A stretch of DNA of 64,000 nt, taken from Microvirga massiliensis. GTDB taxonomy: Bacteria; Pseudomonadota; Alphaproteobacteria; Rhizobiales; Beijerinckiaceae. The DNA is taken from the NCBI RefSeq assembly GCF_001006805.1, contig NZ_LN811351.1, forward strand, positions 64,883 through 128,882, in the 5' to 3' direction. A model generated the notes under the pieces. That model saw nothing but the letters and a program-made list of their open reading frames with translations. It was not told the DNA's origin and searched no databases. Position numbers and translations under genes: made by a program. Shown piece after piece: positions 1-64,000 of this stretch (the first letter of the stretch is position 1; each line of letters begins with the position of its first letter).

Positions 1-105
1 GAGCACCTGGCGCGGGACGCGACGGTCGAAATCCTCTCCTTCGACGAGGCGCTCGTGCGCGCGCAGGATCTGCTGGGCCTCCGGATAGGCCTCATGGCCG
101 CCTGA
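1..105 (+). CDS. 3' end of an unknown gene (strand uncertain)
   Basis: An open frame enters from the left edge and ends with TGA just before nhaA. It encodes 34 residues, including the segment [16 protein letters not shown]. Third codon positions are about 90 percent G or C, as expected for a real gene here. The opposite strand is also open in the same codon phase, from a GTG at 144 to the left edge; it would begin [14 protein letters not shown] cannot decide between the two from so little sequence. No family is recognised. Confidence 0.3.
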
Positions 106-187
106 CAGCGCCGTCGCCCACGGACCGAACAAATCCCGATCCACGATGATTTCAGGGGCTTTTGCCCCGCTGAGGTCGCCTTTTCAC

Positions 188-1408
188 ATGGATGCTCCCG
201 CCCACCGCCCGCCGCCTTCGGTCCTTCGTAGATTCCTCGACAACGAGGCCTCGGGCGGTCTGGTGCTGATGGCGGCGGCCGCCCTGGCCCTGGTTGTTGC
301 GAACTCGCCGCTGGCCCCGGCCTATTTCGGCCTGCTCGAGACCGAGGTGTTCGGCCTCAGCGTCCTGCACTGGATCAACGATGCCCTGATGGCGGTGTTC
401 TTCCTGCTCGTCGGGCTCGAGATCAAGCGCGAGGTCCTGGACGGGCAGCTCTCCACCTGGCCGCGGCGCATCCTGCCCGGGGTCGCGGCGCTCGGCGGCA
501 TGCTCGTGCCGGCCTTGATCTATGTGGCCTTCAACCGGAGCGATCCGGCCACCCTGCGGGGCTGGGCCATTCCCACCGCCACCGACATCGCCTTCGCGCT
601 CGGGGTTCTGTCCCTGCTCGGCTCGCGGGTGCCGGTCTCGCTCAAGGTGTTCCTGACCGCCCTGGCGATCATCGACGACCTCGGGGCGGTGGTGATCATC
701 GCCCTGTTCTACACGGGGGATCTGTCGCGGCTCGCCCTCGGGAGCGCGGCCGCCGTGGTGGCCGCCCTCGTGGTGATGAACCGGAGCGGCGTCGTGTGGC
801 TCTGGCCCTATCTGCTGCTTGGCCTCGTGCTCTGGTTCTTCGTGCTGCGCTCGGGGGTGCACGCGACCATTGCCGGGGTGGTCCTGGCCCTGACGATCCC
901 CTTGCGTCGGTCGCCCGCCCGCCCCGACGACCTGGCGGGCTCGCCCCTGCACCGGCTCGAGCACGGGCTGCACAACGGGGTGGCGTTTCTCATCATCCCG
1001 CTCTTCGGCCTCGCGAATGCCGGCGTGTCGTTCGCGGGGGTGACGGCAGACGTGCTGTTCAACCCCCTCACGCTCGGCGTGGCGATGGGGCTCGTCTTCG
1101 GCAAGCTCATCGGCGTGTTCGGGAGCGGCTATCTGGTCATCCGTCTGGGCCTCGCGGATGTCCCCATGGGGGCCGGCAAGCTCCAGTTCCTGGGCATCGC
1201 GCTGCTGTGCGGGATCGGCTTCACGATGAGCCTGTTCATCGACATGCTCGCCTTCGCGGAGGACCCGCTGCTCCAGGAGGAGGCGAAGATCGGCATTCTG
1301 AGCGGTTCGCTGATCGCCGGCCTGGCGGGATGGGCCGTGTTGCGCGTCGCGCCCCGCGAGATCCCCCCGCCCGGATCCAGGAAGGGAGGCGTGATCCACA
1401 AGGCCTGA
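188..1408 (+). CDS. nhaA: Na+/H+ antiporter NhaA
   Basis: Electrogenic inner-membrane antiporter that expels Na+ in exchange for protons and supports pH and salt homeostasis. The 406-residue product has about twelve hydrophobic segments. It carries the diagnostic NhaA signatures: [11 protein letters not shown], the adjacent transport aspartates in [12 protein letters not shown], and the C-terminal [10 protein letters not shown], which holds the conserved lysine region in the family. The ATG at 188 is chosen because GAGG lies upstream of it. A longer in-frame start at 146 has no ribosome site and would add a non-conserved tail. It is the first of two sodium/proton antiporter systems side by side; the Mrp operon follows after 300 bp. 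Confidence 0.95.
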
Positions 1409-1532
1409 GTGCCGCGGACGCGCCGGGTCGGATCGCGTCGCGCATCCGCCATTGGGGCGAGGCCCCGGTGAGACCCGATGAAGCATGCCTCCATGGACCA
1501 GCGTCGACCCGGAGTCCTTCGATCGGACATCC

Positions 1533-1580
1533 GTTCAACTTCGTGAACACCGCTGCCCGGGGCCGTTCACTTTCGTGAAC
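1533..1580. promoter_or_regulatory. Paired palindromes, candidate activator-binding sites
   Basis: Two copies of a 16-bp palindrome lie at 1533-1548 (GTTCAACTTCGTGAAC) and 1565-1580 (GTTCACTTTCGTGAAC). The second has perfect six-base arms. They start 32 bp apart, about three helical turns, so two dimers would sit on the same face of the DNA. They lie about 120-150 bp upstream of the start expected from the sigma54-like promoter at 1667. That is typical for enhancer sites of NtrC-family activators, and one is encoded at the end of this operon (9636-10949). Binding is inferred. Confidence 0.6.
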
Positions 1581-1666
1581 ATCGTCATGTGCAGGTGCGG
1601 AGCGCGCTGCGCGGAAATGGGCCGAATTCCAGTGTTTCCCGGCCTGATTGCCTCCCGGGCATGAAC

Positions 1667-1682
1667 TGGCACGAAAATTTCT
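1667..1682 (+). promoter_or_regulatory. Sigma54-like promoter of the mrp operon
   Basis: The sequence TGGCACGAAAATTTCT matches the -24/-12 consensus TGGCACG-N4-TTGCW at all but one position (TTTC instead of TTGC). The GG and the -12 dinucleotide have the required 10-nt spacing. Transcription would start near 1693, just ahead of mnhA. The mismatch falls in the important GC of the -12 element, so the promoter may be weak or fully activator dependent. Confidence 0.5.
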
Positions 1683-1714
1683 AGGGGCTTGTCGAATGAC
1701 GAAAGCCTCCGTTG

Positions 1715-4015
1715 ATGGTCCTCCTTGCGTTAGTCGCCTTCTGCTTTGTCGCTGCACCCCTGGTGGGATGGCTAGGCCGACGCTCATCGCCACTGGTGGC
1801 GGTCGTGCCCGGGTTGCTGTTCCTGGGGTTCTGCACGTTGCTGCCCGCAGTCAGTGCCTGGGCAGTCGTCCAGGAGGCGCACGCCTGGATTCCGAGCCTC
1901 GGCGTCGCGGCCTCGTTCCGGGCGGATGGCCTGTCGCTGCTGTTCGCGTTGTTGATCAGCGGGATTGGGGCGGCAGTCTTCCTCTACGCCTCGTCCTACC
2001 TGCGGGGCTACGAACGTCTGGCCCGCTTCTACGTCGTGCTGACCCTCTTTATGGGATCGATGCTCGGTGCCGTGCTGGCCGACGATCTCGTCCTCCTCGT
2101 CGTGTTCTGGGAACTCACCAGCCTGACCTCCTTCCTGCTGATCGGATTTTCACCCGAGCAGGCTGAATCGCGCCGGGCGGCGCAGCAGGGCTTCCTGGTC
2201 ACATTCGCGGGTGGGCTGGCGATGCTGGCCGGGGTCATTCTCCTCGGCCATGCGGCCGGCACATTCTCGATCTCTCAAATCCTCGCACGGGGCGACGTCA
2301 TCGCCGCGCACCCGCTCGCGTCGGTCATCATCGTCCTGATCGCCGCGGGCGCGTTCGCCAAGTCGGCGCAGGCGCCGCTCCATTCATGGCTGGCCAATGC
2401 CATGGTTGCGCCGACGCCAGTGTCGGCCTTCCTGCATTCGGCGACCATGGTGAAACTCGGCGTCTACCTGCTGGCGCGCCTGAGTCCCGTCTTCGAGGGA
2501 CACGGGCTCTGGGTCCCTCTGCTCATGACCTTCGGAGCCGCGACCATGCTGGTGGGCGCGGTGCTGGCACTGCGCGAGACGGACCTTAAGCGTGTTCTCG
2601 CCTATTCCACGATCGTCTCGCTCGGGACGATGGTGCTGATGATCGGCATTCCCGGCGACCTGTCGGCCATGGCCGTCGTCACCTTCCTGACCGTCCACGC
2701 GCTCTACAGGGCCTGCCTGTTTCTCGTCGCGGGCATCATCGATCACGAGACCGGCACGCGTGACAGCTCCGCGCTCGGCGGCCTGCGTCACTCCATGCCG
2801 GTCACGGCTGCAGCGGCCCTGCTCGGCGGGCTCTCCATGGCGGGGCTGCCGCCCTTCATCGGCTTCGCGGCGAAGGAACTCGTCTACGAGACGAGCCTTG
2901 GCGCCTCCGCATCGTGGCTGGTTGTAGGTGTGGCGCTCCTCGCCAACGTCGTCATGGTGGTGGTCGCCGGCATCGTGACGGTGCGCTGTTTCCTCGGCGG
3001 AGCCGCGCCAACCCCGAAGGCTCCGCACGACCCAGGGGCTGCCATGCTGGCAGGCCCGGTGGCGCTGGCGCTGCTGGGACTCACCTTCGGCATCGCACCC
3101 TGGCTGGCCAGCGGCAGCCTCGTGGTGCCGGCCGCGAGCGCGATTGCGGGCCACCCGATCGAGTACAGGCTCTCGCTCTGGCACGGCTTCACGCCGATGA
3201 TCGCCTTGAGCGTGCTCACCCTCGTCTTGGGCGTGCTCATGTTCCGGCGGTGGGATGGCATGCGGGCGGCACTTGCGGGCGTCGTGCAGATCGATCTCTG
3301 GGGACCGGATCGGCTCTACGACCGAGGCATGGACGCGCTGCAGCGCCTCGCGCGCTGGCAAACCGGGGTGATCCAATCGGGAAGCCTGCGGACTTATGCC
3401 GGCCATACACTCACGGTCACCGCGCTGGCCGGGGCCGCGATGCTCTTCCTGCGAGATGGATGGGCGCTGCCCTCCTTCTCGGGAAGTCTGGCGCCCGATC
3501 TCGTGCTCGTCGTCCTGCTGGCGGCATCGGCCCTGGCCGTCACCGGCGCACGCAATTTCGTGTCCGGAATCGTGGCCGCCGGCATGGTCGGTTTCGCCAT
3601 CGCCCTGGTCTTCCTGTTCAATGGTGCTCCGGATCTTGCGTTCACCCAGTTCTCGGTGGAAGCCCTCGCCATCGTCATCCTGCTCGCCATTGTCGGCCGC
3701 CTGCCGTTCCGCGAGCGGGACTACCGAAGCCGAGACGAGCGCCTGCGTGATGCTGCCATAGCGATCGGCACCGGCCTGGTGGCGACGCTCGTGCTCCTGA
3801 GCGTTCTGGCGCAACCCTTCGACGAGAGGCTCTCCGACTTCTTTCGGCAGGCGAGCGTCCCGCAGGCACACGGGCGCAACCTCGTCAACGTCATCATCGT
3901 GGATTTCCGCGCCCTCGACACGCTGGGCGAGATCACCGTGCTCGGGCTCGCGGCAATCGCGGCTGCCGCCGTGATCGTCGGATTGAGGCGCAAGACGGAA
4001 GGACGGCCATCATGA
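1715..4015 (+). CDS. mnhA: Mrp/Mnh antiporter subunit A
   Basis: Largest subunit of the multisubunit Na+(K+)/H+ antiporter in the inner membrane, related to NuoL of complex I. The 766 residues match full-length MrpA. The N-terminal proton-channel domain has [14 protein letters not shown] with its conserved Glu and [16 protein letters not shown] with its conserved Lys. The C-terminal third holds the MbhD/MbhE-type region ([20 protein letters not shown]). A TTG at 1712 directly precedes the ATG at 1715; neither has a strong ribosome site. It overlaps mnhB by four bases and opens a seven-gene antiporter operon. Confidence 0.95.
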
Positions 4016-4410
4016 ACTCCCTCATCCTGCGAACGACCAGCCGGGCGGTCCTGCCGACTGCCCTGATCTTCTCCATCTACGTGCTCCTTCGAGGGCACAA
4101 CGAGCCCGGCGGCGGCTTCATCGGAGGGCTGATCGCGGCGGCGGGGCTGGCGGTCCACGCGCTGCCACGCGGCGGAGATGCGCTCATGTCGCTCCTGCGC
4201 GTCTCTCCGAAGGCGATCATCGGAACCGGTCTCTCCCTCGCGCTGATCTCCGGGCTGCCAGCCCTCCTCATGGCCGAGCCGTTCCTCACGCATCAGTGGG
4301 CGTTTCCCGGCGGGATCGCGATCAGCACGACGCTCATCTTCGACACCGGCGTCTATCTCGCGGTCATCGGCTCCGTCCTGACCTTCCTGTCCTACTACTT
4401 GGAGAACTGA
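4012..4410 (+). CDS. mnhB: Mrp/Mnh antiporter subunit B
   Basis: Small membrane subunit of the Mrp complex, 132 residues with four predicted transmembrane segments. It has the subunit B signature near the N-terminus ([16 protein letters not shown]) and the typical C-terminal [11 protein letters not shown]. Its ATG overlaps the end of mnhA (ATGA), so translation is coupled. B subunits in other bacteria are near 140 residues, so this one is complete. Confidence 0.93.
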
Positions 4411-4411
4411 G

Positions 4412-4816
4412 TTGGAGCCCGCCTTCGCTCTCGCCTTCGGGATTATGGTGTCGGTCTCGGCCTACCTGATCCTGTCGCGCAACGTGCTCAGGATCGTGCT
4501 GGGGCTGCTTGTCCTCGGCAACGCCGCCAATATGGCGATCTTCCTGTCGGGAAGGATCGGCACGCGCATCCCGCCTCTCGTCCCGGATGGCGGGATAACG
4601 ATCGCAGCGAGCGCCAATCCGCTGCCGCAGGCCCTCATCCTAACGGCGATCGTCATCTCGTTCGCGTTGGTGGCCTTCACCGCCGTCCTCTTCGAGAGTG
4701 CGAACCGTCGCCTCGGGACGGTCGATACGGAGGCCATGCGCGAGGCCGAGCCGCGCGAAGACAGTGTGGCAGAACCCGAGAGAAGAGTGCCCATCCCGTT
4801 GCGGGAGCTGGCATAA
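4412..4816 (+). CDS. mnhC: Mrp/Mnh antiporter subunit C
   Basis: NuoK-like membrane subunit, 134 residues with three hydrophobic helices (about 5-25, 30-48 and 70-95). The segment ANPLPQALILTAIVISFA is characteristic of MnhC/NuoK. Translation starts at a TTG one base after the mnhB stop; no ATG is available at the conserved N-terminus. A charged tail of about 30 residues (EAEPREDSVAEPERR) extends past the usual end and has no known role. It overlaps mnhD by one base. Confidence 0.92.
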   Translation: MEPAFALAFGIMVSVSAYLILSRNVLRIVLGLLVLGNAANMAIFLSGRIGTRIPPLVPDGGITIAASANPLPQALILTAIVISFALVAFTAVLFESANRRLGTVDTEAMREAEPREDSVAEPERRVPIPLRELA

Positions 4817-6360
4817 TGAACGCTCATCTGCTGCTCACCGCACCGATCGCATTTCCGCTCGGTGGCATCGCGCTGTGCGCCATGCTGTGGAGCCGTCCGC
4901 TTGCACAGCGCGCCGTCAGTCTGCTGGCGAGCCTGGGGCTGCTCCTGGCGTCCATCGCCCTGCTGGCGTCAGTTCGTGATGGGACGGTGCTCGCGACGCA
5001 GTTCGGCGCATGGTCGGCACCGTTCGGCATCACGTTCGTCGCCGACATGTTCGCGGCTGCCATGGTGCTGATCACCGGACTTATGGCAGTCGCCGTCAAT
5101 ATCCACGGAATGGTCGACGGCGCACAGGCACGCGAGCAGGCCTTCTTCCATCCGCTCTATCAGGGACTGTTGCTTGGAGTGACTGGCGCATTCCTGACCG
5201 GCGACATCTTCAATCTTTACGTCTGGTTCGAGGTGATGCTGATCGCTTCGTTCGGGCTTCTGACACTCGGCGGCACGCGAGCGCAGCTCGATGCCGGCGT
5301 CAAGTACGTGACGCTGAATCTCCTCGCGACGACGCTGTTCCTGATCGTCGTGGCGTTTCTCTACGGTGTCTCCGGAACCCTCAACATGGCCGATCTGGCT
5401 CGGGTTCTACCGACCCTCGAGAACCAGGGCCTGGTCACGACGATCGCCGTCCTGTTCCTGGTCGCCTTCGGCGCCAAGGCAGCGGCATTCCCGCTCTTCT
5501 TCTGGCTGCCGGCTGCCTATCACACGGCATCGGCTCCGGTCGCCGCGATCTTCGCCGCACTGCTCACCAAGGTCGGTGTCTACGCGATCATGCGAAGCTT
5601 CACGCTCCTGTTCGATGGGGATGCAGGAGTCACGGGGCCAGTAATCGGTGCGGTCGCGGCCGTGACGATGGTGACGGGCGTCCTGGGCGCGGCAGCGCAT
5701 TTCGACATCCGCCGCATCCTCTCGTTCCACATCATCAGCCAGATCGGCTACATGCTGCTCGGCGTGGCCGTCGCCACGCCGCCGGCGGTAGGCGGTGCGA
5801 TCCTCTACGTGATCCACCACATCATCGTGAAGGCGAACCTGTTCCTGATCGCCGGCACGATCAACCGGGCGGGCGGCTCCTTTGACCTGAAGGAGATTGG
5901 CGGGCTCTACCGCCACCTTCCATTCCTGGGCGTTCTTTTCCTCATTCCGGCATTGTCGCTGGCCGGGCTGCCACCGCTTTCCGGCTTCTGGTCGAAGTTC
6001 GTGGTGATCAAGGCGAGCCTGAATGCAGGACATGGAATCCTCGCCGCCACCGGTCTCGTGGTCGGACTTCTGACGCTTTATTCGATGCTGAAGATCTGGA
6101 ACGAGGCCTTCTGGAAGGCTGCGCCTGAAGGCCAGGACATTGCCATGCGTGCCTGGCGCTCCGACAGACCGGTGCGGCTGGCCATGCTCGGCCCGATCAT
6201 CGCACTGGCGGCCATAACGATCACCATCGGCCTCTTCGCGGAGCCGTTCGTCGACTTTTCGATGCGGGCTGGCGAACAGATGCTCGACAAGACGGCGTAC
6301 ATCAACGCGGTCTTTAGCGAGTCTTCGACAACCGAACGTGTGGCGGAGGTACGGCCATGA
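4816..6360 (+). CDS. mnhD: Mrp/Mnh antiporter subunit D
   Basis: NuoM/NuoN-like proton-translocating subunit of the Mrp antiporter. It has 514 residues and about fourteen membrane helices, the usual size. The conserved Glu lies in NLYVWFEVMLIASFGLL, the conserved Lys in AFGAKAAAFPLFFWLP, and the family segment HFDIRRILSFHIISQIGYML is intact. It overlaps mnhE by four bases. The gene order A-B-C-D-E-F-G is the canonical one. Confidence 0.95.
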   Translation: MNAHLLLTAPIAFPLGGIALCAMLWSRPLAQRAVSLLASLGLLLASIALLASVRDGTVLATQFGAWSAPFGITFVADMFAAAMVLITGLMAVAVNIHGMVDGAQAREQAFFHPLYQGLLLGVTGAFLTGDIFNLYVWFEVMLIASFGLLTLGGTRAQLDAGVKYVTLNLLATTLFLIVVAFLYGVSGTLNMADLARVLPTLENQGLVTTIAVLFLVAFGAKAAAFPLFFWLPAAYHTASAPVAAIFAALLTKVGVYAIMRSFTLLFDGDAGVTGPVIGAVAAVTMVTGVLGAAAHFDIRRILSFHIISQIGYMLLGVAVATPPAVGGAILYVIHHIIVKANLFLIAGTINRAGGSFDLKEIGGLYRHLPFLGVLFLIPALSLAGLPPLSGFWSKFVVIKASLNAGHGILAATGLVVGLLTLYSMLKIWNEAFWKAAPEGQDIAMRAWRSDRPVRLAMLGPIIALAAITITIGLFAEPFVDFSMRAGEQMLDKTAYINAVFSESSTTERVAEVRP

Positions 6361-6689
6361 GACCATTCGCAGCGGCAGCAGGTGCCTGGATCCGCTTGGC
6401 CGCGCTCTTCTTCCGGGAACTCATCCTCTCGGTCAAGGACGTGGCGGCGACGGTGTTGCAGCCGCGACGTCCGATCCGCTCCGCGATCGTCGCGGTTCCC
6501 CTCGATCTCAGGAGTGACGAAGGCATCACCTTGCTTGCGAACATGATCACGCTGACGCCCGGCACCACCAGCCTGCATGTCAGCCAGGACCGGTCGACCC
6601 TCTACGTCCATGTGATGAACGCCTCCGATGAGAGTATCCGGCAGATCAAGAGCGGGTTCGAGAGCAGCGTAAAGGAGGTGCTCCCATGA
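6357..6689 (+). CDS. mnhE: Mrp/Mnh antiporter subunit E (short form)
   Basis: The 110-residue product contains the C-terminal MnhE core: a membrane-proximal helix (FFRELILSVKDVAATVLQPR) and the conserved LANMITLTPGTTSLHVS. Subunit E proteins are usually about 155-165 residues and start with two extra membrane helices. These are absent here, and mnhD ends directly in front, so there is no room for them in this operon. The gene is otherwise intact and coupled by overlaps on both sides (mnhD and mnhF). Confidence 0.88.
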   Translation: MRPFAAAAGAWIRLAALFFRELILSVKDVAATVLQPRRPIRSAIVAVPLDLRSDEGITLLANMITLTPGTTSLHVSQDRSTLYVHVMNASDESIRQIKSGFESSVKEVLP

Positions 6690-6979
6690 GCGGGGTGGCC
6701 GTCCAAGTGGCGGGCATGGCGGTTTCGGCCGTGCTGTTGCTGACCGCGATGGTGTGCGCCGCCATTAGCATCATTCGCGGGCCTGGCGCACCGGACCGTG
6801 TCGTTGCCCTCGACATGCTGAGTCTGCTCGGCGTGGCAGCGGCAGGGATTGCGGCCCTGGTGTCCGGCGATACCGCATTCATCGACATCGCTCTTGGCGT
6901 TGCACTCGTAGGGTTCCTCGCGACCGTAGCCTTCGCGGGATTCATCGAGCGCGGATCGATTAACGAGGAGGAGAGATGA
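6686..6979 (+). CDS. mnhF: Mrp/Mnh antiporter subunit F
   Basis: Small membrane subunit of 97 residues with three helices. It has the diagnostic family segment IIRGPGAPDRVVALDMLS at the end of the first helix and AFIDIALGVALVGFLATVAF near the C-terminus. It overlaps mnhE and mnhG-usp by four bases each (ATGA), so the whole antiporter is translationally coupled. Confidence 0.93.
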   Translation: MSGVAVQVAGMAVSAVLLLTAMVCAAISIIRGPGAPDRVVALDMLSLLGVAAAGIAALVSGDTAFIDIALGVALVGFLATVAFAGFIERGSINEEER

Positions 6980-8169
6980 TGGCGGCCTGGTTTGCTCCAT
7001 TCTTCCTGGTCGGCGGTGCTGTAATCTGCCTGATCGCCGCCATCGGATTGCTGCAACTTCCGGATTTCTTCATGCGTATGCATGCCGCGACGAAGGCGGG
7101 CGTCGTGGGCTGCGGTCTTGTCCTGATCGGGGTGGGATTTGCCTATCCGTCACCGGTCATATGGATGAAGATCGCAATTGCGATCGTGTTCCTCCTGCTC
7201 ACCACTCCGGTCACAGGTCACCTGCTTGCGCGCGCCGGCTATGTCGCCGGAGTACCGCTCTGGGGCGGGACCTTGCGTGATCAACTCGAGGGAGAATTGG
7301 AGCGGGGCCAGTTCGAGTGGCCTACCGCCATGACCAAGACGGGCTGGGATCGTCACTATGACCGAGAACGAGAGAGAGGGACGATCGCGAGGATTGTGGT
7401 TGCCTTGGCCAGTGGGCCGGACACGGATGCTGCGATCGGCCACGCAGTTGCGTTGGCGAAGACACATAGGGCGGAGCTGGTCGGGCTTGCGATCATCGAT
7501 ACCAAGCGGTTGAGCAATGTGGGCCCGGTGCCGATCGGCGGTGGCTACTACGCGGCCCAGCTTCGCAGCAGCCTGATCGAAAAGGCACGTCACGCTCTGG
7601 CCGAGGCCGTCCAGAGGTTCGAGCAGGCTGCGGGTGCTGCCGGGATTCCTTTCACGGTTGCTATGGAGGAGGGCGATCCTGCAAAGATACTCTCCGGCCA
7701 ACAAAGTCCGGACAGCCTCGTGATGGTGGGCCGCCGCGGGTGGTTCGATCACGGCGTCTCCGACGCAGGAATCGAGCCGCTCCCGCATCTCGTGCGTCGC
7801 GGCATCTGGCCGTTAATCGGCGTTTCCGGGGCACCGTCGGAGGTGCGCAGGATCAGCTTCGTTCACGACGGATCCCGCCACAGCGACCGCACCTGGAAGT
7901 GGCTGCTCATGCTCGATCCCTGGCCCCAGGCAGCCGTACGCCTGATGCCCGACGACAATGCCGCACAAGATGACCTGCGGGAGGCACGTGCGATCGCGCA
8001 TGGCCTGAGGCGGAGCTTCGAGGAGGAGCGCGGCGTCGCGACGGCCGGCCGGATTGCTGCATCCCAGGTCGTGATCTTCGGGAATGAGGGTCACGCCGGC
8101 TGGATCAACCGGGCCAGAATGGCCGCTCGCCCGCGCCTGGATGAAGTCCCCATCGTGATCTTCGGTTGA
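6976..8169 (+). CDS. mnhG: MnhG fused to a universal-stress-protein domain
   Basis: The first 90 or so residues are a complete MnhG subunit with three helices (IAAIGLLQLPDFFMRMHAAT, then IVFLLLTTPVTGHLLARA). They continue without a stop into a soluble domain of about 280 residues. That domain starts after a linker and resembles UspA tandem folds: RIVVALASGPDTDAAIGHAV and ELVGLAIID, then a second half with RISFVHDGSRHSDRTWKWLL. Ordinary MnhG proteins have 100-130 residues. The stress domain would face the cytoplasm at the antiporter and could sense a nucleotide or energy state; this is inference. A clear ATP-binding Gly-rich loop was not seen. It ends 42 bases before the kinase gene. Confidence 0.85.
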   Translation: MMAAWFAPFFLVGGAVICLIAAIGLLQLPDFFMRMHAATKAGVVGCGLVLIGVGFAYPSPVIWMKIAIAIVFLLLTTPVTGHLLARAGYVAGVPLWGGTLRDQLEGELERGQFEWPTAMTKTGWDRHYDRERERGTIARIVVALASGPDTDAAIGHAVALAKTHRAELVGLAIIDTKRLSNVGPVPIGGGYYAAQLRSSLIEKARHALAEAVQRFEQAAGAAGIPFTVAMEEGDPAKILSGQQSPDSLVMVGRRGWFDHGVSDAGIEPLPHLVRRGIWPLIGVSGAPSEVRRISFVHDGSRHSDRTWKWLLMLDPWPQAAVRLMPDDNAAQDDLREARAIAHGLRRSFEEERGVATAGRIAASQVVIFGNEGHAGWINRARMAARPRLDEVPIVIFG

Positions 8170-8211
8170 GCTCACGCCATGAGGCTGTAACTCTCCGTCC
8201 CGTATGAGCGC

Positions 8212-9639
8212 GTGGAGAGTCCCTTCGTGCAGACCCTGGCCTTCAGACTGCCGGTCACGTTAAGGCTGCCGCTGGCTGCCGCCGGCATGATCTTTGTCGC
8301 GGCTGTTGCCTCGACCCAGACCGCAATCGTCCTTATGGGGCGGCTCGCCGATCAACAGGTCGAGACCCTCGGCCAAGTCTACCTCGACGGGCTTTCCGCC
8401 GCTCTTCTGCCCCATATCTCCGGGGCCGACGGGGCCGCCATCCACGGAGTGCTGCACCAGGCGCTGGCGTTCCACCAGGGTGTCGTAGACCGGCGGCTGG
8501 TGTTCCTCGATCCCGCCCGGGATCTGGTGGTTGACGTCAGCAGACCGGACGCCGCGGACGATGCGGCAATGCCGGCCGACGTGGGCCGGACGGACAGCGG
8601 CATGACTCATTCCGACGGCGGCATCTGGATCTGGCGCGAGCTCGACGACGGGCCTACCAGGTACGGGATCGTCGCAGCAAATCTCGATACACGGGCTTTC
8701 GACGAGGAACGCAACCTGCTGCGTTGGCTCCTGCTGTTGATTGACCTTGCGTTCAGTGGCCTCTGCGCGGTCCTCGGCCACTTCATGGTCAGGCGTATCC
8801 AGCAGCCGATGACGGCAATCGCACGCCATCTTTACCAGGCCGCGCTCGGGATGCTCCGCCCCATGGAGGAGAGCGAGATGCCCGCAGGCGATCTACAGGC
8901 CGAGCGGATGTTTCATGCGTTCAATGCTATGGCCCATGCCACTCACGAGCGGGAAGGCCTCCTGTCCCACCTTGCCGACCAACAGCGGGATGCCGTGCTC
9001 GGCCGCCTCGCGGCGACGATCGCTCACGAAGTCCGTAATCCCCTGGGGGGCATGAAAACCGCGATCAGTACCTTGAGGCGCTTCGGCGATCGCCCCGACA
9101 CGCGGGATGAGGCCGTCGGGTTTCTCGAGCGTGGCGTGCGTGCGCTCGAGGAAGTGGTCGACGCGACGCTGGAAAGCCATCGCTCACGCCCCGGCTGGCG
9201 GCGGCTTTCGCGACAGGATTTCAGGGATCTCGTCCTGCTCGTCGAGGCGGACGGCAGATCGCGCGACGTCTCGGTCGTCGCCGATCTCGGCATTCCGGAC
9301 GAGATTCCCGTAGCCGCCCTGGAGGTTCGCCAAATCCTGCTGAACCTGCTCCTGAATGCCGTGCGCGCTTCGACCAAGGGAGGGGCGGTGACGATGAGCG
9401 CTACCGTTGGCGATGCGGAGTTGGTCGTCAATGTTCGCGATCAAGGAAGCGGATTGAGCCCGGGAATGGCGCGTGCCCTCGAGACCGGGAAAGCCATCGA
9501 CGACGTGCCAGGGTTGGGCGTTGCCGTCTTGATCCGCCTGGTCGAGCGTCTGCGAGGGCGAGTGGCAATCGAGTCGAAGCCGGGCCTCGGCACTAGCATC
9601 ACGTTACGCCTCCCGTTCCAGGAGGACGCATCCTCATGA
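8212..9639 (+). CDS. Membrane sensor histidine kinase, NtrB-like core
   Basis: A 475-residue kinase with a helix at about 20-42, a periplasmic sensor region of about 130 residues, a second helix at about 168-192, a HAMP-like linker and a HisKA/HATPase core. The phosphorylated His is residue 272 in IAHEVRNPLGGMKTAI. The N box is ILLNLLLNAVRAS, with G boxes VRDQGSGLS and GLGVAVLIRLVERL. Translation appears to start at GTG; no ATG fits. It overlaps the response regulator gene by four bases and follows mnhG-usp closely, so it belongs to the mrp operon. The periplasmic sensor matches no domain I know; Na+, pH or envelope stress are guesses. Confidence 0.88.
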   Translation: MESPFVQTLAFRLPVTLRLPLAAAGMIFVAAVASTQTAIVLMGRLADQQVETLGQVYLDGLSAALLPHISGADGAAIHGVLHQALAFHQGVVDRRLVFLDPARDLVVDVSRPDAADDAAMPADVGRTDSGMTHSDGGIWIWRELDDGPTRYGIVAANLDTRAFDEERNLLRWLLLLIDLAFSGLCAVLGHFMVRRIQQPMTAIARHLYQAALGMLRPMEESEMPAGDLQAERMFHAFNAMAHATHEREGLLSHLADQQRDAVLGRLAATIAHEVRNPLGGMKTAISTLRRFGDRPDTRDEAVGFLERGVRALEEVVDATLESHRSRPGWRRLSRQDFRDLVLLVEADGRSRDVSVVADLGIPDEIPVAALEVRQILLNLLLNAVRASTKGGAVTMSATVGDAELVVNVRDQGSGLSPGMARALETGKAIDDVPGLGVAVLIRLVERLRGRVAIESKPGLGTSITLRLPFQEDASS

Positions 9640-10949
9640 GCGAGCGGGCCGCAACAGTTCTCATTGTCGAGGACGATACGATCTTTGGCGGCGCGCTCGC
9701 TCAAAGATTGAAGCTCGAGGGATTCGACGTCGATTGGGCCCAAAACTGTGCGGAAGCGATCAGCGCGTTGAAGCGACAGCGCCCTGACTTCGTGCTGTCG
9801 GACATCGTCCTTCCCGACGGCTCCGGCGAGGATCTCTATCGGAGATCGCAGATCTACCTAGGGGAAACGCCCATCCTGTTCGCAACGGCGTTCGGAGAGA
9901 TCGATCAGGCCGTGCGGTTGGTGAAGGCCGGGGCGGACGACTACCTGACCAAGCCTTATGACGTCGACGATCTGGTCGAACGCATTCGCGCCCGTGTCGC
10001 GCACAGGGCGGAACGAGCGAGTGGACCGGGAGCGGTGGAGTTCGCGCTGTCGCCGACCACCGAGGTGATCGCCGAGCAGTTGCGTCGCGTTGCCGACACC
10101 GATCTCCCGGTGCTGATCACGGGCGAGACGGGCACGGGGAAGGAGGTTGCTGCGCGCTACCTGCACGGATCCTCACCCCATTCGGCCGGACCATTCGTGG
10201 CAGTCAATTGCGGCGCCATCCCTCGCGAGCTTCTGGAGAGTCAGTTCTTCGGCCATGAACGCGGAGCGTTCACCGGCGCAGCGCAAGCGCATGTCGGTTA
10301 TTTCGAGGAGGCAAGAGGTGGCACGTTGTTCCTCGATGAGATCGGCGAGTTGGACACAAGGCTTCAGGTGGCGCTGTTGCGGGTGCTTCAGGACGGGCGC
10401 TTCCGTCCGATCGGTTCGCGCAAGGAACACAGCTTTGCGGGCCGCATCGTGGCCGCAACTAATGCGGAACTCGACCGGATGCGGGCGGAACGCAAGTTCC
10501 GCGATGATCTATACTACCGACTCTCGGTTGTGGAGGTCAGGATGCCGCCGCTGCGCGAGCGGATGGACGAAGTGGAGCCGCTCGCGATGCGGCTGCTGCA
10601 TGAGGCTGCCGCTCGCCGAGGACGAACGGCGCAAAAGCTCTCGCCGGAGGCGCGGGCCGCGCTGCTGCATCATGACTGGCCGGGCAATGTCCGGGAGCTG
10701 CGCAATCGCCTGGAGCGGGCCAGCGTGCTCGCCCGTGCCGATATCTTGGAACCGGGTGACATCTTCCCGGAGATGACCCTGGACGAGCTGTCTGCCGAGA
10801 CGCTGGCGGACGTGAGAAGGCAAGCCGAGGCCGAGCAGATCGAGCGGGCATTGGCGCTCTCGCAGGGCCGGGTCGGTGACGCGGCCAAACGACTGGGAAT
10901 CTCGCGAACGACCCTGTGGAAGCGCAGGGCAAGGCGTGGAGACCAGTAG
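9636..10949 (+). CDS. NtrC-family sigma54-dependent response regulator
   Basis: A 437-residue regulator with three domains. The receiver (1-120) has phospho-acceptor D56 in LSDIVLPDGSG and a conserved Lys in TKPYD. The AAA+ domain (about 135-370) has Walker A GETGTGKE, the sigma54-contacting GAFTGA loop at 210-215 and Walker B GGTLFLDEIGEL. A Fis-type helix-turn-helix closes the protein (RVGDAAKRLGISRTTLWKRR). With the intact GAFTGA loop it should activate sigma54 promoters. A sigma54-like promoter and paired palindromes lie ahead of mnhA, which suggests that it controls its own operon. Confidence 0.92.
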   Translation: MSERAATVLIVEDDTIFGGALAQRLKLEGFDVDWAQNCAEAISALKRQRPDFVLSDIVLPDGSGEDLYRRSQIYLGETPILFATAFGEIDQAVRLVKAGADDYLTKPYDVDDLVERIRARVAHRAERASGPGAVEFALSPTTEVIAEQLRRVADTDLPVLITGETGTGKEVAARYLHGSSPHSAGPFVAVNCGAIPRELLESQFFGHERGAFTGAAQAHVGYFEEARGGTLFLDEIGELDTRLQVALLRVLQDGRFRPIGSRKEHSFAGRIVAATNAELDRMRAERKFRDDLYYRLSVVEVRMPPLRERMDEVEPLAMRLLHEAAARRGRTAQKLSPEARAALLHHDWPGNVRELRNRLERASVLARADILEPGDIFPEMTLDELSAETLADVRRQAEAEQIERALALSQGRVGDAAKRLGISRTTLWKRRARRGDQ

Positions 10950-11136
10950 GCAGTGCTGGAAGTTCGCCGCAGGAGACCGGATCTGAAGCAGCTCTTTCTC
11001 GGTGTTGGCCGCAGCCCCGAGGCGCACGATCAGCTTTTCCCGAATTCCGGGCGTGCGGCGGGTGTGCATGACAAAGCATGCTCGTCCACGTTCAGACTCC
11101 GCAGAGCTTCCTTGGATTTGATGGTGTGAGGGTGCC

Positions 11137-11550
11137 GTGGGCCGTTATCGCTTCCACAACCCGGATCGTAGGTCCGCTTATTCCGACGAGAGGGGGCGTC
11201 CTTCGTTGAACCAAACGACAGACCCCGAGGAGATACGGGCTCCGGCTTCGGCACCGGAATGCGAGCACGACCCGCTGCGCTTGAGCCCCGGGATGCTGCG
11301 CCTCTTGAGGGAGGCCTCCGAGCACTGCGAGGGGCAGGTCAGGATCATCCGCGCGCGGCAGGGGAGTTGGCCCGACGAACTCCGCCTTTTGCGCAAGCTC
11401 GAGAGCGGGGGCTATCTCGAGTTGCTGGCCACCCGCGACGAGCCCCACGAGGGGAGGGTGACCGCAACCTATGCCATTACCGTCAAGGGCCGGAAGGCGG
11501 TGGCCTTCTGCCATGAGGAGAGCGGTCCCAAGAAAGCTGATGCCCGATAG
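11137..11550 (+). CDS. Hypothetical protein, possible winged-helix fold
   Basis: Up to 137 residues from a GTG at 11137. A TTG at 11206 preceded by AGAGGGGG is an equally good start and gives 114 residues. The middle (LSPGMLRLLREASEHCEG) and end (ELRLLRKLESGGYLELLA, then YAITVKGRKAVAFC) look like a helix-turn-helix with a beta wing: a helical part, a gap and a KGRKA wing strand, as in small winged-helix proteins. No family was recognised. It is followed after 13 bases by the convergent zinc-binding-protein gene. Confidence 0.6.
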   Translation: MGRYRFHNPDRRSAYSDERGRPSLNQTTDPEEIRAPASAPECEHDPLRLSPGMLRLLREASEHCEGQVRIIRARQGSWPDELRLLRKLESGGYLELLATRDEPHEGRVTATYAITVKGRKAVAFCHEESGPKKADAR

Positions 11551-11563
11551 ATGACTTTAAGGC

Positions 11564-12496
11564 TCAGGAAGCGAGCGCCTGGGCGATCGCCCGGATATTG
11601 TGGCGAATCATGTCGATATAGGTCGGTGCCGGCCCGCCGGGCTCCGACAGAGCATCCGAATAAAGCCTCTCGCCGATTTTCGCGCCGGTCTCGTCCGCGA
11701 TCCGCGCAATGAGCCGCCGGTCCGAGATGTTCTCCACGAAGACCGCGCCGATCTTCTCGCGGCGGATCTGCTGGATAATCCGGGCGACGTCCCTGGCGGA
11801 GGCTTCCGATTCCGTCGAGACGCCCTGCGGCGAGACGAAATCGAGCCCGTAGGCGTTCTCGAAATAGGCGAAGGCTTCGTGGGAGGTGATGATGCGTCGC
11901 CGATCGGCGGGAATCGCGGCAATCGTCGTCCGGACTTCAGCATCGAGCGCGTCGAGTTCGTCGAGATAGCGTTCGGCATTTGCCTCGAAGACGGGCCGGC
12001 TCTCGGGATCGGCAGTTGCGAGCGCGTCACGGATGTTCGCGACGTAGATCTTCGCATTGCTGACGTCCTGCCACGCGTGTGGATCGATGCTCGCCTGCCC
12101 GTGGCCATGTCGATGTCCGTGAACATGACCGCTCGATAGAGTTTTCACCCTGGCCGCGGCATCGACTATTCTAGCCTTCGTTCCCGAAGCCGTGACGAGC
12201 CGGCTGATCCAACCCTCGAAGCCCAAGCCGTTCGTAATGACGACATTCGCCTCCGCGAGCTGACGCCCATCGGCCGGTGTCGGAGAGTAGACGTGAGCAT
12301 CCCCGTTCGGCCCCACGAGGGTGACGAGGTCGATCCGATCGCCCCCGACCTTCCGGACGAAGTCTCCGAGAATCGAGAACGTCGCCACGACCTTGAGGCG
12401 GCTCGGCTGGGCTGACGCCGGGAGAGCCACAACGGCCGCCAGGGTGGTCAGTAGTAACGTTACAACGTTGCGTTTCCCGCTCATATGGTATCTCAC
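11564..12496 (-). CDS. aztC: Zinc ABC transporter substrate-binding protein (AztC/ZnuA type)
   Basis: Periplasmic cluster A-I metal-binding protein of 310 residues. A Sec signal peptide (TLLLTTLAAVVALPASAQP) is followed by the TroA fold. Metal ligands visible are His in NGDAHVYSPTP, His in IDPHAWQD, His in ITSHEAFAYF and Asp in RLYSDALSEPGG. A His/His/His/Asp set favours zinc over manganese, whose receptors usually have Glu at the third position. A His-rich loop (HVHGHRHGHG) lies between the first two ligands, as in zinc receptors. It is the last gene of the operon, 12 bases after the permease. A second ATG at 12484 is possible. Assignment to AztC rather than ZnuA is from memory of the family. 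Confidence 0.88.
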   Translation of the reverse strand: MRYHMSGKRNVVTLLLTTLAAVVALPASAQPSRLKVVATFSILGDFVRKVGGDRIDLVTLVGPNGDAHVYSPTPADGRQLAEANVVITNGLGFEGWISRLVTASGTKARIVDAAARVKTLSSGHVHGHRHGHGQASIDPHAWQDVSNAKIYVANIRDALATADPESRPVFEANAERYLDELDALDAEVRTTIAAIPADRRRIITSHEAFAYFENAYGLDFVSPQGVSTESEASARDVARIIQQIRREKIGAVFVENISDRRLIARIADETGAKIGERLYSDALSEPGGPAPTYIDMIRHNIRAIAQALAS

Positions 12497-12508
12497 TGAC
12501 GGCCAGGT

Positions 12509-13375
12509 TCAGGCTTCGAGGTGTTTGCGCGGCCGCAGGAGCCAAAGCAATCCACCTGCCGGGCCGATGATCAGCGACAGGATATAGATCCCGCCGGCGG
12601 TCAGGATGATGGCCGGTCCGGCGGGCAGCTCGAAGTGATAGGACAGGAGGAGGCCGACGAGGCCGGACACGAGGCCTGCCCCGACCGCTACGATCATCAT
12701 GATGGTGATATCGGCGCTCCAGAAGCGGGCAGCGATTGCGGGCAGCATCATGAGCCCAACGGCCAAGAGCGTCCCGAGGGCATGGAAGCCGGCAACGAGG
12801 TTCAGGACCACGAGACCGAGGAACAGGAGATGGGTCGGAGGCCCGGCCCGGCTGACGGAGCGCAGAAAGGTCGGGTCGACGCATTCGAGGACCAGCGGCC
12901 GGTAGACCAGTGCAAGCGCGAGGAGCGTGACGGTCGCGACGCCTGCCAGGAGGAGAAGGGCGGCATCGTCGAGGGCCAGGACGGTTCCGAACAAGACGTG
13001 CAGGAGGTCGATATTCGAGCCTCGGACCGAGATGACGGTGACCCCGAGCGCAAGCGAGAGGAGATAGAAGGCGGCAAGAGATGCATCCTCCTTCAGGCTC
13101 GTGAGGCGCGCCACGAGCCCCGCGGCAACCGCAACGACGATGCCTGCGACGAGACCGCCGAGCGTCATCGCGGGCAGCGACAGCCCGGCCACGAGGTAGC
13201 CGAGTGCTGCCCCAGGGAGAATCGCATGGGCGATCGCATCGCCGGTCAGGCTCATCCGGCGCAGCATCAGGAAAATGCCGACGGGACCGCTCCCGAGGGC
13301 TATCGCCACGACTCCGACGAGCGCCCGCTGCATGAAGTCGAATTCGGCGAAAGGCGCGATGAAGGTGTCGTACAT
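12509..13375 (-). CDS. aztB: Zinc ABC transporter permease (AztB type)
   Basis: Inner-membrane permease of the ABC-3 family, 288 residues with eight or nine helices. It has the family region RRMSLTGDAIAHAILPGAAL near the N-terminus and ALGTLLAVGLMMLPAIAARF near the C-terminus, typical of Zn/Mn permeases. It sits between the ATPase and binding-protein genes on the same strand, so it forms the channel of the importer. The overall sequence resembles AztB proteins of alphaproteobacteria. Confidence 0.9.
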   Translation of the reverse strand: MYDTFIAPFAEFDFMQRALVGVVAIALGSGPVGIFLMLRRMSLTGDAIAHAILPGAALGYLVAGLSLPAMTLGGLVAGIVVAVAAGLVARLTSLKEDASLAAFYLLSLALGVTVISVRGSNIDLLHVLFGTVLALDDAALLLLAGVATVTLLALALVYRPLVLECVDPTFLRSVSRAGPPTHLLFLGLVVLNLVAGFHALGTLLAVGLMMLPAIAARFWSADITIMMIVAVGAGLVSGLVGLLLSYHFELPAGPAIILTAGGIYILSLIIGPAGGLLWLLRPRKHLEA

Positions 13376-13447
13376 GTCTCAGCCTGAGCGCAGGGCCGCT
13401 CTGCGGGATCTCTATCGAGGACGGGTGGCTGGTCCGTTCGCGCCCGA

Positions 13448-14188
13448 TCAGGTCCCTGTGCGGGCACAAGGCTCCGCCTGCGGATCATGGGCCTCGATCA
13501 TGCGACGGGCCCGCAGGAGGTTGCGGGAATTGAGGACCGTCCCGGTCTCGCCCCAGGCGATCGGTTCCCGGGCAATCAGCAGGGTTTCCGGGAACACCTG
13601 CTTCACGAGTTCGAGGTCGTGGAGCACCGCGACGACGGTGCGCGCTTCCCGGTGCCAGCGTCTCAGGAGATCGAGAAGATCCGCCGTAGTCTTGGCGTCG
13701 ATCGCCGTGAACGGCTCGTCGAGCAGGATGATCTCGGCATCCTGCAGGAGCAGCCGGGCGAACAGGGCGCGCTGCATCTGCCCCCCCGAGAGGGTGCCGA
13801 TCGGGCGCCCTTCGAAGCCGGTCAGGCCGACGGCAGCAATGGCCTCTTCGATCCGGGCGTGATCCCGGCGCTGCACCCTTCCGAACAATCCCGTATGGGA
13901 CCACAGGCCCATGGCGACGAGGTCGTAGACAGGGAGCGGAAAGCTGCGGTCGAGATCGGCGATCTGCGGCAGATAGGCGATCCGCGATCCAGAAACCTCG
14001 ATACAGCCCTCGTGTGGCTGCAAGGTCCCAACGATTCCGCGCAGGAGCGTCGACTTGCCGGCGCCATTCGGACCGACGATGGCGAGCAGGCCGCCGGACG
14101 GGACTTCCCCCACGAGGTGGTGCACGGCAGGATGGCGCCCATAGCCGAGCGTGACGTTGTCGAACCGGATCGCCGTGGTCATCGTCAT
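13448..14188 (-). CDS. aztA: Zinc ABC transporter ATP-binding protein (AztA type)
   Basis: Cytoplasmic ATPase of 246 residues. It shows Walker A GPNGAGKSTLLRG, signature LSGGQMQRALFARLL, Walker B EIILLDEPFTAID and the H-loop His in AVLHDLE. The start at 14188 is chosen because its ATG overlaps the stop of the upstream 50-codon gene (TGATG), giving translational coupling; the open frame would extend to 14218. It drives import through AztB. The gap of 72 bases to aztB holds no separate gene. Confidence 0.92.
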   Translation of the reverse strand: MTMTTAIRFDNVTLGYGRHPAVHHLVGEVPSGGLLAIVGPNGAGKSTLLRGIVGTLQPHEGCIEVSGSRIAYLPQIADLDRSFPLPVYDLVAMGLWSHTGLFGRVQRRDHARIEEAIAAVGLTGFEGRPIGTLSGGQMQRALFARLLLQDAEIILLDEPFTAIDAKTTADLLDLLRRWHREARTVVAVLHDLELVKQVFPETLLIAREPIAWGETGTVLNSRNLLRARRMIEAHDPQAEPCARTGT

Positions 14189-14340
14189 CAGGCCATCACG
14201 AGAAAAACGAGGGCCCACAGAGCCGCGAGCAGCACTCCGGCGCCGACGAACCGCTGTGCTGCGGAAAGACGCAGCAGCGAGAGCGTCGGCACCGACGCAA
14301 TCGCGTGCCGGACTTGGCCGTGGCGATGTTCATGGCTCAT
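14188..14340 (-). CDS. His-rich single-helix small membrane protein of the zinc operon
   Basis: A 50-codon gene just upstream of aztA whose TGA overlaps the aztA ATG by one base. The product starts MSHEHRHGQVRHA, with four His in the first twelve residues, and ends in one hydrophobic helix (about 29-49: RFVGAGVLLAALWALVFLVM). A metal-binding N-terminus plus a membrane anchor in a zinc import operon suggests a metal-capture or regulatory micropeptide. No family is known to me. Coupling to aztA and the hydrophobic pattern argue that it is real. Confidence 0.7.
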   Translation of the reverse strand: MSHEHRHGQVRHAIASVPTLSLLRLSAAQRFVGAGVLLAALWALVFLVMA

Positions 14341-14403
14341 GACCCTTCATAGTCCCTGCGCGATGCGCTTTCCAGAGGTCTGCCGCCTGACGACGGCCAA
14401 AGT

Positions 14404-14430
14404 GGGAGCATCATCAAGAACCATGCTCCC
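14404..14430. repeat. Inverted repeat upstream of the zinc operon
   Basis: Perfect eight-base arms GGGAGCAT (14404-14411) and ATGCTCCC (14423-14430) enclose an 11-base loop. The site lies 64 bases upstream of the first zinc-operon codon and downstream of tarD, which runs on the same strand. It could be a tarD terminator or an operator of the zinc genes. A second imperfect hairpin with arms GTCTCTC/GAGAGAC lies at 14453-14484. Neither matches a Zur box that I can recognise. Confidence 0.4.
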
Positions 14431-14597
14431 GCCGGATGCGCCTTGCCGTGACGTCTCTCACATCCCGTGAGGTGAGGGAGAGACGCCGAGGGAGCGCCGG
14501 ATGATATAGGACAGTAGTAAAATCAATGCGATACGCCGACTGTCTTGTCGCTGGAACGGGTGAAGCCCACGGCGTGTGTGGCGCCGCAGGTACGGTC

Positions 14598-15761
14598 TCA
14601 TTCAGCGAGCTGCCGCATGACCTTGATGAGGTCCGATTTCCCCTCGAACCCAATGCCCGGAAGGTCGGGCATGACAATGTGGCCGCCCTCGACGCGCACG
14701 CTGTCCGGGAAGCCGCCATAGGGCTGGAATAGGTCAGGATAGCTCTCGTTGCCGCCGAGCCCAAGGCCGGCAGCGATGTTGAGCGACATCTGGTGCCCTC
14801 CATGGGGGATGCAGCGGCTCGGGGACCAGCCGAACTGCGCCAGTACGTCGAGAGTGCGGAGGTATTCCACCAAGCCGTAGGACAGGGCGCAGTCGAACTG
14901 CAGCCAGTCCCGGTCCGGGCGCATCCCGCCGTAGCGAAGCAGGTTGCGGGCGTCCTGGTGCGAGAACAGGTTTTCGCCCGTAGCCATCGGGCCCGGATAG
15001 AACTCCGACAGAGCCGCCTGGAGCGCGTGGTCGAGGGGATCGCCGGCCTCCTCGTACCAGAACAGAGGGTAGTCGCGGAGCATCTTGGCATAGGCAATGC
15101 CGGTCTCAAGATCGAAACGCCCGTTGGCATCGACCGCGAGTTGCGCGTCCGAGCCGATCTCGGCGAGCACTGCCTCGATGCGGCGCCGGTCCTCCGCGAT
15201 GGGCGCGCCGCCGATCTTCATCTTCACAACAGTGTAGCCCCGGTCGAGGTAGCCGCGCATCTCGGCCCGGAGCGCCGCATCGTCCTTGCCGGGATAGTAG
15301 TAGCCGCCAGCCGCATAAACGAAGACCTTCGGGTTGGCCTCGCGGCCTTTGCGTTCGGCCAGGAGGCGGAAGAGCGGCTTGCCGGCGATCTTCGCCACCG
15401 CGTCCCACACCGCCATGTCGAGCGTTCCAACTGCTACCGAGCGCTCGCCGTGGCCGCCGGGCTTTTCGTTCGTCATCATCGCGGCCCAGATCTTGTGCGG
15501 GTCGAGATTGTCGGCGTTCTCGTCGAGGAGGCTCTCCGGAGGGGCTTCGAGGATGCGGTCGCGGAAGCGCTCGTGGATAAGACCGCCCTGGCCGTATCGG
15601 CCGTTGGAGTTGAAGCCGTAGCCGACGACGCGCCGTCCGTCACGCACCACGTCGGTGACAACGGCGACGAGGCTCGTGGTCATCTTCGAAAAGTCGATAT
15701 AGGCATTGCGGATCGGCGAGGCGATCGGTTGCGTGATCTCGCGAACGTCGATGATGCGCAT
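14598..15761 (-). CDS. tarD: D(-)-tartrate dehydratase
   Basis: Enolase-superfamily enzyme of 387 residues that dehydrates D-tartrate to oxaloacetate with Mg2+. It is nearly identical in motif layout to the characterised Bradyrhizobium enzyme: NEKPGGHGERSVAVGTLDMA, the catalytic Lys pair in VVKMKIGG, metal ligands in VDANGRFD, WYEEAGDP and MATGENLF, and the catalytic His in CIPHGGHQMSLNIA. The gene is transcribed away from a LysR-type regulator, so D-tartrate or a related acid sugar is the likely inducer. No transporter is adjacent. Confidence 0.92.
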   Translation of the reverse strand: MRIIDVREITQPIASPIRNAYIDFSKMTTSLVAVVTDVVRDGRRVVGYGFNSNGRYGQGGLIHERFRDRILEAPPESLLDENADNLDPHKIWAAMMTNEKPGGHGERSVAVGTLDMAVWDAVAKIAGKPLFRLLAERKGREANPKVFVYAAGGYYYPGKDDAALRAEMRGYLDRGYTVVKMKIGGAPIAEDRRRIEAVLAEIGSDAQLAVDANGRFDLETGIAYAKMLRDYPLFWYEEAGDPLDHALQAALSEFYPGPMATGENLFSHQDARNLLRYGGMRPDRDWLQFDCALSYGLVEYLRTLDVLAQFGWSPSRCIPHGGHQMSLNIAAGLGLGGNESYPDLFQPYGGFPDSVRVEGGHIVMPDLPGIGFEGKSDLIKVMRQLAE

Positions 15762-15815
15762 AGGCGTCTCCCAGGAATGTGAGCCATGGGTCGCTTAGAT
15801 CTGGACGGTGCAATT

Positions 15816-15827
15816 TGGCTAATGCCA
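15816..15827. promoter_or_regulatory. Candidate LysR-type operator between tarD and its regulator
   Basis: The element TGGC-TAAT-GCCA is an inverted repeat in the 100-bp divergent gap. With the preceding T it also fits the T-N11-A core of LysR-type binding sites. It lies 46 bases before the regulator start and 55 before tarD. Binding is inferred from position only. Confidence 0.35.
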
Positions 15828-15861
15828 TGTTCGGATCCCCTTATGCGCGGGCGGCATCACC

Positions 15862-16770
15862 ATGGATCTGGACTGGCTCAGGGATTTTCTGGCGCTGGCG
15901 GACGAGAAAAGCTTCTCGCGCGCTGCGGATGCTCGTCACGTCACTCAGCCCGCTTTCAGCCGGCGCATTCGCGCTTTGGAGGATTGGATGGGGACATCGC
16001 TCTTCCAGCGGACCGCGCAGGGAGCGACCCTCACGCCCGCGGGGGCCCATTTCCGACCGCTCGCCGAAGAGCTGCTGCGCGCCCTGCGACGAGCGCAGCG
16101 GGAAACGAGGGCGGTCGGCACACGCGAAACGGCGTCCCTGTCGATTGCGGCGACGCATGCGCTCTCCTTCACCTTCTTTCCCGGCTGGATTCGTAAGCAC
16201 ATCCGGCTCGAAGCATTCGGCACGCTCAACCTGATCTCGGACAGCATGGAGGCGTGCGAAGAGGTCATGCTCGCCGGTGAGGTCGATTTCCTGCTTTGCC
16301 ACTATCACACAGGCGCGCCGACGCGTTTCGATCCCGACCGGTTTCAGAGCATTGCGGTGGGATCTGACACGCTCGTCCCAGTCAGCGCGCCCGATGCAGA
16401 AGGTCATCCCGTGTGGCCGCTCGTCACCGATCGCGAGAGACGGACGCGGCTGCTTGCTTATAGCCAAGCCTCGGGGCTCGGCCGGATCTTGGCCGCGCAT
16501 CAAGTCGCAGGGGGCGAAGCCCCCGGCCTGGAAACCGTCTTCACATCCCATCATGCGGCGACGCTGATGAGCATGGCGCGGGAGGGTCACGGCGTCACGT
16601 GGTTGCCGCGAACGTTGATCGAAGACGATTTGGCATGCGCCCGCTTGGTCCGTGCCGGACCGGAACGCGCCGCCATAGAGGTTGAGATCAGGCTCTTCCG
16701 ATCAAACGATGCGCAAAGTTCTGCCGCAAACGAACTGTGGACCCTCCTGGTCGGGTCCGCTGGTCTGTGA
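15862..16770 (+). CDS. LysR-family transcriptional regulator
   Basis: A 302-residue regulator with an N-terminal winged helix (residues 1-60: FLALADEKSFSRAADARHV, TQPAFSRRIRALEDWMG) and a periplasmic-binding-like effector domain. It is divergent from tarD, the usual arrangement for a LysR protein and its target. The target and an acid-sugar ligand are inferred. The C-terminal effector domain is complete (LVRAGPERAAIEVEIRLF near the end). Confidence 0.88.
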   Translation: MDLDWLRDFLALADEKSFSRAADARHVTQPAFSRRIRALEDWMGTSLFQRTAQGATLTPAGAHFRPLAEELLRALRRAQRETRAVGTRETASLSIAATHALSFTFFPGWIRKHIRLEAFGTLNLISDSMEACEEVMLAGEVDFLLCHYHTGAPTRFDPDRFQSIAVGSDTLVPVSAPDAEGHPVWPLVTDRERRTRLLAYSQASGLGRILAAHQVAGGEAPGLETVFTSHHAATLMSMAREGHGVTWLPRTLIEDDLACARLVRAGPERAAIEVEIRLFRSNDAQSSAANELWTLLVGSAGL

Positions 16771-16810
16771 CGGCCTTAATAGCCGCTCTGAGGGAGATTG
16801 TCGGGCTCTC

Positions 16811-16839
16811 TTGACCTGCACGACCCGATCACGCAACTT
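16811..16839 (+). promoter_or_regulatory. Possible sigma70-type promoter of the thi operon
   Basis: TTGACC at 16811-16816 is a good -35 box. A weak -10 (CAACTT, 16834-16839) follows after 17 bases. Transcription would start near 16847, about ten bases before the riboswitch. The -10 match is poor. Confidence 0.35.
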
Positions 16840-16854
16840 GATCCTGTTCCAGGG

Positions 16855-16960
16855 AGATCCCCGACAAGGGGCTGAGAAACCGCTGGGCTCGACGGGCTGG
16901 ACCGTCCGGCAGCGCGGAAATCCTTCGAACCTGATCCGGTTTGCACCGGCGTAGGGATTG
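16855..16960 (+). ncRNA. TPP riboswitch (THI element)
   Basis: The leader of thiO contains the conserved thi-box parts. The P1 arms ATCCC (16857-16861) and GGGAT (16954-16958) enclose the CTGAGA pyrimidine-sensing loop at 16872-16877, then ACCTGAT (16929-16935) and the CCGG/CCGG stem (16936-16949) followed by CGTAGGGA. Downstream, GATCTCC (17005-17011) can pair with GGAGGTC (17024-17030), which covers the thiO ribosome site. The expression platform therefore probably blocks translation when TPP is bound. No terminator with a U run is present. Confidence 0.93.
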
Positions 16961-17033
16961 GACCGAGGCGCAGGCCTCCCGCGGTTCACAGAGCCGGGAA
17001 CTCCGATCTCCCGCCGAACCCGTGGAGGTCTGA

Positions 17034-18287
17034 ATGCCATTCCCGACACTCCAAACCCTGTCCATCGGCGAGCGCCTAAGGCCGCCGAGAGTGACCGGCC
17101 TTGCGGATTCCAGCGAGGCGAAGCCCGTCCCCGCGAGCGCCGACGTTGCTGTCGTCGGGGCCGGCCTTATCGGGCTGTCCATCGCATGGCGTCTTGCTCG
17201 CTGCGGCTTGGCGGTGGCGGTTTTCGATCGCGGCACGGCCGGCGACGGAGCGAGCTTCGCCGCGACGGGGATGCTCGCAGCAGCCGCCGAACTCGAGCCC
17301 GGGGGCGAGGATCTTCTGGCCCTCTGCCTCGAAAGCCAGCGGTTATGGCCCACATTCCGGGACGATCTCGAGGCCGCCTCCGGAATCCCGATCGACTATC
17401 GCGACGAGGGAACGCTTCTCGTGGCTCTCGGCCGTGAGGAGGTCGAGCGGCTGCGGTTCCGGCACGACCTGCAGTCCCGCGCGGGTCTGTCTGCTCGCTG
17501 GGTGAGCGGTCCGGAGGCACGCGCCATCGAACCGGGCCTGCGGCCGGCGGTCACGGCCGGGATCTTCTGCCCTGAGGATCATCAGGTCGATCCGAGATGC
17601 GTCATTCAGGCCCTTCGCCAGGCACTTCTGAAGAGCGGCGGAGATCTCGTCGAGAATGCATCCGCGGTGATCGATCAGGCAGGCGGACGGATCGCGGGTG
17701 TGCAGGTCGGCGACAACTTCTGCCGGGCGCCCGTCGTCGTGGTGGCGACCGGAGCCTGGACGGCCACCGATGATATCCTGCCGGCCGGACTGACGGTTCC
17801 GGTTCGTCCCCTCAAAGGGCAGGCGCTGGCGCTTCGCACGGATCCCCGGCTTCCGGCGCTGACGCACGTCGTCTGGACCGAGGACGTCCATCTCGCCCCG
17901 AAGGCCGATGGGCGCCTGATCGTCGGCGCGACCGTCGAGGAACGCGGCTTCGACGCAGCAGTGACGGCCGGAGGCCTCTACGCGCTCCTGGAGGGTGCAC
18001 GCCGGGCTCTGCCCTCGATCGAGGAGATGGAGGTGGAGGCCGTCTGGACGGGCTTCCGACCGACCTCGGACGACGATGCACCGATCATCGGTGCAACGCC
18101 ACTTGACGGCCTGCTGATCGCGACCGGTCATCACCGCAATGGCGTGCTGCTGGCCCCCATCACGGCGAAGGCCGTGGAGGAACTCGTCACGCGTGGCGAG
18201 GCTTCCGGAGCCGCGGCCGGCTTCGCACTCGATCGCTTCCCACCGGGAGGCTCAATTCAAGCCGAGAACCATGGAGGATTCCGATGA
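17034..18287 (+). CDS. thiO: Glycine oxidase ThiO
   Basis: FAD enzyme that oxidises glycine to iminoacetate (dehydroglycine) for the thiazole ring of thiamine. The 417 residues begin with an extra N-terminal stretch of about 35 residues, then the Rossmann motif VAVVGAGLIGLSIAWRLA. Typical ThiO segments follow, such as GDGASFAATGMLAAAAELEP, VRPLKGQALALR and ATGHHRNGVLLAP. GGAGG lies five bases before ATG. It is the first gene behind the TPP riboswitch and overlaps thiS by four bases. Confidence 0.93.
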   Translation: MPFPTLQTLSIGERLRPPRVTGLADSSEAKPVPASADVAVVGAGLIGLSIAWRLARCGLAVAVFDRGTAGDGASFAATGMLAAAAELEPGGEDLLALCLESQRLWPTFRDDLEAASGIPIDYRDEGTLLVALGREEVERLRFRHDLQSRAGLSARWVSGPEARAIEPGLRPAVTAGIFCPEDHQVDPRCVIQALRQALLKSGGDLVENASAVIDQAGGRIAGVQVGDNFCRAPVVVVATGAWTATDDILPAGLTVPVRPLKGQALALRTDPRLPALTHVVWTEDVHLAPKADGRLIVGATVEERGFDAAVTAGGLYALLEGARRALPSIEEMEVEAVWTGFRPTSDDDAPIIGATPLDGLLIATGHHRNGVLLAPITAKAVEELVTRGEASGAAAGFALDRFPPGGSIQAENHGGFR

Positions 18288-18496
18288 GGCTTACGGTCAA
18301 TGGTGAAGAGCGCCACAGCCATGCTTCCAACCTTGCGGAGCTGTGGCAGGTGGAAACAGAGGGTTTCGATCTTCCGGGCCCGCAGGGCTTCGCGATCGCG
18401 CTGAACGGTTCGGTCGTCCGCCAGCCGGACTGGGCAGCCACGCGCCTGAGCGAAGGCGACCGGGTCGAGATCATCCGGGCCATGCAAGGAGGCTGA
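18284..18496 (+). CDS. thiS: Sulfur carrier protein ThiS
   Basis: Ubiquitin-like carrier of 70 residues that ends in the obligatory Gly-Gly (RAMQGG), where sulfur is attached as a thiocarboxylate before transfer by ThiG. The beta-grasp fold is indicated by MRLTVNGEE at the start and [14 protein letters not shown] at the end. Slightly longer than the usual 65 residues. It starts inside the thiO stop (ATGA) and precedes thiG by two bases. Confidence 0.93.
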
Positions 18497-18498
18497 GG

Positions 18499-19269
18499 AT
18501 GCGCGAGGACAATTTCATCATCGCGGGCCAGAGGCTGGCCTCGCGGCTCCTGCTCGGGACGGCCGGGTATCCGAACCAGCGGGTCCTCGCCGATGCCGTC
18601 CGGGCGAGCGAATGCGAGATCGTCACGGTGTCGATCCGGCGGATTTCCCTGAAGGGGCACGGGTCCGATACAGTGCGCCTGCTCTCGGGCTACCGCTTCC
18701 TCCCGAACACCGCCGGCTGCGAGACGGCCCGCGATGCGATCCTGACGGCGGAACTCGCCCGTGAGGCGCTCGGCACGAATTGGATCAAGCTCGAGGTGAT
18801 CGGCGACCGGGAAACGCTCTATCCCGAGGTTACCGAGCTCCTCGAGGCGACCCGCGAACTGGTCGATCGCGGCTTCGTCGTGCTGCCCTACTGCACCGAT
18901 GATCCCGTCATCTGTCAGCGACTCGCAGATCTCGGGGCTGCGGCCGTCATGCCGATGGGATCGCTGATCGGATCGGGCATGGGGATCGCCAATCCCTCCA
19001 ATCTCGAGCTGATCTGCCGCCGCTCGCCGGTGCCGGTCATCGTCGATGCCGGGATCGGGACGGCTTCGGATGCCGCGCTGGCCATGGAGCTCGGGGCATC
19101 CGCGATCCTCCTGAACACGGCCGTCGCCAAGGCCGACGATCCCGTCCGCATGGCCTCGGCCATGCGGCATGCCGTGGAGGCTGGTCGGCTGGCCTATCTC
19201 GCCGGGCGCATTCCACGCCGGAGCCGGGCCGAGCCCTCGAGCCCGCAACTCGGTCTCGTCGGATCGTGA
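18499..19269 (+). CDS. thiG: Thiazole synthase ThiG
   Basis: TIM-barrel enzyme of 256 residues that builds the thiazole phosphate from deoxyxylulose 5-phosphate, dehydroglycine and ThiS-thiocarboxylate. Family segments include [12 protein letters not shown] at the N-terminus, [11 protein letters not shown] with the Schiff-base Lys, [14 protein letters not shown] and [20 protein letters not shown]. The ATG at 18499 has AAGGAGG upstream; a longer frame upstream overlaps thiS and is not used. Overlaps thiE by four bases. Confidence 0.95.
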
Positions 19270-19913
19270 GCGCCATCCCGGCGCCGCTCCTCGTCGTCAC
19301 CGATCGGCATCAAGCTCGTGCGCCGCTCCTGGAGACCGTCGCGGCAATCTGCGCGGCTGGCGGCCGCTGGATCTGGTTCCGCGACCGGGATCTCGATCCG
19401 GGCGAAAGACGCCGCCTCGCCGAGAGCCTGTCCGGTGTCGTTCGATCGTCCGATGCCTTCCTGACGGTAGGGGGTGATATCGAACTCGCGGCGAGCGTGG
19501 CGGCGGATGGCGTGCACCTCCCGTCGGGGGCGTCGGTCAGCGCGGCGCGGCGTCGGCTCGGCGCGCGCGCCCTGATCGGTGTCTCTGCTCACGGGCTGGA
19601 CGATGTCCAAAGGGCCACGGAGGCCGGGGCGGATTACGTCACCCTCAGCCCGATCTTTCCGAGTTCCAGCAAGCCGGGATACGGCCCGGCCCTGGGCGTG
19701 AGCGCGATCGGGACCGCCGCGCGATGCGGTGTCCCGGTCCTTGCCCTGGGAGGAATCACGCCGAGCCGCGCCGGGGATTGTCGGCTCATGGGTGCGGCCG
19801 GTGTGGCCGTCATGGGCGATCTCATGCGCGCAGATGATCCCGCCCGCCTCGTCATGGCCCACCATGAGGCCTTCGCGGAGGGCGAGCACCGGTCAGCGCA
19901 TAGAGAGCATTGA
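19266..19913 (+). CDS. thiE: Thiamine phosphate synthase ThiE (divergent)
   Basis: TIM-barrel protein of 215 residues, family ThiE/TenI, expected to join the pyrimidine and thiazole phosphates. The phosphate-binding loops are visible: [18 protein letters not shown] and [14 protein letters not shown]. The canonical QLREK strand is WIWFRDRDL here, so one substrate-contacting motif is changed, and the C-terminus is His- and Glu-rich. GTG start inside the thiG stop. It ends the operon; thiC and thiD are not in the window. Confidence 0.85.
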
Positions 19914-19942
19914 CCGCGGCCAAGGCGATGCTTGGGCGCCGA

Positions 19943-21520
19943 TCAGCCCGTCGGATGGTATTGATAGAGCCAGCTCTCCGTCAGCACGGAATCTCCGCTC
20001 CGGAGGAAGCAGCGCAGCTCGACGGGATCCGTTCCGGTCGCGGCGAGGTCGAACTGGGTCCGCCAATGCCCGGGCACATCGTTCGGGACTGCCTCGGTCT
20101 GGATATTGTGGAATTCTCCCCGCGAGGCCGTCAGCACCGGTTCCGGGATGACACCTGACGGCAGCTGCTCGAGCGGCTTGCCCTTGAACTCGACCATGAA
20201 CTTGCGCCAGCCGCGCGGGCGCACGGTCCCGGCTTGGCCGCCATTGCCGAGACGCGTGGCAACGCAACGGGCGAGGGGAGTGGGGAAAGGCTCGTCCGCC
20301 CACCAGTACATGCGGTAGCGGAAGGAGAACTCGTCACCGGCCCTGGCGGGCTGCGCCGGAACCCACATCGCCACGATATTGTCGTGGATCTCGTCGTCGG
20401 TCGGAATCTCGACGAGCTGGATCGAGCCCTGACCCCATTCGCCCTGGGGCTCGACCCAGAGGGAGGGCCGCCGGTCGTAATAGACCCCGTCGAGGTAGTG
20501 ATCGAAGCTCCGATCTCGCTGGAGAAGCCCGAAGCCGCGGGGATTCTGATCCGTGAATGCGGAGGTGATGATCCGTGGTGGATTGTTGAGCGGACGCCAG
20601 ATCCGCTCTCCGGCTCCCGTCCACATCGCAAGGCCATCCGAATCGTGGACCTCGGGACGCCAGTCGATGGCCGTGGGCTTCGCCTTCTCCGAGAACCAGT
20701 ACATTGACGTCAGCGGGGCGATTCCGAGCCGGGAAATGTCCTCGCGCAGGAAGAGGTTCTTATCGATGTCCATGGTCACGCCGGCCGCGCGGCGCATGAC
20801 GAACCGGAATGCCCCGGAGATGCTCGCGCCGTCGAGCAGGGCAAAGACCGTGACGGTGTCGGAGCCGGGCCGCGGCGTCTCGAAATAGATATGCGTGAAG
20901 TCCGGGAACTCCTCGCTCTCGTTGAAGACCGCGACGTCGACGGCGACGCCGCGCGCGGAAAGCCCGTATTGGTAGAGTTCGCCGATCGCCCGAAAGTAGG
21001 ACGCTCCCAAGAACGCAACCCAGTCGTTCTTGCGCCAATCGAGCTGGCCGCTCCGCGCCTCCTGGAAGCGGAAGCCTGCAAAACCCGAATTGGGCGGGAG
21101 CCCATGAGCCGGGGAGTCCGACGGCATGTCGAAATAGGCGCTGTCATAGACGATCTCGCGCGCCTGGCCGCCCTCGACGACATGCATCCGGACCGGCTTC
21201 TGGAAGTAGCGGCCGAGATGGAAGAAGGTCACCGGGTATTCGCTCGGGCCATGGGCCCAGAGCGCGAGGTCCGGCTTGAACCGGATCTTGCCGTGCGCGT
21301 CGTAGTCGATCTGGTTGAGGATTTCGGCGGACGGGCGCGGCGGTGGGGAATAGGGGCGTCTCGCCGATTCCTGGGCTTGCCTGCGCAGGCCATCCCATGA
21401 GAAATCGGCCGGAGCGCCAAGCTTGAGCGCTGCCTGGGCCAATGCAGAGGCTGGAAATCCGGCGCTTGCAAGTGCGGCCGTAGCAAAAGCGGAATGGAGG
21501 AAGACGCGGCGGTCGATCAT
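19943..21520 (-). CDS. opgD: Periplasmic glucan biosynthesis protein (OpgD/MdoG family)
   Basis: Secreted 525-residue protein of the MdoG family, which shapes or branches osmoregulated periplasmic glucans. A twin-arginine signal (MIDRRVFLHSAFATAALASA) supports the Tat-exported OpgD type rather than Sec-exported OpgG. The MdoG core is clear: FHLGRYFQKPVRMHVV, LTSMYWFSEKAKPTAIDWRP, EVHDSDGLAMWTGAGERIWR, then FVVEFKGK-like KFMVEFKGKPLEQLP at the end. A longer open frame to 21622 lacks a signal at its start. No glucosyltransferase opgH is adjacent. Convergent with thiE. Confidence 0.88.
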   Translation of the reverse strand: MIDRRVFLHSAFATAALASAGFPASALAQAALKLGAPADFSWDGLRRQAQESARRPYSPPPRPSAEILNQIDYDAHGKIRFKPDLALWAHGPSEYPVTFFHLGRYFQKPVRMHVVEGGQAREIVYDSAYFDMPSDSPAHGLPPNSGFAGFRFQEARSGQLDWRKNDWVAFLGASYFRAIGELYQYGLSARGVAVDVAVFNESEEFPDFTHIYFETPRPGSDTVTVFALLDGASISGAFRFVMRRAAGVTMDIDKNLFLREDISRLGIAPLTSMYWFSEKAKPTAIDWRPEVHDSDGLAMWTGAGERIWRPLNNPPRIITSAFTDQNPRGFGLLQRDRSFDHYLDGVYYDRRPSLWVEPQGEWGQGSIQLVEIPTDDEIHDNIVAMWVPAQPARAGDEFSFRYRMYWWADEPFPTPLARCVATRLGNGGQAGTVRPRGWRKFMVEFKGKPLEQLPSGVIPEPVLTASRGEFHNIQTEAVPNDVPGHWRTQFDLAATGTDPVELRCFLRSGDSVLTESWLYQYHPTG

Positions 21521-21675
21521 GCTGTCCAGGCTGGAAATGCGTGACGGGACGTTCTGTCCGCGGGGGCGGGCAGGCCGGGGTGCAGCCTCATAATCGCTTG
21601 AGAACGGTTCGTCAGCCTCCATTCTACCCCAACCACCAGATGCGGCGAGAAAGCGCCGCTACCAGGGAGACGATC

Positions 21676-22644
21676 ATGAAGTTCAAACCTGCCCGTATGC
21701 TCGCGGGCCTTGTGGCCGCCGCCGTGCTGATGAGCGCAAGCGTGCCGGCCCGCGCTCAGGATTTCATTACGGTGCTCACGGGCGGGACTTCGGGCGTCTA
21801 TTACCCGCTCGGCGTCGCTCTCTCGAAAATCTTCGCGGAAAAGATCCCGGGAAGCCGCCCGACCGTCCAGGCCACCAAGGCCTCGGTCGAGAACCTCACG
21901 CTCCTGCAACAGGGGCGCGGCGAGATCGCGTTCACCCTCGGCGACAGCCTGGCCCTCGCCTGGGCCGGCGACGAGGAGGCCGGCTTCAAGTCCAAGCTTG
22001 CGAAGTTGCGTGGGCTGACGGCGATCTATCCGAATTACATCCAGGTCGTCGCCTCGAAGGATTCCGGCATCAAGACGCTGGCCGATCTCAAGGGGAAGCG
22101 TCTGTCGGTGGGCGCGCCCAAATCCGGAACGGAGCTGAACGCACGGGCGATCCTCGAGGGCGCCGGGCTCAGCTACAAGGACCTCGGCAAGGTCGAATAC
22201 CTTCCGTTTGCCGAGTCGGTGGAACTCATGAAGAACCGCCAGCTCGACGCAACGCTGCAATCGGCGGGGCTCGGCGTCGCTTCGATCAGGGATCTTGCGA
22301 CCTCCGTCGATATCGTCGTCGTCGAGATCCCGGCGAGCATCGTGGACAAGGTCGGCTCGCCTTACGTGAAGGCGATCATCCCGGCGAACACCTATACCGG
22401 TCAGGCCGAGCCGGTCGAGACGGCGGCCGTCGTCAATTACCTGGTGACGCATTCGGGCGTGAAGGATGAAGTCGCCTACCAGATGATGAAGGCCCTGTAC
22501 GAAAGCCTGCCGGATCTCGCCGCCGCGCATGCCGCGGCGCGGGACATCAAGATCGAGAATGCGCTCCAGGGCATGCCGGTGCCTCTGCACCCGGGCGCCG
22601 AGCGCTACCTGAAAGAGCGCGGCATCGCCAAGAAGGACTCCTGA
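21676..22644 (+). CDS. TAXI-family TRAP transporter solute-binding protein
   Basis: Periplasmic receptor of 322 residues with a Sec signal (LAGLVAAAVLMSASVPARAQ). The TAXI signature is VLTGGTSGVYYPLGVALSKI at the mature N-terminus; later segments are KRLSVGAPKSGTELNARAIL and IPANTYTGQAEPVETAAVVN. TAXI receptors bind small dicarboxylates or amino acids, but the ligand cannot be read here. AGGGAGA precedes the ATG. A terminator hairpin follows, then a DUF1850 gene; the fused TAXI permease expected next to them is missing. Confidence 0.9.
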   Translation: MKFKPARMLAGLVAAAVLMSASVPARAQDFITVLTGGTSGVYYPLGVALSKIFAEKIPGSRPTVQATKASVENLTLLQQGRGEIAFTLGDSLALAWAGDEEAGFKSKLAKLRGLTAIYPNYIQVVASKDSGIKTLADLKGKRLSVGAPKSGTELNARAILEGAGLSYKDLGKVEYLPFAESVELMKNRQLDATLQSAGLGVASIRDLATSVDIVVVEIPASIVDKVGSPYVKAIIPANTYTGQAEPVETAAVVNYLVTHSGVKDEVAYQMMKALYESLPDLAAAHAAARDIKIENALQGMPVPLHPGAERYLKERGIAKKDS

Positions 22645-22650
22645 GCCCCG

Positions 22651-22684
22651 CCGGGCTGCCCACGCAGGCAGCCCGGATTCCTTT
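22651..22684 (+). terminator. Hairpin terminator behind the TAXI receptor
   Basis: Perfect ten-base arms CCGGGCTGCC and GGCAGCCCGG with a six-base loop, followed by ATTCCTTT. It begins six bases after the stop codon. Confidence 0.75.
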
Positions 22685-22810
22685 GGCCCGGGAAGCCATC
22701 GCCCGGCACACAGGGATGGCCGCGATGTCGCAAGCATCATCGCTGGCAGGGGCACGGGCTCTCGTGTCCGGTGGCGGCCGGAGCCGGGGCCGCCCCACGG
22801 CGGCATACCC

Positions 22811-23185
22811 GTGAGCCTCTGCCTTATCGCGGGAGCCGCGACCGTCGCGCTCCTTGCAAGCGAGATCACGCTCGCTTGGGATCATTCCGTCGAGCATGTT
22901 CGGTGGGAGGAGGACTGGCGGGCCGGATCGGCCGGCCTAGAACTCGTCGAGGCGCGGGTGCGCGGATCGGGAGCCGGCATGGACCCGCCGCCGGAGGCGC
23001 AGTTCCGGGATGGATGGTGGCGCTGGCGGCCCGCACTGCGTCCTCTGCCGGAAGTCGTTCTGCGGCGGTCGGGCGCCACGGCAGATTGGCGCATCTGCCG
23101 CGCCGGCGAATGCGAGCCGATCGGGCGCTTCGTGCCCCGTGATGCGGATCCCGTGATCCTGAAGCCCTGCGACGCCGCTCCCTGA
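22811..23185 (+). CDS. DUF1850 protein
   Basis: 124 residues with a GTG start and an N-terminal hydrophobic segment (LCLIAGAATVALLASEITLA) that is a signal or anchor. The DUF1850 signatures are HSVEHVRWEEDW and GSGAGMDPPPEAQFRDGWW. In other bacteria the family is usually encoded between a TAXI receptor and its fused TRAP permease, and its role is unknown. Here it follows the receptor but no permease gene follows it. Confidence 0.85.
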   Translation: MSLCLIAGAATVALLASEITLAWDHSVEHVRWEEDWRAGSAGLELVEARVRGSGAGMDPPPEAQFRDGWWRWRPALRPLPEVVLRRSGATADWRICRAGECEPIGRFVPRDADPVILKPCDAAP

Positions 23186-23217
23186 AAGCTGCTCGCGCGT
23201 TTTCGCGCCGGATGGCT

Positions 23218-23445
23218 TCAGCTTCGGATCGGCTCGATCGCCGTCGAATGTCGCCACAGGGCGACCATGGCGTAGACGGCGAGAAGACCGAACAGGGCCA
23301 TCAGGACGTAAGCCGCGATGTGGCCGAGTTCGAACAGGCCCGCGATGGCCCAGGCACCCGCAAACGCGACGCCGAAGACCTCGGTGCCCACCAGGATCAT
23401 CACGCTCACCACGGTGATGAAATTCCGCCAGTTCATGTCAGACAC
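23218..23445 (-). CDS. Small membrane protein
   Basis: 75 residues with two hydrophobic helices (about 10-32 and 38-60): ITVVSVMILVGTEVFGVAFA, then HIAAYVLMALFGLLAVYAMV. Similar short proteins with a WRNF start are common hypotheticals in Hyphomicrobiales, from memory. ATG at 23436 is an alternative start. Convergent with the DUF1850 gene. Function unknown. Confidence 0.65.
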   Translation of the reverse strand: MSDMNWRNFITVVSVMILVGTEVFGVAFAGAWAIAGLFELGHIAAYVLMALFGLLAVYAMVALWRHSTAIEPIRS

Positions 23446-23567
23446 TCATAGGTTCGGCTCGGGGTCGGTCCGGCTCGCCGGAGGCCGCTCCCGGGGGACT
23501 ACCCTATCCAGGGAGATCCGTGCAAGCTGTGCGCCCGACCGCTGCGTCACATCCGACCTTTCGCCTC

Positions 23568-25166
23568 ATGACCGACGAAACGCCCGTCTTCGCCACCGCC
23601 GCGGTGGCGGCGCCACACGATCTGGCAGCTGCTACCGGGGAGATCATCCTCGCCCAGGGCGGCAACGCCATCGAAGCCATGATCGCGATAGCCGCGACGA
23701 TCGCGGTCGTCTACCCGCACATGAACGCGATCGGTGGGGACGGGTTCTGGCTCGTCCATGAGCCGGGTGGACGCGTGCACGCCATCGAGGCCTGCGGTCC
23801 GGCCGGCGGCCTGGCGACGATCTCGCGCTACCGCGAGCGGGGCTACGACATGATCCCGCCCCGCGGGCCCGATGCCGCTGTCACGGTGGCAGGAGCGGTG
23901 GCGGGCTGGTCCCTGGCGCTCGACATGGCCCGGGCCTTCGGCGGAAAGCTGCCGCGGGAACTCCTCCTGGCGGATGCGATCCGGCTTGCGCAGGAGGGTT
24001 ACCCGGTCAGCAGCTCGGAGGCCGGCTATACCTACAAGGAGTGGGATGCCCTCGCCACCGCCCCGGGTTTTGCGCCTGCCTTCCTCTCGGAGGGCCGCAT
24101 GCCGGAAGCCGGAACGCTGCGGAGGATGACTGCGCTGGCCGACACGCTCGGGCAATTGTCCCATGCGGGCTTCGACGATTTCTATCGCGGCGACATCGGC
24201 CGCGAGATTGCTGCCGATCTCGAGCGGATCGGCAGTCCCATTGTGCGCAAGGATCTCGAATCCTATCGCGCCAGGGTCGTGAAGCCTCTGTCTCTCGGGA
24301 CGCGTCATGGAACCCTCTACAACCTGCCGCCTCCGACCCAGGGCCTCGCCTCGCTCCTCATTTTCGGGATCTTCGAGCGCCTCGGTGTCTGGAGCGGGGA
24401 GGGGATCGCCCACCACCACGGGTTGATCGAAGCGACCAAGCGGGCCTTTGCGATCCGCGACCGGGTCGTCACCGATCCGGATTTCGCGACCGAGGATCCC
24501 GACGCCTTCCTGACGGAGGCAGTCCTTGCCCGGGAAGCGGCTCGGATCGACATGACTCGTGCTGCGCCCTTCCCGTTGCCGCGAGAGGCGGACGGCGACA
24601 CGGTCTGGATGGGAGCAATCGATGGAACCGGGCTCGCCGTCTCATACATCCAGTCGGTGTTCTGGGCGTTCGGCTCCGGCTGCGTGCTGCCGGCAACCGG
24701 GATTCACTGGCAGAACCGCGGGATGGCATTCTCGCTCGATCCGTCGTCCCGGAACCCGCTGATGCCGGGGCGGAGGCCCTTCCATACCCTCAATCCCGCG
24801 CTCGCGGTGTTTCGCGACGGCCGGGTGGCGCCCTATGGAGCGATGGGCGGCGAGGGACAGGCGCAGTTCCAGACACAGGTTTTCACCCGTTATGCCGATT
24901 TCGGCATGAGCCCCGCACAGGCGGTGGATGCGCCCCGCTGGCTTCTCGGCCGCGCATGGCAGGCTCCTGCACCGACCCTCAAGATGGAAAGTCGCTTTGA
25001 TCCGGCCCTCATCCGCGCGCTCGCCGCCCTGGGCCACGATGTCGAGGAACTGGACCGTCCCTACGCGAACACGGTCGGCCATGCAGGGTTGCTCGTGAAG
25101 CATCCCGGCGGGCGCGTCGAAGCGGCTCACGACCCGCGCTCTGACGGAGGAGCGCGCGGGCTCTGA
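23568..25166 (+). CDS. Gamma-glutamyltransferase family protein
   Basis: N-terminal-nucleophile hydrolase family, 532 residues. The large-subunit part has EIILAQGGNAIEAMIAIAAT and AIGGDGFWLVHEPGG. The autocleavage site is DTVWMGAIDGTG, where the Thr is the expected nucleophile (usual form TTHFSVVD). The small subunit continues with RPFHTLNPALAVFRDGR and YGAMGGEGQAQFQTQVF. No signal peptide is seen, so a cytoplasmic amide or gamma-glutamyl hydrolase is likely. The ATG at 23568 is preferred over an upstream GTG. It stands 94 bases ahead of the nitrile hydratase genes. Confidence 0.88.
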   Translation: MTDETPVFATAAVAAPHDLAAATGEIILAQGGNAIEAMIAIAATIAVVYPHMNAIGGDGFWLVHEPGGRVHAIEACGPAGGLATISRYRERGYDMIPPRGPDAAVTVAGAVAGWSLALDMARAFGGKLPRELLLADAIRLAQEGYPVSSSEAGYTYKEWDALATAPGFAPAFLSEGRMPEAGTLRRMTALADTLGQLSHAGFDDFYRGDIGREIAADLERIGSPIVRKDLESYRARVVKPLSLGTRHGTLYNLPPPTQGLASLLIFGIFERLGVWSGEGIAHHHGLIEATKRAFAIRDRVVTDPDFATEDPDAFLTEAVLAREAARIDMTRAAPFPLPREADGDTVWMGAIDGTGLAVSYIQSVFWAFGSGCVLPATGIHWQNRGMAFSLDPSSRNPLMPGRRPFHTLNPALAVFRDGRVAPYGAMGGEGQAQFQTQVFTRYADFGMSPAQAVDAPRWLLGRAWQAPAPTLKMESRFDPALIRALAALGHDVEELDRPYANTVGHAGLLVKHPGGRVEAAHDPRSDGGARGL

Positions 25167-25260
25167 CACCGTGAGATAGATCCGGAAGGGCAGTCGCCTC
25201 GACCCCGGCCTCGGGTTACGATCTACATCCGCCGATACGAGTTGTGGCATAAGGTGCTGC

Positions 25261-25890
25261 ATGAGCGAACACGATCACCACGACGACCACGATCACAGCC
25301 ATCTCTCGGAAATCGAGCTCCGCGTCCGCGCTCTCGAGTCGATCCTCGTTGAGAAGGGCTATGTCGATCCGGCTGCCATCGATGCTCTCGTCGAGACCTA
25401 CGAAACGCGCGTCGGGCCGCGGAACGGCGCGCAGGTCGTTGCGAAGGCCTGGAGCGATCCGGGCTTTCGCGATTGGCTGAAGAAGGATGCAACGGCTGCC
25501 ATTGCATCGCTCGGTTTTTCAGGCCGACAGGGCGAGCACATGGTGGCGGTCGAGAACACCGAAGACGAGCACAACCTCGTCGTTTGCACATTGTGCTCCT
25601 GCTATCCATGGCCGGTGCTCGGATTGCCGCCAGTCTGGTACAAGTCGCCGCCGTACCGCTCGCGGGCGGTCATCGATCCGCGCGGCGTTCTTGCGGAGTT
25701 CGGCGTGACGCTTCCGGAGACGACACGCATTCGCGTGTGGGATTCGACCGCCGAAGTCCGGTATCTCGTCATCCCGCGGCGGCCCGAGGGGACGGAGGGC
25801 ATGAGTGAGGAGGAACTTGCGGACCTTGTCACCCGTGACTCGATGATCGGGACAGGTCTCGCACTTTCTCCGGAGGATGTTGCGCGATGA
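25261..25890 (+). CDS. nthA: Nitrile hydratase alpha subunit, cobalt type
   Basis: Catalytic subunit that converts nitriles to amides, 209 residues. The metal site is CTLCSC at residues 109-114. Thr in the second position marks the non-corrin cobalt class, where iron enzymes have Ser. The His/Asp-rich start ([15 protein letters not shown]) is common in cobalt enzymes and could help metal loading. The stop overlaps the nthB start (ATGA), and the third gene of the operon encodes the accessory protein. Confidence 0.95.
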
Positions 25891-26546
25891 ACGGAGCGCA
25901 GGATCTCGGCGGCATGATGGGATTCGGGCCGGTCGAGCGTGAGCCGGACGAGCCCTGGTTTCATACGGAGTGGGAGCGTCGCGCCTTCGGGCTGACCCTC
26001 GCCATGGGAGCGATTGGAGCCTGGAATCTCGACATGAGCCGACACGCGCGGGAAACATTGCCTCCCGCCGAGTATCTGTCTTCCAGCTACTACGAGATCT
26101 GGTTCAAGGGACTCGAGAAGCTCGTACGGAAGACCAGGCTCGTGACAGAGGACGAGTTGCGGGTCGGGCATGCCCTGCAGCCACCTGCGCCGATAGCGCG
26201 GGTGCTGATGGCGGCCGACGTGCCGGCATCGCTGGCTCATGGCAGTCCGACGGATCGACCTGCGACAGCGCCGGCGCGGTTCGCTATTGGAGATCGGGTC
26301 ATCACCCGCAACATGCATCCAACCGGCCACACCCGGCTGCCGCGCTATGCGCGCGACAAGGAAGGTGTGATCGAGTCGCTGCATGGCGCTCACGCCTTTC
26401 CCGATTCCCGGGCGCAGGGGCAGGGAGATAATCCGCAATGGCTCTACACGGTGCGCTTCTCGGCGCGGAAATTGTGGGGCGAGGAGTCGGATCCGGCGGT
26501 CTCCGTTTCGATCGATGCTTGGGAGAGCTATCTTGAGCCAGCCTGA
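25887..26546 (+). CDS. nthB: Nitrile hydratase beta subunit
   Basis: Partner of NthA, 219 residues. Helical N-terminal half ([36 protein letters not shown]) and an SH3-like beta barrel at the C-terminus ([40 protein letters not shown]) that contacts the alpha subunit. Translationally coupled to nthA by ATGA and overlapping the accessory gene by 14 bases. Confidence 0.95.
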
Positions 26547-26919
26547 CGAAGCGATAGTGGAACTTGCCAGGGTCGCGCCTCTCCCGATGGATGAGGACGG
26601 CGTGGTCTTTCGCGAGCCCTGGGAGGCACAGGCCTTCGCGCTCGCAGTCGCACTGCATGAGAAAGGCGTGTTCACATGGAGCGAATGGGCGTCCACGCTA
26701 GGGGCCGAGATCAGGCGCGCTTCATTGACCGGCGAGGATACGGACGGCTCCGGCTATTACCGGCACTGGCTTAAGGCGCTTGAAGCGCTGGTGACGCGGC
26801 ACGGCGTCACGACAGCTAGCGATCTATCGGAGCGTCGCGACGCCTGGGATCGCGCGGCGCATGCGACGCCGCATGGACAACCCATTCTTCTGGAGAACGA
26901 TCCGCTAGCGCGATCCTGA
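26533..26919 (+). CDS. Nitrile hydratase accessory protein (activator, P14K type)
   Basis: 128 residues from a TTG that lies within the nthB end. This family resembles the N-terminal half of the beta subunit and acts as a self-subunit-swapping chaperone that delivers cobalt-loaded alpha. The key segment FREPWEAQAFALAVALHEKG and the SGYYRHWLKALEALV stretch are diagnostic. A GTG at 26560 would be a shorter start. A strong hairpin terminator follows the stop. Confidence 0.88.
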   Translation: MSQPDEAIVELARVAPLPMDEDGVVFREPWEAQAFALAVALHEKGVFTWSEWASTLGAEIRRASLTGEDTDGSGYYRHWLKALEALVTRHGVTTASDLSERRDAWDRAAHATPHGQPILLENDPLARS

Positions 26920-26948
26920 GCGGCGCTGTGATCTACTTCCACTACATG

Positions 26949-26985
26949 AGAGAGCCCGCGGTTCTGCACCGCGGGCTCTCTTTCA
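26949..26985. terminator. Bidirectional hairpin terminator
   Basis: Arms GAGAGAGCCCGCGG and CCGCGGGCTCTC pair over 12-13 bases with a seven-base loop, followed by TTTC. It lies between the convergent nitrile hydratase operon and the Tyr/Gly-rich protein gene and could end both. Confidence 0.85.
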
Positions 26986-27031
26986 GGAGTAACGGGGTGA
27001 TGCGCCCTGTCTCGACGCATAGCCCCTATCG

Positions 27032-27427
27032 TCACCAGCCGTAATACGGCCGACCGTAACCATAGGCCGGAGCATATCCATAGCTCCGCACCACGCGCCT
27101 GACTGGGCGGTATTCCTCCACGTAGTAATCCGGCTCGTAGCCATAGGTCGTCGTCACGACCTGACGGGGTGCATACGGGCCATAGCCATAGCCGTAAGCC
27201 GGGGCGTAGCCATAGCTGTAGGCGGGTGCATAGCCCGGCGCATAACCATAGGCCGGCACCGCATAGGCATTCGACGCTGCCGCGCCGATCAGGGCTCCGG
27301 CCGCCAAGCCACCGATGACGCCGGCGGCCACGGCCGCACCGCGGCGGCTGCGAGCCTCGGCGTCGGTAGAGGCGAGCGCGCCAAAGCCGATGAGCGCAAC
27401 CGCCGAAAGAACAGCCAACTTCTTCAT
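27032..27427 (-). CDS. Secreted Tyr/Gly/Pro-rich repeat protein
   Basis: 131 residues with a Sec signal (MKKLAVLSAVALIGFGALAS), a short Ala/Gly hydrophobic stretch (VAAGVIGGLAAGALIGAAAS) and a low-complexity tail of Tyr-Gly and Ala-Pro repeats such as YGYAPAYGYGYGPY. The ATG at 27427 has GGAG seven bases upstream; a second ATG lies two codons earlier. Such short secreted repeat proteins are widespread in Hyphomicrobiales; an envelope or surface role is plausible, function unknown. Confidence 0.8.
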   Translation of the reverse strand: MKKLAVLSAVALIGFGALASTDAEARSRRGAAVAAGVIGGLAAGALIGAAASNAYAVPAYGYAPGYAPAYSYGYAPAYGYGYGPYAPRQVVTTTYGYEPDYYVEEYRPVRRVVRSYGYAPAYGYGRPYYGW

Positions 27428-27547
27428 GGTCATCTCCTGACGGCAGTATCGCCGGGAAACAGGATTGCATCGTGATCGGGACGGCTTGAACGGCGCATGA
27501 ATGCACAGGGGCACCCAGACGCGATGGGGAAACGCCGAACCGGTTCC

Positions 27548-28567
27548 TCAAGTCCTGGCCGAGAATGTCCAGAAGCCGGCGAGGAGGCCGATGCCGAGGA
27601 CGAGGACGAAGGCTGCGGCCAGGAGCTCCACGGCTGCGAGAATGATCTCACCGGTCGCGCCGCGACCGCCGGCCATCCGGAGTGCAAGTCGCTTTCCAAA
27701 GACCGCGATCGCCGCAATCGATCCCGTCGTCAGGGCCGTGCCGATGGCCATCGTGAACGTCGCGGCGATACCGGCCGGCAGAAGGCCTTGGGACAGCGTG
27801 AAGACGAGGACGACGATCGCGCCGGTGCAAGGCCTGATCCCTGCTGCAGCAACCACGGCCGCCGTCTCGCGCCACCCACGCAGCCGCTCCACGAGCTCCG
27901 GCCCGGGAACGTGGATATGGTCACATTCCGCATCATGGGGGACGGGAATGGTTCGGCCGGAGAGAAGGCCCATGAGCTTGCCGGATTTGCGCCAGGTCAG
28001 GATTGCTCCGAGGAGAGCGACGGCCGCGAAGCCAGCAATCTCGACCATTCCGGCCATTCCCTGCATGGTCGCTGCCGTCGCGTGCAGGATGAGGGCTGCA
28101 ACGATGACGATGAGACAGGCGACAACCGCCTGAAGAAGGGCCGCAGCAAAACTGAGAGCCACCCCTCGCAGAAGTGCGCGCTCGCTCGCAACGACATAGG
28201 CGGCAATCACCGCTTTTCCGTGACCCGGGCCGGCGGCGTGAAAGACCCCGTACGCGAAACCGATCGCGAGGAGCAGCGGCAACGCGGCGCCGTCACTCTT
28301 GAGAGCCGAGATGGCCTCCTGCAGGGTCCGATAGAAGCTGGCCTGAAGCGAGAGGATCCAGGCCGCCAGTCCCCCGGCCGGAGCGGCTTCCCGTGTCCCG
28401 AGACCGAACGGCGCCCGGGTTGGCGGCGTCGCCGACCCGAAGGCCCAGGCCAAGAGGGCAGCCAATCCGGCGACCGCCACGATCGCGGCGCCCGCCAGCA
28501 CGAGACGCGACCAGAAGGCCGGTTGCGCCTTCGGGGCACTCAGGAGGGCCTCGACGTTCAGGGACAT
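27548..28567 (-). CDS. Nickel/cobalt transporter, NicO (RcnA-like) family
   Basis: Inner-membrane protein of 339 residues with six or more helices. The metal-binding signature of the family is GVFHAAGPGHGKAVIAAYVV; a second motif is AAAGIRPCTGAIVVLVF. A His/Asp stretch (HDAECDHIHVPG) lies in the central cytoplasmic loop. Members either export or import Ni2+/Co2+. It overlaps the upstream DUF1007 gene by ten bases, a pairing often seen with NicO proteins. The cobalt nitrile hydratase lies less than 1 kb away. Confidence 0.88.
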   Translation of the reverse strand: MSLNVEALLSAPKAQPAFWSRLVLAGAAIVAVAGLAALLAWAFGSATPPTRAPFGLGTREAAPAGGLAAWILSLQASFYRTLQEAISALKSDGAALPLLLAIGFAYGVFHAAGPGHGKAVIAAYVVASERALLRGVALSFAAALLQAVVACLIVIVAALILHATAATMQGMAGMVEIAGFAAVALLGAILTWRKSGKLMGLLSGRTIPVPHDAECDHIHVPGPELVERLRGWRETAAVVAAAGIRPCTGAIVVLVFTLSQGLLPAGIAATFTMAIGTALTTGSIAAIAVFGKRLALRMAGGRGATGEIILAAVELLAAAFVLVLGIGLLAGFWTFSART

Positions 28568-29211
28568 GCGATGAGTGCGCGATTGGCGAACTGCACGCCG
28601 AAGTCGGAGGCGGCGGTCAACGTCTCGAAGAAAGCCTCGGAGAGGTTGCGCTGCTGTCCGACGTCGATCGGTTTGGGACGGCTGATGGTCGTCGCGCAGC
28701 CCTTCGGGGCGCCTCCCGCGAGCACGACCGCGTCTTTCCCGTCTGCCATCGCAAACGCGACGAAAAAGGTGGGGTCATAGATTTCGAGCGACAGCACCTT
28801 GCCGGCCGCTACGGGGCTCTTCAGGGGCAGGAGGTATGCCAGCGTGACCTCGCCATTCTCGAAGGTCATCCGGGCGTCACGGGGAGCATCGAAGGGCTGC
28901 TTTGCGCCGTTGGCCTTGACGATCGTGAAGTAATCGAACTCGACCAGGGACTCCGTGTTCTCGTTGGCGAGCTGCTGGAGTTCCTCCGGGGAAAGCGCGC
29001 CATCCCTGTTGGTGTCGAGACCCTGTGTCACGAAGGCGGAATATGCCTTGTCGAAGGTCCAGGCATGCCGGATGGCCGAGACCTTCCCCTCCGGGCTGAA
29101 CACCATCTCGGCGCGAGCGGTGATCCAGACGTGGGGATGCGCAAGCGCCGTGGTCGTCGCCGAGGCCAGGAGGGCGGCGCAAAATCCGAGCGTCGCGAAT
29201 CTCAATGTCAT
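28558..29211 (-). CDS. DUF1007 periplasmic protein
   Basis: 217 residues with a signal peptide (LRFATLGFCAALLASATTTA, then HPHVWI). The mature start HPHVWITARAEMVFSPEG is the DUF1007 hallmark. An EF-hand-like loop DTNRDGALSPEEL lies at about 65-77. DUF1007 proteins accompany NicO transporters and are thought to bring metal to them; that role is not proven. ATG at 29211 is chosen for the signal peptide; the frame stays open further upstream without coding character. Confidence 0.85.
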   Translation of the reverse strand: MTLRFATLGFCAALLASATTTALAHPHVWITARAEMVFSPEGKVSAIRHAWTFDKAYSAFVTQGLDTNRDGALSPEELQQLANENTESLVEFDYFTIVKANGAKQPFDAPRDARMTFENGEVTLAYLLPLKSPVAAGKVLSLEIYDPTFFVAFAMADGKDAVVLAGGAPKGCATTISRPKPIDVGQQRNLSEAFFETLTAASDFGVQFANRALIACP

Positions 29212-29469
29212 CGAAGTCTCCAGCGCCTGAGACCGATGGCGGCCTCTTGCGGCAAGATCAAGTCTGCTCTGGTCGAGCTGAACGCCGCAGGCCGTAGCGC
29301 CTTCCGAAAGCCGGAGTTCGGAGGTTACCCTCGGCGCGTACCCGGACGGGAGATCCAGCATCCGAAATTGCTCCCCGGTACAAGCGGTATCATTCTTTCG
29401 ATTGCGTTGCCCTTCGACCGATAGCCCTCCACATCCATGGTGAAGTGTCGGCATTGACGGAGCCAAGCC

Positions 29470-29655
29470 ATGGCACCGGTCGATCGCGGCCCTCATCCCG
29501 GTTCTTCTGATTCGCATCAATCCAGCGCGCCCGCCAAACGTCGCCGCGAGCACCTGCGCCACATTCATCAGCTGACGCGAGAGCAGCAACTGGCCCTCAT
29601 CGAGGAGGCGCGTGCGGCACGCAAGAGGGCGGAAACGGACGACGAGTCGGCATAG
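29470..29655 (+). CDS. Small charged hypothetical protein
   Basis: 61 residues, hydrophilic. The second half is a charged helix (HIHQLTREQQLALIEEARAA), which may be a coiled coil. GGAG lies seven bases before the ATG. No family is recognised. It stands alone, divergent from the DUF1007 gene. Confidence 0.5.
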   Translation: MAPVDRGPHPGSSDSHQSSAPAKRRREHLRHIHQLTREQQLALIEEARAARKRAETDDESA

Positions 29656-29967
29656 CTTGGGCCTGAACCCGTGCATGACTGCATGGGTGCCATAACCGTG
29701 CAGCTCGGATGCGCCTGGTTCAGGGGCCGTCATGTGTGCGTTGCACCATGACGAGCCGGGCCCATAGGATTCATGCGCTCCATTCGCTGCAGCTTTCTTG
29801 AGGCTGCGCAGGTCCTCCAAATCTCCCGAAGGAGACACCGTCTCGAGGGCCGGCGTCTGGCTGCATGCAAACATTGCGGCTCGTTTCCCATTTCCCGCGA
29901 ACAAAAGCGAAGGCCCGGAAGTTGTCTTCGAGCCCCTTCGACCGGGCGTGATCTCAGGAGTAGGACG
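29656..29967. other. Intergenic region with a long hairpin
   Basis: 312 bases without a supported gene. A hairpin at 29728-29753 pairs CGTCATG with CATGACG and, after a one-base bulge, GTGC with GCAC around a GTT loop. It may end transcription of the 61-codon gene. No clear promoter was seen before the DUF4142 gene, whose ribosome site AGGAG is at 29956-29960. Confidence 0.4.
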
Positions 29968-30975
29968 ATGCTGAAAAAGCAGATGGCTGCTTGGCTCGTG
30001 GCGACCACGTTCATGGCCGCTCCGGCCTTTGCCCAGACGGGGACCGCTCCCGCCGGAAATCTGCCGGCCGGCGCAGCCGCGCCAGCAATGCCGATGCAGA
30101 ATGTGAGCGCTGCCGAGTTCGTCAACAAGGCCGCGAACAGCAACATGTTCGAGATCCAGTCGAGCCAGCTTGCACTCGACAAGACGCAGAACGATCGCAT
30201 CCGCAATTTCGCCCAGCGCATGGTGCAGGACCACACGCAGGCCGGCGACAGGATGAAGGCTGCGGCTCAGGGCCAGACGGTTCCGACGAGCCTCGACCAG
30301 GAGCACGCCCAGATGCTGCAACAATTGCAGCAGGCATCCGGTGCAAGCTTCGAGCGCTCCTATGTCCAGATGCAGTATGACGGACACCAGAAGGCGGTCG
30401 CGCTGTTCGAGAGCTATGGCCAGAGCGGCGACAACCCACAGTTGAAGCAGTTCGCTGAGCAAACTGTGCCGACGCTTCGCGAGCATCTGCAGATGATCAC
30501 TCAGATCCGCAGCGAGGTCGTGGGCGCTGCGCAGGCCGCTTCTGGCGGGACGGCTCAGCAGGGCCAGCAATTTCTGACTCAGGAGCAGCCGGGCATGTGG
30601 CGACTCTCAAAGCTGAAAGGCCTGAACGTCTATAACAACAACAACGAGAAGATCGGGGACATCCGTGAAGTCGTGGTCGATCGCGGCGGCAAGGTGGAGG
30701 CCGTCGTTATCGGTGTCGGCGGCTTCCTGGGGCTCGGCGAACGCGACGTCGCCGTGCCGTTCAACGCCCTTCAGTGGTCGATGAGCGCCTCGGATGATCG
30801 CGCGAGGACGAACCGGACTGGGGCGGCGGGCGATACGACCGCATCCACCACTCAGGACCGCTCGGCCGGCAGTAGCAGCCAGAACCAGAGCGCGCCTGAC
30901 CGTGCAATCCTAGCGAACGCAACCAAGGACGAGCTCAAGAACGCACCGGAGTTCCATTACGGCGGCTCACGGTAG
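29968..30975 (+). CDS. DUF4142 domain plus PRC-barrel protein, exported
   Basis: 335 residues. Signal peptide (MAAWLVATTFMAAPAFAQ), then a DUF4142 four-helix domain at about 45-185 (NVSAAEFVNKAANSNMFEIQ, FAQRMVQDHTQAGDRMKAAA). A PRC-barrel follows at about 205-275 (LKGLNVYNNNNEKIGDIREV, GFLGLGERDVAVPFNALQWS), and the tail is Ser/Thr/Asn rich. Each domain is common in stress-induced periplasmic proteins of soil alphaproteobacteria; both in one chain is less usual. AGGAG lies seven bases before the ATG. A stress or envelope role is inferred. Confidence 0.82.
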   Translation: MLKKQMAAWLVATTFMAAPAFAQTGTAPAGNLPAGAAAPAMPMQNVSAAEFVNKAANSNMFEIQSSQLALDKTQNDRIRNFAQRMVQDHTQAGDRMKAAAQGQTVPTSLDQEHAQMLQQLQQASGASFERSYVQMQYDGHQKAVALFESYGQSGDNPQLKQFAEQTVPTLREHLQMITQIRSEVVGAAQAASGGTAQQGQQFLTQEQPGMWRLSKLKGLNVYNNNNEKIGDIREVVVDRGGKVEAVVIGVGGFLGLGERDVAVPFNALQWSMSASDDRARTNRTGAAGDTTASTTQDRSAGSSSQNQSAPDRAILANATKDELKNAPEFHYGGSR

Positions 30976-31378
30976 AGTGCCGTTCCGCCGGTAGATACGA
31001 TCGGATTTGGCGCGCCGCAGGTTCTTCTCGGAGAGCTCATTGACGCATGCGCTCCTGCTTGGAGCGCATGCGGTCCGATTCGTGAAACCGCTGCACGCGA
31101 TGCGCCATGAGCCAAGCGGCGAGATCGAACCTATACATAGCACGGAGGGCATTCCGGCCGTGAAAGCGGCCGTCGCGGCGCTGTTGGCCCCAGCTCGCGG
31201 AGGCGGCGAAGGACAAAGCAGCCGTCATCCGCAGCCGTGATCTCGAACTGTTTTCTTTGCTCATTGGCCCGTCGTGATGTTGTGGTCCGCTGTCTCTCGA
31301 TGCTGCGGGTTCTCGTAGCAGCATGCGCTTAGACTCGAGAGGATCACCATCGTGGCCCACCACTAACCCGGAGGTAGA
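30976..31378. other. Intergenic region with hairpin, no supported gene
   Basis: 403 bases. A strong hairpin at 31044-31072 has 12-base arms CGCATGCGCTCC/GGAGCGCATGCG and a five-base loop; it is a likely terminator for the DUF4142 gene although no U run follows. A minus-strand open frame of 75 codons (31037-31264) runs through the hairpin and has no good ribosome site, so I do not call it. GGAGGT before 31379 serves the next gene. Confidence 0.5.
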
Positions 31379-32185
31379 ATGCAAAAGCCAATCGGTATTC
31401 GTTGGACGATCGGAGATGTGTCGCCTCTTGGCTTCGAGGCGCTCCGCCTGTCTCTCTGGGGTGCCTATCGCGTTTTCGGACCTGATGCGGCATTGGCGGT
31501 CTGCGTGAATTCCCTTTCGCTCGACGACGTCCGGCATCGCACCGGTCCGGTTCCGGATTCCGTCGAGTGGCGAAAGGCGGGCGACGTCCCGGATTTCTTG
31601 CGGCGTCACCTCGATGGCTCGATGGCTGGGGGAGTTGCCTGGAAACTTGCTCCTTTGCGTCTTTTTCCCGGCCGTTACGAGCTCTCGCTCGACAACGATT
31701 GCATCCTCTGGAGATTGCCCGATGCGATTGGCGCGTGGCTCGAAGAGGAGAATCCGCGCTGCCTGATTGCGGCAGACGTGACGCTGGCGCACGGTTCGTT
31801 TACGGAGCTGACGCGGCCGGAGCCGCGCAACACAGGGATTCGTGGCCTGCCGCCGCACTATGACCTGGGTGCCGCCCTGGCAACGGTTCTCGATCGTCAT
31901 CCGGCTCCGCTGCGCTCCGAGTTGGATGAGCAGGGCTTACAGGTCGTCGCGCTCGACCTCGACAAGCCAGCGCTTGTCGTCACCGTGGATGATGTCACCA
32001 TCTGCTCGCCGTTCTGGCCGCATCAGCCTCGTCTCGGCCGGACGGGTGCACATTTCGTGGGGCTGAATTCCCGCGAGTTGCCATGGATGTACTATGATCG
32101 TCCCGCAACGGAGTGCGTCGAGGAGAACTGGCGCCACCATCGGCCCGAACTGTACAGCAGGGTGGGGTTGCCGACACCGTCATGA
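31379..32185 (+). CDS. Hypothetical protein, glycosyltransferase-like
   Basis: 268 residues, no signal peptide or membrane helix. The order of elements (a strand and helix at PLGFEALRLSLWGAYRVFGP, a YELSLDNDCILWRLPDAI segment with a D-x-D-like acidic pair, and a later MYYDRPATECVEENWRHHRP) is reminiscent of GT-A glycosyltransferases. This is a weak resemblance, not a family match. Good ribosome site (GGAGGT). Its stop overlaps a 52-codon downstream frame by ATGA. Confidence 0.65.
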   Translation: MQKPIGIRWTIGDVSPLGFEALRLSLWGAYRVFGPDAALAVCVNSLSLDDVRHRTGPVPDSVEWRKAGDVPDFLRRHLDGSMAGGVAWKLAPLRLFPGRYELSLDNDCILWRLPDAIGAWLEEENPRCLIAADVTLAHGSFTELTRPEPRNTGIRGLPPHYDLGAALATVLDRHPAPLRSELDEQGLQVVALDLDKPALVVTVDDVTICSPFWPHQPRLGRTGAHFVGLNSRELPWMYYDRPATECVEENWRHHRPELYSRVGLPTPS

Positions 32186-32340
32186 GGAATAGGTTCGATC
32201 AGGAGGTACTCTGCCGGGAGATGATCTCGGTTGAAGGTGCGCGATATCAGGTGCATGGAACTCGGCGTGGACTGCGCTTCTCCGAGCGGCTCGGCTGGCG
32301 TAGCGTCGAGTTTCCAAGCAATTTGAACAGTAGCTCCTGA
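32182..32340 (+). CDS. Small hypothetical protein coupled to the upstream gene
   Basis: 52 residues, charged and slightly basic, containing SVEGARYQVHGTRRGLRFSE. Its ATG overlaps the preceding stop (ATGA), the coupling used by many real genes in this window. No family is recognised. It might instead be non-coding sequence at the end of a transcript. Confidence 0.4.
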   Translation: MRNRFDQEVLCREMISVEGARYQVHGTRRGLRFSERLGWRSVEFPSNLNSSS

Positions 32341-32401
32341 CCTAAGACCTATCGTGCCTTGCGCGGCGGCGTGATTGCGTCATTAGGTCCGTGTAACTCC
32401 C

Positions 32402-32600
32402 GGACTGCTTCGCTTTTGGTTCTCAGTGACGGTGTGGTTCAGGCATCACTCCGTTTCCGGCAGTGCTCCTCGCGTTTTCACGCTCTCTTCGTCATCGTGA
32501 GCGGAGCGAAGCGATCCAGGAGCACCTCTGTCGACGGGTAGATTGCTTCGCCTTCGGCTCGCAAGGACGGCAGTGCGGAGGGAGGGGCAGTGCATCACGC
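32402..32600. repeat. Dispersed inverted-arm repeat, copy A
   Basis: This convergent gap contains three arms of a GATTGCTTCGC...CGCAATGACGG-type repeat. Arm 1 is at 32402-32432, arm 2 (reverse) at 32490-32517, and arm 3 (forward) at 32541-32570. The spacer 32452-32489 and arm 2 align directly with copy B near 39450-39510. TCGACGGGTAGATTGCTTC (32531-32549) is the exact reverse complement of 39501-39519. The end (32560-32600) matches copy C near 49559. The rest of the 334-base gap between the 52-codon gene and the SDR gene holds nothing else. Confidence 0.75.
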
Positions 32601-32674
32601 TCCCAATAATGAAATCGATGTGGCAGGAGATTTGACCTAGTCCAACACTCGTAGCCAAGGCTGTCCACGCTCGT

Positions 32675-33535
32675 CTAAATGATGGGCTTGCCTCCTGTCA
32701 CGGCGACTGTCGCACCTGAGACATAGCTTGCATCGGGATCCGCAAGCATGACGTAAACGGGGGCAAGCTCCTTAGGCTGACCCGGGCGCTTCATCGGTAC
32801 TTGCGAGCCGAACTCCTTCACCTTTTCAGGCGGCATGGTGGACGGGATCAAGGGCGTCCAGATCGGGCCCGGAGCGACGCAGTTCACGCGAATGTCCTTC
32901 TCGGCCAGCAGCTGAGCGAGTCCGCCGGTAAAGTTCTGGATCGCTCCCTTGGTGGTCGCATAGGCGAGCAGCTGCGGGCTCGGTGTATCGGCATTGACCG
33001 ATGTGGTGTTGATAATGGCGCTGCCGGGCGGCATGTGCGGCACCGTTGCCTTCGTGAGATAGAACATCGCGTGGATGTTGGTTCGGAACGTGACGTCCCA
33101 CTCCTCGTCGCTGATCTCTTCGATCGATTGGAAGGTCGCCTGGTGGGCCGCATTGTTGACCAGGACGTCGATGCGGCCGAACTCCTTGACTGCGCGATCG
33201 ACAATGGCGCGGCAGTGCGCCGGGTCCTTCAAGTCGCCTGGAGCGAGGATCGCTTTGCGACCGGCGGATTCGACGAGGCGCTGGGTCTCGCGGGCATCCT
33301 CGTCCTCATTATAGTAGCTGATCAGGACATCAGCCCCTTCGCGCGCGAAAGCCAAGGCCACTGCTCGCCCGATGCCACTGTCCGCCCCGGTAATGATGGC
33401 TTTCTTGTCAGCCAGTCGCCCGGAGCCCTTGTAGCTGTCCTCGCCGTAATCGGGCTGGGGATTCATCGCCGCACTGCTGCCGGGCATAGGCTGATGCTGC
33501 TCCGGAAACGGCGGCTTCGGAAGGTCATTGGCCAT
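32675..33535 (-). CDS. SDR-family oxidoreductase (YghA-like)
   Basis: Short-chain dehydrogenase of 286 residues with an N-terminal extension (PKPPFPEQHQPMPG) typical of the YghA/general-stress subfamily. NAD(P) site KKAIITGADSGIGRAVALAF, NNAA in VLVNNAAHQ, catalytic Ser in INTTSVNA and the Tyr-x3-Lys pair in LAYATTKGAIQNF. ATG at 33535 gives the family N-terminus. In related bacteria such genes belong to osmotic or general stress regulons, which fits the catalase nearby. Substrate unknown. Confidence 0.9.
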   Translation of the reverse strand: MANDLPKPPFPEQHQPMPGSSAAMNPQPDYGEDSYKGSGRLADKKAIITGADSGIGRAVALAFAREGADVLISYYNEDEDARETQRLVESAGRKAILAPGDLKDPAHCRAIVDRAVKEFGRIDVLVNNAAHQATFQSIEEISDEEWDVTFRTNIHAMFYLTKATVPHMPPGSAIINTTSVNADTPSPQLLAYATTKGAIQNFTGGLAQLLAEKDIRVNCVAPGPIWTPLIPSTMPPEKVKEFGSQVPMKRPGQPKELAPVYVMLADPDASYVSGATVAVTGGKPII

Positions 33536-33809
33536 GGTTTCGTTCCTTCGACGAATCGGTCGGATCGGCACGCCAGAGAGCAACGGCGCGTGATGTTTCG
33601 TGTTGGCTCAGCCAATGCCCTCAGGGCTCGGGAGGTTCCCGGGCTTGCCGCAAGTCACGCCGGAAACGAGAATTATCGAGCAGCTCCGCCAGGGTGAAGC
33701 CGCTCACGGCATCCATGAACGGTCCCTTGCGGCTACGCGCGGCAGCCGTGGCCTTTCTGAAGGCAACGATCATATTGGATCGTATCGGCAACATCCGGAG
33801 GCAACTGCT

Positions 33810-34277
33810 ATGCCGACCGTCTTTCTCGACTGCGATGGCGTGCTGGCAGACTTCGATAAAGGCGCTATCGAAGTCCTGGGGATGCATCCGCGCGAGTACG
33901 AGCGCCGGTTCGGCCCCAAGCGGTTCTGGTCCGCACTGGCGTCGACCCCGGACTTCTTCGAGATGCTCGAGCTGATGCCGGACGCGATGGAACTCTATGA
34001 AGCACTGCGTACCCTCGATCCGGTGATCCTGACCGGATTGCCGCGCGGGACTTGGGCCGAGCCGCAGAAGCGGCGTTGGGCGGCACGGCACTTTCCGGGC
34101 GTGGAGGTGATCACGACCAGCTCAGCCCTGAAGCGCGAGCACTGTTCTCCCGGAGACGCTCTGGTCGATGATCGCGACAAGTATCGCCATTTCTGGGAAC
34201 AGGCCGGGGGTGTCTTCATTCATCACCGGAGGGCAGCCGCCTCGATCGCGCAGTTGCACAGGCAAGGCTTTCTGTAA
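33810..34277 (+). CDS. HAD-family 5'-nucleotidase-like protein
   Basis: 155 residues of the HAD fold, closest in layout to cytosolic 5'(3')-deoxyribonucleotidases. Motif I is VFLDCDGVLADFD (two Asp for nucleophile and acid-base). Motif II Thr is in PVILTGLPRG. The Lys is near SSALKREHC and motif III is DALVDDRDKY. GGAGG lies ahead of the ATG at 33810; the frame opens earlier without coding signs. Substrate is not determined; a dephosphorylating housekeeping or damage-repair role is possible. Confidence 0.82.
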   Translation: MPTVFLDCDGVLADFDKGAIEVLGMHPREYERRFGPKRFWSALASTPDFFEMLELMPDAMELYEALRTLDPVILTGLPRGTWAEPQKRRWAARHFPGVEVITTSSALKREHCSPGDALVDDRDKYRHFWEQAGGVFIHHRRAAASIAQLHRQGFL

Positions 34278-34475
34278 GGCTGCGACATTGGGCAATGGCC
34301 TCACGGGCGCCGGCTGTCCGATGTGGCTCGCTGAATAGGCGCCGGGTGAACTCAGATCGCCAATTCCTTGATGCTGCGAGGCTCCTCGAGCGGACGACCG
34401 TTCTCCTTTCGCTTGATGTAATCTCGTCTGCCTGTAAGGGTGAGAAAACGCATGGTAAAGAGCCGTGGATCCTTT

Positions 34476-34501
34476 CCTGCGCGGCTCTCCAGCCGCGCAG
34501 G
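34476..34501. terminator. Hairpin downstream of the manganese catalase gene
   Basis: Perfect 11-base arms CCTGCGCGGCT and AGCCGCGCAGG with a four-base loop, 30 bases beyond the catalase stop. No U run follows on either strand, so termination or 3' stabilisation is inferred from position. The rest of the gap (34278-34530) holds only a 33-codon frame at 34352-34453 on the minus strand without a ribosome site. Confidence 0.55.
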
Positions 34502-34530
34502 ACTCTCGCAGCTCGGGAATGCTCCGTGCT

Positions 34531-35409
34531 CTACTCCGCGGCTGCTGGGGGAACTTGCGTCTTCGGTGTGCCGTAGAGGCGCGGATCGACCGGGGCAGCC
34601 TCGGCTTGGTCGGTCGAATGCTTCGGCATTTCCACGTAAGTGAACTGGCCCTTGCCGTCCGGGCTCGCGCCCTTGGCCCAGCGGCCACCGGCGCTCTCGA
34701 CCCCCTCCGAGAAGTTCATGAACTGATAGGCGACTTCTGAGAACTCGCGTTCCTGCGGGAAGTTCGAGGGCACCGGCGTCATCTCGAGCCCGTCGGCTTC
34801 CAGTTCCTCGATTGCGGCGAGCCACTGGTTCTGGTGCATGGTGTCGCGCGCGATCAGGAAGGAGAGCATGTCACGGACACCCGGATCCGTGGTGAGATTG
34901 TAAAGCCGGCAGACCTGCAAACGTCCCTGGCTCTCGGCCGTGACGTTGAACCGGAAGTCCGCCAGGAGATTCCCGCTCGCAATCGTGTAACGGGCATTCC
35001 ACGGATAGCCGACGCTGTCCGTCGGCGTCGCGCCGAGGCCCGAGACGATCGCATGCTGCGGGTTCATGCCGGCGACGATCGCATCCTCGAGGCGTGCGCC
35101 TCCCATGACAGCGCCGATGGCTGAGTTCTTGGCCGCGTCCTCCTGCGCCTCGACCGGCGAGGTCTCGAGAAGCCTCGCGATCATGGTCGCGAGCATCTCG
35201 ACATGGGCGATCTCCTCGGTCCCGATGTCCAGGATCATGTCCTTGTATTTCTGGGGAGCACGGCAGTTCCAGCCCTGGAAGAGATAGGTCATCATGACGC
35301 TGATCTCGCCCCATTGGCCGCCGAGCACCTCCTGGAGCTGCTTGGCATAGACCGGATCAGGCTTCTCGGGCTTCGCGTGATATTGCAGATGACGATTGCG
35401 GAAGAACAT
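34531..35409 (-). CDS. Manganese catalase
   Basis: Non-haem di-manganese catalase of 292 residues that destroys hydrogen peroxide. The dimanganese ligands lie in the helical core: Glu in GGQWGEISVMMTYL, Glu and His in IGTEEIAHVEMLATM, and Glu/His in ARDTMHQNQWLAAIEELE. The family start MFFRNRHLQY fixes the ATG at 35409. A 24-bp palindrome lies just upstream. Together with the SDR and DUF4142 genes it suggests a local stress-response set. Confidence 0.93.
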   Translation of the reverse strand: MFFRNRHLQYHAKPEKPDPVYAKQLQEVLGGQWGEISVMMTYLFQGWNCRAPQKYKDMILDIGTEEIAHVEMLATMIARLLETSPVEAQEDAAKNSAIGAVMGGARLEDAIVAGMNPQHAIVSGLGATPTDSVGYPWNARYTIASGNLLADFRFNVTAESQGRLQVCRLYNLTTDPGVRDMLSFLIARDTMHQNQWLAAIEELEADGLEMTPVPSNFPQEREFSEVAYQFMNFSEGVESAGGRWAKGASPDGKGQFTYVEMPKHSTDQAEAAPVDPRLYGTPKTQVPPAAAE

Positions 35410-35855
35410 CTGGCCGCTCCTCTGGGTTCGGGATACACCCAGAATCCAATGCGCCGCCCTTGCAGTGCCGAGCGGGCTCGGCACTGACCTGAAGTGGGGG
35501 CTGCATTGAAACCGGGTCGCAATATAACAATCGGCTGTGATGCCGGTTCAGTAGGTGCGGTCGTTTCTTTGAGACCGCTTGGGAGCGGAGAAACGCATGA
35601 GATCAGCCTTAGCTATTGAGAGAGCCTGCCGGGTAACTCATGACGGCCAGCTCTTTGGGCTCTCCTTCGGGAACCATCCCGGTGTATCTCCCAGCCTCTG
35701 AGGCCGGTCGCTCCGGCCGCGTCTTGCTGCCTCATCGCAGAAGAGTGAGAGGCAGATACCGTTGACGCCTTGGGTTGATTATGTCAGCGTTGCTGACCAA
35801 AATCAGAACCGGGAACCCGGCGGTCCAGGAAGCTTGAGATGAGAGGAGCCGGGCG
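35410..35855. other. Intergenic region upstream of the catalase and oxidoreductase genes
   Basis: 446 bases between divergent genes. It contains the palindrome at 35463-35486 and an imperfect hairpin GCGGTCGTTTCTTTGAGACCGC near 35556-35580. A ribosome site GAGAGGAG stands ahead of 35856. No further gene or promoter could be supported. Confidence 0.4.
35463..35486. promoter_or_regulatory. 24-bp palindrome upstream of the manganese catalase
   Basis: Perfect 11-base arms CAGTGCCGAGC and GCTCGGCACTG flank a two-base GG centre, 54-77 bases before the catalase ATG. Its length and position suit either a repressor/activator operator or an mRNA leader hairpin. No known regulator motif is recognised. 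Confidence 0.5.
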
Positions 35856-38800
35856 ATGGCGGTAGATGGCATGGCGCTCCGGGACGTCACGCTCGACGAC
35901 AAGTTCGACCTCGCCAAGGATCGGGTGTTCATCACCGGCACCCAGGCCGTAGTCAGGCTTCTGCTGATGCAGCGCGAGCGGGACCGTCTCGCCGGGCTGA
36001 ACACGGCGGGTTTCGTCTCCGGCTATCGCGGTTCGCCGATCGGCGGCCTCGATCAGAACCTGCAGCGGGCCAAGAAGTGGCTCGACGCGTCGCATATCGT
36101 CTTCCAGCCGGGCCTCAACGAGGAGCTTGCTGCGACGGCCATCTGGGGCACCCAGCAGGCCGAAATGCGGGGCGAGGGTCGCTATGACGGCGTCTTCGGG
36201 ATGTGGTACGGCAAGGGCCCCGGCGTCGATCGCTCCGGCGACGTGTTCCGCCACGCCAACATGGCCGGCACCTCGCGCTATGGCGGCGTCCTTGCGCTCA
36301 TGGGCGACGACCACACGGCCGAATCCTCGACGGTCGCTCACCAGTCCGAATTCCACTTCGTCGACGTGATGAGCCCGATCTTGAACCCGGCCGGCGTTCA
36401 GGAGATCCTCGATTACGGGCTCTACGGCTATGCGCTGAGCCGGTACTGCGGCACCTGGGTCGCGCTCAAATGCGTGAAGGAGAACATCGAGTCGACCGCC
36501 TCGGTCGACGGCTCGATCGACCGGGTGAAGATCATCATCCCGGATGACTTCGCGATGCCGCCTGGGGGGCTCAATATTCGCCGCGGCGACGGCATCCTCG
36601 AGCAGGAGGCGCGGCTCCAGGATTTCAAGCGCGACGCGATGCTCGCCTTCCTGCGCGCGAACAGCCTGAACCGGATCATTCTCTCGGGCGGCCGGCAGCC
36701 GAAGATCGGCGTGATCACTGTCGGGAAGAGCTACCTCGACGTGCGGCAGGCTCTCGACGAGCTCGGGCTCGACGAGGTCAAGGCGAATGACATGGGCTTG
36801 CGTCTTTACAAGATCGCGTGCCCATGGCCGATCTCACGACAGGAGCTCGTCGAATTCGCGCATGGCCTCGACCTGATCATCGTGGTGGAGGAGAAGCGAT
36901 CCCTCATCGAGGTGCAGGTTCGCGAAGAGCTCTACGGCACCCCGAACCAGCCGGTCTGCATCGGCAAGAAGGACGAGAACGGCGCTTGGCTCTTCCCTGT
37001 GAAAGGCGCTCTCGATCCGAACGATGTCGCGATCGCCATCGGCGAGCGCCTGCTGCGCTACCACCGCAACGACGATCTCGCGGGCCGTGTCGCGCGCCTC
37101 AAGGACGCCCAGCGCGTCCTCGCCGAAACCGGTGACGTCGCGACGCGCATCCCGCATTTCTGCTCGGGCTGCCCGCACAACACCTCGACGAAGGTTCCCG
37201 AGGGCATGCGCGCTTATGCGGGGATCGGCTGCCATTTCATGGCGCAGTGGATGGACCGGTCGACCGACGGCTTCACGCAGATGGGCGGTGAGGGCGCCAA
37301 CTGGATCGGTGAATCCAACTTCTCAAAGCGCCAGCACGTCTTCCAGAATCTCGGTGACGGCACCTACAACCATTCCGGCATTCTCGCTCTGCGCTGGGCG
37401 ATCGCGACCCGCACGAACATCACCTACAAGATTTTGTTCAACGATGCCGTCGCCATGACGGGCGGGCAGCGGCATGAAGGCGGGCTCACCGTCGACATGA
37501 TAGCGCGTCAGGTGCGCGCCGAAGGTGTCGACCGGATCGCGCTCGTCACGGACGAGCCCGATAAGTATTCCACGGCGGTGCAGTTCCCGTCCGGGATGAG
37601 CATCCATCACCGGGACGAGCTCGACAGCGTGCAGCGCGACCTCGCGCAGGCTCCCGGCGTCTCGGTCATGATCTACGATCAGACCTGCGCCTCCGAGAAG
37701 CGCCGCCGCCGCAAGCGCGGCGAGTTCCCGGATCCCGACAAGCGCGTCATCATCAACGATCTCGTCTGCGAGGCTTGCGGAGACTGCTCCGTGCAGTCGA
37801 ACTGCGTCGCTGTGCAGCCCATCGAGACGGAATTCGGTCGAAAGCGGCAGATCGACCAGTCCAACTGCAACAAGGATTTCTCCTGCGTGAAGGGCTTCTG
37901 CCCGTCCTTCGTGACGGTGCACGGAGCGAAGGTCCGGCGAGCGGTGCCCGCCACCGTCGCGACGGACGGCCTTGCGACAGGCGAGCTTCCCGAGCCGGCC
38001 ATTCCCGCGATCGACCGCACCTTCAACGTGATCGTCACGGGTGTCGGCGGCACCGGCGTCGTCACGATCGGCGCGATCCTCGGCATGGCCGCGCATCTCG
38101 AGAGCAAGGGCCTCGGGATGATCGACATGGCGGGCCTCGCGCAGAAGGGCGGGGCGGTCTACAGTCACGTGCGCCTTGCGAACAATCAGGACGACATCAA
38201 TGCGATCCGGGTGACGGCCGGTGCCGCCGATCTCGTGCTCGGCTGCGATCTCGTAGTGACCGGCACAAAGAAAGTGCTCGCTGCCGTGGACGAGGGCCGC
38301 AGCGCGCTCGTCGTCAACACCGCCGAGGTGATGCCGGGCGATTTCACGCGCAATGCGGATTTCTCCCTGCCGGCCGAGCGGATCAAGCGGGCCGTCGTGA
38401 AGGCCGCCGGGACGAATGCCGTCCACTTCGTGGACGCGACGGCCGTGGCGACGGCGCTCCTCGGCAATGCCATCGCGGCCAACATGTTCATGCTCGGCTA
38501 CGCGTATCAGAAAGGTCTCGTCCCGCTGACGGCCGCCGCGATCGAGAAGGCGATCGCGCTCAACGGAGAGGCGGTCCAGATGAATCTGGCCGCTTTCGGG
38601 TGGGGGCGTCGCACCGCGGCGGATCCGGAACTCGCCACGAAGGTGCTCGCCGGGCAGCGTGAGGCCTCCTCGTCGCGGCAGCTCTCCGAGAGCCTCGACG
38701 AGGTCATCGCACGGCGCGAAGCCTTCCTGGCCGACTACCAGGACAAGGCCTATGCCGAGCGCTATCGCGCGATGATCGAGCGCGTCCGCTCAGCCGAGAG

Positions 38801-39356
38801 AAAGTCGATGCCGGGCTCCACCACTCTGACGGAGGCTGCTGCGCGCTCGCTCTTCAAGCTCATGGCTTACAAGGACGAGTACGAGGTCGCACGCCTCTAC
38901 ACGAACGGCAATTTCGAGCGTCAGATCACTGCCACCTTCGAGGGCGAGAAGCTGCGCTACGAGTTCCATCTCGCCCCTCCGCTCCTCGCTCGCCCCGATC
39001 CCGAGACGGGATCGCCGCGGAAGATGAGCTTCGGGCCCTGGATGATGACGGCGTTCCGTATGCTCGCGCGCCTGAAAGGGCTGCGGGGAACCCCGTTCGA
39101 CGTCTTCGGCTACACCCAGGAGCGGCGCACGGAGCGTCGGCTTGTCGGCGAGTTCGAGGCGCGCCTCGAGGAGATCCTGCAGGGGCTCACCCCGGCCAAT
39201 CACGCTGTCGCAGTCGGACTCGCGGGCTTGCCGCAGAAGATCCGCGGCTACGGGCATATCAAGGAGCGAAACCTGACACTTGTCAGGAAGGAAGAGGCAG
39301 ATCTCCTGGCACGGTGGCGTGCGCCGGATCAGCCAATGCCGGTTGCAGCAGAGTAG
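35856..39356 (+). CDS. Indolepyruvate ferredoxin oxidoreductase, fused alpha/beta
   Basis: 1166-residue TPP enzyme that oxidatively decarboxylates aryl- or branched 2-oxoacids to acyl-CoA and reduces ferredoxin. The N-terminal half is the IorA-like pyrimidine and TPP-binding part (GFVSGYRGSPIGGLDQNLQR, MGGEGANWIGESNF). A cysteine-rich stretch (CEACGDCSVQSNC, then CNKDFSCVKGFC, about 640-700) is the iron-sulfur region. The gamma/IorB-like part follows (VTGVGGTGVVTIGAILGMAA). Such fused enzymes occur in aerobic alphaproteobacteria. It heads a region of CoA ligases and an uptake system that fits aryl-acid metabolism. Confidence 0.92.
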   Translation: MAVDGMALRDVTLDDKFDLAKDRVFITGTQAVVRLLLMQRERDRLAGLNTAGFVSGYRGSPIGGLDQNLQRAKKWLDASHIVFQPGLNEELAATAIWGTQQAEMRGEGRYDGVFGMWYGKGPGVDRSGDVFRHANMAGTSRYGGVLALMGDDHTAESSTVAHQSEFHFVDVMSPILNPAGVQEILDYGLYGYALSRYCGTWVALKCVKENIESTASVDGSIDRVKIIIPDDFAMPPGGLNIRRGDGILEQEARLQDFKRDAMLAFLRANSLNRIILSGGRQPKIGVITVGKSYLDVRQALDELGLDEVKANDMGLRLYKIACPWPISRQELVEFAHGLDLIIVVEEKRSLIEVQVREELYGTPNQPVCIGKKDENGAWLFPVKGALDPNDVAIAIGERLLRYHRNDDLAGRVARLKDAQRVLAETGDVATRIPHFCSGCPHNTSTKVPEGMRAYAGIGCHFMAQWMDRSTDGFTQMGGEGANWIGESNFSKRQHVFQNLGDGTYNHSGILALRWAIATRTNITYKILFNDAVAMTGGQRHEGGLTVDMIARQVRAEGVDRIALVTDEPDKYSTAVQFPSGMSIHHRDELDSVQRDLAQAPGVSVMIYDQTCASEKRRRRKRGEFPDPDKRVIINDLVCEACGDCSVQSNCVAVQPIETEFGRKRQIDQSNCNKDFSCVKGFCPSFVTVHGAKVRRAVPATVATDGLATGELPEPAIPAIDRTFNVIVTGVGGTGVVTIGAILGMAAHLESKGLGMIDMAGLAQKGGAVYSHVRLANNQDDINAIRVTAGAADLVLGCDLVVTGTKKVLAAVDEGRSALVVNTAEVMPGDFTRNADFSLPAERIKRAVVKAAGTNAVHFVDATAVATALLGNAIAANMFMLGYAYQKGLVPLTAAAIEKAIALNGEAVQMNLAAFGWGRRTAADPELATKVLAGQREASSSRQLSESLDEVIARREAFLADYQDKAYAERYRAMIERVRSAERKSMPGSTTLTEAAARSLFKLMAYKDEYEVARLYTNGNFERQITATFEGEKLRYEFHLAPPLLARPDPETGSPRKMSFGPWMMTAFRMLARLKGLRGTPFDVFGYTQERRTERRLVGEFEARLEEILQGLTPANHAVAVGLAGLPQKIRGYGHIKERNLTLVRKEEADLLARWRAPDQPMPVAAE

Positions 39357-39397
39357 CGTTCGGATCCGGGCGTCTGCCAAAATGCGCAGAAGTCTAA

Positions 39398-39519
39398 ATT
39401 GCTTCGCCTTCTCGCAATGATCGAAGTGGACCCGGCGTCAGTTCCGTTTTCGGCAGTGCACCTCGCGCCCTCAGACCCTCTTCGTCATTGCGAACGAAGT
39501 GAAGCAATCTACCCGTCGA
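39398..39519. repeat. Dispersed inverted-arm repeat, copy B
   Basis: Arm 1 ATTGCTTCGCCTTCTCGC starts at 39398. A spacer of about 60 bases follows, then the inverted arm CGTCATTGCGAACGAAGTG at 39483, ending in GAAGCAATCTACCCGTCGA (39501-39519). Spacer and second arm (about 39443-39510) align without gaps to 32452-32517 in copy A at roughly 80 percent by eye. It fills most of the convergent gap between the oxidoreductase and the MarR-GNAT gene. Confidence 0.75.
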
Positions 39520-39574
39520 AGGATGAAGCACTTCGACCGCAACTCACCATGGCTCGCGAATACTCCGCGAACTC

Positions 39575-40501
39575 TCACTCCAACTCGAGTTCCCACGTTT
39601 CACCGACGAGATCGTGGCCGAAGCTGTGGTGCTGCTCGGTGGCGATGAGGCGGAAGCCGGCTGTCTTGTAGATGTGTCGGGCCGCATGCAGGACATCGTT
39701 CGTCCAGAGCATGATCCGGCGGTATCCGGCCGCCCTTGCAAACCGGACGCATTCGTCGACTAAGTGCCGTCCAATGCCGAGCCCTCTCGCCTTGGGTTCC
39801 ACATAGAGGAGGCGGAGCTTCGCGACTTCGTCCGAAGCCTTGACGAGGATCACCGAGCCGACGATCTCCCCGTCGATCTCGGCGATCCAGCTCCGTTCCC
39901 GTTTTGGATCGAAGTCCTTGATGAAGCTCGCGGCGATCTCCGCGACGAGCGCTTCGAACCGTTCGTCCCAGTCATATTCCTGCGCATAGAGCGCCCCGTG
40001 GCGATGCACGATCCAGCCGATATCACCGGGCCGATGCGGCCGCAGCAGATAGGTGGGCGGCGCGGTCTTCGGCTCGAGGAGGCTCTCGACCGTCGCCATG
40101 GCCTCTACGAGGCGGCTCTGCTCAGCTAGGGAAAGCGGAGCGAGCAGCCCGGATACCTGCGATCTCGAGGCATCGTTCAACAGCCCAAAAGCCTCTCGTC
40201 CAGCCTGTGTCAGCGAGAGATGGCTTCGTCGGCCGTCCTCCCGTGAGCGGAGCCGCTCGATCAGCCCCCGTGTTTCGAAGCGGCGCAGGATCCGGCTGAG
40301 ATAGCCGGCATCGAGGCCGAGCGCCTGTCCGATCTCCGTAGCCGCCGGCCCATCGCGGGTCGCCAGCTCATAGAGGACCCGTGCTTCCGCCAGGGAGAAC
40401 TGGCTCCCGAGGAGACTCTCCTCGAGTGTGCCGAGGCGGCGTGTATAAAATCGCGTGAACCGCCGAACGCGTTCGACGAGGTCCTGCAGGACTCGATCCA
40501 T
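39575..40501 (-). CDS. MarR-type regulator fused to GNAT acetyltransferase
   Basis: 308 residues in two domains. Residues 1-150 form a MarR winged helix (SQFSLAEARVLYELATRDGP, AGYLSRILRRFETRGLIERL, RSREDGRRSHLSLT). Residues 155-305 form a GNAT acetyltransferase with acetyl-CoA loop YVEPKARGLGIGRHLVDECV and a typical WTNDVLHAARHIYKTAGFR end. The fusion is a known architecture. A perfect palindrome lies 22-36 bases before the start codon and is likely its own operator. Its substrate is unknown; by location it may control the ligase and transporter genes that diverge from it. Confidence 0.9.
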   Translation of the reverse strand: MDRVLQDLVERVRRFTRFYTRRLGTLEESLLGSQFSLAEARVLYELATRDGPAATEIGQALGLDAGYLSRILRRFETRGLIERLRSREDGRRSHLSLTQAGREAFGLLNDASRSQVSGLLAPLSLAEQSRLVEAMATVESLLEPKTAPPTYLLRPHRPGDIGWIVHRHGALYAQEYDWDERFEALVAEIAASFIKDFDPKRERSWIAEIDGEIVGSVILVKASDEVAKLRLLYVEPKARGLGIGRHLVDECVRFARAAGYRRIMLWTNDVLHAARHIYKTAGFRLIATEQHHSFGHDLVGETWELELE

Positions 40502-40522
40502 AGTCGGCAGACTGGACGATTG

Positions 40523-40537
40523 CTTGACGGCGTCAAG
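40523..40537. promoter_or_regulatory. Candidate MarR operator palindrome
   Basis: CTTGACG-G-CGTCAAG is a perfect 7-1-7 palindrome in the divergent gap, 22 bases before the MarR-GNAT start. Position and symmetry fit an autoregulatory operator that could also block the divergent ligase-transporter operon. The rest of the 302-base gap (40502-40803) has no gene; AGGGAGGA at about 40789 is the ligase ribosome site. Confidence 0.55.
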
Positions 40538-40803
40538 TTAATTTTGTGGTCGAGCAACGGGCACGAAGGCGTTCCCTGCCCAATGATCTGGAAGTTCCGC
40601 ACGAACTGCGACGCTTTGCGCGTCTCTGAGTTGGGAAATCTGCACAGGTTCGACTCTTGTCGGGGTCCCGTTTAGTGTGACAGATCGAGTATATCGAGCC
40701 GTTGAAAGGACCGGGCGCCGCCCGGACGAGCGCGGACCAACCGCGTCGGCAGAGGAAAATTCGGGGCTGCGGACCCGCGGCCCATCGAGGGAGGAAGCCG
40801 TTC

Positions 40804-42786
40804 GTGACGCCCGCCGTCGCCGCACGCGAGGATACCTTTCCCAAGCTGCTCGTTCGCAACGCCCAGGTGCGCCCCGAGCGCGTCGCCTTCCGGCACAAGG
40901 ACCTTGGAATCTGGCAGTCTTGGACCTGGGGCGAGGTCCACGAAATCGTTCGCGCTTATGCGGCCGGCCTGAGCGCGATCGGGCTGAAGCGCGGGGGCAA
41001 GATCGCGATCATCGGATACAACCGGCCATACCTCTACTGGACGATGGCGGCGGCGCAATGGATCGGGGCCATACCGGTGCCCGTCTATGCGGATTCGGTC
41101 GCCGACGAGATGGCGTATGTGCTCGCGCATGCGGAAGTCACCCATGCGGCCGTCCAGGATCAGGAGCAAGTCGACAAGGTCTTGTCCGTCGCGGATCGGG
41201 TGCCCCTGCTGACGCACATCCTCTACGACGAGGAGCGTGGTCTTCGCGACTACGACCGCAGCCGGCTTCATCCGATCAGCGAGATCGTCGACGAGGGACG
41301 CAAGCGGCTTGCTGACCCAGGCGCCATCGAGGCTAGCGAGGCGGAACTCGCGCGAGGCAAGGGCGCCGATCTCGCGATCATCCTCTATACCTCGGGCACG
41401 ACCGGGCGCCCCAAGGGCGTGATGCTGAGCTACGACAACGTGATCGCCGCGGCGCGCATCGGCTGCGACTTCGACCATCTCGGCGAAAGCGACGAGATCA
41501 TTGCGTATCTGCCGATCGCCTGGGTGGGCGACCACATCTTCTCCTATGCGCAGGCCATTCTCGTCGGTCTGTGCGTGAGTTGCCCGGAAAGCCCCGATAC
41601 CGTCGTCGACGACCGGCGAGAGATCGGGACCACCTATGCGTTCGCGCCGCCGCGGGTGTTTGAGAACATGCTCACCCTCACAATGGTGCGCATGGAAGAT
41701 GCCGGCGCAATCAAGCGCCGCATGTTCCGGTTCTTCATTGATCACGCGAACCGGGTCGGCGAGGAGATCCTCAATGGCGAGGCGGGCGTCTCCGCGTGGG
41801 ATCGCTTTCTCTACCGGATTGGCGACATCCTCGTTTACGGGCCTCTGAAGAATCGCTTCGGGCTCACGAAGATCAAGGTCGGATACACCGCAGGGGAGGC
41901 GATCGGGCCCGAGATCTTCCGCTTCTACCGGGCCATCGGTGTGAACCTGAAGCAGCTCTATGGGCAGACCGAGGCTTCGGTCTACGTCACGATGCAGCCG
42001 GACGGCGAAATCCGCGCCGATACGGTCGGGCGTCCGGCGCCGGAGGTGGAGATCCGGATCGACGACAGTGGCGAGGTTCTCTACCGCTCGCCGGGCGTCT
42101 TCCTCGGCTATTTCAAGGACGAGGATAAGACTGCGGAAACGAAGACACCGGACGGATTCGTGCGCTCGGGCGATGCGGGATTCTTCGACAACAGCGGACA
42201 TCTGCGGATTATCGATCGCGCGAAGGATGTCGGGCGGCTGACGGACGGCTCGCTGTTCCCCCCGAAATATGTCGAGAACAAGCTGAAATTCTACCCGAAC
42301 ATTAAGGAGGCGGTGGCGTTCGGGGACAAGCGCGATTTCGTCACCTGCTTCATCAACATCGATCTCATCGCCGTCGGGAACTGGGCCGAGCGCAATGGCG
42401 TCACCTACGCCTCGTACCAGGAATTGGCAGGCCACCCGCTCGTCTATGACATGATCGAGCAGCATGTCGACGAGGTGAACCGATCGCTCGCGGGCGAGCC
42501 CAGGATGGGTGGCGCTCAGATCCGGCGCTTCCTGATCCTCCACAAGGAACTCGACGCGGATGACGGGGAACTGACCCGCACCCAGAAGGTCAGGCGAGGC
42601 TTCATCGCGGAACGATATGCGCCTCTGATCACGGCCCTCTACAGCAGTGCTACGGAGGCCGACATCTCGACCGAGGTGACCTTCGAGGACGGCCGCAAGG
42701 GTGTCATCGCGGCCCGCGTGAAGATCAGGGATATGAAACTCCATCCGGTCGCGGAACAAGTCGGGCTCCTGGAGGCTGCCGAGTGA
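40804..42786 (+). CDS. AMP-forming acyl-CoA ligase
   Basis: 660-residue ANL-family enzyme that activates a carboxylic acid with ATP and CoA. Visible motifs are the P-loop ILYTSGTTGRPKGVMLSYDN, the YGQTEASVYV core, FVRSGDAGFFDNSG with the ribose-binding Asp and the hinge IDRAKDV. The size and segment arrangement fit long-chain or aromatic acyl-CoA synthetases. GTG at 40804 has a good ribosome site; the frame extends to 40702 without one. Its stop overlaps the start of the next gene, the ABC ATPase, so the acid is probably imported and then activated. Confidence 0.88.
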   Translation: MTPAVAAREDTFPKLLVRNAQVRPERVAFRHKDLGIWQSWTWGEVHEIVRAYAAGLSAIGLKRGGKIAIIGYNRPYLYWTMAAAQWIGAIPVPVYADSVADEMAYVLAHAEVTHAAVQDQEQVDKVLSVADRVPLLTHILYDEERGLRDYDRSRLHPISEIVDEGRKRLADPGAIEASEAELARGKGADLAIILYTSGTTGRPKGVMLSYDNVIAAARIGCDFDHLGESDEIIAYLPIAWVGDHIFSYAQAILVGLCVSCPESPDTVVDDRREIGTTYAFAPPRVFENMLTLTMVRMEDAGAIKRRMFRFFIDHANRVGEEILNGEAGVSAWDRFLYRIGDILVYGPLKNRFGLTKIKVGYTAGEAIGPEIFRFYRAIGVNLKQLYGQTEASVYVTMQPDGEIRADTVGRPAPEVEIRIDDSGEVLYRSPGVFLGYFKDEDKTAETKTPDGFVRSGDAGFFDNSGHLRIIDRAKDVGRLTDGSLFPPKYVENKLKFYPNIKEAVAFGDKRDFVTCFINIDLIAVGNWAERNGVTYASYQELAGHPLVYDMIEQHVDEVNRSLAGEPRMGGAQIRRFLILHKELDADDGELTRTQKVRRGFIAERYAPLITALYSSATEADISTEVTFEDGRKGVIAARVKIRDMKLHPVAEQVGLLEAAE

Positions 42787-43586
42787 TGCGTGCGCCCGAT
42801 ACTCCTATCCTCACGAAGGGCGATGTGCTGCTCGCGGTCGAGAGCGTGTCTCTCGGCTTCGGCGGCGTGAAGGCGCTCACCGATGTGTCCTTCGACATCA
42901 AGAAGGGCGAGATCCGGGCGATCATCGGGCCGAACGGCGCCGGCAAGACCTCGATGCTCAACTGCATCAACGGCTTCTACCATCCGACCGATGGCCGCAT
43001 CACCTTCAAGGGCAAGACGCGCCTGAAGATGCGCCCCTCGGAAGCCGCACGAGGCGGCATCGCCCGCACCTTCCAGAACGTGGCCCTCTTCAAGGGTATG
43101 TCGACGCTGGACAACATCATGGCGGGACGCTCGCTGAAGATGACGTCCAGCTTCTTCTGGCAGCTCTTCCGGCACGGGCCGGCCATGAACGAGGAAGTCC
43201 GGCATCGCCGGGTCGTGGAGGACATCATCGACTTCCTGGAAATCCAGCACATCCGGAAGGTACCGGTCGGTAAGCTGCCCTACGGGCTGCAGAAGCGGGT
43301 GGAACTCGGGCGGGCGCTTGCCATGGAACCCGATCTGCTCCTCCTCGACGAGCCCATGGCCGGGATGAATCTCGAGGAAAAGGAGGACATGTCCCGCTTC
43401 ATCCTCGACGTGAACCAGCAATACGGCACCACCATTGCGCTCATCGAGCACGACATGGGCGTGGTGATGGACCTCTCCGATCGTGTGGTCGTGCTCGAAT
43501 ACGGACGCAAGATCGCGGACGGGAAACCCGATGACGTGAAACGCGACCAGCGTGTCATCGACGCCTATCTCGGCGTGGCGCATTGA
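42786..43586 (+). CDS. Branched-chain-type ABC transporter ATP-binding protein (LivG-like)
   Basis: 266-residue ATPase with Walker A GPNGAGKTSMLNCI, the LivG-specific long insert before the signature (SGQQ replaced by KLPYGLQKRVELGRALAM), Walker B LLLLDEPMAGMN and the H-loop IEHDMG. The ATG overlaps the ligase stop (TGATG). A GTG one codon earlier is also possible. The following permease, receptor and second ATPase complete the importer. Confidence 0.9.
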   Translation: MRAPDTPILTKGDVLLAVESVSLGFGGVKALTDVSFDIKKGEIRAIIGPNGAGKTSMLNCINGFYHPTDGRITFKGKTRLKMRPSEAARGGIARTFQNVALFKGMSTLDNIMAGRSLKMTSSFFWQLFRHGPAMNEEVRHRRVVEDIIDFLEIQHIRKVPVGKLPYGLQKRVELGRALAMEPDLLLLDEPMAGMNLEEKEDMSRFILDVNQQYGTTIALIEHDMGVVMDLSDRVVVLEYGRKIADGKPDDVKRDQRVIDAYLGVAH

Positions 43587-43597
43587 GGGAGGGACGC

Positions 43598-44692
43598 GTG
43601 GCGGAAACGGCAGCTCCGGCTCTGCGCAGGCCTGGCCTCGACTCCAAGAGGACGCGGCACCTTGCCATCGGCGGCAGCATCCTGGCGCTGATCATCGCAC
43701 TCGTGGTCGCCGTGCAGACGGGCGCGATTGCGAGCGGCAACATTATCTACAATGTCTTCGTTGATCCCTTCGTCCTGATGGTAGATGCGCCCGACCTCCT
43801 GGTGCAGACGCTCTGGGAAGGGCTCGTCTCGGGCGTGCTGTATGCGCTGATTGCGCTGGGTTTCGTGCTGATCTTCAAGGCCTCGGGCGTGTTCAATTTC
43901 GCGCAGGGAATCATGGTGGTGTTCGCCGCCCTGACTCTCGTAGGCCTGCACGAGATGGGCGTGCCGTCGCTGATCGCGCTCCTCCTCGCAGTTGGGGTGA
44001 TGTTCATCCTCGCTTTGGCCGTGGAGCGGGTGGTGCTCAGGCCGCTCGTGAATCAGCCCGATATCATCCTCTTCATGGCGACCTTCGGGCTCACCTATTT
44101 CCTGATCGGGCTCGGTGAGATCATCTTCGGGGGGAACCCGAAGCAGATGATCACCAGTGAGCTCTTCTTGCCATCGGGTGCCAGCGAGGTGGAGATCTTT
44201 GGCGGATCCGTGCGCTTCCAGCACATCGATATCGCAGCGACCGTCATCGCTTCCGTGATGATCGCAGGCCTGGCCGTGTTCTTTTCCAAAACGCGCATCG
44301 GCCGGGCACTGCGCGCCGTTGCCGACAGTCACAAGGCGGCGCTGTCGGTCGGCATCTCGCTCAACCAGATTTGGGTCATCGTCTGGTTTACGGCCGGCAT
44401 CGTGGCCCTCGTGACGGGCATCATGTGGGGCGCGCGCTCCGACGTCTCTTTCGCTCTGCAGATTATCGCACTCAAGGCCCTTCCGGTCCTGATCCTTGGC
44501 GGCTTCACCTCGATCCCGGGCGCGATCGTGGGCGGTCTCATCATCGGCATCGGCGAGAAGATCGGCGAATTCTACTGGGGACCGCTCCTGGGCGGCGGCA
44601 TCGAGACCTGGCTCGCCTATATGATCGCCCTTCTGTTCCTGCTGTTCAGGCCGCAGGGCCTGTTCGGCGAGAAGATCATCGAACGCGTGTGA
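43598..44692 (+). CDS. Branched-chain-type ABC permease (LivH-like)
   Basis: 364-residue inner-membrane permease with about eight helices and the LivH features GVLYALIALGFVLIFKASGV, FNFAQGIMVVFAALTLVG and a C-terminal FTSIPGAIVGGLIIGIGEK. The N-terminus has an unusual 60-residue lead with an extra helix (LAIGGSILALIIALVVAVQT). GTG at 43598 with GAGGGAGGG upstream is preferred over the TTG at 43583. Pairs with the LivM-like permease to form the channel. Confidence 0.9.
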   Translation: MAETAAPALRRPGLDSKRTRHLAIGGSILALIIALVVAVQTGAIASGNIIYNVFVDPFVLMVDAPDLLVQTLWEGLVSGVLYALIALGFVLIFKASGVFNFAQGIMVVFAALTLVGLHEMGVPSLIALLLAVGVMFILALAVERVVLRPLVNQPDIILFMATFGLTYFLIGLGEIIFGGNPKQMITSELFLPSGASEVEIFGGSVRFQHIDIAATVIASVMIAGLAVFFSKTRIGRALRAVADSHKAALSVGISLNQIWVIVWFTAGIVALVTGIMWGARSDVSFALQIIALKALPVLILGGFTSIPGAIVGGLIIGIGEKIGEFYWGPLLGGGIETWLAYMIALLFLLFRPQGLFGEKIIERV

Positions 44693-44700
44693 GGTAAGGC

Positions 44701-45786
44701 GTGCTCTACCGCGAGGCCGGTCAGTTCAAGTCCAACTATGCCGCCGATATGGCGGTGTTTCCCCTCCGGCAGGACCGGGTGGGGCTCGCGATCATCATCG
44801 CCGCGGCTTATGCGCTCGCCTTCCTGGGCAATGACTTCCTGCTCCAGGCGGTGATGATCCCCTTTCTGGTGTTTTCGCTGGCCTCTATCGGTCTCAATAT
44901 CCTCACCGGCTATGCGGGCCTCCTGTCCCTCGGCACTGGCGCCTTCATGGGCGTCGGCGCCTACGCCTGCTACAAGCTGACGAGCATCTTTCCCGACGTG
45001 AACGTAATCGTCTGGATTCTCGTGTCCGGGCTCTTTTCGGCGGCGGCCGGCGTGATTTTCGGCCTGCCCTCCCTGCGCATCAAGGGGTTCTACCTCGCCG
45101 TCGCGACGCTCGCGGCGCAGTTCTTCCTGCAATGGACCTTCATCCGCGTACCGTGGCTTGTGAACTACAACGTGTCCGGCGCGATCGAGGTGCCCATTCG
45201 CACGCTCTTTGGCATCCCGATCATGGGAGCGACAGCGACTTCGCAGACGCGCTACCTCGTCGTCCTCACTCTCGTGATCGTCCTCACTTGGTTCGCCTCA
45301 AACCTAGTGCATGGCCGCATTGGCCGCATGTGGATGGCGGTGCGCGACATGGATATCGCGGCCGAACTCATGGGCATCAGGCTCCTGCCCACCAAGCTCC
45401 TCGCCTTCGCGGTCTCGTCCTATTACTGCGGCGTCGCCGGAGCGCTCCTGGTGTTTCTCTGGTACGGCGGCGCCGAATACGACGTGTTCAACATCAACCA
45501 GTCCTTCTTCATCCTGTTCATGGTGATCATCGGGGGACTGGGCAGCCTCATCGGGTCGTTCTTCGGTGCTGCCCTGATCTTCATCATGCCTATCGCTCTC
45601 GGCATCGTGCTACCGGCTCTGCTCGAACCGTTCGGCATCCATATCGGGGCCGAGACCATCGAGCACCTGCGGTTCATGCTGGTGGGCGCGCTCATCATCT
45701 TCTTCCTGATCGTCGAGCCGCACGGTCTCGCGCGGCTTTGGCAGATCACCAAACAGAAGCTTCGGGTCTGGCCGTTCCCCTATTGA
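44701..45786 (+). CDS. Branched-chain-type ABC permease (LivM-like)
   Basis: 361-residue permease, GTG start, with about ten helices. LivM features are SIGLNILTGYAGLLSLGTGA, FMGVGAYACYKL and LPSLRIKGFYLAVATLAAQF, with the cytoplasmic EAA-like part RMWMAVRDMDIAAELMGI. The end shows IIGGLGSLIGSFFGAALIF. Eight bases after the LivH-like gene. Two GC hairpins (45794-45808 and 45845-45863) lie in the gap to the receptor gene. Confidence 0.9.
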   Translation: MLYREAGQFKSNYAADMAVFPLRQDRVGLAIIIAAAYALAFLGNDFLLQAVMIPFLVFSLASIGLNILTGYAGLLSLGTGAFMGVGAYACYKLTSIFPDVNVIVWILVSGLFSAAAGVIFGLPSLRIKGFYLAVATLAAQFFLQWTFIRVPWLVNYNVSGAIEVPIRTLFGIPIMGATATSQTRYLVVLTLVIVLTWFASNLVHGRIGRMWMAVRDMDIAAELMGIRLLPTKLLAFAVSSYYCGVAGALLVFLWYGGAEYDVFNINQSFFILFMVIIGGLGSLIGSFFGAALIFIMPIALGIVLPALLEPFGIHIGAETIEHLRFMLVGALIIFFLIVEPHGLARLWQITKQKLRVWPFPY

Positions 45787-45885
45787 CGGCGGATCCCGCG
45801 CCGCGGGAACGGCGCGCCAAGGAGACGTGAATTCTATCCAGAACGTCCGCCTTCCATGCGGACATCAGCAGGAGGAAAAATAAGA

Positions 45886-47208
45886 ATGTCGTTCCGAAAA
45901 CTCGGCATCGGTGCCGCGGTTGCAGCACTCATCGGAGCCACGGCGCTACCAGCCTTGGCACAGGAGACGATTTACGTCCCGCTCTTTACCTACCGCACCG
46001 GTCCCTTCGCGGGCTCGGGCATTCCAATCGCGAACGGGTTGAGCGACTATCTCGCCATGCTCAACGAGCGCGACGGCGGCATCGGCGGCGTCAAGCTCGC
46101 GATCGAGGAATGCGAGACGGGCTACGACACCAAGAAGGGCGTCGAATGCTACGAAGCCGTGAAGGGCAAGAACCCCGTCATGGTAAATCCCTGGTCCACC
46201 GGCATTACCCTGCCGCTGATCCCACGAGCTGCCGTCGACAAGATCCCGATCCTATCCATGGCCTACGGGCTCTCGGCCTCGGCTCGCGGCGACATCTTCC
46301 CATGGGTGTTCAATCCGCCGAACACCTACTGGGATGGGGCCTCAATGATCATCAAGTATATCGCGGACCAGGAGGGTGGCCTCGACAAGCTCAAAGGCAA
46401 GAAGATCGGCTACATTCATCTCGACGCGAGCTTCGGCAAGGAGCCGATCCCGCTTCTCGAGCAGCTCTCGAAGGATTTCGGCTTCGAGCTGAAGATGTAC
46501 CCGGTCGGCGCGCAGGACATGCAGAACCAGTCATCGCAATGGCTGAGCGTCCGCCGCGATAGGCCCGACTACATGATCATGTACGGTTGGGGCGCCCTCA
46601 ACAGCACGGCCATCAAGGAAGCAGTGCGCATCGGCTATCCGATGAAGAAGTTCATCTCCATCTGGTGGCCGAGCGAGGATGACGCGCGCGGTGCCGGTGA
46701 CGGCGCCAAGGGCTTCAAGACCCTCAACTGGCATGCGACCGGCACGGATTTCCCTGCCATTCAGGACATCATCAAGCACGTGGTCGACAAGGGCCATTCC
46801 AAGGTGTCGAAGGACAAGGTGGGCGAGGTTCTCTACAACCGCGGCGTCTACAACTCGATGCTGATCGCCGAGGGGATCCGCAACGCGCAGAAGCTCACCG
46901 GCAAGAAGGTGGTGACGGGCGAGGACGTGCGGCGCGGCCTCGAGTCCATCAACCTCGATGCGGCCCGCTTGAAGGAACTCGGGTTCGAGGGCTTTGCATC
47001 CCCGATCGCGCTGTCCTGCACCGATCATAACGGCCACCGTGCTGCCTTCATGCAGGAATGGGACGGTGCCAAGTGGGTGAAGATCACCGAGCCGATCGAA
47101 CCCATGACCGACCATGTCCGCGCTCAGCTCGACGCCGCAGCCAAGGATTATGCCGAGAAGAACACCGGCTGGCCCAAGCGTACGGAAGCCTGCGACAAGG
47201 CTTCGTAG
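45886..47208 (+). CDS. Branched-chain-type ABC transporter substrate-binding protein
   Basis: 440-residue periplasmic receptor of the Leu/Ile/Val type. Signal peptide (LGIGAAVAALIGATALPALA, then QETIYV). Segments LFTYRTGPFAGSGIPIANGL and VKLAIEECETGYDTKKGVEC belong to the subgroup linked to aromatic or hydrophobic acid uptake in Hyphomicrobiales, from memory. AGGAGG precedes the ATG. Which acid it binds cannot be told; flanking CoA ligases suggest an aromatic or aliphatic carboxylate rather than an amino acid. Confidence 0.9.
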   Translation: MSFRKLGIGAAVAALIGATALPALAQETIYVPLFTYRTGPFAGSGIPIANGLSDYLAMLNERDGGIGGVKLAIEECETGYDTKKGVECYEAVKGKNPVMVNPWSTGITLPLIPRAAVDKIPILSMAYGLSASARGDIFPWVFNPPNTYWDGASMIIKYIADQEGGLDKLKGKKIGYIHLDASFGKEPIPLLEQLSKDFGFELKMYPVGAQDMQNQSSQWLSVRRDRPDYMIMYGWGALNSTAIKEAVRIGYPMKKFISIWWPSEDDARGAGDGAKGFKTLNWHATGTDFPAIQDIIKHVVDKGHSKVSKDKVGEVLYNRGVYNSMLIAEGIRNAQKLTGKKVVTGEDVRRGLESINLDAARLKELGFEGFASPIALSCTDHNGHRAAFMQEWDGAKWVKITEPIEPMTDHVRAQLDAAAKDYAEKNTGWPKRTEACDKAS

Positions 47209-47261
47209 GACCTCATGGGCCGACATGAGGCAAGGCCGCAGCCTCGCCTCCATGAGCCGAA

Positions 47262-47287
47262 CCGCGGCGCACGCGCCGCGGAATTTC
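47262..47287 (+). terminator. Hairpin between receptor and second ATPase genes
   Basis: Arms CCGCGGCGC and GCGCCGCGG, nine bases with a two-base loop, followed by AATTTC. A second smaller stem (CCTCATG/CATGAGG) directly follows the receptor stop at 47212-47230. Such hairpins after receptor genes commonly reduce read-through or protect upstream mRNA, giving more receptor than permease. Confidence 0.5.
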
Positions 47288-47306
47288 GTCAGGAGATGCG
47301 AAATCC

Positions 47307-48155
47307 ATGACTGCCGCCGTGCAGACCGCGCCCGCAACCAGCGCCTCGCCTGCTGAAACGATCCTGTCGGTCAACAACATCGAGGTGATCTACGATCACG
47401 TCATTCTCGTCCTGAAGGGTGTCTCCCTGGCCGTGCCGCGCGGAGGGATCGTGGCGCTCCTCGGCGCCAACGGGGCCGGCAAGACCACGACTCTCAAGGC
47501 GATCTCGAATCTCCTGCGGGCCGAGCGCGGCGAGGTCACGAAAGGCACGATCGTATTCGACGGTGAGCGCGTCGACCGCCTGTCGCCGAACGAGCTCGTG
47601 CGCCGCGGCTGTATTCAGGTTCTCGAAGGCCGCCATTGCTTCGGCCATCTCACGATCGAAGAGAATCTTCTAACCGGTGCCTTCACGCGCCGCGACGGCA
47701 ATGCTGCGATCAAGCGGGATCTCGAGCGGATCTATGAATTTTTCCCGCGCCTGCGGCAGCGTCGCACTTCGATGGCGGGCTATACCTCCGGCGGCGAGCA
47801 GCAGATGTGCGCGATTGGACGCGCGATGATGTCCCGGCCGAAGATGATCCTGCTCGACGAGCCCTCGATGGGCCTCGCGCCGCAGATCGTCGAGGAGATC
47901 TTCGAGATCGTCAACAAGCTCAATGCGAGCGAGAATGTCTCGTTCCTGCTCGCAGAGCAGAACACCAACATGGCGCTGAAATACGCGACCTACGGCTACA
48001 TCCTCGAGACCGGCCGCGTCGTGATGGACGGGCCCGCGAAGATGCTGCGCGAGAACGAGGACGTGAAGGAATTCTATCTCGGCGTTGCGGAGGGCAACCG
48101 CCGCTCGTTCCGGGAGGTCAAGAGCTACAAGCGCCGCAAGCGCTGGCTCGCCTGA
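47307..48155 (+). CDS. Branched-chain-type ABC transporter ATP-binding protein (LivF-like)
   Basis: 282-residue ATPase with Walker A GANGAGKTTTLKAI, signature SGGEQQMCAIGRAMM, Walker B MILLDEPSMGLAPQ and H-loop replaced by LLAEQNTNMA, as in LivF proteins. It completes the five-part importer begun at 42786. An approximately 30-residue tail rich in Lys/Arg (REVKSYKRRKRWLA) is slightly longer than usual. Confidence 0.92.
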   Translation: MTAAVQTAPATSASPAETILSVNNIEVIYDHVILVLKGVSLAVPRGGIVALLGANGAGKTTTLKAISNLLRAERGEVTKGTIVFDGERVDRLSPNELVRRGCIQVLEGRHCFGHLTIEENLLTGAFTRRDGNAAIKRDLERIYEFFPRLRQRRTSMAGYTSGGEQQMCAIGRAMMSRPKMILLDEPSMGLAPQIVEEIFEIVNKLNASENVSFLLAEQNTNMALKYATYGYILETGRVVMDGPAKMLRENEDVKEFYLGVAEGNRRSFREVKSYKRRKRWLA

Positions 48156-48299
48156 TTGCGGTAACGCCGCTTTCTTCGCAGATTGCCCGAAGCGCAATAC
48201 GCCATCGAGCGGTAATCGTGTGCAGATCATGTATCTGCTGCGGGCGCGCGAATGAGATCGTCGGGTGGCGAGCGCGAATCACGAACAAGGGAGAGGTCC

Positions 48300-49532
48300 A
48301 TGCCGGAATTGTACGATGATCGCGAAAGCCATGCGCCGGAGGAGCGGGAGCGGGAGCTGTTCGGGCGCCTGCCCGAAATTCTCCGTCGCGCCATGAAGGC
48401 GCCGGCCTATGCAGGGCACCTCGCCGGAATCGATCCCGGCGCGATCACCAGCCGCGAGGCGCTCGCGACGTTGCCGATTATCCGGAAATCGGACCTGCCG
48501 AGTCTCCAGAAGGCGACGCCACCCTTTGCGGGCTTCGTTTCGGCGGCACCAGGGAGCTTTGCGCATCTCTTCACCTCGCCGGGACCGATCTACGAATCGG
48601 AAGGAACGCAGGCCGACCCCTGGCGCGCCGCCCGGGCGCTCTTTGCGGCCGGTTTCCGAGCCGGCGACGTCGTGCTGAACACCTTCAGCTATCACCTCGT
48701 CCCGGGCGGTCTCATGCTTGATTCCGGGGCACGGGCCCTCGGCTGTGCCGTGATCCCGGCCGGGCCCGGCAATACCGAGCAACAGCTCGAATTGATCGAA
48801 ATCTACCGGCCGGCGGCCTATTGCGGCACGCCCGATTTCCTCAAGATCCTCCTCGATGCCGGCGCCACGGCCGGACGGGACGTCTCGTCTCTGAAGCGGG
48901 CGGTCGTGTCCGGGGCCGCGTTCCCCCGCAGCCTGCAGGAGGAGATCGCCGACCGTGGCGTCGAGGCGATGCAGGCCTATGCGACGGCCGATCTCGGGAT
49001 CATCGCCTTTGAGACCGAGGCCCGCGACGGTATGATCGTGAACGAGGACATTATCCTGGAAGTCGTGCGGCCGGGCACCGGGGATCCGGTTCCGGACGGG
49101 GAAGTGGGAGAGGTCGTCGTGACCTCTCTCGACCCGCACCATGCCTGGATCCGCTTGGCGCTCGGTGATCTGACGGTGGTCCTCCCGGGAGTGAGCTCCT
49201 GCGGCCGTACGAACATGCGCATTCGCGGCTGGATGGGACGTGCGGACCAGACTACGAAAGTCAAGGGTATGTTCGTGCGCCCGGAGCAGGTGGCAGAGGT
49301 TGCACGCCGTCATCCCGAGTTGAAGCGGCTCCGGCTCGTCGTCTCGCGCATGGGAGAGATCGATACCATGACTCTTCGCGCGGAGGCGGAGCAGACGAGC
49401 ACGGCGCTCTCGCACGAGGTCGCCGAAACGCTGCAGACCGTCATGAAGCTGAAAGGCACGGTGGAACTCGTCCCTCCGGGAACACTGCCGAACGACGGCA
49501 AGGTGATCGCGGACGAACGCAGCCAGGGGTGA
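48300..49532 (+). CDS. PaaK-like phenylacetate-CoA ligase family protein, degenerate P-loop
   Basis: 410 residues similar to phenylacetate-CoA ligases: a PaaK-type start (RLPEILRRAMKAPAYAGHLA, IDPGAITSREALATLPIIRK) and a regular C-terminal domain (GWMGRADQTTKVKGMFVRPE, with the A10-like region absent after VIADERSQG). At the position of the ATP-binding loop SSGTTGKPT the sequence is TSPGPIYESEGT, and the usual Y-G-x-T/S-E core reads YATADLG. It may use a modified adenylation site or act without ATP. The ATG at 48300 has GGGAGAG upstream. Last gene of the uptake cluster. Confidence 0.8.
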   Translation: MPELYDDRESHAPEERERELFGRLPEILRRAMKAPAYAGHLAGIDPGAITSREALATLPIIRKSDLPSLQKATPPFAGFVSAAPGSFAHLFTSPGPIYESEGTQADPWRAARALFAAGFRAGDVVLNTFSYHLVPGGLMLDSGARALGCAVIPAGPGNTEQQLELIEIYRPAAYCGTPDFLKILLDAGATAGRDVSSLKRAVVSGAAFPRSLQEEIADRGVEAMQAYATADLGIIAFETEARDGMIVNEDIILEVVRPGTGDPVPDGEVGEVVVTSLDPHHAWIRLALGDLTVVLPGVSSCGRTNMRIRGWMGRADQTTKVKGMFVRPEQVAEVARRHPELKRLRLVVSRMGEIDTMTLRAEAEQTSTALSHEVAETLQTVMKLKGTVELVPPGTLPNDGKVIADERSQG

Positions 49533-49552
49533 GGGCTGTGCCTTTGCGCCTG

Positions 49553-49600
49553 CGGCCCGCAAGGACGGAAGTGCGGCGGTAGGGGCAGTGCATCGCGCCT
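49553..49600. repeat. Dispersed repeat, partial copy C
   Basis: CGCAAGGACGGAAGTGCGGC and the following AGGGGCAGTGCATCGCGC (49559-49595) match 32560-32600 of copy A (CGCAAGGACGGCAGTGCGGA, then AGGGGCAGTGCATCACGC) with about four differences. Only this end of the repeat is present. It lies in the convergent gap between the PaaK-like gene and the HNH gene. Confidence 0.7.
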
Positions 49601-49613
49601 GCAGCTCACAGCG

Positions 49614-50351
49614 CTACGGCGCAATCGAAGCGTGCTCGACGGCGGCGCGGCGCGCCTTTGCGCGGCCGCCGGCCTCTCCGGCACATTTGATGGTGTGAGC
49701 CTCGCGGGTGACCACCTGCAAATTCGGAATGCCCCAGAAGGCCAGAAGATCCGGCCATGGCTCATGACGGTGCTCACGCCAGACCTGGAATAATGGCACC
49801 TTGTGATCAACCTGTGCGCCGCGCAGGAGCCGCTTGCGCGTGACTGCGCAACGAAGCCTTTGCCGCTTCTTGAGCAGCACCGCATTCGCATGCGGCGCCG
49901 TCCAGAACTTCCACGCGGTGACACAGGCCTGGTGCCAGGTTGCCCGTCGGCTCGGGCGGCCGTCGCCCCAGATGTCCCGATGCCAGCCATAGCGGTAGAC
50001 GGGCTGCCCGCAGACGCAGCAGACGCCGTGCCCGCGCCAATGTGCGGCCTCGCGATAGGGCGCCGGCGGCGTCCGGAAATGGGTCGGAAGCCCGTCGCGG
50101 CGGTCGATATCGAGAGTCCACGACCATCCGTCCGGAGCGCCCGTCTGCGCCGCGAGCGCGCGCGCGAGTCGGTCGGCACGCAGCGGATGCGCCTGCCAGT
50201 AGGCCTGCACGGCCTCCGATAGCGTATCGGGAACGCGCCGCATCGAGACGACCTTCCGCCAGACGGCATTCGGAAAGCGCGGCGGCAGCTGTGAATAGAG
50301 GCGCGCGAGAGCGAGTTCGTTGCGGTGTGCGAATCGAGTCTGGCGATTCAT
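49614..50351 (-). CDS. HNH endonuclease family protein
   Basis: 245 residues. An N-terminal helical part is followed by a Cys/His cluster (GVCCVCGQPVYRYGWHRDIW, then WHQACVTAW) and an HNH core near the end: VDHKVPLFQVW, then WGIPNLQVVTREAHTIKCAG. The core His/Asn/His pattern fits metal-dependent DNA nucleases. No mobile element or restriction partner is nearby. It could be a housekeeping or domesticated homing-type nuclease. Confidence 0.75.
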   Translation of the reverse strand: MNRQTRFAHRNELALARLYSQLPPRFPNAVWRKVVSMRRVPDTLSEAVQAYWQAHPLRADRLARALAAQTGAPDGWSWTLDIDRRDGLPTHFRTPPAPYREAAHWRGHGVCCVCGQPVYRYGWHRDIWGDGRPSRRATWHQACVTAWKFWTAPHANAVLLKKRQRLRCAVTRKRLLRGAQVDHKVPLFQVWREHRHEPWPDLLAFWGIPNLQVVTREAHTIKCAGEAGGRAKARRAAVEHASIAP

Positions 50352-50456
50352 CGTATGAGTATGAACGCGGTGTTATGGCGGGAATGCGCAATGGAAGACG
50401 GACAATAGTGCTTCGCGGGTTAGCGAAACTTGAACCGTGATCGGGGTGTCGAGAGT

Positions 50457-51161
50457 CTAATCCAGCCGCCAGTCGATCGTTCCGCGCCCCTTCTCCTCCA
50501 GGAACGCGTTCGCACGGCTGAAGGGATGGGTTCCGCGGAAATCGTTCTTGCGGTTGAGCGGGGAGGGGTGCCCGGACTCGATGACGAGATGCTTGCGGTC
50601 ATCGATGAGCCCACTGCGGGCGCGGGCCGGCTGACCCCAGAGGAGAAAGGCGACAGCCGGCTGATGGGCCGAAACCGCAGCGATCACCTGATCGGCCAAG
50701 GCCTGCCAGCCGAATCCCATATGGGCGCCCGAACTGCCGGCCTCGACCGTGAGTGCCGTGTTGAGGAGGAGGACGCCCTGTTCCGCCCATCGGCTCAGGT
50801 CTCCCGAGGTCGGCCTCGGGAGATCGAGATCGGCCGCCATCTCGGACAGGATCACCCGCAGCGAGGCCGGCAGCCGCCGGCTGCCGCGGTACGAGAAGGC
50901 GAGGCCATGCGCATCGCCAGGCGTCGGGTACGGATCCTGACCCAGGATGACAGCACGGACGCGGGAGAGCGGAGTCTCGCGCAGGGCGGCGAGGACGTAT
51001 TGTGGCGGCGGCAGGACCACGGCACCGGCGGCGATGCGCTCGTCGATGCGCGCCGCGATCGCGACGGCCGTGCCGTCGCGGAAGAACGGCAGATCCCGCC
51101 ACTCACGAGAGGCGGGATCGGCGCAGAAGGCCGCGACGGCATCCGAAACCGGACCGGTCAT
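50457..51161 (-). CDS. ung: Uracil-DNA glycosylase, family 1
   Basis: 234-residue DNA repair enzyme that removes uracil. Catalytic motif A is VILGQDPYPTPGDAHGLAFS with the general-base Asp in GQDPY, and motif B is SGHPSPLNRKN. VLLLNTALTVEAGSSGAHMG is the typical mid-domain. Its stop region is free, but its start overlaps the stop of the nucleotidase-like gene by four bases (ATGA), so both are read in one transcript. Confidence 0.95.
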   Translation of the reverse strand: MTGPVSDAVAAFCADPASREWRDLPFFRDGTAVAIAARIDERIAAGAVVLPPPQYVLAALRETPLSRVRAVILGQDPYPTPGDAHGLAFSYRGSRRLPASLRVILSEMAADLDLPRPTSGDLSRWAEQGVLLLNTALTVEAGSSGAHMGFGWQALADQVIAAVSAHQPAVAFLLWGQPARARSGLIDDRKHLVIESGHPSPLNRKNDFRGTHPFSRANAFLEEKGRGTIDWRLD

Positions 51162-52687
51162 CGGATCACGATACGACGTTCGACCTTCGGATCGACCGTT
51201 CCCTTGCTGCGCACATAGATCATCACTTCGTTCGCGAGGAGGTTCCCATCCGTTGCGCCGATGAGAACGCGCCCGCGGCCGAATGCCAAGTAGCCGTCAC
51301 CTCCGGCGAGCATGAAGTTATTGGTAGCCACCCGGTATCTTTTCGCGGGGTCGAGCGGCTCGCCGTTCACCTCGATCTTCACGATGCGCGAACCGACAGG
51401 CGCCTTTGCGTCGACTTCGATCCGCAAGCCGGAAACCTGGGGAAAGCGGCCCGCGCCTTGCTGGAAGCGCGAGACACCGTTCTCAAGCGCGTCCTTGATG
51501 TCGATACCTGCCATCTCGACCATGCTGGTCGTATTGCCGAAGGGGAGTTCGGAAAGAATGTCGCGACGGGTCAACTGCGTACCGGCGGGATAGAGCCTGT
51601 TGGCACGAATGCCGCCGCCATTGGTGATCGCGACATCCGCACCGGTCAATGCGCGGATCGCGTCGGCAATCAGATTGCCGATTGCCGCCTCCTGCGAGCG
51701 AACCGTGATCGAGCGGCTGTCGAGCTCCGTCACGGTCGTGCCGATCTCGACATCGAGCTCCTTGGAGAGCATCGCCTCGTAACGTTCGACGGCTGCGAGC
51801 ACCTCCGGATCGGGATCGAGGGTGGTGGAATCATGTACGCGGAAACTCGGAGCCCAGGTGATTTTCCTTTCGCTCCCTCCGTGGGTCGCGGAGACGACGA
51901 AATCGATCGCCGTCACGAAATTTCCTTCCTCGCTCGATTCCACCATGACGGTGCGGCCATCGTAGCCGATTGCGAGATCGTGGTCGTGCCCGGTCAGCAG
52001 GATGTCGACGAGGCGCGAGCGCACGATCGCGTAGTCGGTCTCGCGATCCGCGTGCGCGACGCAGACGACGAGGTCTGCTCCTTGCTCGCGCAACTTCCCG
52101 GCTTCGGATCGCAGGGTTTCGAGCTCAGCCGCAAATCGTAAATCGCCCGGCTGCGACATTCCCGGCGTCGCCGCGAGCGCCAGCCCCACGACGCCGACCT
52201 TCACGGACCCGAGCGTGAAGATCTCGGAATCCCTCACTCCCGGAACGGGCGTTCCGTCGGCCTGGCGCACATTGGCGGCGAAGAATGGAAATTTCGCTTC
52301 GCCCATTCGCTGCAGGTAGATGTCCTTTCCGAAGTCGAATTCGTGATTGCCGGGAACAAAGACATCCGGCCGGATCATGTTCGTGAGCTCGACGATGTGG
52401 GCGCCCTGGTCGAAGCCGGACATGAGCGACGGGGAGAAGGTGTCCCCGGCATGGCAGAAGAGCATCGGCACCCCGCGGGCCCGCTCCTGCTTCACGACCG
52501 CCGCGAGCTTCGCGAAGCCTCCGCGCCCCTTCACGCCGGACATCTTGTAGATGTCGTTCACGAGCAGCAGGCTGAACGTCGCGTCAGATGGCGCGGCGGC
52601 GGCCTCGTCACGGCTGCCGATCATCGTGACCGACAGTCCGGCTCCGAGTCCCAATCCCAGCGTCTGGCGGCGCGAAACTGTCGCCAT
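51158..52687 (-). CDS. Tat-exported metallophosphatase/5'-nucleotidase family protein
   Basis: 509 residues, UshA-like. A twin-arginine signal (SRRQTLGLGLGAGLSVTM) is followed by a calcineurin-like domain with CHAGDTFSPS, VFVPGNHEFDFG, and GHDHDLAIG. The C-terminal nucleotide-binding half has GADVAITNGGGIRANRL and NNFMLAGGDGYLAFG. The first metal motif, normally D-x-H, reads VNDIYKMSG, with Tyr in place of His. ATG at 52687 has GGGGGAG upstream. A periplasmic nucleotide scavenging role is likely. Confidence 0.88.
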   Translation of the reverse strand: MATVSRRQTLGLGLGAGLSVTMIGSRDEAAAAPSDATFSLLLVNDIYKMSGVKGRGGFAKLAAVVKQERARGVPMLFCHAGDTFSPSLMSGFDQGAHIVELTNMIRPDVFVPGNHEFDFGKDIYLQRMGEAKFPFFAANVRQADGTPVPGVRDSEIFTLGSVKVGVVGLALAATPGMSQPGDLRFAAELETLRSEAGKLREQGADLVVCVAHADRETDYAIVRSRLVDILLTGHDHDLAIGYDGRTVMVESSEEGNFVTAIDFVVSATHGGSERKITWAPSFRVHDSTTLDPDPEVLAAVERYEAMLSKELDVEIGTTVTELDSRSITVRSQEAAIGNLIADAIRALTGADVAITNGGGIRANRLYPAGTQLTRRDILSELPFGNTTSMVEMAGIDIKDALENGVSRFQQGAGRFPQVSGLRIEVDAKAPVGSRIVKIEVNGEPLDPAKRYRVATNNFMLAGGDGYLAFGRGRVLIGATDGNLLANEVMIYVRSKGTVDPKVERRIVIR

Positions 52688-52931
52688 GGTGTGCTCCCCC
52701 TGCGAGCGCTCGAGGATGCGGTCCCGCGCCTCGACTCGCAAGGGAGATGCGTTACCTCGAGTTGCCCGACCGAGAGGGGCAGGCCGGCATCCCGGACCGA
52801 GCTCATCCGTGACGCCGTGACGCGCGGCTCGAGCACTGGCTGATTTGCACAGTGAGGCGGACGCCTTATGTATTCCGACGTCGAGCGCGGCTTTCGCAAG
52901 GGAGCCGCGCTGTGCGTTGGGAGAGCACCCT

Positions 52932-53996
52932 ATGAACAGCCAGGCTGATCCGTCCTCCTTCGAGGCCTCGGGCGTGCGCCCCGTGGACCATCCCGTCGTG
53001 CGGACGGGCCGGATCGGGGTCCTCCTGATGAATCTCGGCACCCCCGAGGCGACCGATTACTGGTCGATGCGCCGCTACCTCAAGGAGTTCCTCTCGGACC
53101 GGCGGGTCATCGAAACCCCGAGGCTGATCTGGTGGCCGGTTCTGAACCTGATCGTCCTCTCGACCCGGCCCGGTCGGAAGGGCCGCGATTACGAGACGAT
53201 CTGGAACCGGGATCGCAACGAAGGTCCTCTCAAGACCATCACTCGCGCCCAGGCCGAGGATCTCACGAGCCATCTCCGCGCCGTGGCGGGCGACCGGGTC
53301 AGCGTCGATTGGGCCATGCGCTACGGAAAGCCCGAGGTAGGCCCGCGCATCCAGGCGCTGCTCGACCAGGGTTGCGACCGCATCCTGCTCGTGCCGCTCT
53401 ATCCGCAATACTCGGCAGCGACGTCCGCGACCGCCTGCGATCAGGCGTTCCGCGCCTTGATGCAGATGCGCTGGCAGCCGACGATCAGGATCTCGCCCCC
53501 CTATCACGACGATCCCGTCTATATCGATGCCGTCGTGGCCTCGATGCGCCGGGATCTCGCGAAACTCGATTTCGAGCCTGAAGTCATTCTCGTGTCATTT
53601 CACGGCGTGCCGAAAGAATATCTCCTGAAAGGGGATCCCTATCACTGCCAATGCGTGAAAACCTGGCGGCTCATGCGGGAGGCCTTCGGCTGGCCGGAGG
53701 ATCGCTTCCGGATCAGCTTCCAGTCGCGATTCGGGCCCGACGAATGGCTCAAGCCCTATACCGATGAAACGGTGAAGAGCCTGGCAGAATCCAGTGTGAA
53801 GCGCATGGCGATCGTTGCGCCCGGGTTTACAGCCGATTGCCTCGAGACCCTCGAGGAGCTCGATGTCGAAAACCGGGAGATCTTCCTGCACAATGGCGGC
53901 GAGTCATTCGCCTATCTGCCCTGCCTCAACGACAGCGAGGACGGGATGCGCGTGATCCGGCACATCGTGGATCGCGAATTGCAAGGCTGGATCTGA
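52932..53996 (+). CDS. hemH: Ferrochelatase
   Basis: 354-residue enzyme that inserts Fe2+ into protoporphyrin IX, the last step of haem synthesis. Family segments: GVLLMNLGTPEATDYWSMRR at the start, LYPQYSAATSATACDQAF, the metal-binding His in VSFHGVPKEYLLKGDPY, RFGPDEWLKPYTDETV, and the Glu in HNGGESFAYLPCLND. ATG at 52932 chosen by family length; the frame opens 29 codons earlier. It is divergent from the nucleotidase gene. Confidence 0.95.
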   Translation: MNSQADPSSFEASGVRPVDHPVVRTGRIGVLLMNLGTPEATDYWSMRRYLKEFLSDRRVIETPRLIWWPVLNLIVLSTRPGRKGRDYETIWNRDRNEGPLKTITRAQAEDLTSHLRAVAGDRVSVDWAMRYGKPEVGPRIQALLDQGCDRILLVPLYPQYSAATSATACDQAFRALMQMRWQPTIRISPPYHDDPVYIDAVVASMRRDLAKLDFEPEVILVSFHGVPKEYLLKGDPYHCQCVKTWRLMREAFGWPEDRFRISFQSRFGPDEWLKPYTDETVKSLAESSVKRMAIVAPGFTADCLETLEELDVENREIFLHNGGESFAYLPCLNDSEDGMRVIRHIVDRELQGWI

Positions 53997-54023
53997 GGCC
54001 TTCCGGTTACGCGCCTGCTCCCG

Positions 54024-54344
54024 TCAGCTCCAGCGGCGGCGAGCAGGCTCTTCCTTGGAAGGGCGGAGGCTCGCCAGAGCCTGGAACTGGAGCTCGGAAA
54101 GATAGCGCAGGCAAGGGGCACGCCTGCGTGAATAGGCTTCCTCGAGCCGGATCCGGAACTGCCGCTTCAATTCGGGATGAGTTGCGCTCGACTCGAGCTG
54201 CGCGAGCTCTTGTTCGTGCTCGAGCGCGAGGTCTGCAAGAAATTTGAGCGCCGACTGCATGGCGGGGAGCAGCTCCGGCGGATAGGTTACGCTCTCGCCG
54301 TACTGGTCCGACTCGACACGCAACACACTTTCGCCTTTGAGCAT
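54024..54344 (-). CDS. Hypothetical small protein
   Basis: 106 residues, mostly helical and charged: GESVTYPPELLPAMQSALKF, LADLALEHEQELAQLESSAT, RQFRIRLEEAYSRRRAPCLR. GGGAGG lies seven bases before the ATG at 54344. Not a family that I recognise. Convergent with hemH. Confidence 0.6.
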   Translation of the reverse strand: MLKGESVLRVESDQYGESVTYPPELLPAMQSALKFLADLALEHEQELAQLESSATHPELKRQFRIRLEEAYSRRRAPCLRYLSELQFQALASLRPSKEEPARRRWS

Positions 54345-54866
54345 ATTTCCCTCCCGCCCTCGATCTACTTTCATTCTTATTGTGGGAATCCTGGCATAGG
54401 CCACAGGTCGAAGCAATGAATATTACGTAAAGGAATGTCAGAAAGGAGACGCAACTGCCAAGGTTGAGAAGGAGCCTTACGTGCCGCGAGCCATTCGACA
54501 GCCAAATCGGCTCGTTTCGACGCGTGAGTCAGCTCTCGGACGCGGGAGAAGGCCGAAAACCGGCCATCGGTGTCACTGCGCGGCCAAAGTGGCGGTCGGG
54601 TGTGTGGCGATCGGTCTCAAGCCGGAACGGGCTGCGCAGCGGACCAGTCAGGACTCTGCAGCGAATCGTGAACGCCGCTCGCAGCGCTCCCTTCCAGGCT
54701 CGAGGCCCCACATACAGTAGATACGGACGGATGCTGCATAGGCTCCATCCGGAGATCCCCGGAGCGCTGCGCACGAAATCGTTTCCAGGCGCATGAACAA
54801 GCCCTGTCTGTAGGGCGCCCTTGGCCTGAGACGGATCTGCCAGGGTGCAGGATCTTTAGGTTCAGC
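54345..54866. other. Intergenic region without a supported gene
   Basis: 522 bases. Several open frames of 79-110 codons occur on both strands, but they start without ribosome sites, overlap each other and resemble no family. An AT-richer stretch near 54415-54445 could hold a promoter for the small gene on the minus strand. Decayed coding sequence is possible. Confidence 0.35.
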
Positions 54867-55742
54867 TCAGTCTTCTCTGAGTTCCGGAAGAAGGCTCACG
54901 ATCGCGGCGCCGTCCAATTCGCTGCTGCCCTGCGCGACCAGAAACCTGAACAGAGTTGTCGCCATCGAAGTCATCGGCATCGGCAGATGCGCTGCCCGGG
55001 TGGCATCGTGGAGCATTTCGAGATCCTTGAGGATCTGACGCGCATAGCCCCTGGGGGCGAAATCACGTTCGACCATGCGCGGGAAGATAGCCTGGAGAAC
55101 GGCGGAGTTCCCGAGACCCGGAGCGAGCGCCGCCGGAATCTTGCGGGCATCGACGCCGTATGCTTCCGCGAGCCGAAGCCCTTCCGCGACCACGCAATAA
55201 TTCGTCAGGCACAGGACCTGATTGACGAGCTTGGTTGCCTGGCCTGCTCCGGTCGGGCCCATATGGGTCACGAGGCCGAGCTTCTGGAGCACCGGTCGTG
55301 CGGCCTCGACCGAGGTCTCGTTCCCGCCCACCATGATTGCCAGGGTGCCTTCCTGCGCGGCCCCGGGGCCACCCGAAACGGGAGCGTCGATTAGAGCCGC
55401 GCCGGCAGCACCGAGCTTCCCGGCGAGGCTCTTCGTCGTCTCGATTTCGGTGGTCGAGAAGTCGACCACGATGGTCCCTGCAATCCCTTCCGAGCTCAGG
55501 AGACCGGATGGGCCGGCAACCACATCCTCCACGGCGCGGGTGGTCGTCACGCAGATCGCGATGATATCGGCCTTGGTAGCCACTTCCGAAGCAGAGCCCG
55601 CGAGGTCGATGCCCCACTCCGTTGCGGCCGCTCGTTTTTCGGGATCGATGTCCCAGCCGATGACGTGATGTCCGGTTGCGACGAGGCGCTTCGTGAACCC
55701 CGTGCCCATCAGTCCAAGCCCAATGAAACCGATCTTGGTCAT
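54867..55742 (-). CDS. NAD(P)-dependent beta-hydroxyacid dehydrogenase
   Basis: 291 residues of the 3-hydroxyisobutyrate dehydrogenase/tartronate semialdehyde reductase family. Cofactor site KIGFIGLGLMGTGFTKRLVA, substrate loop IDAPVSGGPGAAQEGTLAIM, catalytic Lys in GQATKLVNQVLCLTN, and a C-terminal helical domain. ATG at 55742. Same strand and 90 bases after the amidohydrolase gene. The product probably acts on a hydroxy acid made from the substrate imported by the divergent TRAP system. Confidence 0.88.
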   Translation of the reverse strand: MTKIGFIGLGLMGTGFTKRLVATGHHVIGWDIDPEKRAAATEWGIDLAGSASEVATKADIIAICVTTTRAVEDVVAGPSGLLSSEGIAGTIVVDFSTTEIETTKSLAGKLGAAGAALIDAPVSGGPGAAQEGTLAIMVGGNETSVEAARPVLQKLGLVTHMGPTGAGQATKLVNQVLCLTNYCVVAEGLRLAEAYGVDARKIPAALAPGLGNSAVLQAIFPRMVERDFAPRGYARQILKDLEMLHDATRAAHLPMPMTSMATTLFRFLVAQGSSELDGAAIVSLLPELRED

Positions 55743-55832
55743 ATCCTTCCTCCCTGTTCCCGATTTGGGTCGCCGAACTTGCCGACCGCTTGTCTGACAT
55801 GTCTCCTCGCCGGAGATAGGCACGCTCGCCTC

Positions 55833-56750
55833 TCAGAGCCGGTAGAGACGCTCTGCGTTCTCCCTGAAGAGCCGCCGCTGATCGGCTGCCGGGAGATCCG
55901 CTACGATTTCAGCAAATCCTTGCATGATCTCCGCGAAGGAACCCGCAAGTCGATCCACGGGATAATTACTCGCGAACATGCAGCGCCCGACTCCGAAGAT
56001 CGAAATCGCGTCGCGGACGATCGGTCCGTTGGCTTCAACGGTCCAAGGCCGGCCGACTTGGCCGAGCCCCGAGATCTTCAAGGCAACATTGTCGAATGGC
56101 GCGCAGAGCTCCAGTGCGCGGCGCCAGCCGGCCCTCCCTTCCGGGCTTCGGTCGGATGGAAGAGCCGTGTGGTTGATGATGATCTGGGTATCCGGGAAAT
56201 CACGGGCCAGATCGGCCGCGGCATCGAGATGCCACCACGGTGTTTGCAGATCGAACGAAAGCCCGTGACTCTCGAGAAGCGCGAAGCCTCGCCGCCAGGC
56301 AGGATCGTCCATGGAGCCGGGCGTCCCACGTCTCGCCTCCGATGGTGAGGCTGCAGCCCGGGGCTTTTGACGGATGCCCCGGACGAGCGGGCGCTCGCTC
56401 TGCCGGGCCAGCACTTCGCCGACATCACCGCGACCGAGCCAAGCCTGCGCGACACACGCTGTGGGAAGGCCCTCCTGTGCCGAGAGCCTCTCGATCCAGA
56501 TCGTTTCTCCGACCGGGTCGCGGTGGTCCCACTCCGCCTCGATGTGCACCGTCTTGAGCACCTCGATGCCGTCCCAATCCGTCCTGTAATCAATCGGGAG
56601 ATAGTTTCGGCGGAGTGCGCTGTAATCGCCGTAACGAAACGGGATCAGTGGCTCGTCACAGAGCCAAGGATAGTAATTCTGCTCGATATTCCAGAAGTGC
56701 TGATGCGGATCGACGATCTGCAGCGCTCCGGCCCGGCGGCTCTCATCCAT
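55833..56750 (-). CDS. Amidohydrolase-2 family protein
   Basis: 305-residue TIM-barrel hydrolase of the amidohydrolase superfamily, close to fuconolactonase-like lactone hydrolases. HxH metal motif VDPHQHFWN at the start, KTVHIEAEWD, then LVRGIRQKPRA, TQIIINHTALPSDR and FASNYPVDRLAGSF with the Asp near the C-terminus. A lactone or carboxylate hydrolase acting with the adjacent dehydrogenase is likely. It is divergent from the dctP gene. Confidence 0.85.
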   Translation of the reverse strand: MDESRRAGALQIVDPHQHFWNIEQNYYPWLCDEPLIPFRYGDYSALRRNYLPIDYRTDWDGIEVLKTVHIEAEWDHRDPVGETIWIERLSAQEGLPTACVAQAWLGRGDVGEVLARQSERPLVRGIRQKPRAAASPSEARRGTPGSMDDPAWRRGFALLESHGLSFDLQTPWWHLDAAADLARDFPDTQIIINHTALPSDRSPEGRAGWRRALELCAPFDNVALKISGLGQVGRPWTVEANGPIVRDAISIFGVGRCMFASNYPVDRLAGSFAEIMQGFAEIVADLPAADQRRLFRENAERLYRL

Positions 56751-56885
56751 TCTCTCCCGACCTCCTCGCCGGATGTGCTCGCTGGAATGACCATCAACCT
56801 CGGCGCCCCGCAGGGGCTCTGGCGACAGCTACAACCTTGTCCATACTCTTCCCAAAGCCGGCTCGGTATGCAACTCTTCCGTCAA

Positions 56886-56915
56886 TCGCCTCGCGAGACG
56901 CCATGATCGAGGCGA
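56886..56915. promoter_or_regulatory. Inverted repeat in the dctP leader
   Basis: Arms TCGCCTCG (56886-56893) and CGAGGCGA (56908-56915), eight bases each with 14 bases between, 29-58 bases before the dctP ATG. An operator or leader hairpin is possible; no regulator gene is adjacent. Confidence 0.35.
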
Positions 56916-56943
56916 CTAAAATGCATCTCGGAGGAAATCGCAC

Positions 56944-57945
56944 ATGAAACGCCGTTCTCTTCTTATGGCCGGAGCAGCATTGGTGGCCGGGTTTGCTGCG
57001 CATGTCCCGGCCTCCCAGGCACAACAGGTCCAGCTGCGCTACGCCCATGTCGGATCGGAAGGGGATATCCAGTACTGGTATGCCGAACAGGCGGCGAAGC
57101 GGATCCCGGAGGCGACGGGCGGCCGTGTGAAGGTCACGGTCTTCCCCAATTCTCAGCTCGGTGGAGTCCAGGAACTGATCGACGGCGTCCGGAATGGCAC
57201 GATTGCCATGGGCCATCACGAGTTCGCTTCGCTTGCGCGGCTCGCGAAGAACATCGCCGTCTTCAATGCACCCTTTGTCTACAGGGACGGGCAACACGCG
57301 ATTGCCGCGACCGATCCCAAGACTTCGGAAGTGCTCCAGGAATTCAACAAGACGCTTTCCAGCGAAAGCGGCATCCGTATCGTCGGGCGCCTGTTCCGCG
57401 GTGCGCGCCAGATGACTGCGAAGATGCCGGTCTATTCTCCGAACGACCTGCAGGGAAAACCCTTCCGCGGGGTGCCGCTGCAGCTCTGGACAACGATGAT
57501 CCGCGGTTTCGGTGCAATACCGACACCCGTAGAGGTAAGTGAGCTCCCGACGGCCTTGATGACGGGCATGGTCGTGGGGCAGGAAAACCCGCTCACCATG
57601 ATCAATGCGAACAAGCTCTATGAGGTGCAGTCCCATGTCATGCTGACCGGGCACATGCAGAACGTCCTCCCGGTCTTCATCAACGAAAAGGCTTGGCAGT
57701 CAATTGGCGAAAAGGACCGCGAGGCCATCACCAAGGTGCTCGGCGACCTTGCCCAGGAGACGCTCGCGACGGCGCGTAAGGACGAAGAAGCGCTTATCGC
57801 GCAGCTCCGGCAGAAGGGCATGACCTTCGTGACGGAGAAGGATGGCCTCAAGATCGACGAGTTCCGTCAGAAAGTAGCGGCGGAGGTCGCGAAGGACTTT
57901 CCGGACTGGAAGCCGTATATCGAGCGCATCGCCAGCGTGAAGTGA
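56944..57945 (+). CDS. dctP: TRAP transporter substrate-binding protein DctP
   Basis: 333-residue periplasmic receptor with signal peptide (LLMAGAALVAGFAAHVPASQA). DctP features: QLRYAHVGSEGDIQYWYAEQ, GRVKVTVFPNSQLGGVQELI, and the conserved Arg in GRLFRGARQMTAKMPVYSPN, followed by PFRGVPLQLWTTMIRGFGA. Binds an organic acid, likely a sugar acid given the flanking amidohydrolase and hydroxyacid dehydrogenase. GGAGG at about 56929. Followed by a hairpin and the permease genes. Confidence 0.92.
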   Translation: MKRRSLLMAGAALVAGFAAHVPASQAQQVQLRYAHVGSEGDIQYWYAEQAAKRIPEATGGRVKVTVFPNSQLGGVQELIDGVRNGTIAMGHHEFASLARLAKNIAVFNAPFVYRDGQHAIAATDPKTSEVLQEFNKTLSSESGIRIVGRLFRGARQMTAKMPVYSPNDLQGKPFRGVPLQLWTTMIRGFGAIPTPVEVSELPTALMTGMVVGQENPLTMINANKLYEVQSHVMLTGHMQNVLPVFINEKAWQSIGEKDREAITKVLGDLAQETLATARKDEEALIAQLRQKGMTFVTEKDGLKIDEFRQKVAAEVAKDFPDWKPYIERIASVK

Positions 57946-57953
57946 GGTGTCGC

Positions 57954-57981
57954 GAAGGCCGGGTCTAAGTGCCCGGCCTTC
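57954..57981 (+). terminator. Intercistronic hairpin between dctP and dctQ
   Basis: Perfect ten-base arms GAAGGCCGGG and CCCGGCCTTC with an eight-base loop, starting nine bases after the dctP stop. No U run follows; partial termination or 3' protection of dctP mRNA is likely, giving receptor excess. Confidence 0.65.
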
Positions 57982-58009
57982 CGCACTCGGGATGCATTCG
58001 AGCAATCCG

Positions 58010-58588
58010 ATGTCAATAACAGAGAACTCCGGCGGAGTGGCGCTCTTAGATTCCAATGCGAGCACTCGCGGCGATCGCATGATCGAGCCTGTGCGCCTCG
58101 TCTTCCGCGTCGCCGCGCTCATTCTTCTCGCCGTCATGATTGCAATGCCAGCCATTCAAGTTGTGCTGCGCGAGGTCATCCGGGCTCCCTTTATCGGTGC
58201 GGAAGAGCTCACCCGGTTCATGCTGATCTGCGTGACCTTCATCACCTTTCCGTATGTGGTCTCATCGGGTGCGAACATCAGGATGGAGGAGTTCATCCAG
58301 GGGCTGCCCGAGCCGGTGCGCCAGCCACTTCATGTGTTGATCGCGGGGACGGGCGTCATCGGCTTCGGGATCGCGGCCTATTCGGTCGCCGTTGCAGCCC
58401 TGACGAACTTGAACAATGCAACACCGACGCTCGGCATCCCCAATTGGATCTTCTTTTCGGCTGCCTTCCTGGGGCTCCTGTTCGCGGCGGTGGAGTACAT
58501 GATTCAGTTCGTGAAAGCGCTCCGCGGACGCAATCTCTATGTTACCCTCGCCGCGGAGCAGGCTCCCGACGAAGAGCCTCAGCTTTGA
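58010..58588 (+). CDS. dctQ: TRAP transporter small permease DctQ
   Basis: 192-residue four-helix membrane subunit that joins DctP-bound substrate to DctM. Helices lie at about 30-55, 65-85, 105-130 and 140-165. The family motif is FIGAEELTRFMLICVTFITF. ATG at 58010 is a guess between several starts (57992, 58010, 58079); none has a good ribosome site. Followed after 137 bases by dctM. Confidence 0.85.
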   Translation: MSITENSGGVALLDSNASTRGDRMIEPVRLVFRVAALILLAVMIAMPAIQVVLREVIRAPFIGAEELTRFMLICVTFITFPYVVSSGANIRMEEFIQGLPEPVRQPLHVLIAGTGVIGFGIAAYSVAVAALTNLNNATPTLGIPNWIFFSAAFLGLLFAAVEYMIQFVKALRGRNLYVTLAAEQAPDEEPQL

Positions 58589-58725
58589 TCTTGCAGTCGA
58601 TCCGCCTGCACGTTGCGCCGCAAGCATTCGAACGTCGGGACAAGGCGGCGATTCCGCCAAGGGACTCTCCGGTCCCGGACGCGCTGCAGTCGCCCTGTAC
58701 AGAACCTCCTTAGGATTCACACCGC

Positions 58726-60000
58726 ATGAGTGTTGCTCTGATCGCTGGCTTCAGCCTGTCATTCCTGCTCGGATGGCCGGTCGTGCTCGCCGTTCTCCTT
58801 CCGGCGATCGTTTACGTCCTGGTCAGCGATATTCCGATCCAATTGATCGGTCAGCGCATGTCCTATGCACTCGACTCATTCCCGCTCGTTGCCGTGCCCA
58901 TTTTCATTTTCGTCGGCAACTTCATGAACCAGGCTGGGATCACGGAACGCATCTTCAAGTTCGCCGAGACACTCGCCGGGCGCATCCCGGGCGGGCTCGC
59001 TCAGGTGAACATTCTCTCGAGCCTCATCTTCTCCGGCATGAGCGGAGCAGCGCTCGCGGATGTAGGCGGCCTCGGGCGAATCGAGGTGAAGGCAATGACC
59101 CAGCATGGGTTCAAGCGGGAATTTGCCGGCGCCCTCACGTGCGCCTCGGCAATCGTCGGTCCCATCTTTCCGCCGAGCATTCCGCTGATCATCTACGGTT
59201 CGGTGACGAGTGTCTCGATTATTCAGTTGCTGATCGCCGGCATCGTACCGGCGCTCATCTGCGTCGCATTGCTCATGATCACCACGGTGATCCTTGCGGG
59301 GCGGCGCGGTTATCCCCGGGCTGCACGCTGGTCGACGCCTTCGGAGATCATGCGCGACTTCATCCCCGCCTTTCCGGCTCTCGTGACACCGGTTCTTCTC
59401 ATTGCCGGAATGCTGTTGGGCTTCTTCACGCCCACCGAGGCTGCCTCGGTAACGGTGGTTTATGCAATCTTCATCAGCGCATTCGTCTACCGCACTCTTA
59501 CCTGGCGTCATCTCATCTTTGCAGCTTTGGAAACCGTCAAGAGCACGTCGGCGATCCTCATCATTGTGGCCGCGGCATCGATCTTCGGTTGGATTCTCGC
59601 GATAGAACAGCTCCCGCAGACCGTTGCCCGTCAGCTCCTGTCGTTGAGCACGGATCCGCTTATGCTGCTTATGCTCGTCAACGTGCTACTTCTGATTGTC
59701 GGCATGTTCCTGGACAGCACTACCGCAACGCTGCTCGTGATCCCGATTATCGCCGGGCCGCTCCACATGGCTGGCGTCGACCCGGTTCATCTCGGGATTG
59801 TTGCTATCTACAACCTGATGCTCGGGCTCCTCACACCTCCGATGGGTCTGGCGCTGTTCCTCATCACGGATATTGCCAAGGTCTCAATGCGCGCAATCCT
59901 CTGGGAGCTGATGCCATACTACATTCCCCTCTTCGGGACTCTCGTCATCATCACGCTGTTCCCGGACCTGACGCTCTGGCTACCCAGGATGCTGCGCTGA
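58726..60000 (+). CDS. dctM: TRAP transporter large permease DctM
   Basis: 424-residue permease with about twelve helices, the transport subunit that uses the sodium gradient. DctM features: FPLVAVPIFIFVGNFMNQAG, NILSSLIFSGMSGAALADVG, IVGPIFPPSIPLIIYGSVTS, and GLLTPPMGLALFLITDIAKV. Completes the DctPQM importer. Confidence 0.93.
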   Translation: MSVALIAGFSLSFLLGWPVVLAVLLPAIVYVLVSDIPIQLIGQRMSYALDSFPLVAVPIFIFVGNFMNQAGITERIFKFAETLAGRIPGGLAQVNILSSLIFSGMSGAALADVGGLGRIEVKAMTQHGFKREFAGALTCASAIVGPIFPPSIPLIIYGSVTSVSIIQLLIAGIVPALICVALLMITTVILAGRRGYPRAARWSTPSEIMRDFIPAFPALVTPVLLIAGMLLGFFTPTEAASVTVVYAIFISAFVYRTLTWRHLIFAALETVKSTSAILIIVAAASIFGWILAIEQLPQTVARQLLSLSTDPLMLLMLVNVLLLIVGMFLDSTTATLLVIPIIAGPLHMAGVDPVHLGIVAIYNLMLGLLTPPMGLALFLITDIAKVSMRAILWELMPYYIPLFGTLVIITLFPDLTLWLPRMLR

Positions 60001-60175
60001 CTCCGTGCCGCGATGGCGTCCGGTATCGATTCAAGGAGTTTCCTTGCGTCACTGCGGCGAAAGCGACATTGGGGCCGCAACGGAATTTTGACGCTTCGTC
60101 AAGCTCCATAGCGTGAACTTCCGTTTTCCGATATGACCTCTTCGGCGCTCTTGCCTGTGGGGGCTTTGCACGCTC

Positions 60176-61165
60176 ATGTCGATCTCGCTCGGCTTCGATG
60201 TTTTCGTTATTGTATTCCTGGTCCTCGTGGTCCTGACGATCGCGATGGGCGTCCGCACCGTTCCGCAAGGTTACTCCTATACGGTTGAGCGCTTCGGACG
60301 GTTTTCGCGGACGCTCGGCCCGGGACTGGGCCTGATCGTCCCTTACGTCGAGCGGATCGGCCACAAGGTGAACGTCATGGAGCAGGTGCTCGACGTTCCG
60401 AGCCAGGAGGCCTTCACCCGGGACAATGCCGGCGTGAAGATCGACGCCGTGGCGTTCTACCAGGTGCTTGATGCCGCCCGCGCCTCCTACGAGGTCGCGG
60501 ATCTCCAGGAGGCGCTCCTGACGCTCACGATGACGAATATCCGCACGGTCGTCGGGTCGATGGATCTCGACCAGCTTCTCTCGCACCGAGACGAGATCAA
60601 CGACCGGCTTCTGCGCGTCGTCGATGCTGCAGCCTCGCCCTGGGGCGCGAAGGTCACGCGTGTCGAGATCAAGGACATCGTTCCCCCGGCGGACCTGGCC
60701 GGCGCCATGGCCCGACAGATGAAGGCCGAGCGCGAGAAGCGGGCCGCCGTGCTCGAGGCCGAGGGGGCCCGGCAGGCGGCGGTGTTGCGCGCGGAAGGGC
60801 AGAAGACCGCGGAGATCCTCGCCGCGGAAGCCCGCCGGGAAGCCGCCTTCCGGGACGCCGAGGCCCGCGAGCGCCAGGCTGAGGCGGAGGCCCGGGCGAC
60901 GACCATGGTGAGCGATGCGATCACGCAAGGGGATCGGGTGGCCGCCAACTTCCTCGTCGCCGAGAAATACATCGACGCTCTTCGGGTCATGGCGAGCGCG
61001 CCGAACCAGAAGGTCATCATCGTGCCCGTCGAAGCGGCAGGGCTGACCGGCACGCTGGCCGGCATCGCGGAACTGACGCGGAGCGTGTTCGGCGATGGCG
61101 CCGCTCCGTCCGCGCGGCCCCCGCGGACCGTGCCGCCGGTCTCGAATGGGAACGGGCAGGGCTGA
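60176..61165 (+). CDS. SPFH/band 7 membrane protein (QmcA/stomatin-like)
   Basis: 329 residues. One N-terminal helix (about 7-22) anchors a band-7 domain (TVPQGYSYTVERFGRFSRTL, NVMEQVLDVPSQEAFTRDNA) followed by a long Ala/Glu-rich coiled coil (AVLEAEGARQAAVLRAEGQK) and a C-terminal segment. Such proteins form large membrane microdomain cages and often pair with NfeD, as here, where the nfeD-like gene starts three bases on. Role in membrane quality control is inferred from the family. Confidence 0.92.
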   Translation: MSISLGFDVFVIVFLVLVVLTIAMGVRTVPQGYSYTVERFGRFSRTLGPGLGLIVPYVERIGHKVNVMEQVLDVPSQEAFTRDNAGVKIDAVAFYQVLDAARASYEVADLQEALLTLTMTNIRTVVGSMDLDQLLSHRDEINDRLLRVVDAAASPWGAKVTRVEIKDIVPPADLAGAMARQMKAEREKRAAVLEAEGARQAAVLRAEGQKTAEILAAEARREAAFRDAEARERQAEAEARATTMVSDAITQGDRVAANFLVAEKYIDALRVMASAPNQKVIIVPVEAAGLTGTLAGIAELTRSVFGDGAAPSARPPRTVPPVSNGNGQG

Positions 61166-61168
61166 GCC

Positions 61169-61618
61169 GTGATCGCCGACCTCCTCACCGCCCTGGGGGC
61201 TTGGGCCTGGGTCGTGCTCGGGCTCCTGCTCATCGGAGCGGAACTGCTCGCTCCCGGCATCTTCATGCTGTGGCTCGGGCTCGCCGCACTCGTGACCGGT
61301 GGCGTGGTCGGCGCCTTCGATCTGTCCTGGCAGGCCTCAGCACTCATTTTTGCCGGCCTGTCCGTCGCCAGCGTGCTCGTCGGACGCCAGGTGGGCGGAA
61401 GCCGCGAGAGCGGCGGGCCTGCGGGAGACGGTCTCAACCGGCGCGGGGAAGCCCTCGTGGGCCGCGTTTTCGTGCTCGATACGCCGCTCAAGGGAGGCGA
61501 GGGCCGGCTGAGGGTGGACGATTCCTCCTGGCGCATCGTCGGCCCGGATACCCCGGCGGGCACCCGCATGCGGATCGTGCGCGTCGATGGCGCGACGCTC
61601 ATCGTCGAGCCCGGCTGA
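61169..61618 (+). CDS. NfeD-family membrane protein
   Basis: 149 residues from a GTG. Two or three N-terminal helices (AWVVLGLLLIGAELLAPGIF, LWLGLAALVTGGVVGAF) are followed by a short OB-fold domain (GEALVGRVFVLDTPLKGG, SSWRIVGPDTPAGTRMRIVR). The short NfeD form, without the protease part, normally works with an SPFH protein, the upstream neighbour in the same operon. Confidence 0.9.
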   Translation: MIADLLTALGAWAWVVLGLLLIGAELLAPGIFMLWLGLAALVTGGVVGAFDLSWQASALIFAGLSVASVLVGRQVGGSRESGGPAGDGLNRRGEALVGRVFVLDTPLKGGEGRLRVDDSSWRIVGPDTPAGTRMRIVRVDGATLIVEPG

Positions 61619-61834
61619 CGGACTTGGCCGCTTCACAACCTGCCGTCACGGTTAACGGTGCCGAGGTGCTTCCGGGGCAGTCGTCCGGCCCAGGAAGGCG
61701 TGGCTGCCTCCCAATGGAGCATGAACCCCGGGTGTCGCCGCTCCCCGGGATATGACGATCTTGTAATTTGATCTTTTAACGCAGGCATACCAATTACCGG
61801 GGCGGTATCAGCCACACCGTTAGCCGGAGATCCG

Positions 61835-62995
61835 ATGCGGACGTCAGTCATCGCAGTGCTCGCACTCGTCGTGCTCGGTGGAGCCGGCGCAGTGCTGCTC
61901 GACGGGACCAGCCTCGATCGCCTCAGGGATCTGGGCGAGCAAGTGATGGCGCGGGCACAAGGGCACACCGGAAGGAACCAGGTTGCCGCACCACGTCCCG
62001 CGGGGCAGCAGCCGGCAACGGTTCCCGTGGAGACGGCCACAGCGCGCGAGGTCACATCGAGATCCGATATCCGTTCGGTCGGCAGCCTACAGTCGGACGA
62101 GTCGGTCCAGATCTCATCGGAGGTCGCCGGGCGTGTATCGGAAATCCTGTTCAAGGAGGGGCAGCAGGTCCGGGCCGGAGAGATCCTCGTGAAGCTGGAC
62201 GATGCCCTGACGAGGGCCGAGCTCGGAGAGGCACAGGCTCGCCTGGCGCTCGCGGAGGCGAATTACAAACGGACCAGCTCCTTGGCCCGATCCGGGAACA
62301 CGACCCAACGCGCCGAGGACGAGGCGACCAGCGCGCTCGAGACCGCCCGCGCGGCCGTAGACCTCATCAAGGTGCGGCTCGACAAGCTGTCCATCACGGC
62401 GCCGTTCAGCGGATTTGTAGGGATCCGGAAGGTTTCCGTCGGTGCCTATGTCGGCCCGGGCTCCCCCCTCGCCAACCTCGAAAAGATCAATGAACTCAAG
62501 GTCGATTTCAAGGTTCCCGAGATCCACCTCGCCGACGTCAAGGTCGGGCAGGAGATCGAGGTCACGGTCGACGCCCTCCCGCGGCAGGTCTTCAGGGGGA
62601 CGATCTACGCCATTGATCCCATGGTCGACGTGAACGGCCGGGCGCTCACCATTCGGGCCCGCCTCCCGAACCCGGATCTCGTCCTCCGCCCGGGCCTGTT
62701 CGCGCGCATCACCGTCAAGGGCCAGTCTGAGGCGAAGGTCGTCGTGGTGCCCGAGGAGGCCGTGGTTCCGCGAGGTGACTCGGCGCTGCTCTACCGGGTC
62801 GAGAGCGGCAAGGCCGTGGAGACCAAGGTCAGGCTCGGGTCGCGCATGGCCGGCCACGTCGAGATTCTCGAAGGCCTCGCTCCGGAGGCGATCGTCGTGA
62901 CGGCCGGCCAGACCCGCCTTCGCAACGGTGCCCTCGTCGAGGTCGTGTCGTCGACCGTATCGAGTCCGGGCGTGACCGCGCGAGACGCCCTGTGA
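61835..62995 (+). CDS. RND efflux pump periplasmic adaptor
   Basis: 386-residue membrane-fusion protein with an N-terminal anchor (VIAVLALVVLGGAGAVLL). It shows a lipoyl half-motif (VAGRVSEILFKEGQQVRAGE, LVKLDD), a helical hairpin (AQARLALAEANYKRTSSLAR), a second lipoyl half with ITAPFSGFVGIRKVSVGAYV, and beta-barrel domains. It bridges the pump that follows to an outer-membrane channel. Its stop overlaps the pump start by four bases. The 216-base gap upstream holds an AT-rich stretch near 61745-61775, a possible promoter. Confidence 0.92.
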   Translation: MRTSVIAVLALVVLGGAGAVLLDGTSLDRLRDLGEQVMARAQGHTGRNQVAAPRPAGQQPATVPVETATAREVTSRSDIRSVGSLQSDESVQISSEVAGRVSEILFKEGQQVRAGEILVKLDDALTRAELGEAQARLALAEANYKRTSSLARSGNTTQRAEDEATSALETARAAVDLIKVRLDKLSITAPFSGFVGIRKVSVGAYVGPGSPLANLEKINELKVDFKVPEIHLADVKVGQEIEVTVDALPRQVFRGTIYAIDPMVDVNGRALTIRARLPNPDLVLRPGLFARITVKGQSEAKVVVVPEEAVVPRGDSALLYRVESGKAVETKVRLGSRMAGHVEILEGLAPEAIVVTAGQTRLRNGALVEVVSSTVSSPGVTARDAL

Positions 62996-64000
62996 GGCTT
63001 CCCGAATTCTGCATCAGGCGGCCCGTCTTTGCGACGGTCCTGAGCCTCATCCTGATCCTCGTCGGCGTGGTGTCATGGGACCGGCTCACCGTCCGTGAGT
63101 ATCCCGTGATCGACGAGCCGGTCGTGTCCGTCACGACCCGCTACCCCGGCGCTTCGGCCGCGATCATCGAAACCCAGGTGACCCAGGTCCTCGAAGGCTC
63201 CATTGCGGGGATCGAGGGCATCGACATTCTCGAATCGACGAGCCGCGCGGAGACGAGCCGCATCACGGTGAGGTTCAGGCTCGAGATCGATCCCGACGTG
63301 GCCGCGAGCGACGTCAGGGATCGCGTGAGCCGCGTTCGTGGCCGTCTCCCCGACGAAATCGACGAGCCGATCATCGCGAAGGTGGAGGCGGATGCCCAGC
63401 CGGTCATCTATCTCGCCTTCACGAGCGATCGCATGAACGCGCTCGAGCTGACCGACTATGTCGACCGGTTCGTGGTCGATCGGCTCAAGAACCTGACCGG
63501 CGTTGCCGACGTGACGATCTTCGGCGAGCGTCGCTACGCGATGCGGATCTGGGTCGACCGGGAACGCCTCGCCGCCTACAACCTCACCGTCCAGGACATC
63601 GAGAGCGCGCTGCGCACGCAGAACGTCGAGCTCCCGTCGGGGCGCATCGAGAGCCAGGATCGCGAGTTCACGATTCTCTCCCGCACGGGTCTCACCACGC
63701 CGGAGCAGTTCGAGAACATCGTCGTCAAGCTGGCAGACGGCTATCAGGTCAAGATGCGCGACGTCGCGCGAGTCGAGCTCGGAGCCGCCGATACGCGGCG
63801 CGACAGTACCTTCAATGGAAAGACCACGGTCACGGTCGGCATCGTCAAGCAGGCCGTTGCGAACCCGCTCGACGTGTCTTCAGCATTGCGCCAGGTCCTG
63901 CCGGAGATCAACGAGTCGCTTCCGGAGGGAATGACATCGGAGATCGGCAACGACAGTGCGGTCTTCATCGACCGCTCGATCAAGGCGGTCTACAGCACCA
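62992..64000 (+). CDS. RND efflux pump permease, N-terminal part
   Basis: 336 residues of an AcrB/MexB-type pump that runs off the right edge; a full protein has about 1030. GTG start coupled to the adaptor stop. N-terminal features: LPEFCIRRPVFATVLSLILI, TRYPGASAAIIETQVTQVLE, and the porter-domain segments VDRFVVDRLKNLTGVADVTI, LTVQDIESALRTQNVELPSG. Substrate class (drug or solvent) cannot be told; no regulator is in the window. Confidence 0.9.
   Translation, partial: MRLPEFCIRRPVFATVLSLILILVGVVSWDRLTVREYPVIDEPVVSVTTRYPGASAAIIETQVTQVLEGSIAGIEGIDILESTSRAETSRITVRFRLEIDPDVAASDVRDRVSRVRGRLPDEIDEPIIAKVEADAQPVIYLAFTSDRMNALELTDYVDRFVVDRLKNLTGVADVTIFGERRYAMRIWVDRERLAAYNLTVQDIESALRTQNVELPSGRIESQDREFTILSRTGLTTPEQFENIVVKLADGYQVKMRDVARVELGAADTRRDSTFNGKTTVTVGIVKQAVANPLDVSSALRQVLPEINESLPEGMTSEIGNDSAVFIDRSIKAVYST

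Follow-up and report, generated by a model that had tools for sequence, protein, structure and literature searches.

The analysed window, a stretch of 64,000 nucleotides of the Microvirga massiliensis genome, contains three related repeat copies, and all of them sit between convergent genes, as an earlier note on this DNA had stated (Table 1). The note had also described shared inverted arms, a 19-nt inverted match and a direct match. Five 11-nt arms were located, namely GACTGCTTCGC (32403-32413, +), GATCGCTTCGC (32506-32516, -), GATTGCTTCGC (32541-32551, +), AATTGCTTCGC (39397-39407, +) and GATTGCTTCAC (39499-39509, -). Taken alone, the arm 11-mer is near chance at up to 2 mismatches (42 found vs 32 expected; 42 or more arise in 7 of 100 shuffles). 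The two longer matches lie above chance and the relationship of the copies is real: the exact 19-mer TCGACGGGTAGATTGCTTC is present at 32531-32549 (+) and 39501-39519 (-), where chance would give 0.01 matches even with up to 3 mismatches allowed, and a direct match of 40 nt between 32561-32600 and 49559-49598 was reached in none of 100 shuffles.

The existence of three copies was thus confirmed, but their extents had to be redrawn. Copy 1 consists of one head-to-head dimer (32490-32569), a remnant unit on its left and linkers. Copy 2 runs on to approximately 39556, past the previously noted end at 39519. Copy 3 is indeed partial; it is a fragment spanning about 49545-49611 and contains no full arm.

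Table 1. Repeat units, linkers and neighbouring genes at the three sites in the window
Copy	Feature	Position	Strand	Basis
1	Left convergent neighbour, no Pfam match	31379-32185	+	
1	Remnant REP unit, B-like, tag facing right	32403-32432	-	77% direct match to 32541-32570
1	Inter-dimer linker	32433-32489	+	Linker profile, E 2e-10
1	A1-type CGTC REP unit	32490-32516	+	Dimer profile, E 1e-22; fold of A1 consensus
1	24-nt dimer spacer, typical of this genome	32517-32540	+	26-nt spacer/B junction pattern
1	B-type CGTC REP unit; head-to-head dimer with 32490-32516, tags outside	32541-32569	-	Dimer context, profile
1	Start of further linker; matches copy 3	32570-32600	+	40-nt pattern 32561-32600 / 49559-49598
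1	Right convergent neighbour, short-chain dehydrogenase	32675-33466	-	Pfam adh_short_C2, E 2e-60
2	Left convergent neighbour, presumably indolepyruvate:ferredoxin oxidoreductase-like	35856-39356	+	Pfam POR, TPP_enzyme_C, DUF6537
2	Remnant REP unit	39397-39423	-	Pairs with 39483-39509 in predicted fold
2	Linker	39424-39482	+	Linker profile, E 4.5e-12
2	A2-type CGTC REP unit	39483-39509	+	Exact core, one of 78 in genome
2	16-nt spacer, repeating the end of the copy 1 spacer in inverted form	39510-39525	+	Exact 19-nt inverted match
2	Decayed partner unit, right end approximate	39526-39556	-	Dimer profile reaches 39547; remainder by eye
2	Right convergent neighbour, MarR-GNAT protein	39575-40501	-	Pfam
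3	Left convergent neighbour, AMP-binding enzyme	48300-49532	+	Pfam
3	Truncated fragment: end of B-type unit and linker start	49545-49611	+	Linker profile 49569-49611, E 4e-4; 40-nt match
3	Right convergent neighbour, no Pfam match	49614-50351	-	

Family identity and spread of the repeats

The repeats were identified as CGTC-tagged REP elements, which are small hairpin-forming mobile DNA of a known kind. The identifying marks, taken together, are the CGTC tag, a stem starting with AT (present in the consensus units), the head-to-head dimers and the CAG/CTG spacer ends. The typical architecture in the M. massiliensis genome is a head-to-head dimer of about 80 nt, and dimers are often joined by linkers into composites; in an 864-kb sample these were 77-333 nt long, with one additional 43-nt fragment. 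Thirty distinct dimers were gathered, and the dimer profile matched 21 of the 22 sample loci, some of them partially. The predicted fold of the A1 consensus comprises the CGTC tag, a 5-bp stem, a GA/GAA internal loop, a 2-bp stem and a GGA loop; for the units overall, stems of 5 and 2-3 bp around the GA/GAA internal loop and a terminal loop of 3 are predicted. In the systematic sample an exact tag was found in 18/23 A and 19/21 B distinct units, a count that is partly circular because the tag itself was among the anchors used for picking units (up to 4 mismatches allowed). The loop has the form G-N-A in 21/23 A and 16/21 B distinct units; loop and pair counts rest on the same systematic sample, from which loci fetched by a pattern fixing two loop bases were excluded. 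The 24-nt spacer of this genome carries CAG and the 16-nt spacer TAC, and in a sister genus the dimer spacers start with CAG (32/38) and end with CTG (33/38), following the unit's terminal C.

The exact core of the A2-type unit occurs in 78 copies in the genome, and the unit is also present across many phyla. A scan of the window with Rfam at gathering scores gave no match, nor did a comparison of the composite with plasmids and phages; a literature search for the unit sequence returned nothing related, judging by titles. Searching loosely for units, with up to 3 mismatches allowed, yielded 193 matches vs 71 in the reversed sequence, most single matches being inside genes. Its 37 gap loci included 17 convergent, 16 tandem and 4 divergent ones, in addition to 107 loci in genes and 2 at edges. 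This search was replaced by profile searches, which gave 0 matches in the reversed control.

Strict CGTC REP units were found in 199 of 397 family genomes. M. massiliensis is a clean case, with 170 strict units vs none in 47 congeners; the 26-nt spacer/B junction pattern (up to 3 mismatches) occurs 183 times in this genome and is absent from the other 396 family genomes searched. The expansion is private to M. massiliensis among the genomes searched, in agreement with the earlier suggestion of one spreading repeat family. In addition, one insertion site can be read against empty sites. At the copy 2 locus, four congeners keep the same convergent gene pair with stop-to-stop gaps of 6, 14, 19 and 7 nt vs 218 nt here, which shows that at this locus the element was inserted between two nearly abutting genes. 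No target duplication was detected at 38 dimers in eight sister-genus genomes at offsets 0-12, and this fits single-strand (HUH-type) insertion. High copy number, inverted ends and intergenic location would also be expected of a MITE moved by a DDE transposase that a resident insertion sequence encodes, but the lack of a target duplication at any offset in the sister-genus dimers, with the edges of the own copies being decayed, makes such an origin very improbable.

Convergent gaps, folding and a possible terminator role

Convergent gaps are strongly preferred throughout the genome, and the preference is not exclusive. The 22 loci of the 864-kb sample were located in 17 convergent, 4 tandem and 1 divergent gaps, while convergent gaps make up 125 of all 741 gaps; with the window left out, 14 of 19 loci were convergent. 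The enrichment persists among gaps of at least 50 nt after REP removal, where REPs occupy 15/89 convergent vs 4/280 tandem gaps. REP-bearing convergent gaps, minus the REP, have a median length of 94 nt vs 81 nt for REP-free ones (p 0.64). The repeats had been described as confined to convergent gaps, which does not hold: 5/22 loci lie elsewhere here, and so do 26/41 in the sister genus (eight genomes; 15 convergent with 5.2 expected, 23 tandem). The sister-genus elements are simple dimers of 76-100 nt and are less confined than those in M. massiliensis (15/41 vs 17/22 convergent, Fisher p 0.003), the convergent share thus being higher in the latter.

One conceivable source of this bias is a mobilising enzyme that targets convergent ends, for instance in response to the single-stranded or supercoiled DNA that head-on transcription would expose there. 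The convergent excess, both at gaps of at least 50 nt in this genome and in the sister genus, agrees with such targeting; however, tandem gaps hold 23 of the 41 sister-genus loci, so any such targeting is loose, and we consider this explanation unlikely.

The elements could instead be kept at convergent ends for their action there, preventing antisense read-through either by terminating transcription in both directions or by stabilising 3' RNA. This is a possibility to be regarded with some doubt, although the bias is strong at matched gap length and several features agree with it. Copy 2 (z -6.4 and -5.1 on the two strands) and the copy 1 dimer (z -2.2 and -1.9) are predicted to fold well in both transcripts, as was proposed before. 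At one locus, only 6-19 nt separate the convergent genes of the congeners, and read-through would be an issue there. Moreover, the available text on Br-REP1 of Bradyrhizobium places it in overlapping convergent 3' UTRs with RNA in both directions (PMC5082802). Folded as a whole, copy 1 gives nothing unusual on the + strand (z -1.14). On the other hand, the proposal of hairpins in either transcript does not extend to copy 3, a fragment without an unusual fold (z +1.0 and +1.3). A hairpin followed by a T-run was found in 0/17 REP-bearing vs 13/108 REP-free convergent gaps (p 0.21), and no intrinsic terminator (GC hairpin, then T run) was found at the two window sites scanned, which speaks against the bidirectional terminator action suggested in the earlier note. 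The check for compensatory changes gave a weak signal: pairs beating every shuffle numbered 1/7 in A units and 0/8 in B units, the other 14 of 15 helix positions being no better than shuffles. The strict unit is also absent from the 47 congeners. Judged from the sequence, a terminator role is unproven, and the strong convergent bias need not imply it.

Mobilisation and comparison with known systems

The repeats are ordinary in kind. Using the REP-transposase (RAYT) model NF047646 (E 0.001), 0 matches were found in the M. massiliensis genome, and the model likewise had no match in 37 of 46 REP-rich family genomes. The only Y1_Tnp match of the genome contains two in-frame stops and is not flanked by REPs, no CGTC unit (up to 3 mismatches) being present within 1.5 kb. 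At relatives' loci with weak Y1_Tnp matches, CGTC units were present on both sides in 0/20 cases. Elsewhere, a Y1 gene inside a CGTC array, seen at 1 of 20 loci fetched from 26 listed Y1 places, was considered as a REPtron; inspected by eye, it looks rather like an ordinary IS200-type insertion with its own terminal hairpins. Genes bracketed by REPs were also considered as autonomous copies, and Pfam analysis of eight frames in five of six such regions revealed no transposase; the frames comprised a DctM transporter, an AI-2E transporter, a Crp-type regulator and five without a match. Any Y1_Tnp gene was found in 11/46 REP-rich vs 53/351 other genomes (p 0.14). RAYT-like genes do associate with CGTC copy number, most clearly inside two genera, and the association is weaker over all genera holding both kinds of genome than in five genera. 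This association makes the mover question testable with purified enzymes. No answer concerning the mover of CGTC REPs was found in later literature, judged from search listings.

Taken together, these characteristics allow us to assume, with a probability of roughly 0.6, that the repeats are non-autonomous mobile hairpins moved in trans as single strands and tolerated at convergent 3' ends. The copies would have been inserted as folded single-stranded DNA by an HUH-type (IS200/RAYT-like) enzyme acting in trans, which may now be lost or lie in a part of the genome missing from the 50-contig assembly. The convergent bias would mainly reflect tolerance, since hairpins arrayed over about 200 nt would disrupt an operon or promoter if they lay in a tandem or divergent gap, while their only effect between two 3' ends would be longer 3' untranslated RNA. 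Transcription from both sides would run into an element at such a place and make it a 3'-UTR structure, which as a side effect may protect or cut 3' ends. The G-N-A loops, the less confined simple dimers of the sister genus and the fact that bearing gaps are as long as REP-free ones argue for single-strand movement with tolerance; the absence of a resident mobiliser match and the weak covariation argue against it. The insertion evidence comes from one locus and the target-duplication evidence from sister-genus dimers, and the elements would be expected at the same places whether they are tolerated or useful there. A wider, tentative proposal is that CGTC REPs pass from one phylum to another and multiply in single species by a single-strand route without a resident RAYT, that a RAYT, where present, raises copy number, and that convergent ends are the niche where larger composites survive. 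Such elements, needing no resident RAYT and increasing in number where one is present, would be parasites of the HUH transposases of other elements.

Among known systems, Br-REP1 and Br-REP2 of Bradyrhizobium likewise come from an alphaproteobacterium and are located in 3' UTRs, Br-REP1 where those of convergent genes overlap, but their consensus sequences, as far as the available text gives them, differ from the present ones (PMC5082802). An inverted pair of tagged hairpins and a copy number varying among relatives are shared with REPINs and RAYT-linked GTAG REPs, as outlined in the accessible parts of the sources (PMC3116915, PMC8266576), whereas here CGTC replaces GTAG and no RAYT match exists; membership in a GTAG REP/RAYT REPtron was accordingly rejected. 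The closest likeness is to the CGTC-tagged REPs defined by Di Nocera, De Gregorio and Rocco in 2013, whose mover, in the portion of that paper available, was left open (PMC3733652). The same portion describes stems of 8-9 bp with A and T first and second, loops of 4-5, differing in length in Bradyrhizobium CGTC-1, a tag of CGTC, or TGTC/CCTC, outside the stem, and a short tail, mostly CCA. Shared with these are the CGTC tag, AT stem start, short tail, head-to-head dimers and intergenic location in convergent and unidirectional gaps, with no transposase flanked by units. To judge from the text of the paper, the present units may differ in their predicted fold of 5 bp, GA/GAA loop and 2-3 bp with a GNA loop. 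Beyond the elements described there, the M. massiliensis dimers are joined by linkers into composites.

Repeat copies and their hairpin units

The genome carrying the window (9.17 Mb, 50 contigs) has three related repeat sites in this stretch, designated copies 1–3. Copies 1 and 2 share an exact 19-nt inverted match, and copies 1 and 3 a 40-nt direct match. Neither match is expected by chance, so the relatedness of the copies proposed in the earlier note is real; the 11-nt arm taken alone occurs at a frequency near chance. Next to its dimer, copy 1 contains one remnant unit and linkers.

Repeat features in the window
Feature	Position	Strand	Remarks
Copy 1	32403-32600		
Copy 1 dimer, first unit	32490-32516	+	head-to-head hairpin units; spacer 24 nt
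Copy 1 dimer, second unit	32541-32569	-	
Copy 2	39397-39556		
Copy 2 intact unit	39483-39509		two decayed partner units alongside
Copy 3	~49545-49611		fragment

Of 78 exact core matches in the own genome, the first 30 loci (L001–L030) served to analyze the anatomy of the repeat. With variants, they share one plan, namely unit A, a spacer and an inverted unit B, often followed by a linker and a second dimer. Profiles were built from 30 distinct dimers (76–81 nt) and 20 linkers (53–158 nt). The predicted fold of the consensus units comprises the CGTC tag, a 5-bp stem, a GA/GAA internal loop, an inner stem of 2–3 bp and a three-base loop; under DNA parameters, no inner stem is predicted for the A2 unit. 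DNA mini-hairpins closed by G-N-A loops are known to be very stable. Such a loop was found in 21/23 A-type and 16/21 B-type distinct units of a systematic sample in which no pattern was used for choosing, the locating profile itself having been built from units picked with a G-N-A loop. The counts for the wider set (39/49 A, 30/45 B) are partly circular, the L001–L030 pattern fixing G and A. The pattern leaves the middle base free; over its 124 matches in the genome collection, this base was A in 52, C in 39, T in 20 and G in 13.

Paired changes within the unit helices were weak. The inner pair 12–18 of A units (A-T or G-C) was kept in 45/49 units of the wider set versus a shuffle maximum of 41, and in 23/23 of the systematic sample versus 21; in neither count did any other A pair (six) or any of the eight B pairs exceed every shuffle.

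Distribution and insertion

The repeats are a species-private expansion of an element of known kind, the CGTC-tagged REP (Di Nocera 2013, PMC3733652). The strict unit pattern CGTCATTGCGAN{5,15}GAAGCAATC was found 170 times in the own genome and not at all in 47 other genomes of the genus; the backwards control gave 0. Of the 397 family genomes (own included), 199 carried strict units, representing 31 of 43 genera; copy numbers ranged from 0 to 394. The own-genome spacer junction occurred 183 times, and never in the other 396 family genomes. The A2 unit, with 27 of 28 positions fixed, was found in at least 110 stretches of the genome collection, whose titles, among the matches listed, included Bacteroidota, Alphaproteobacteria, Helicobacter, Nitrospina, Treponema and others, with many MAGs. 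All 11 A2-unit genomes examined have strict units (4–62), isolates of Tsuneonella, Tenacibaculum and Kordia algicida among them.

The genes around copy 2 lie side by side in four of the 47 congeners among the matches listed (G022, G023, G030 and G044), with stop-to-stop distances of 14, 6, 19 and 7 nt, respectively, versus a 218-nt gap in the own genome. For the copy 1 neighbours, an adjacent pair was not found in congeners among the matches listed. In a sister genus, 38 dimers begin with CGTC and end with GACG, the base outside the tag being a pyrimidine at 91% of the 76 ends; no target duplication was seen in these dimers at offsets up to 12. The window also contains a branched-chain amino acid ABC transporter and AMP-binding gene cluster (40831-48156) resembling Aminobacter plasmid clusters (~76% identity over 29% of a 20-kb query).

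Gene context and predicted transcripts

Gene context was assessed using a home-made gene caller and profile searches in 864 kb of sequence, made up of the window and 40 systematic stretches of 20 kb, where 22 REP loci were found and none in the reversed sequence. Confinement to convergent gaps, as first claimed, proved to be a strong enrichment: 17 loci were convergent, but four were tandem and one divergent, the gaps available being 125, 494 and 122, respectively (binomial test: p 8e-10 when gaps are counted, 3e-8 when their bases are). After removal of the three window loci, 14/19 were convergent. Considering gaps of at least 50 nt after REP removal, 15/89 convergent versus 4/280 tandem gaps were occupied. 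The pattern described in the earlier note is genuine and strong.

In 40 stretches around listed units from eight genomes of one sister genus, 43 loci comprised 15 convergent, 23 tandem and three divergent ones and two in called genes, against 40 convergent, 222 tandem and 53 divergent REP-free gaps (convergent excess p 9e-5). The convergent share was below that of the own genome (Fisher p 0.003), so the bias is general, though weaker in the sister genus.

Long hairpins are predicted in both transcripts for copies 1 and 2, but no intrinsic-terminator pattern was found in the REP-bearing convergent gaps of the sample or at the two window sites scanned; the earlier note's suggestion of bidirectional terminators is unproven. 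The simplest reading is that the elements are tolerated between convergent 3' ends. As this predicts, convergent gaps hold a larger share of the bigger own-genome composites than of the short sister-genus dimers. RNA effects at convergent 3' ends are possible but unproven.

Candidate mobilizing enzymes

The own genome has one match to Y1_Tnp, the HUH/IS200-type transposase family (L031, G000:C3:458525-458890). It carries two in-frame stops, and a search allowing up to 3 mismatches found no CGTC unit within 1.5 kb of it. This locus adjoins a TnpB-like frame of IS605 type, recognised by eye. The REP-associated transposase (RAYT) model NF047646 had no match in the own genome at E 0.001. Among 46 REP-rich family genomes (at least 50 units, own included, some assemblies incomplete), nine matched the RAYT model, each with an E value of 1e-17 or better; the other 37 gave no match at E 0.001. 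A Y1_Tnp match was absent in 6/11 REP-bearing genomes of other taxa.

Within genera, RAYT-bearing genomes tend to have higher unit counts (stratified permutation p 0.009 for 10 genera with both kinds of genome and 27 RAYT genomes at E 1e-15; p 0.010 for 11 genera at E 1e-10; relatedness inside genera uncorrected in both). The association was clear in genera g12 (p 0.02) and g18 (p 0.03) and not clear in g42, g28 and g17. Against it stand g43, where 4/4 genomes have a RAYT match and zero units, and G406 (225 units), G291 (170) and the own genome, which have no RAYT match. In relatives, RAYT-like genes (NF047646, MPNHVHL motif) were observed at L361, L364, L365, L367, L368 and other loci, accompanying high CGTC counts within g12 and g18, in contrast to the description of CGTC REPs as lacking a transposase. 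L361 (G382:C1:3105855-3106942) holds three consecutive RAYT-like pieces, of which the first two are partial; its genome carries 271 CGTC units. In Snuella sedimenti (L265, G049:C57), an IS200-type gene lies within a tandem CGTC-dimer array with a period of ~180 bp and four dimers on each side.

Flanking CGTC units on both sides were found at none of 20 loci that match Y1_Tnp weakly (the RAYT model also matches 18 of these); all six proteins scanned from such loci match NF047646, two above its cut-off. The missing flanking units agree with the 2013 paper, which found no transposase gene between CGTC units and proposed that the enzyme was lost or that CGTC units are mobilized by others (PMC3733652).
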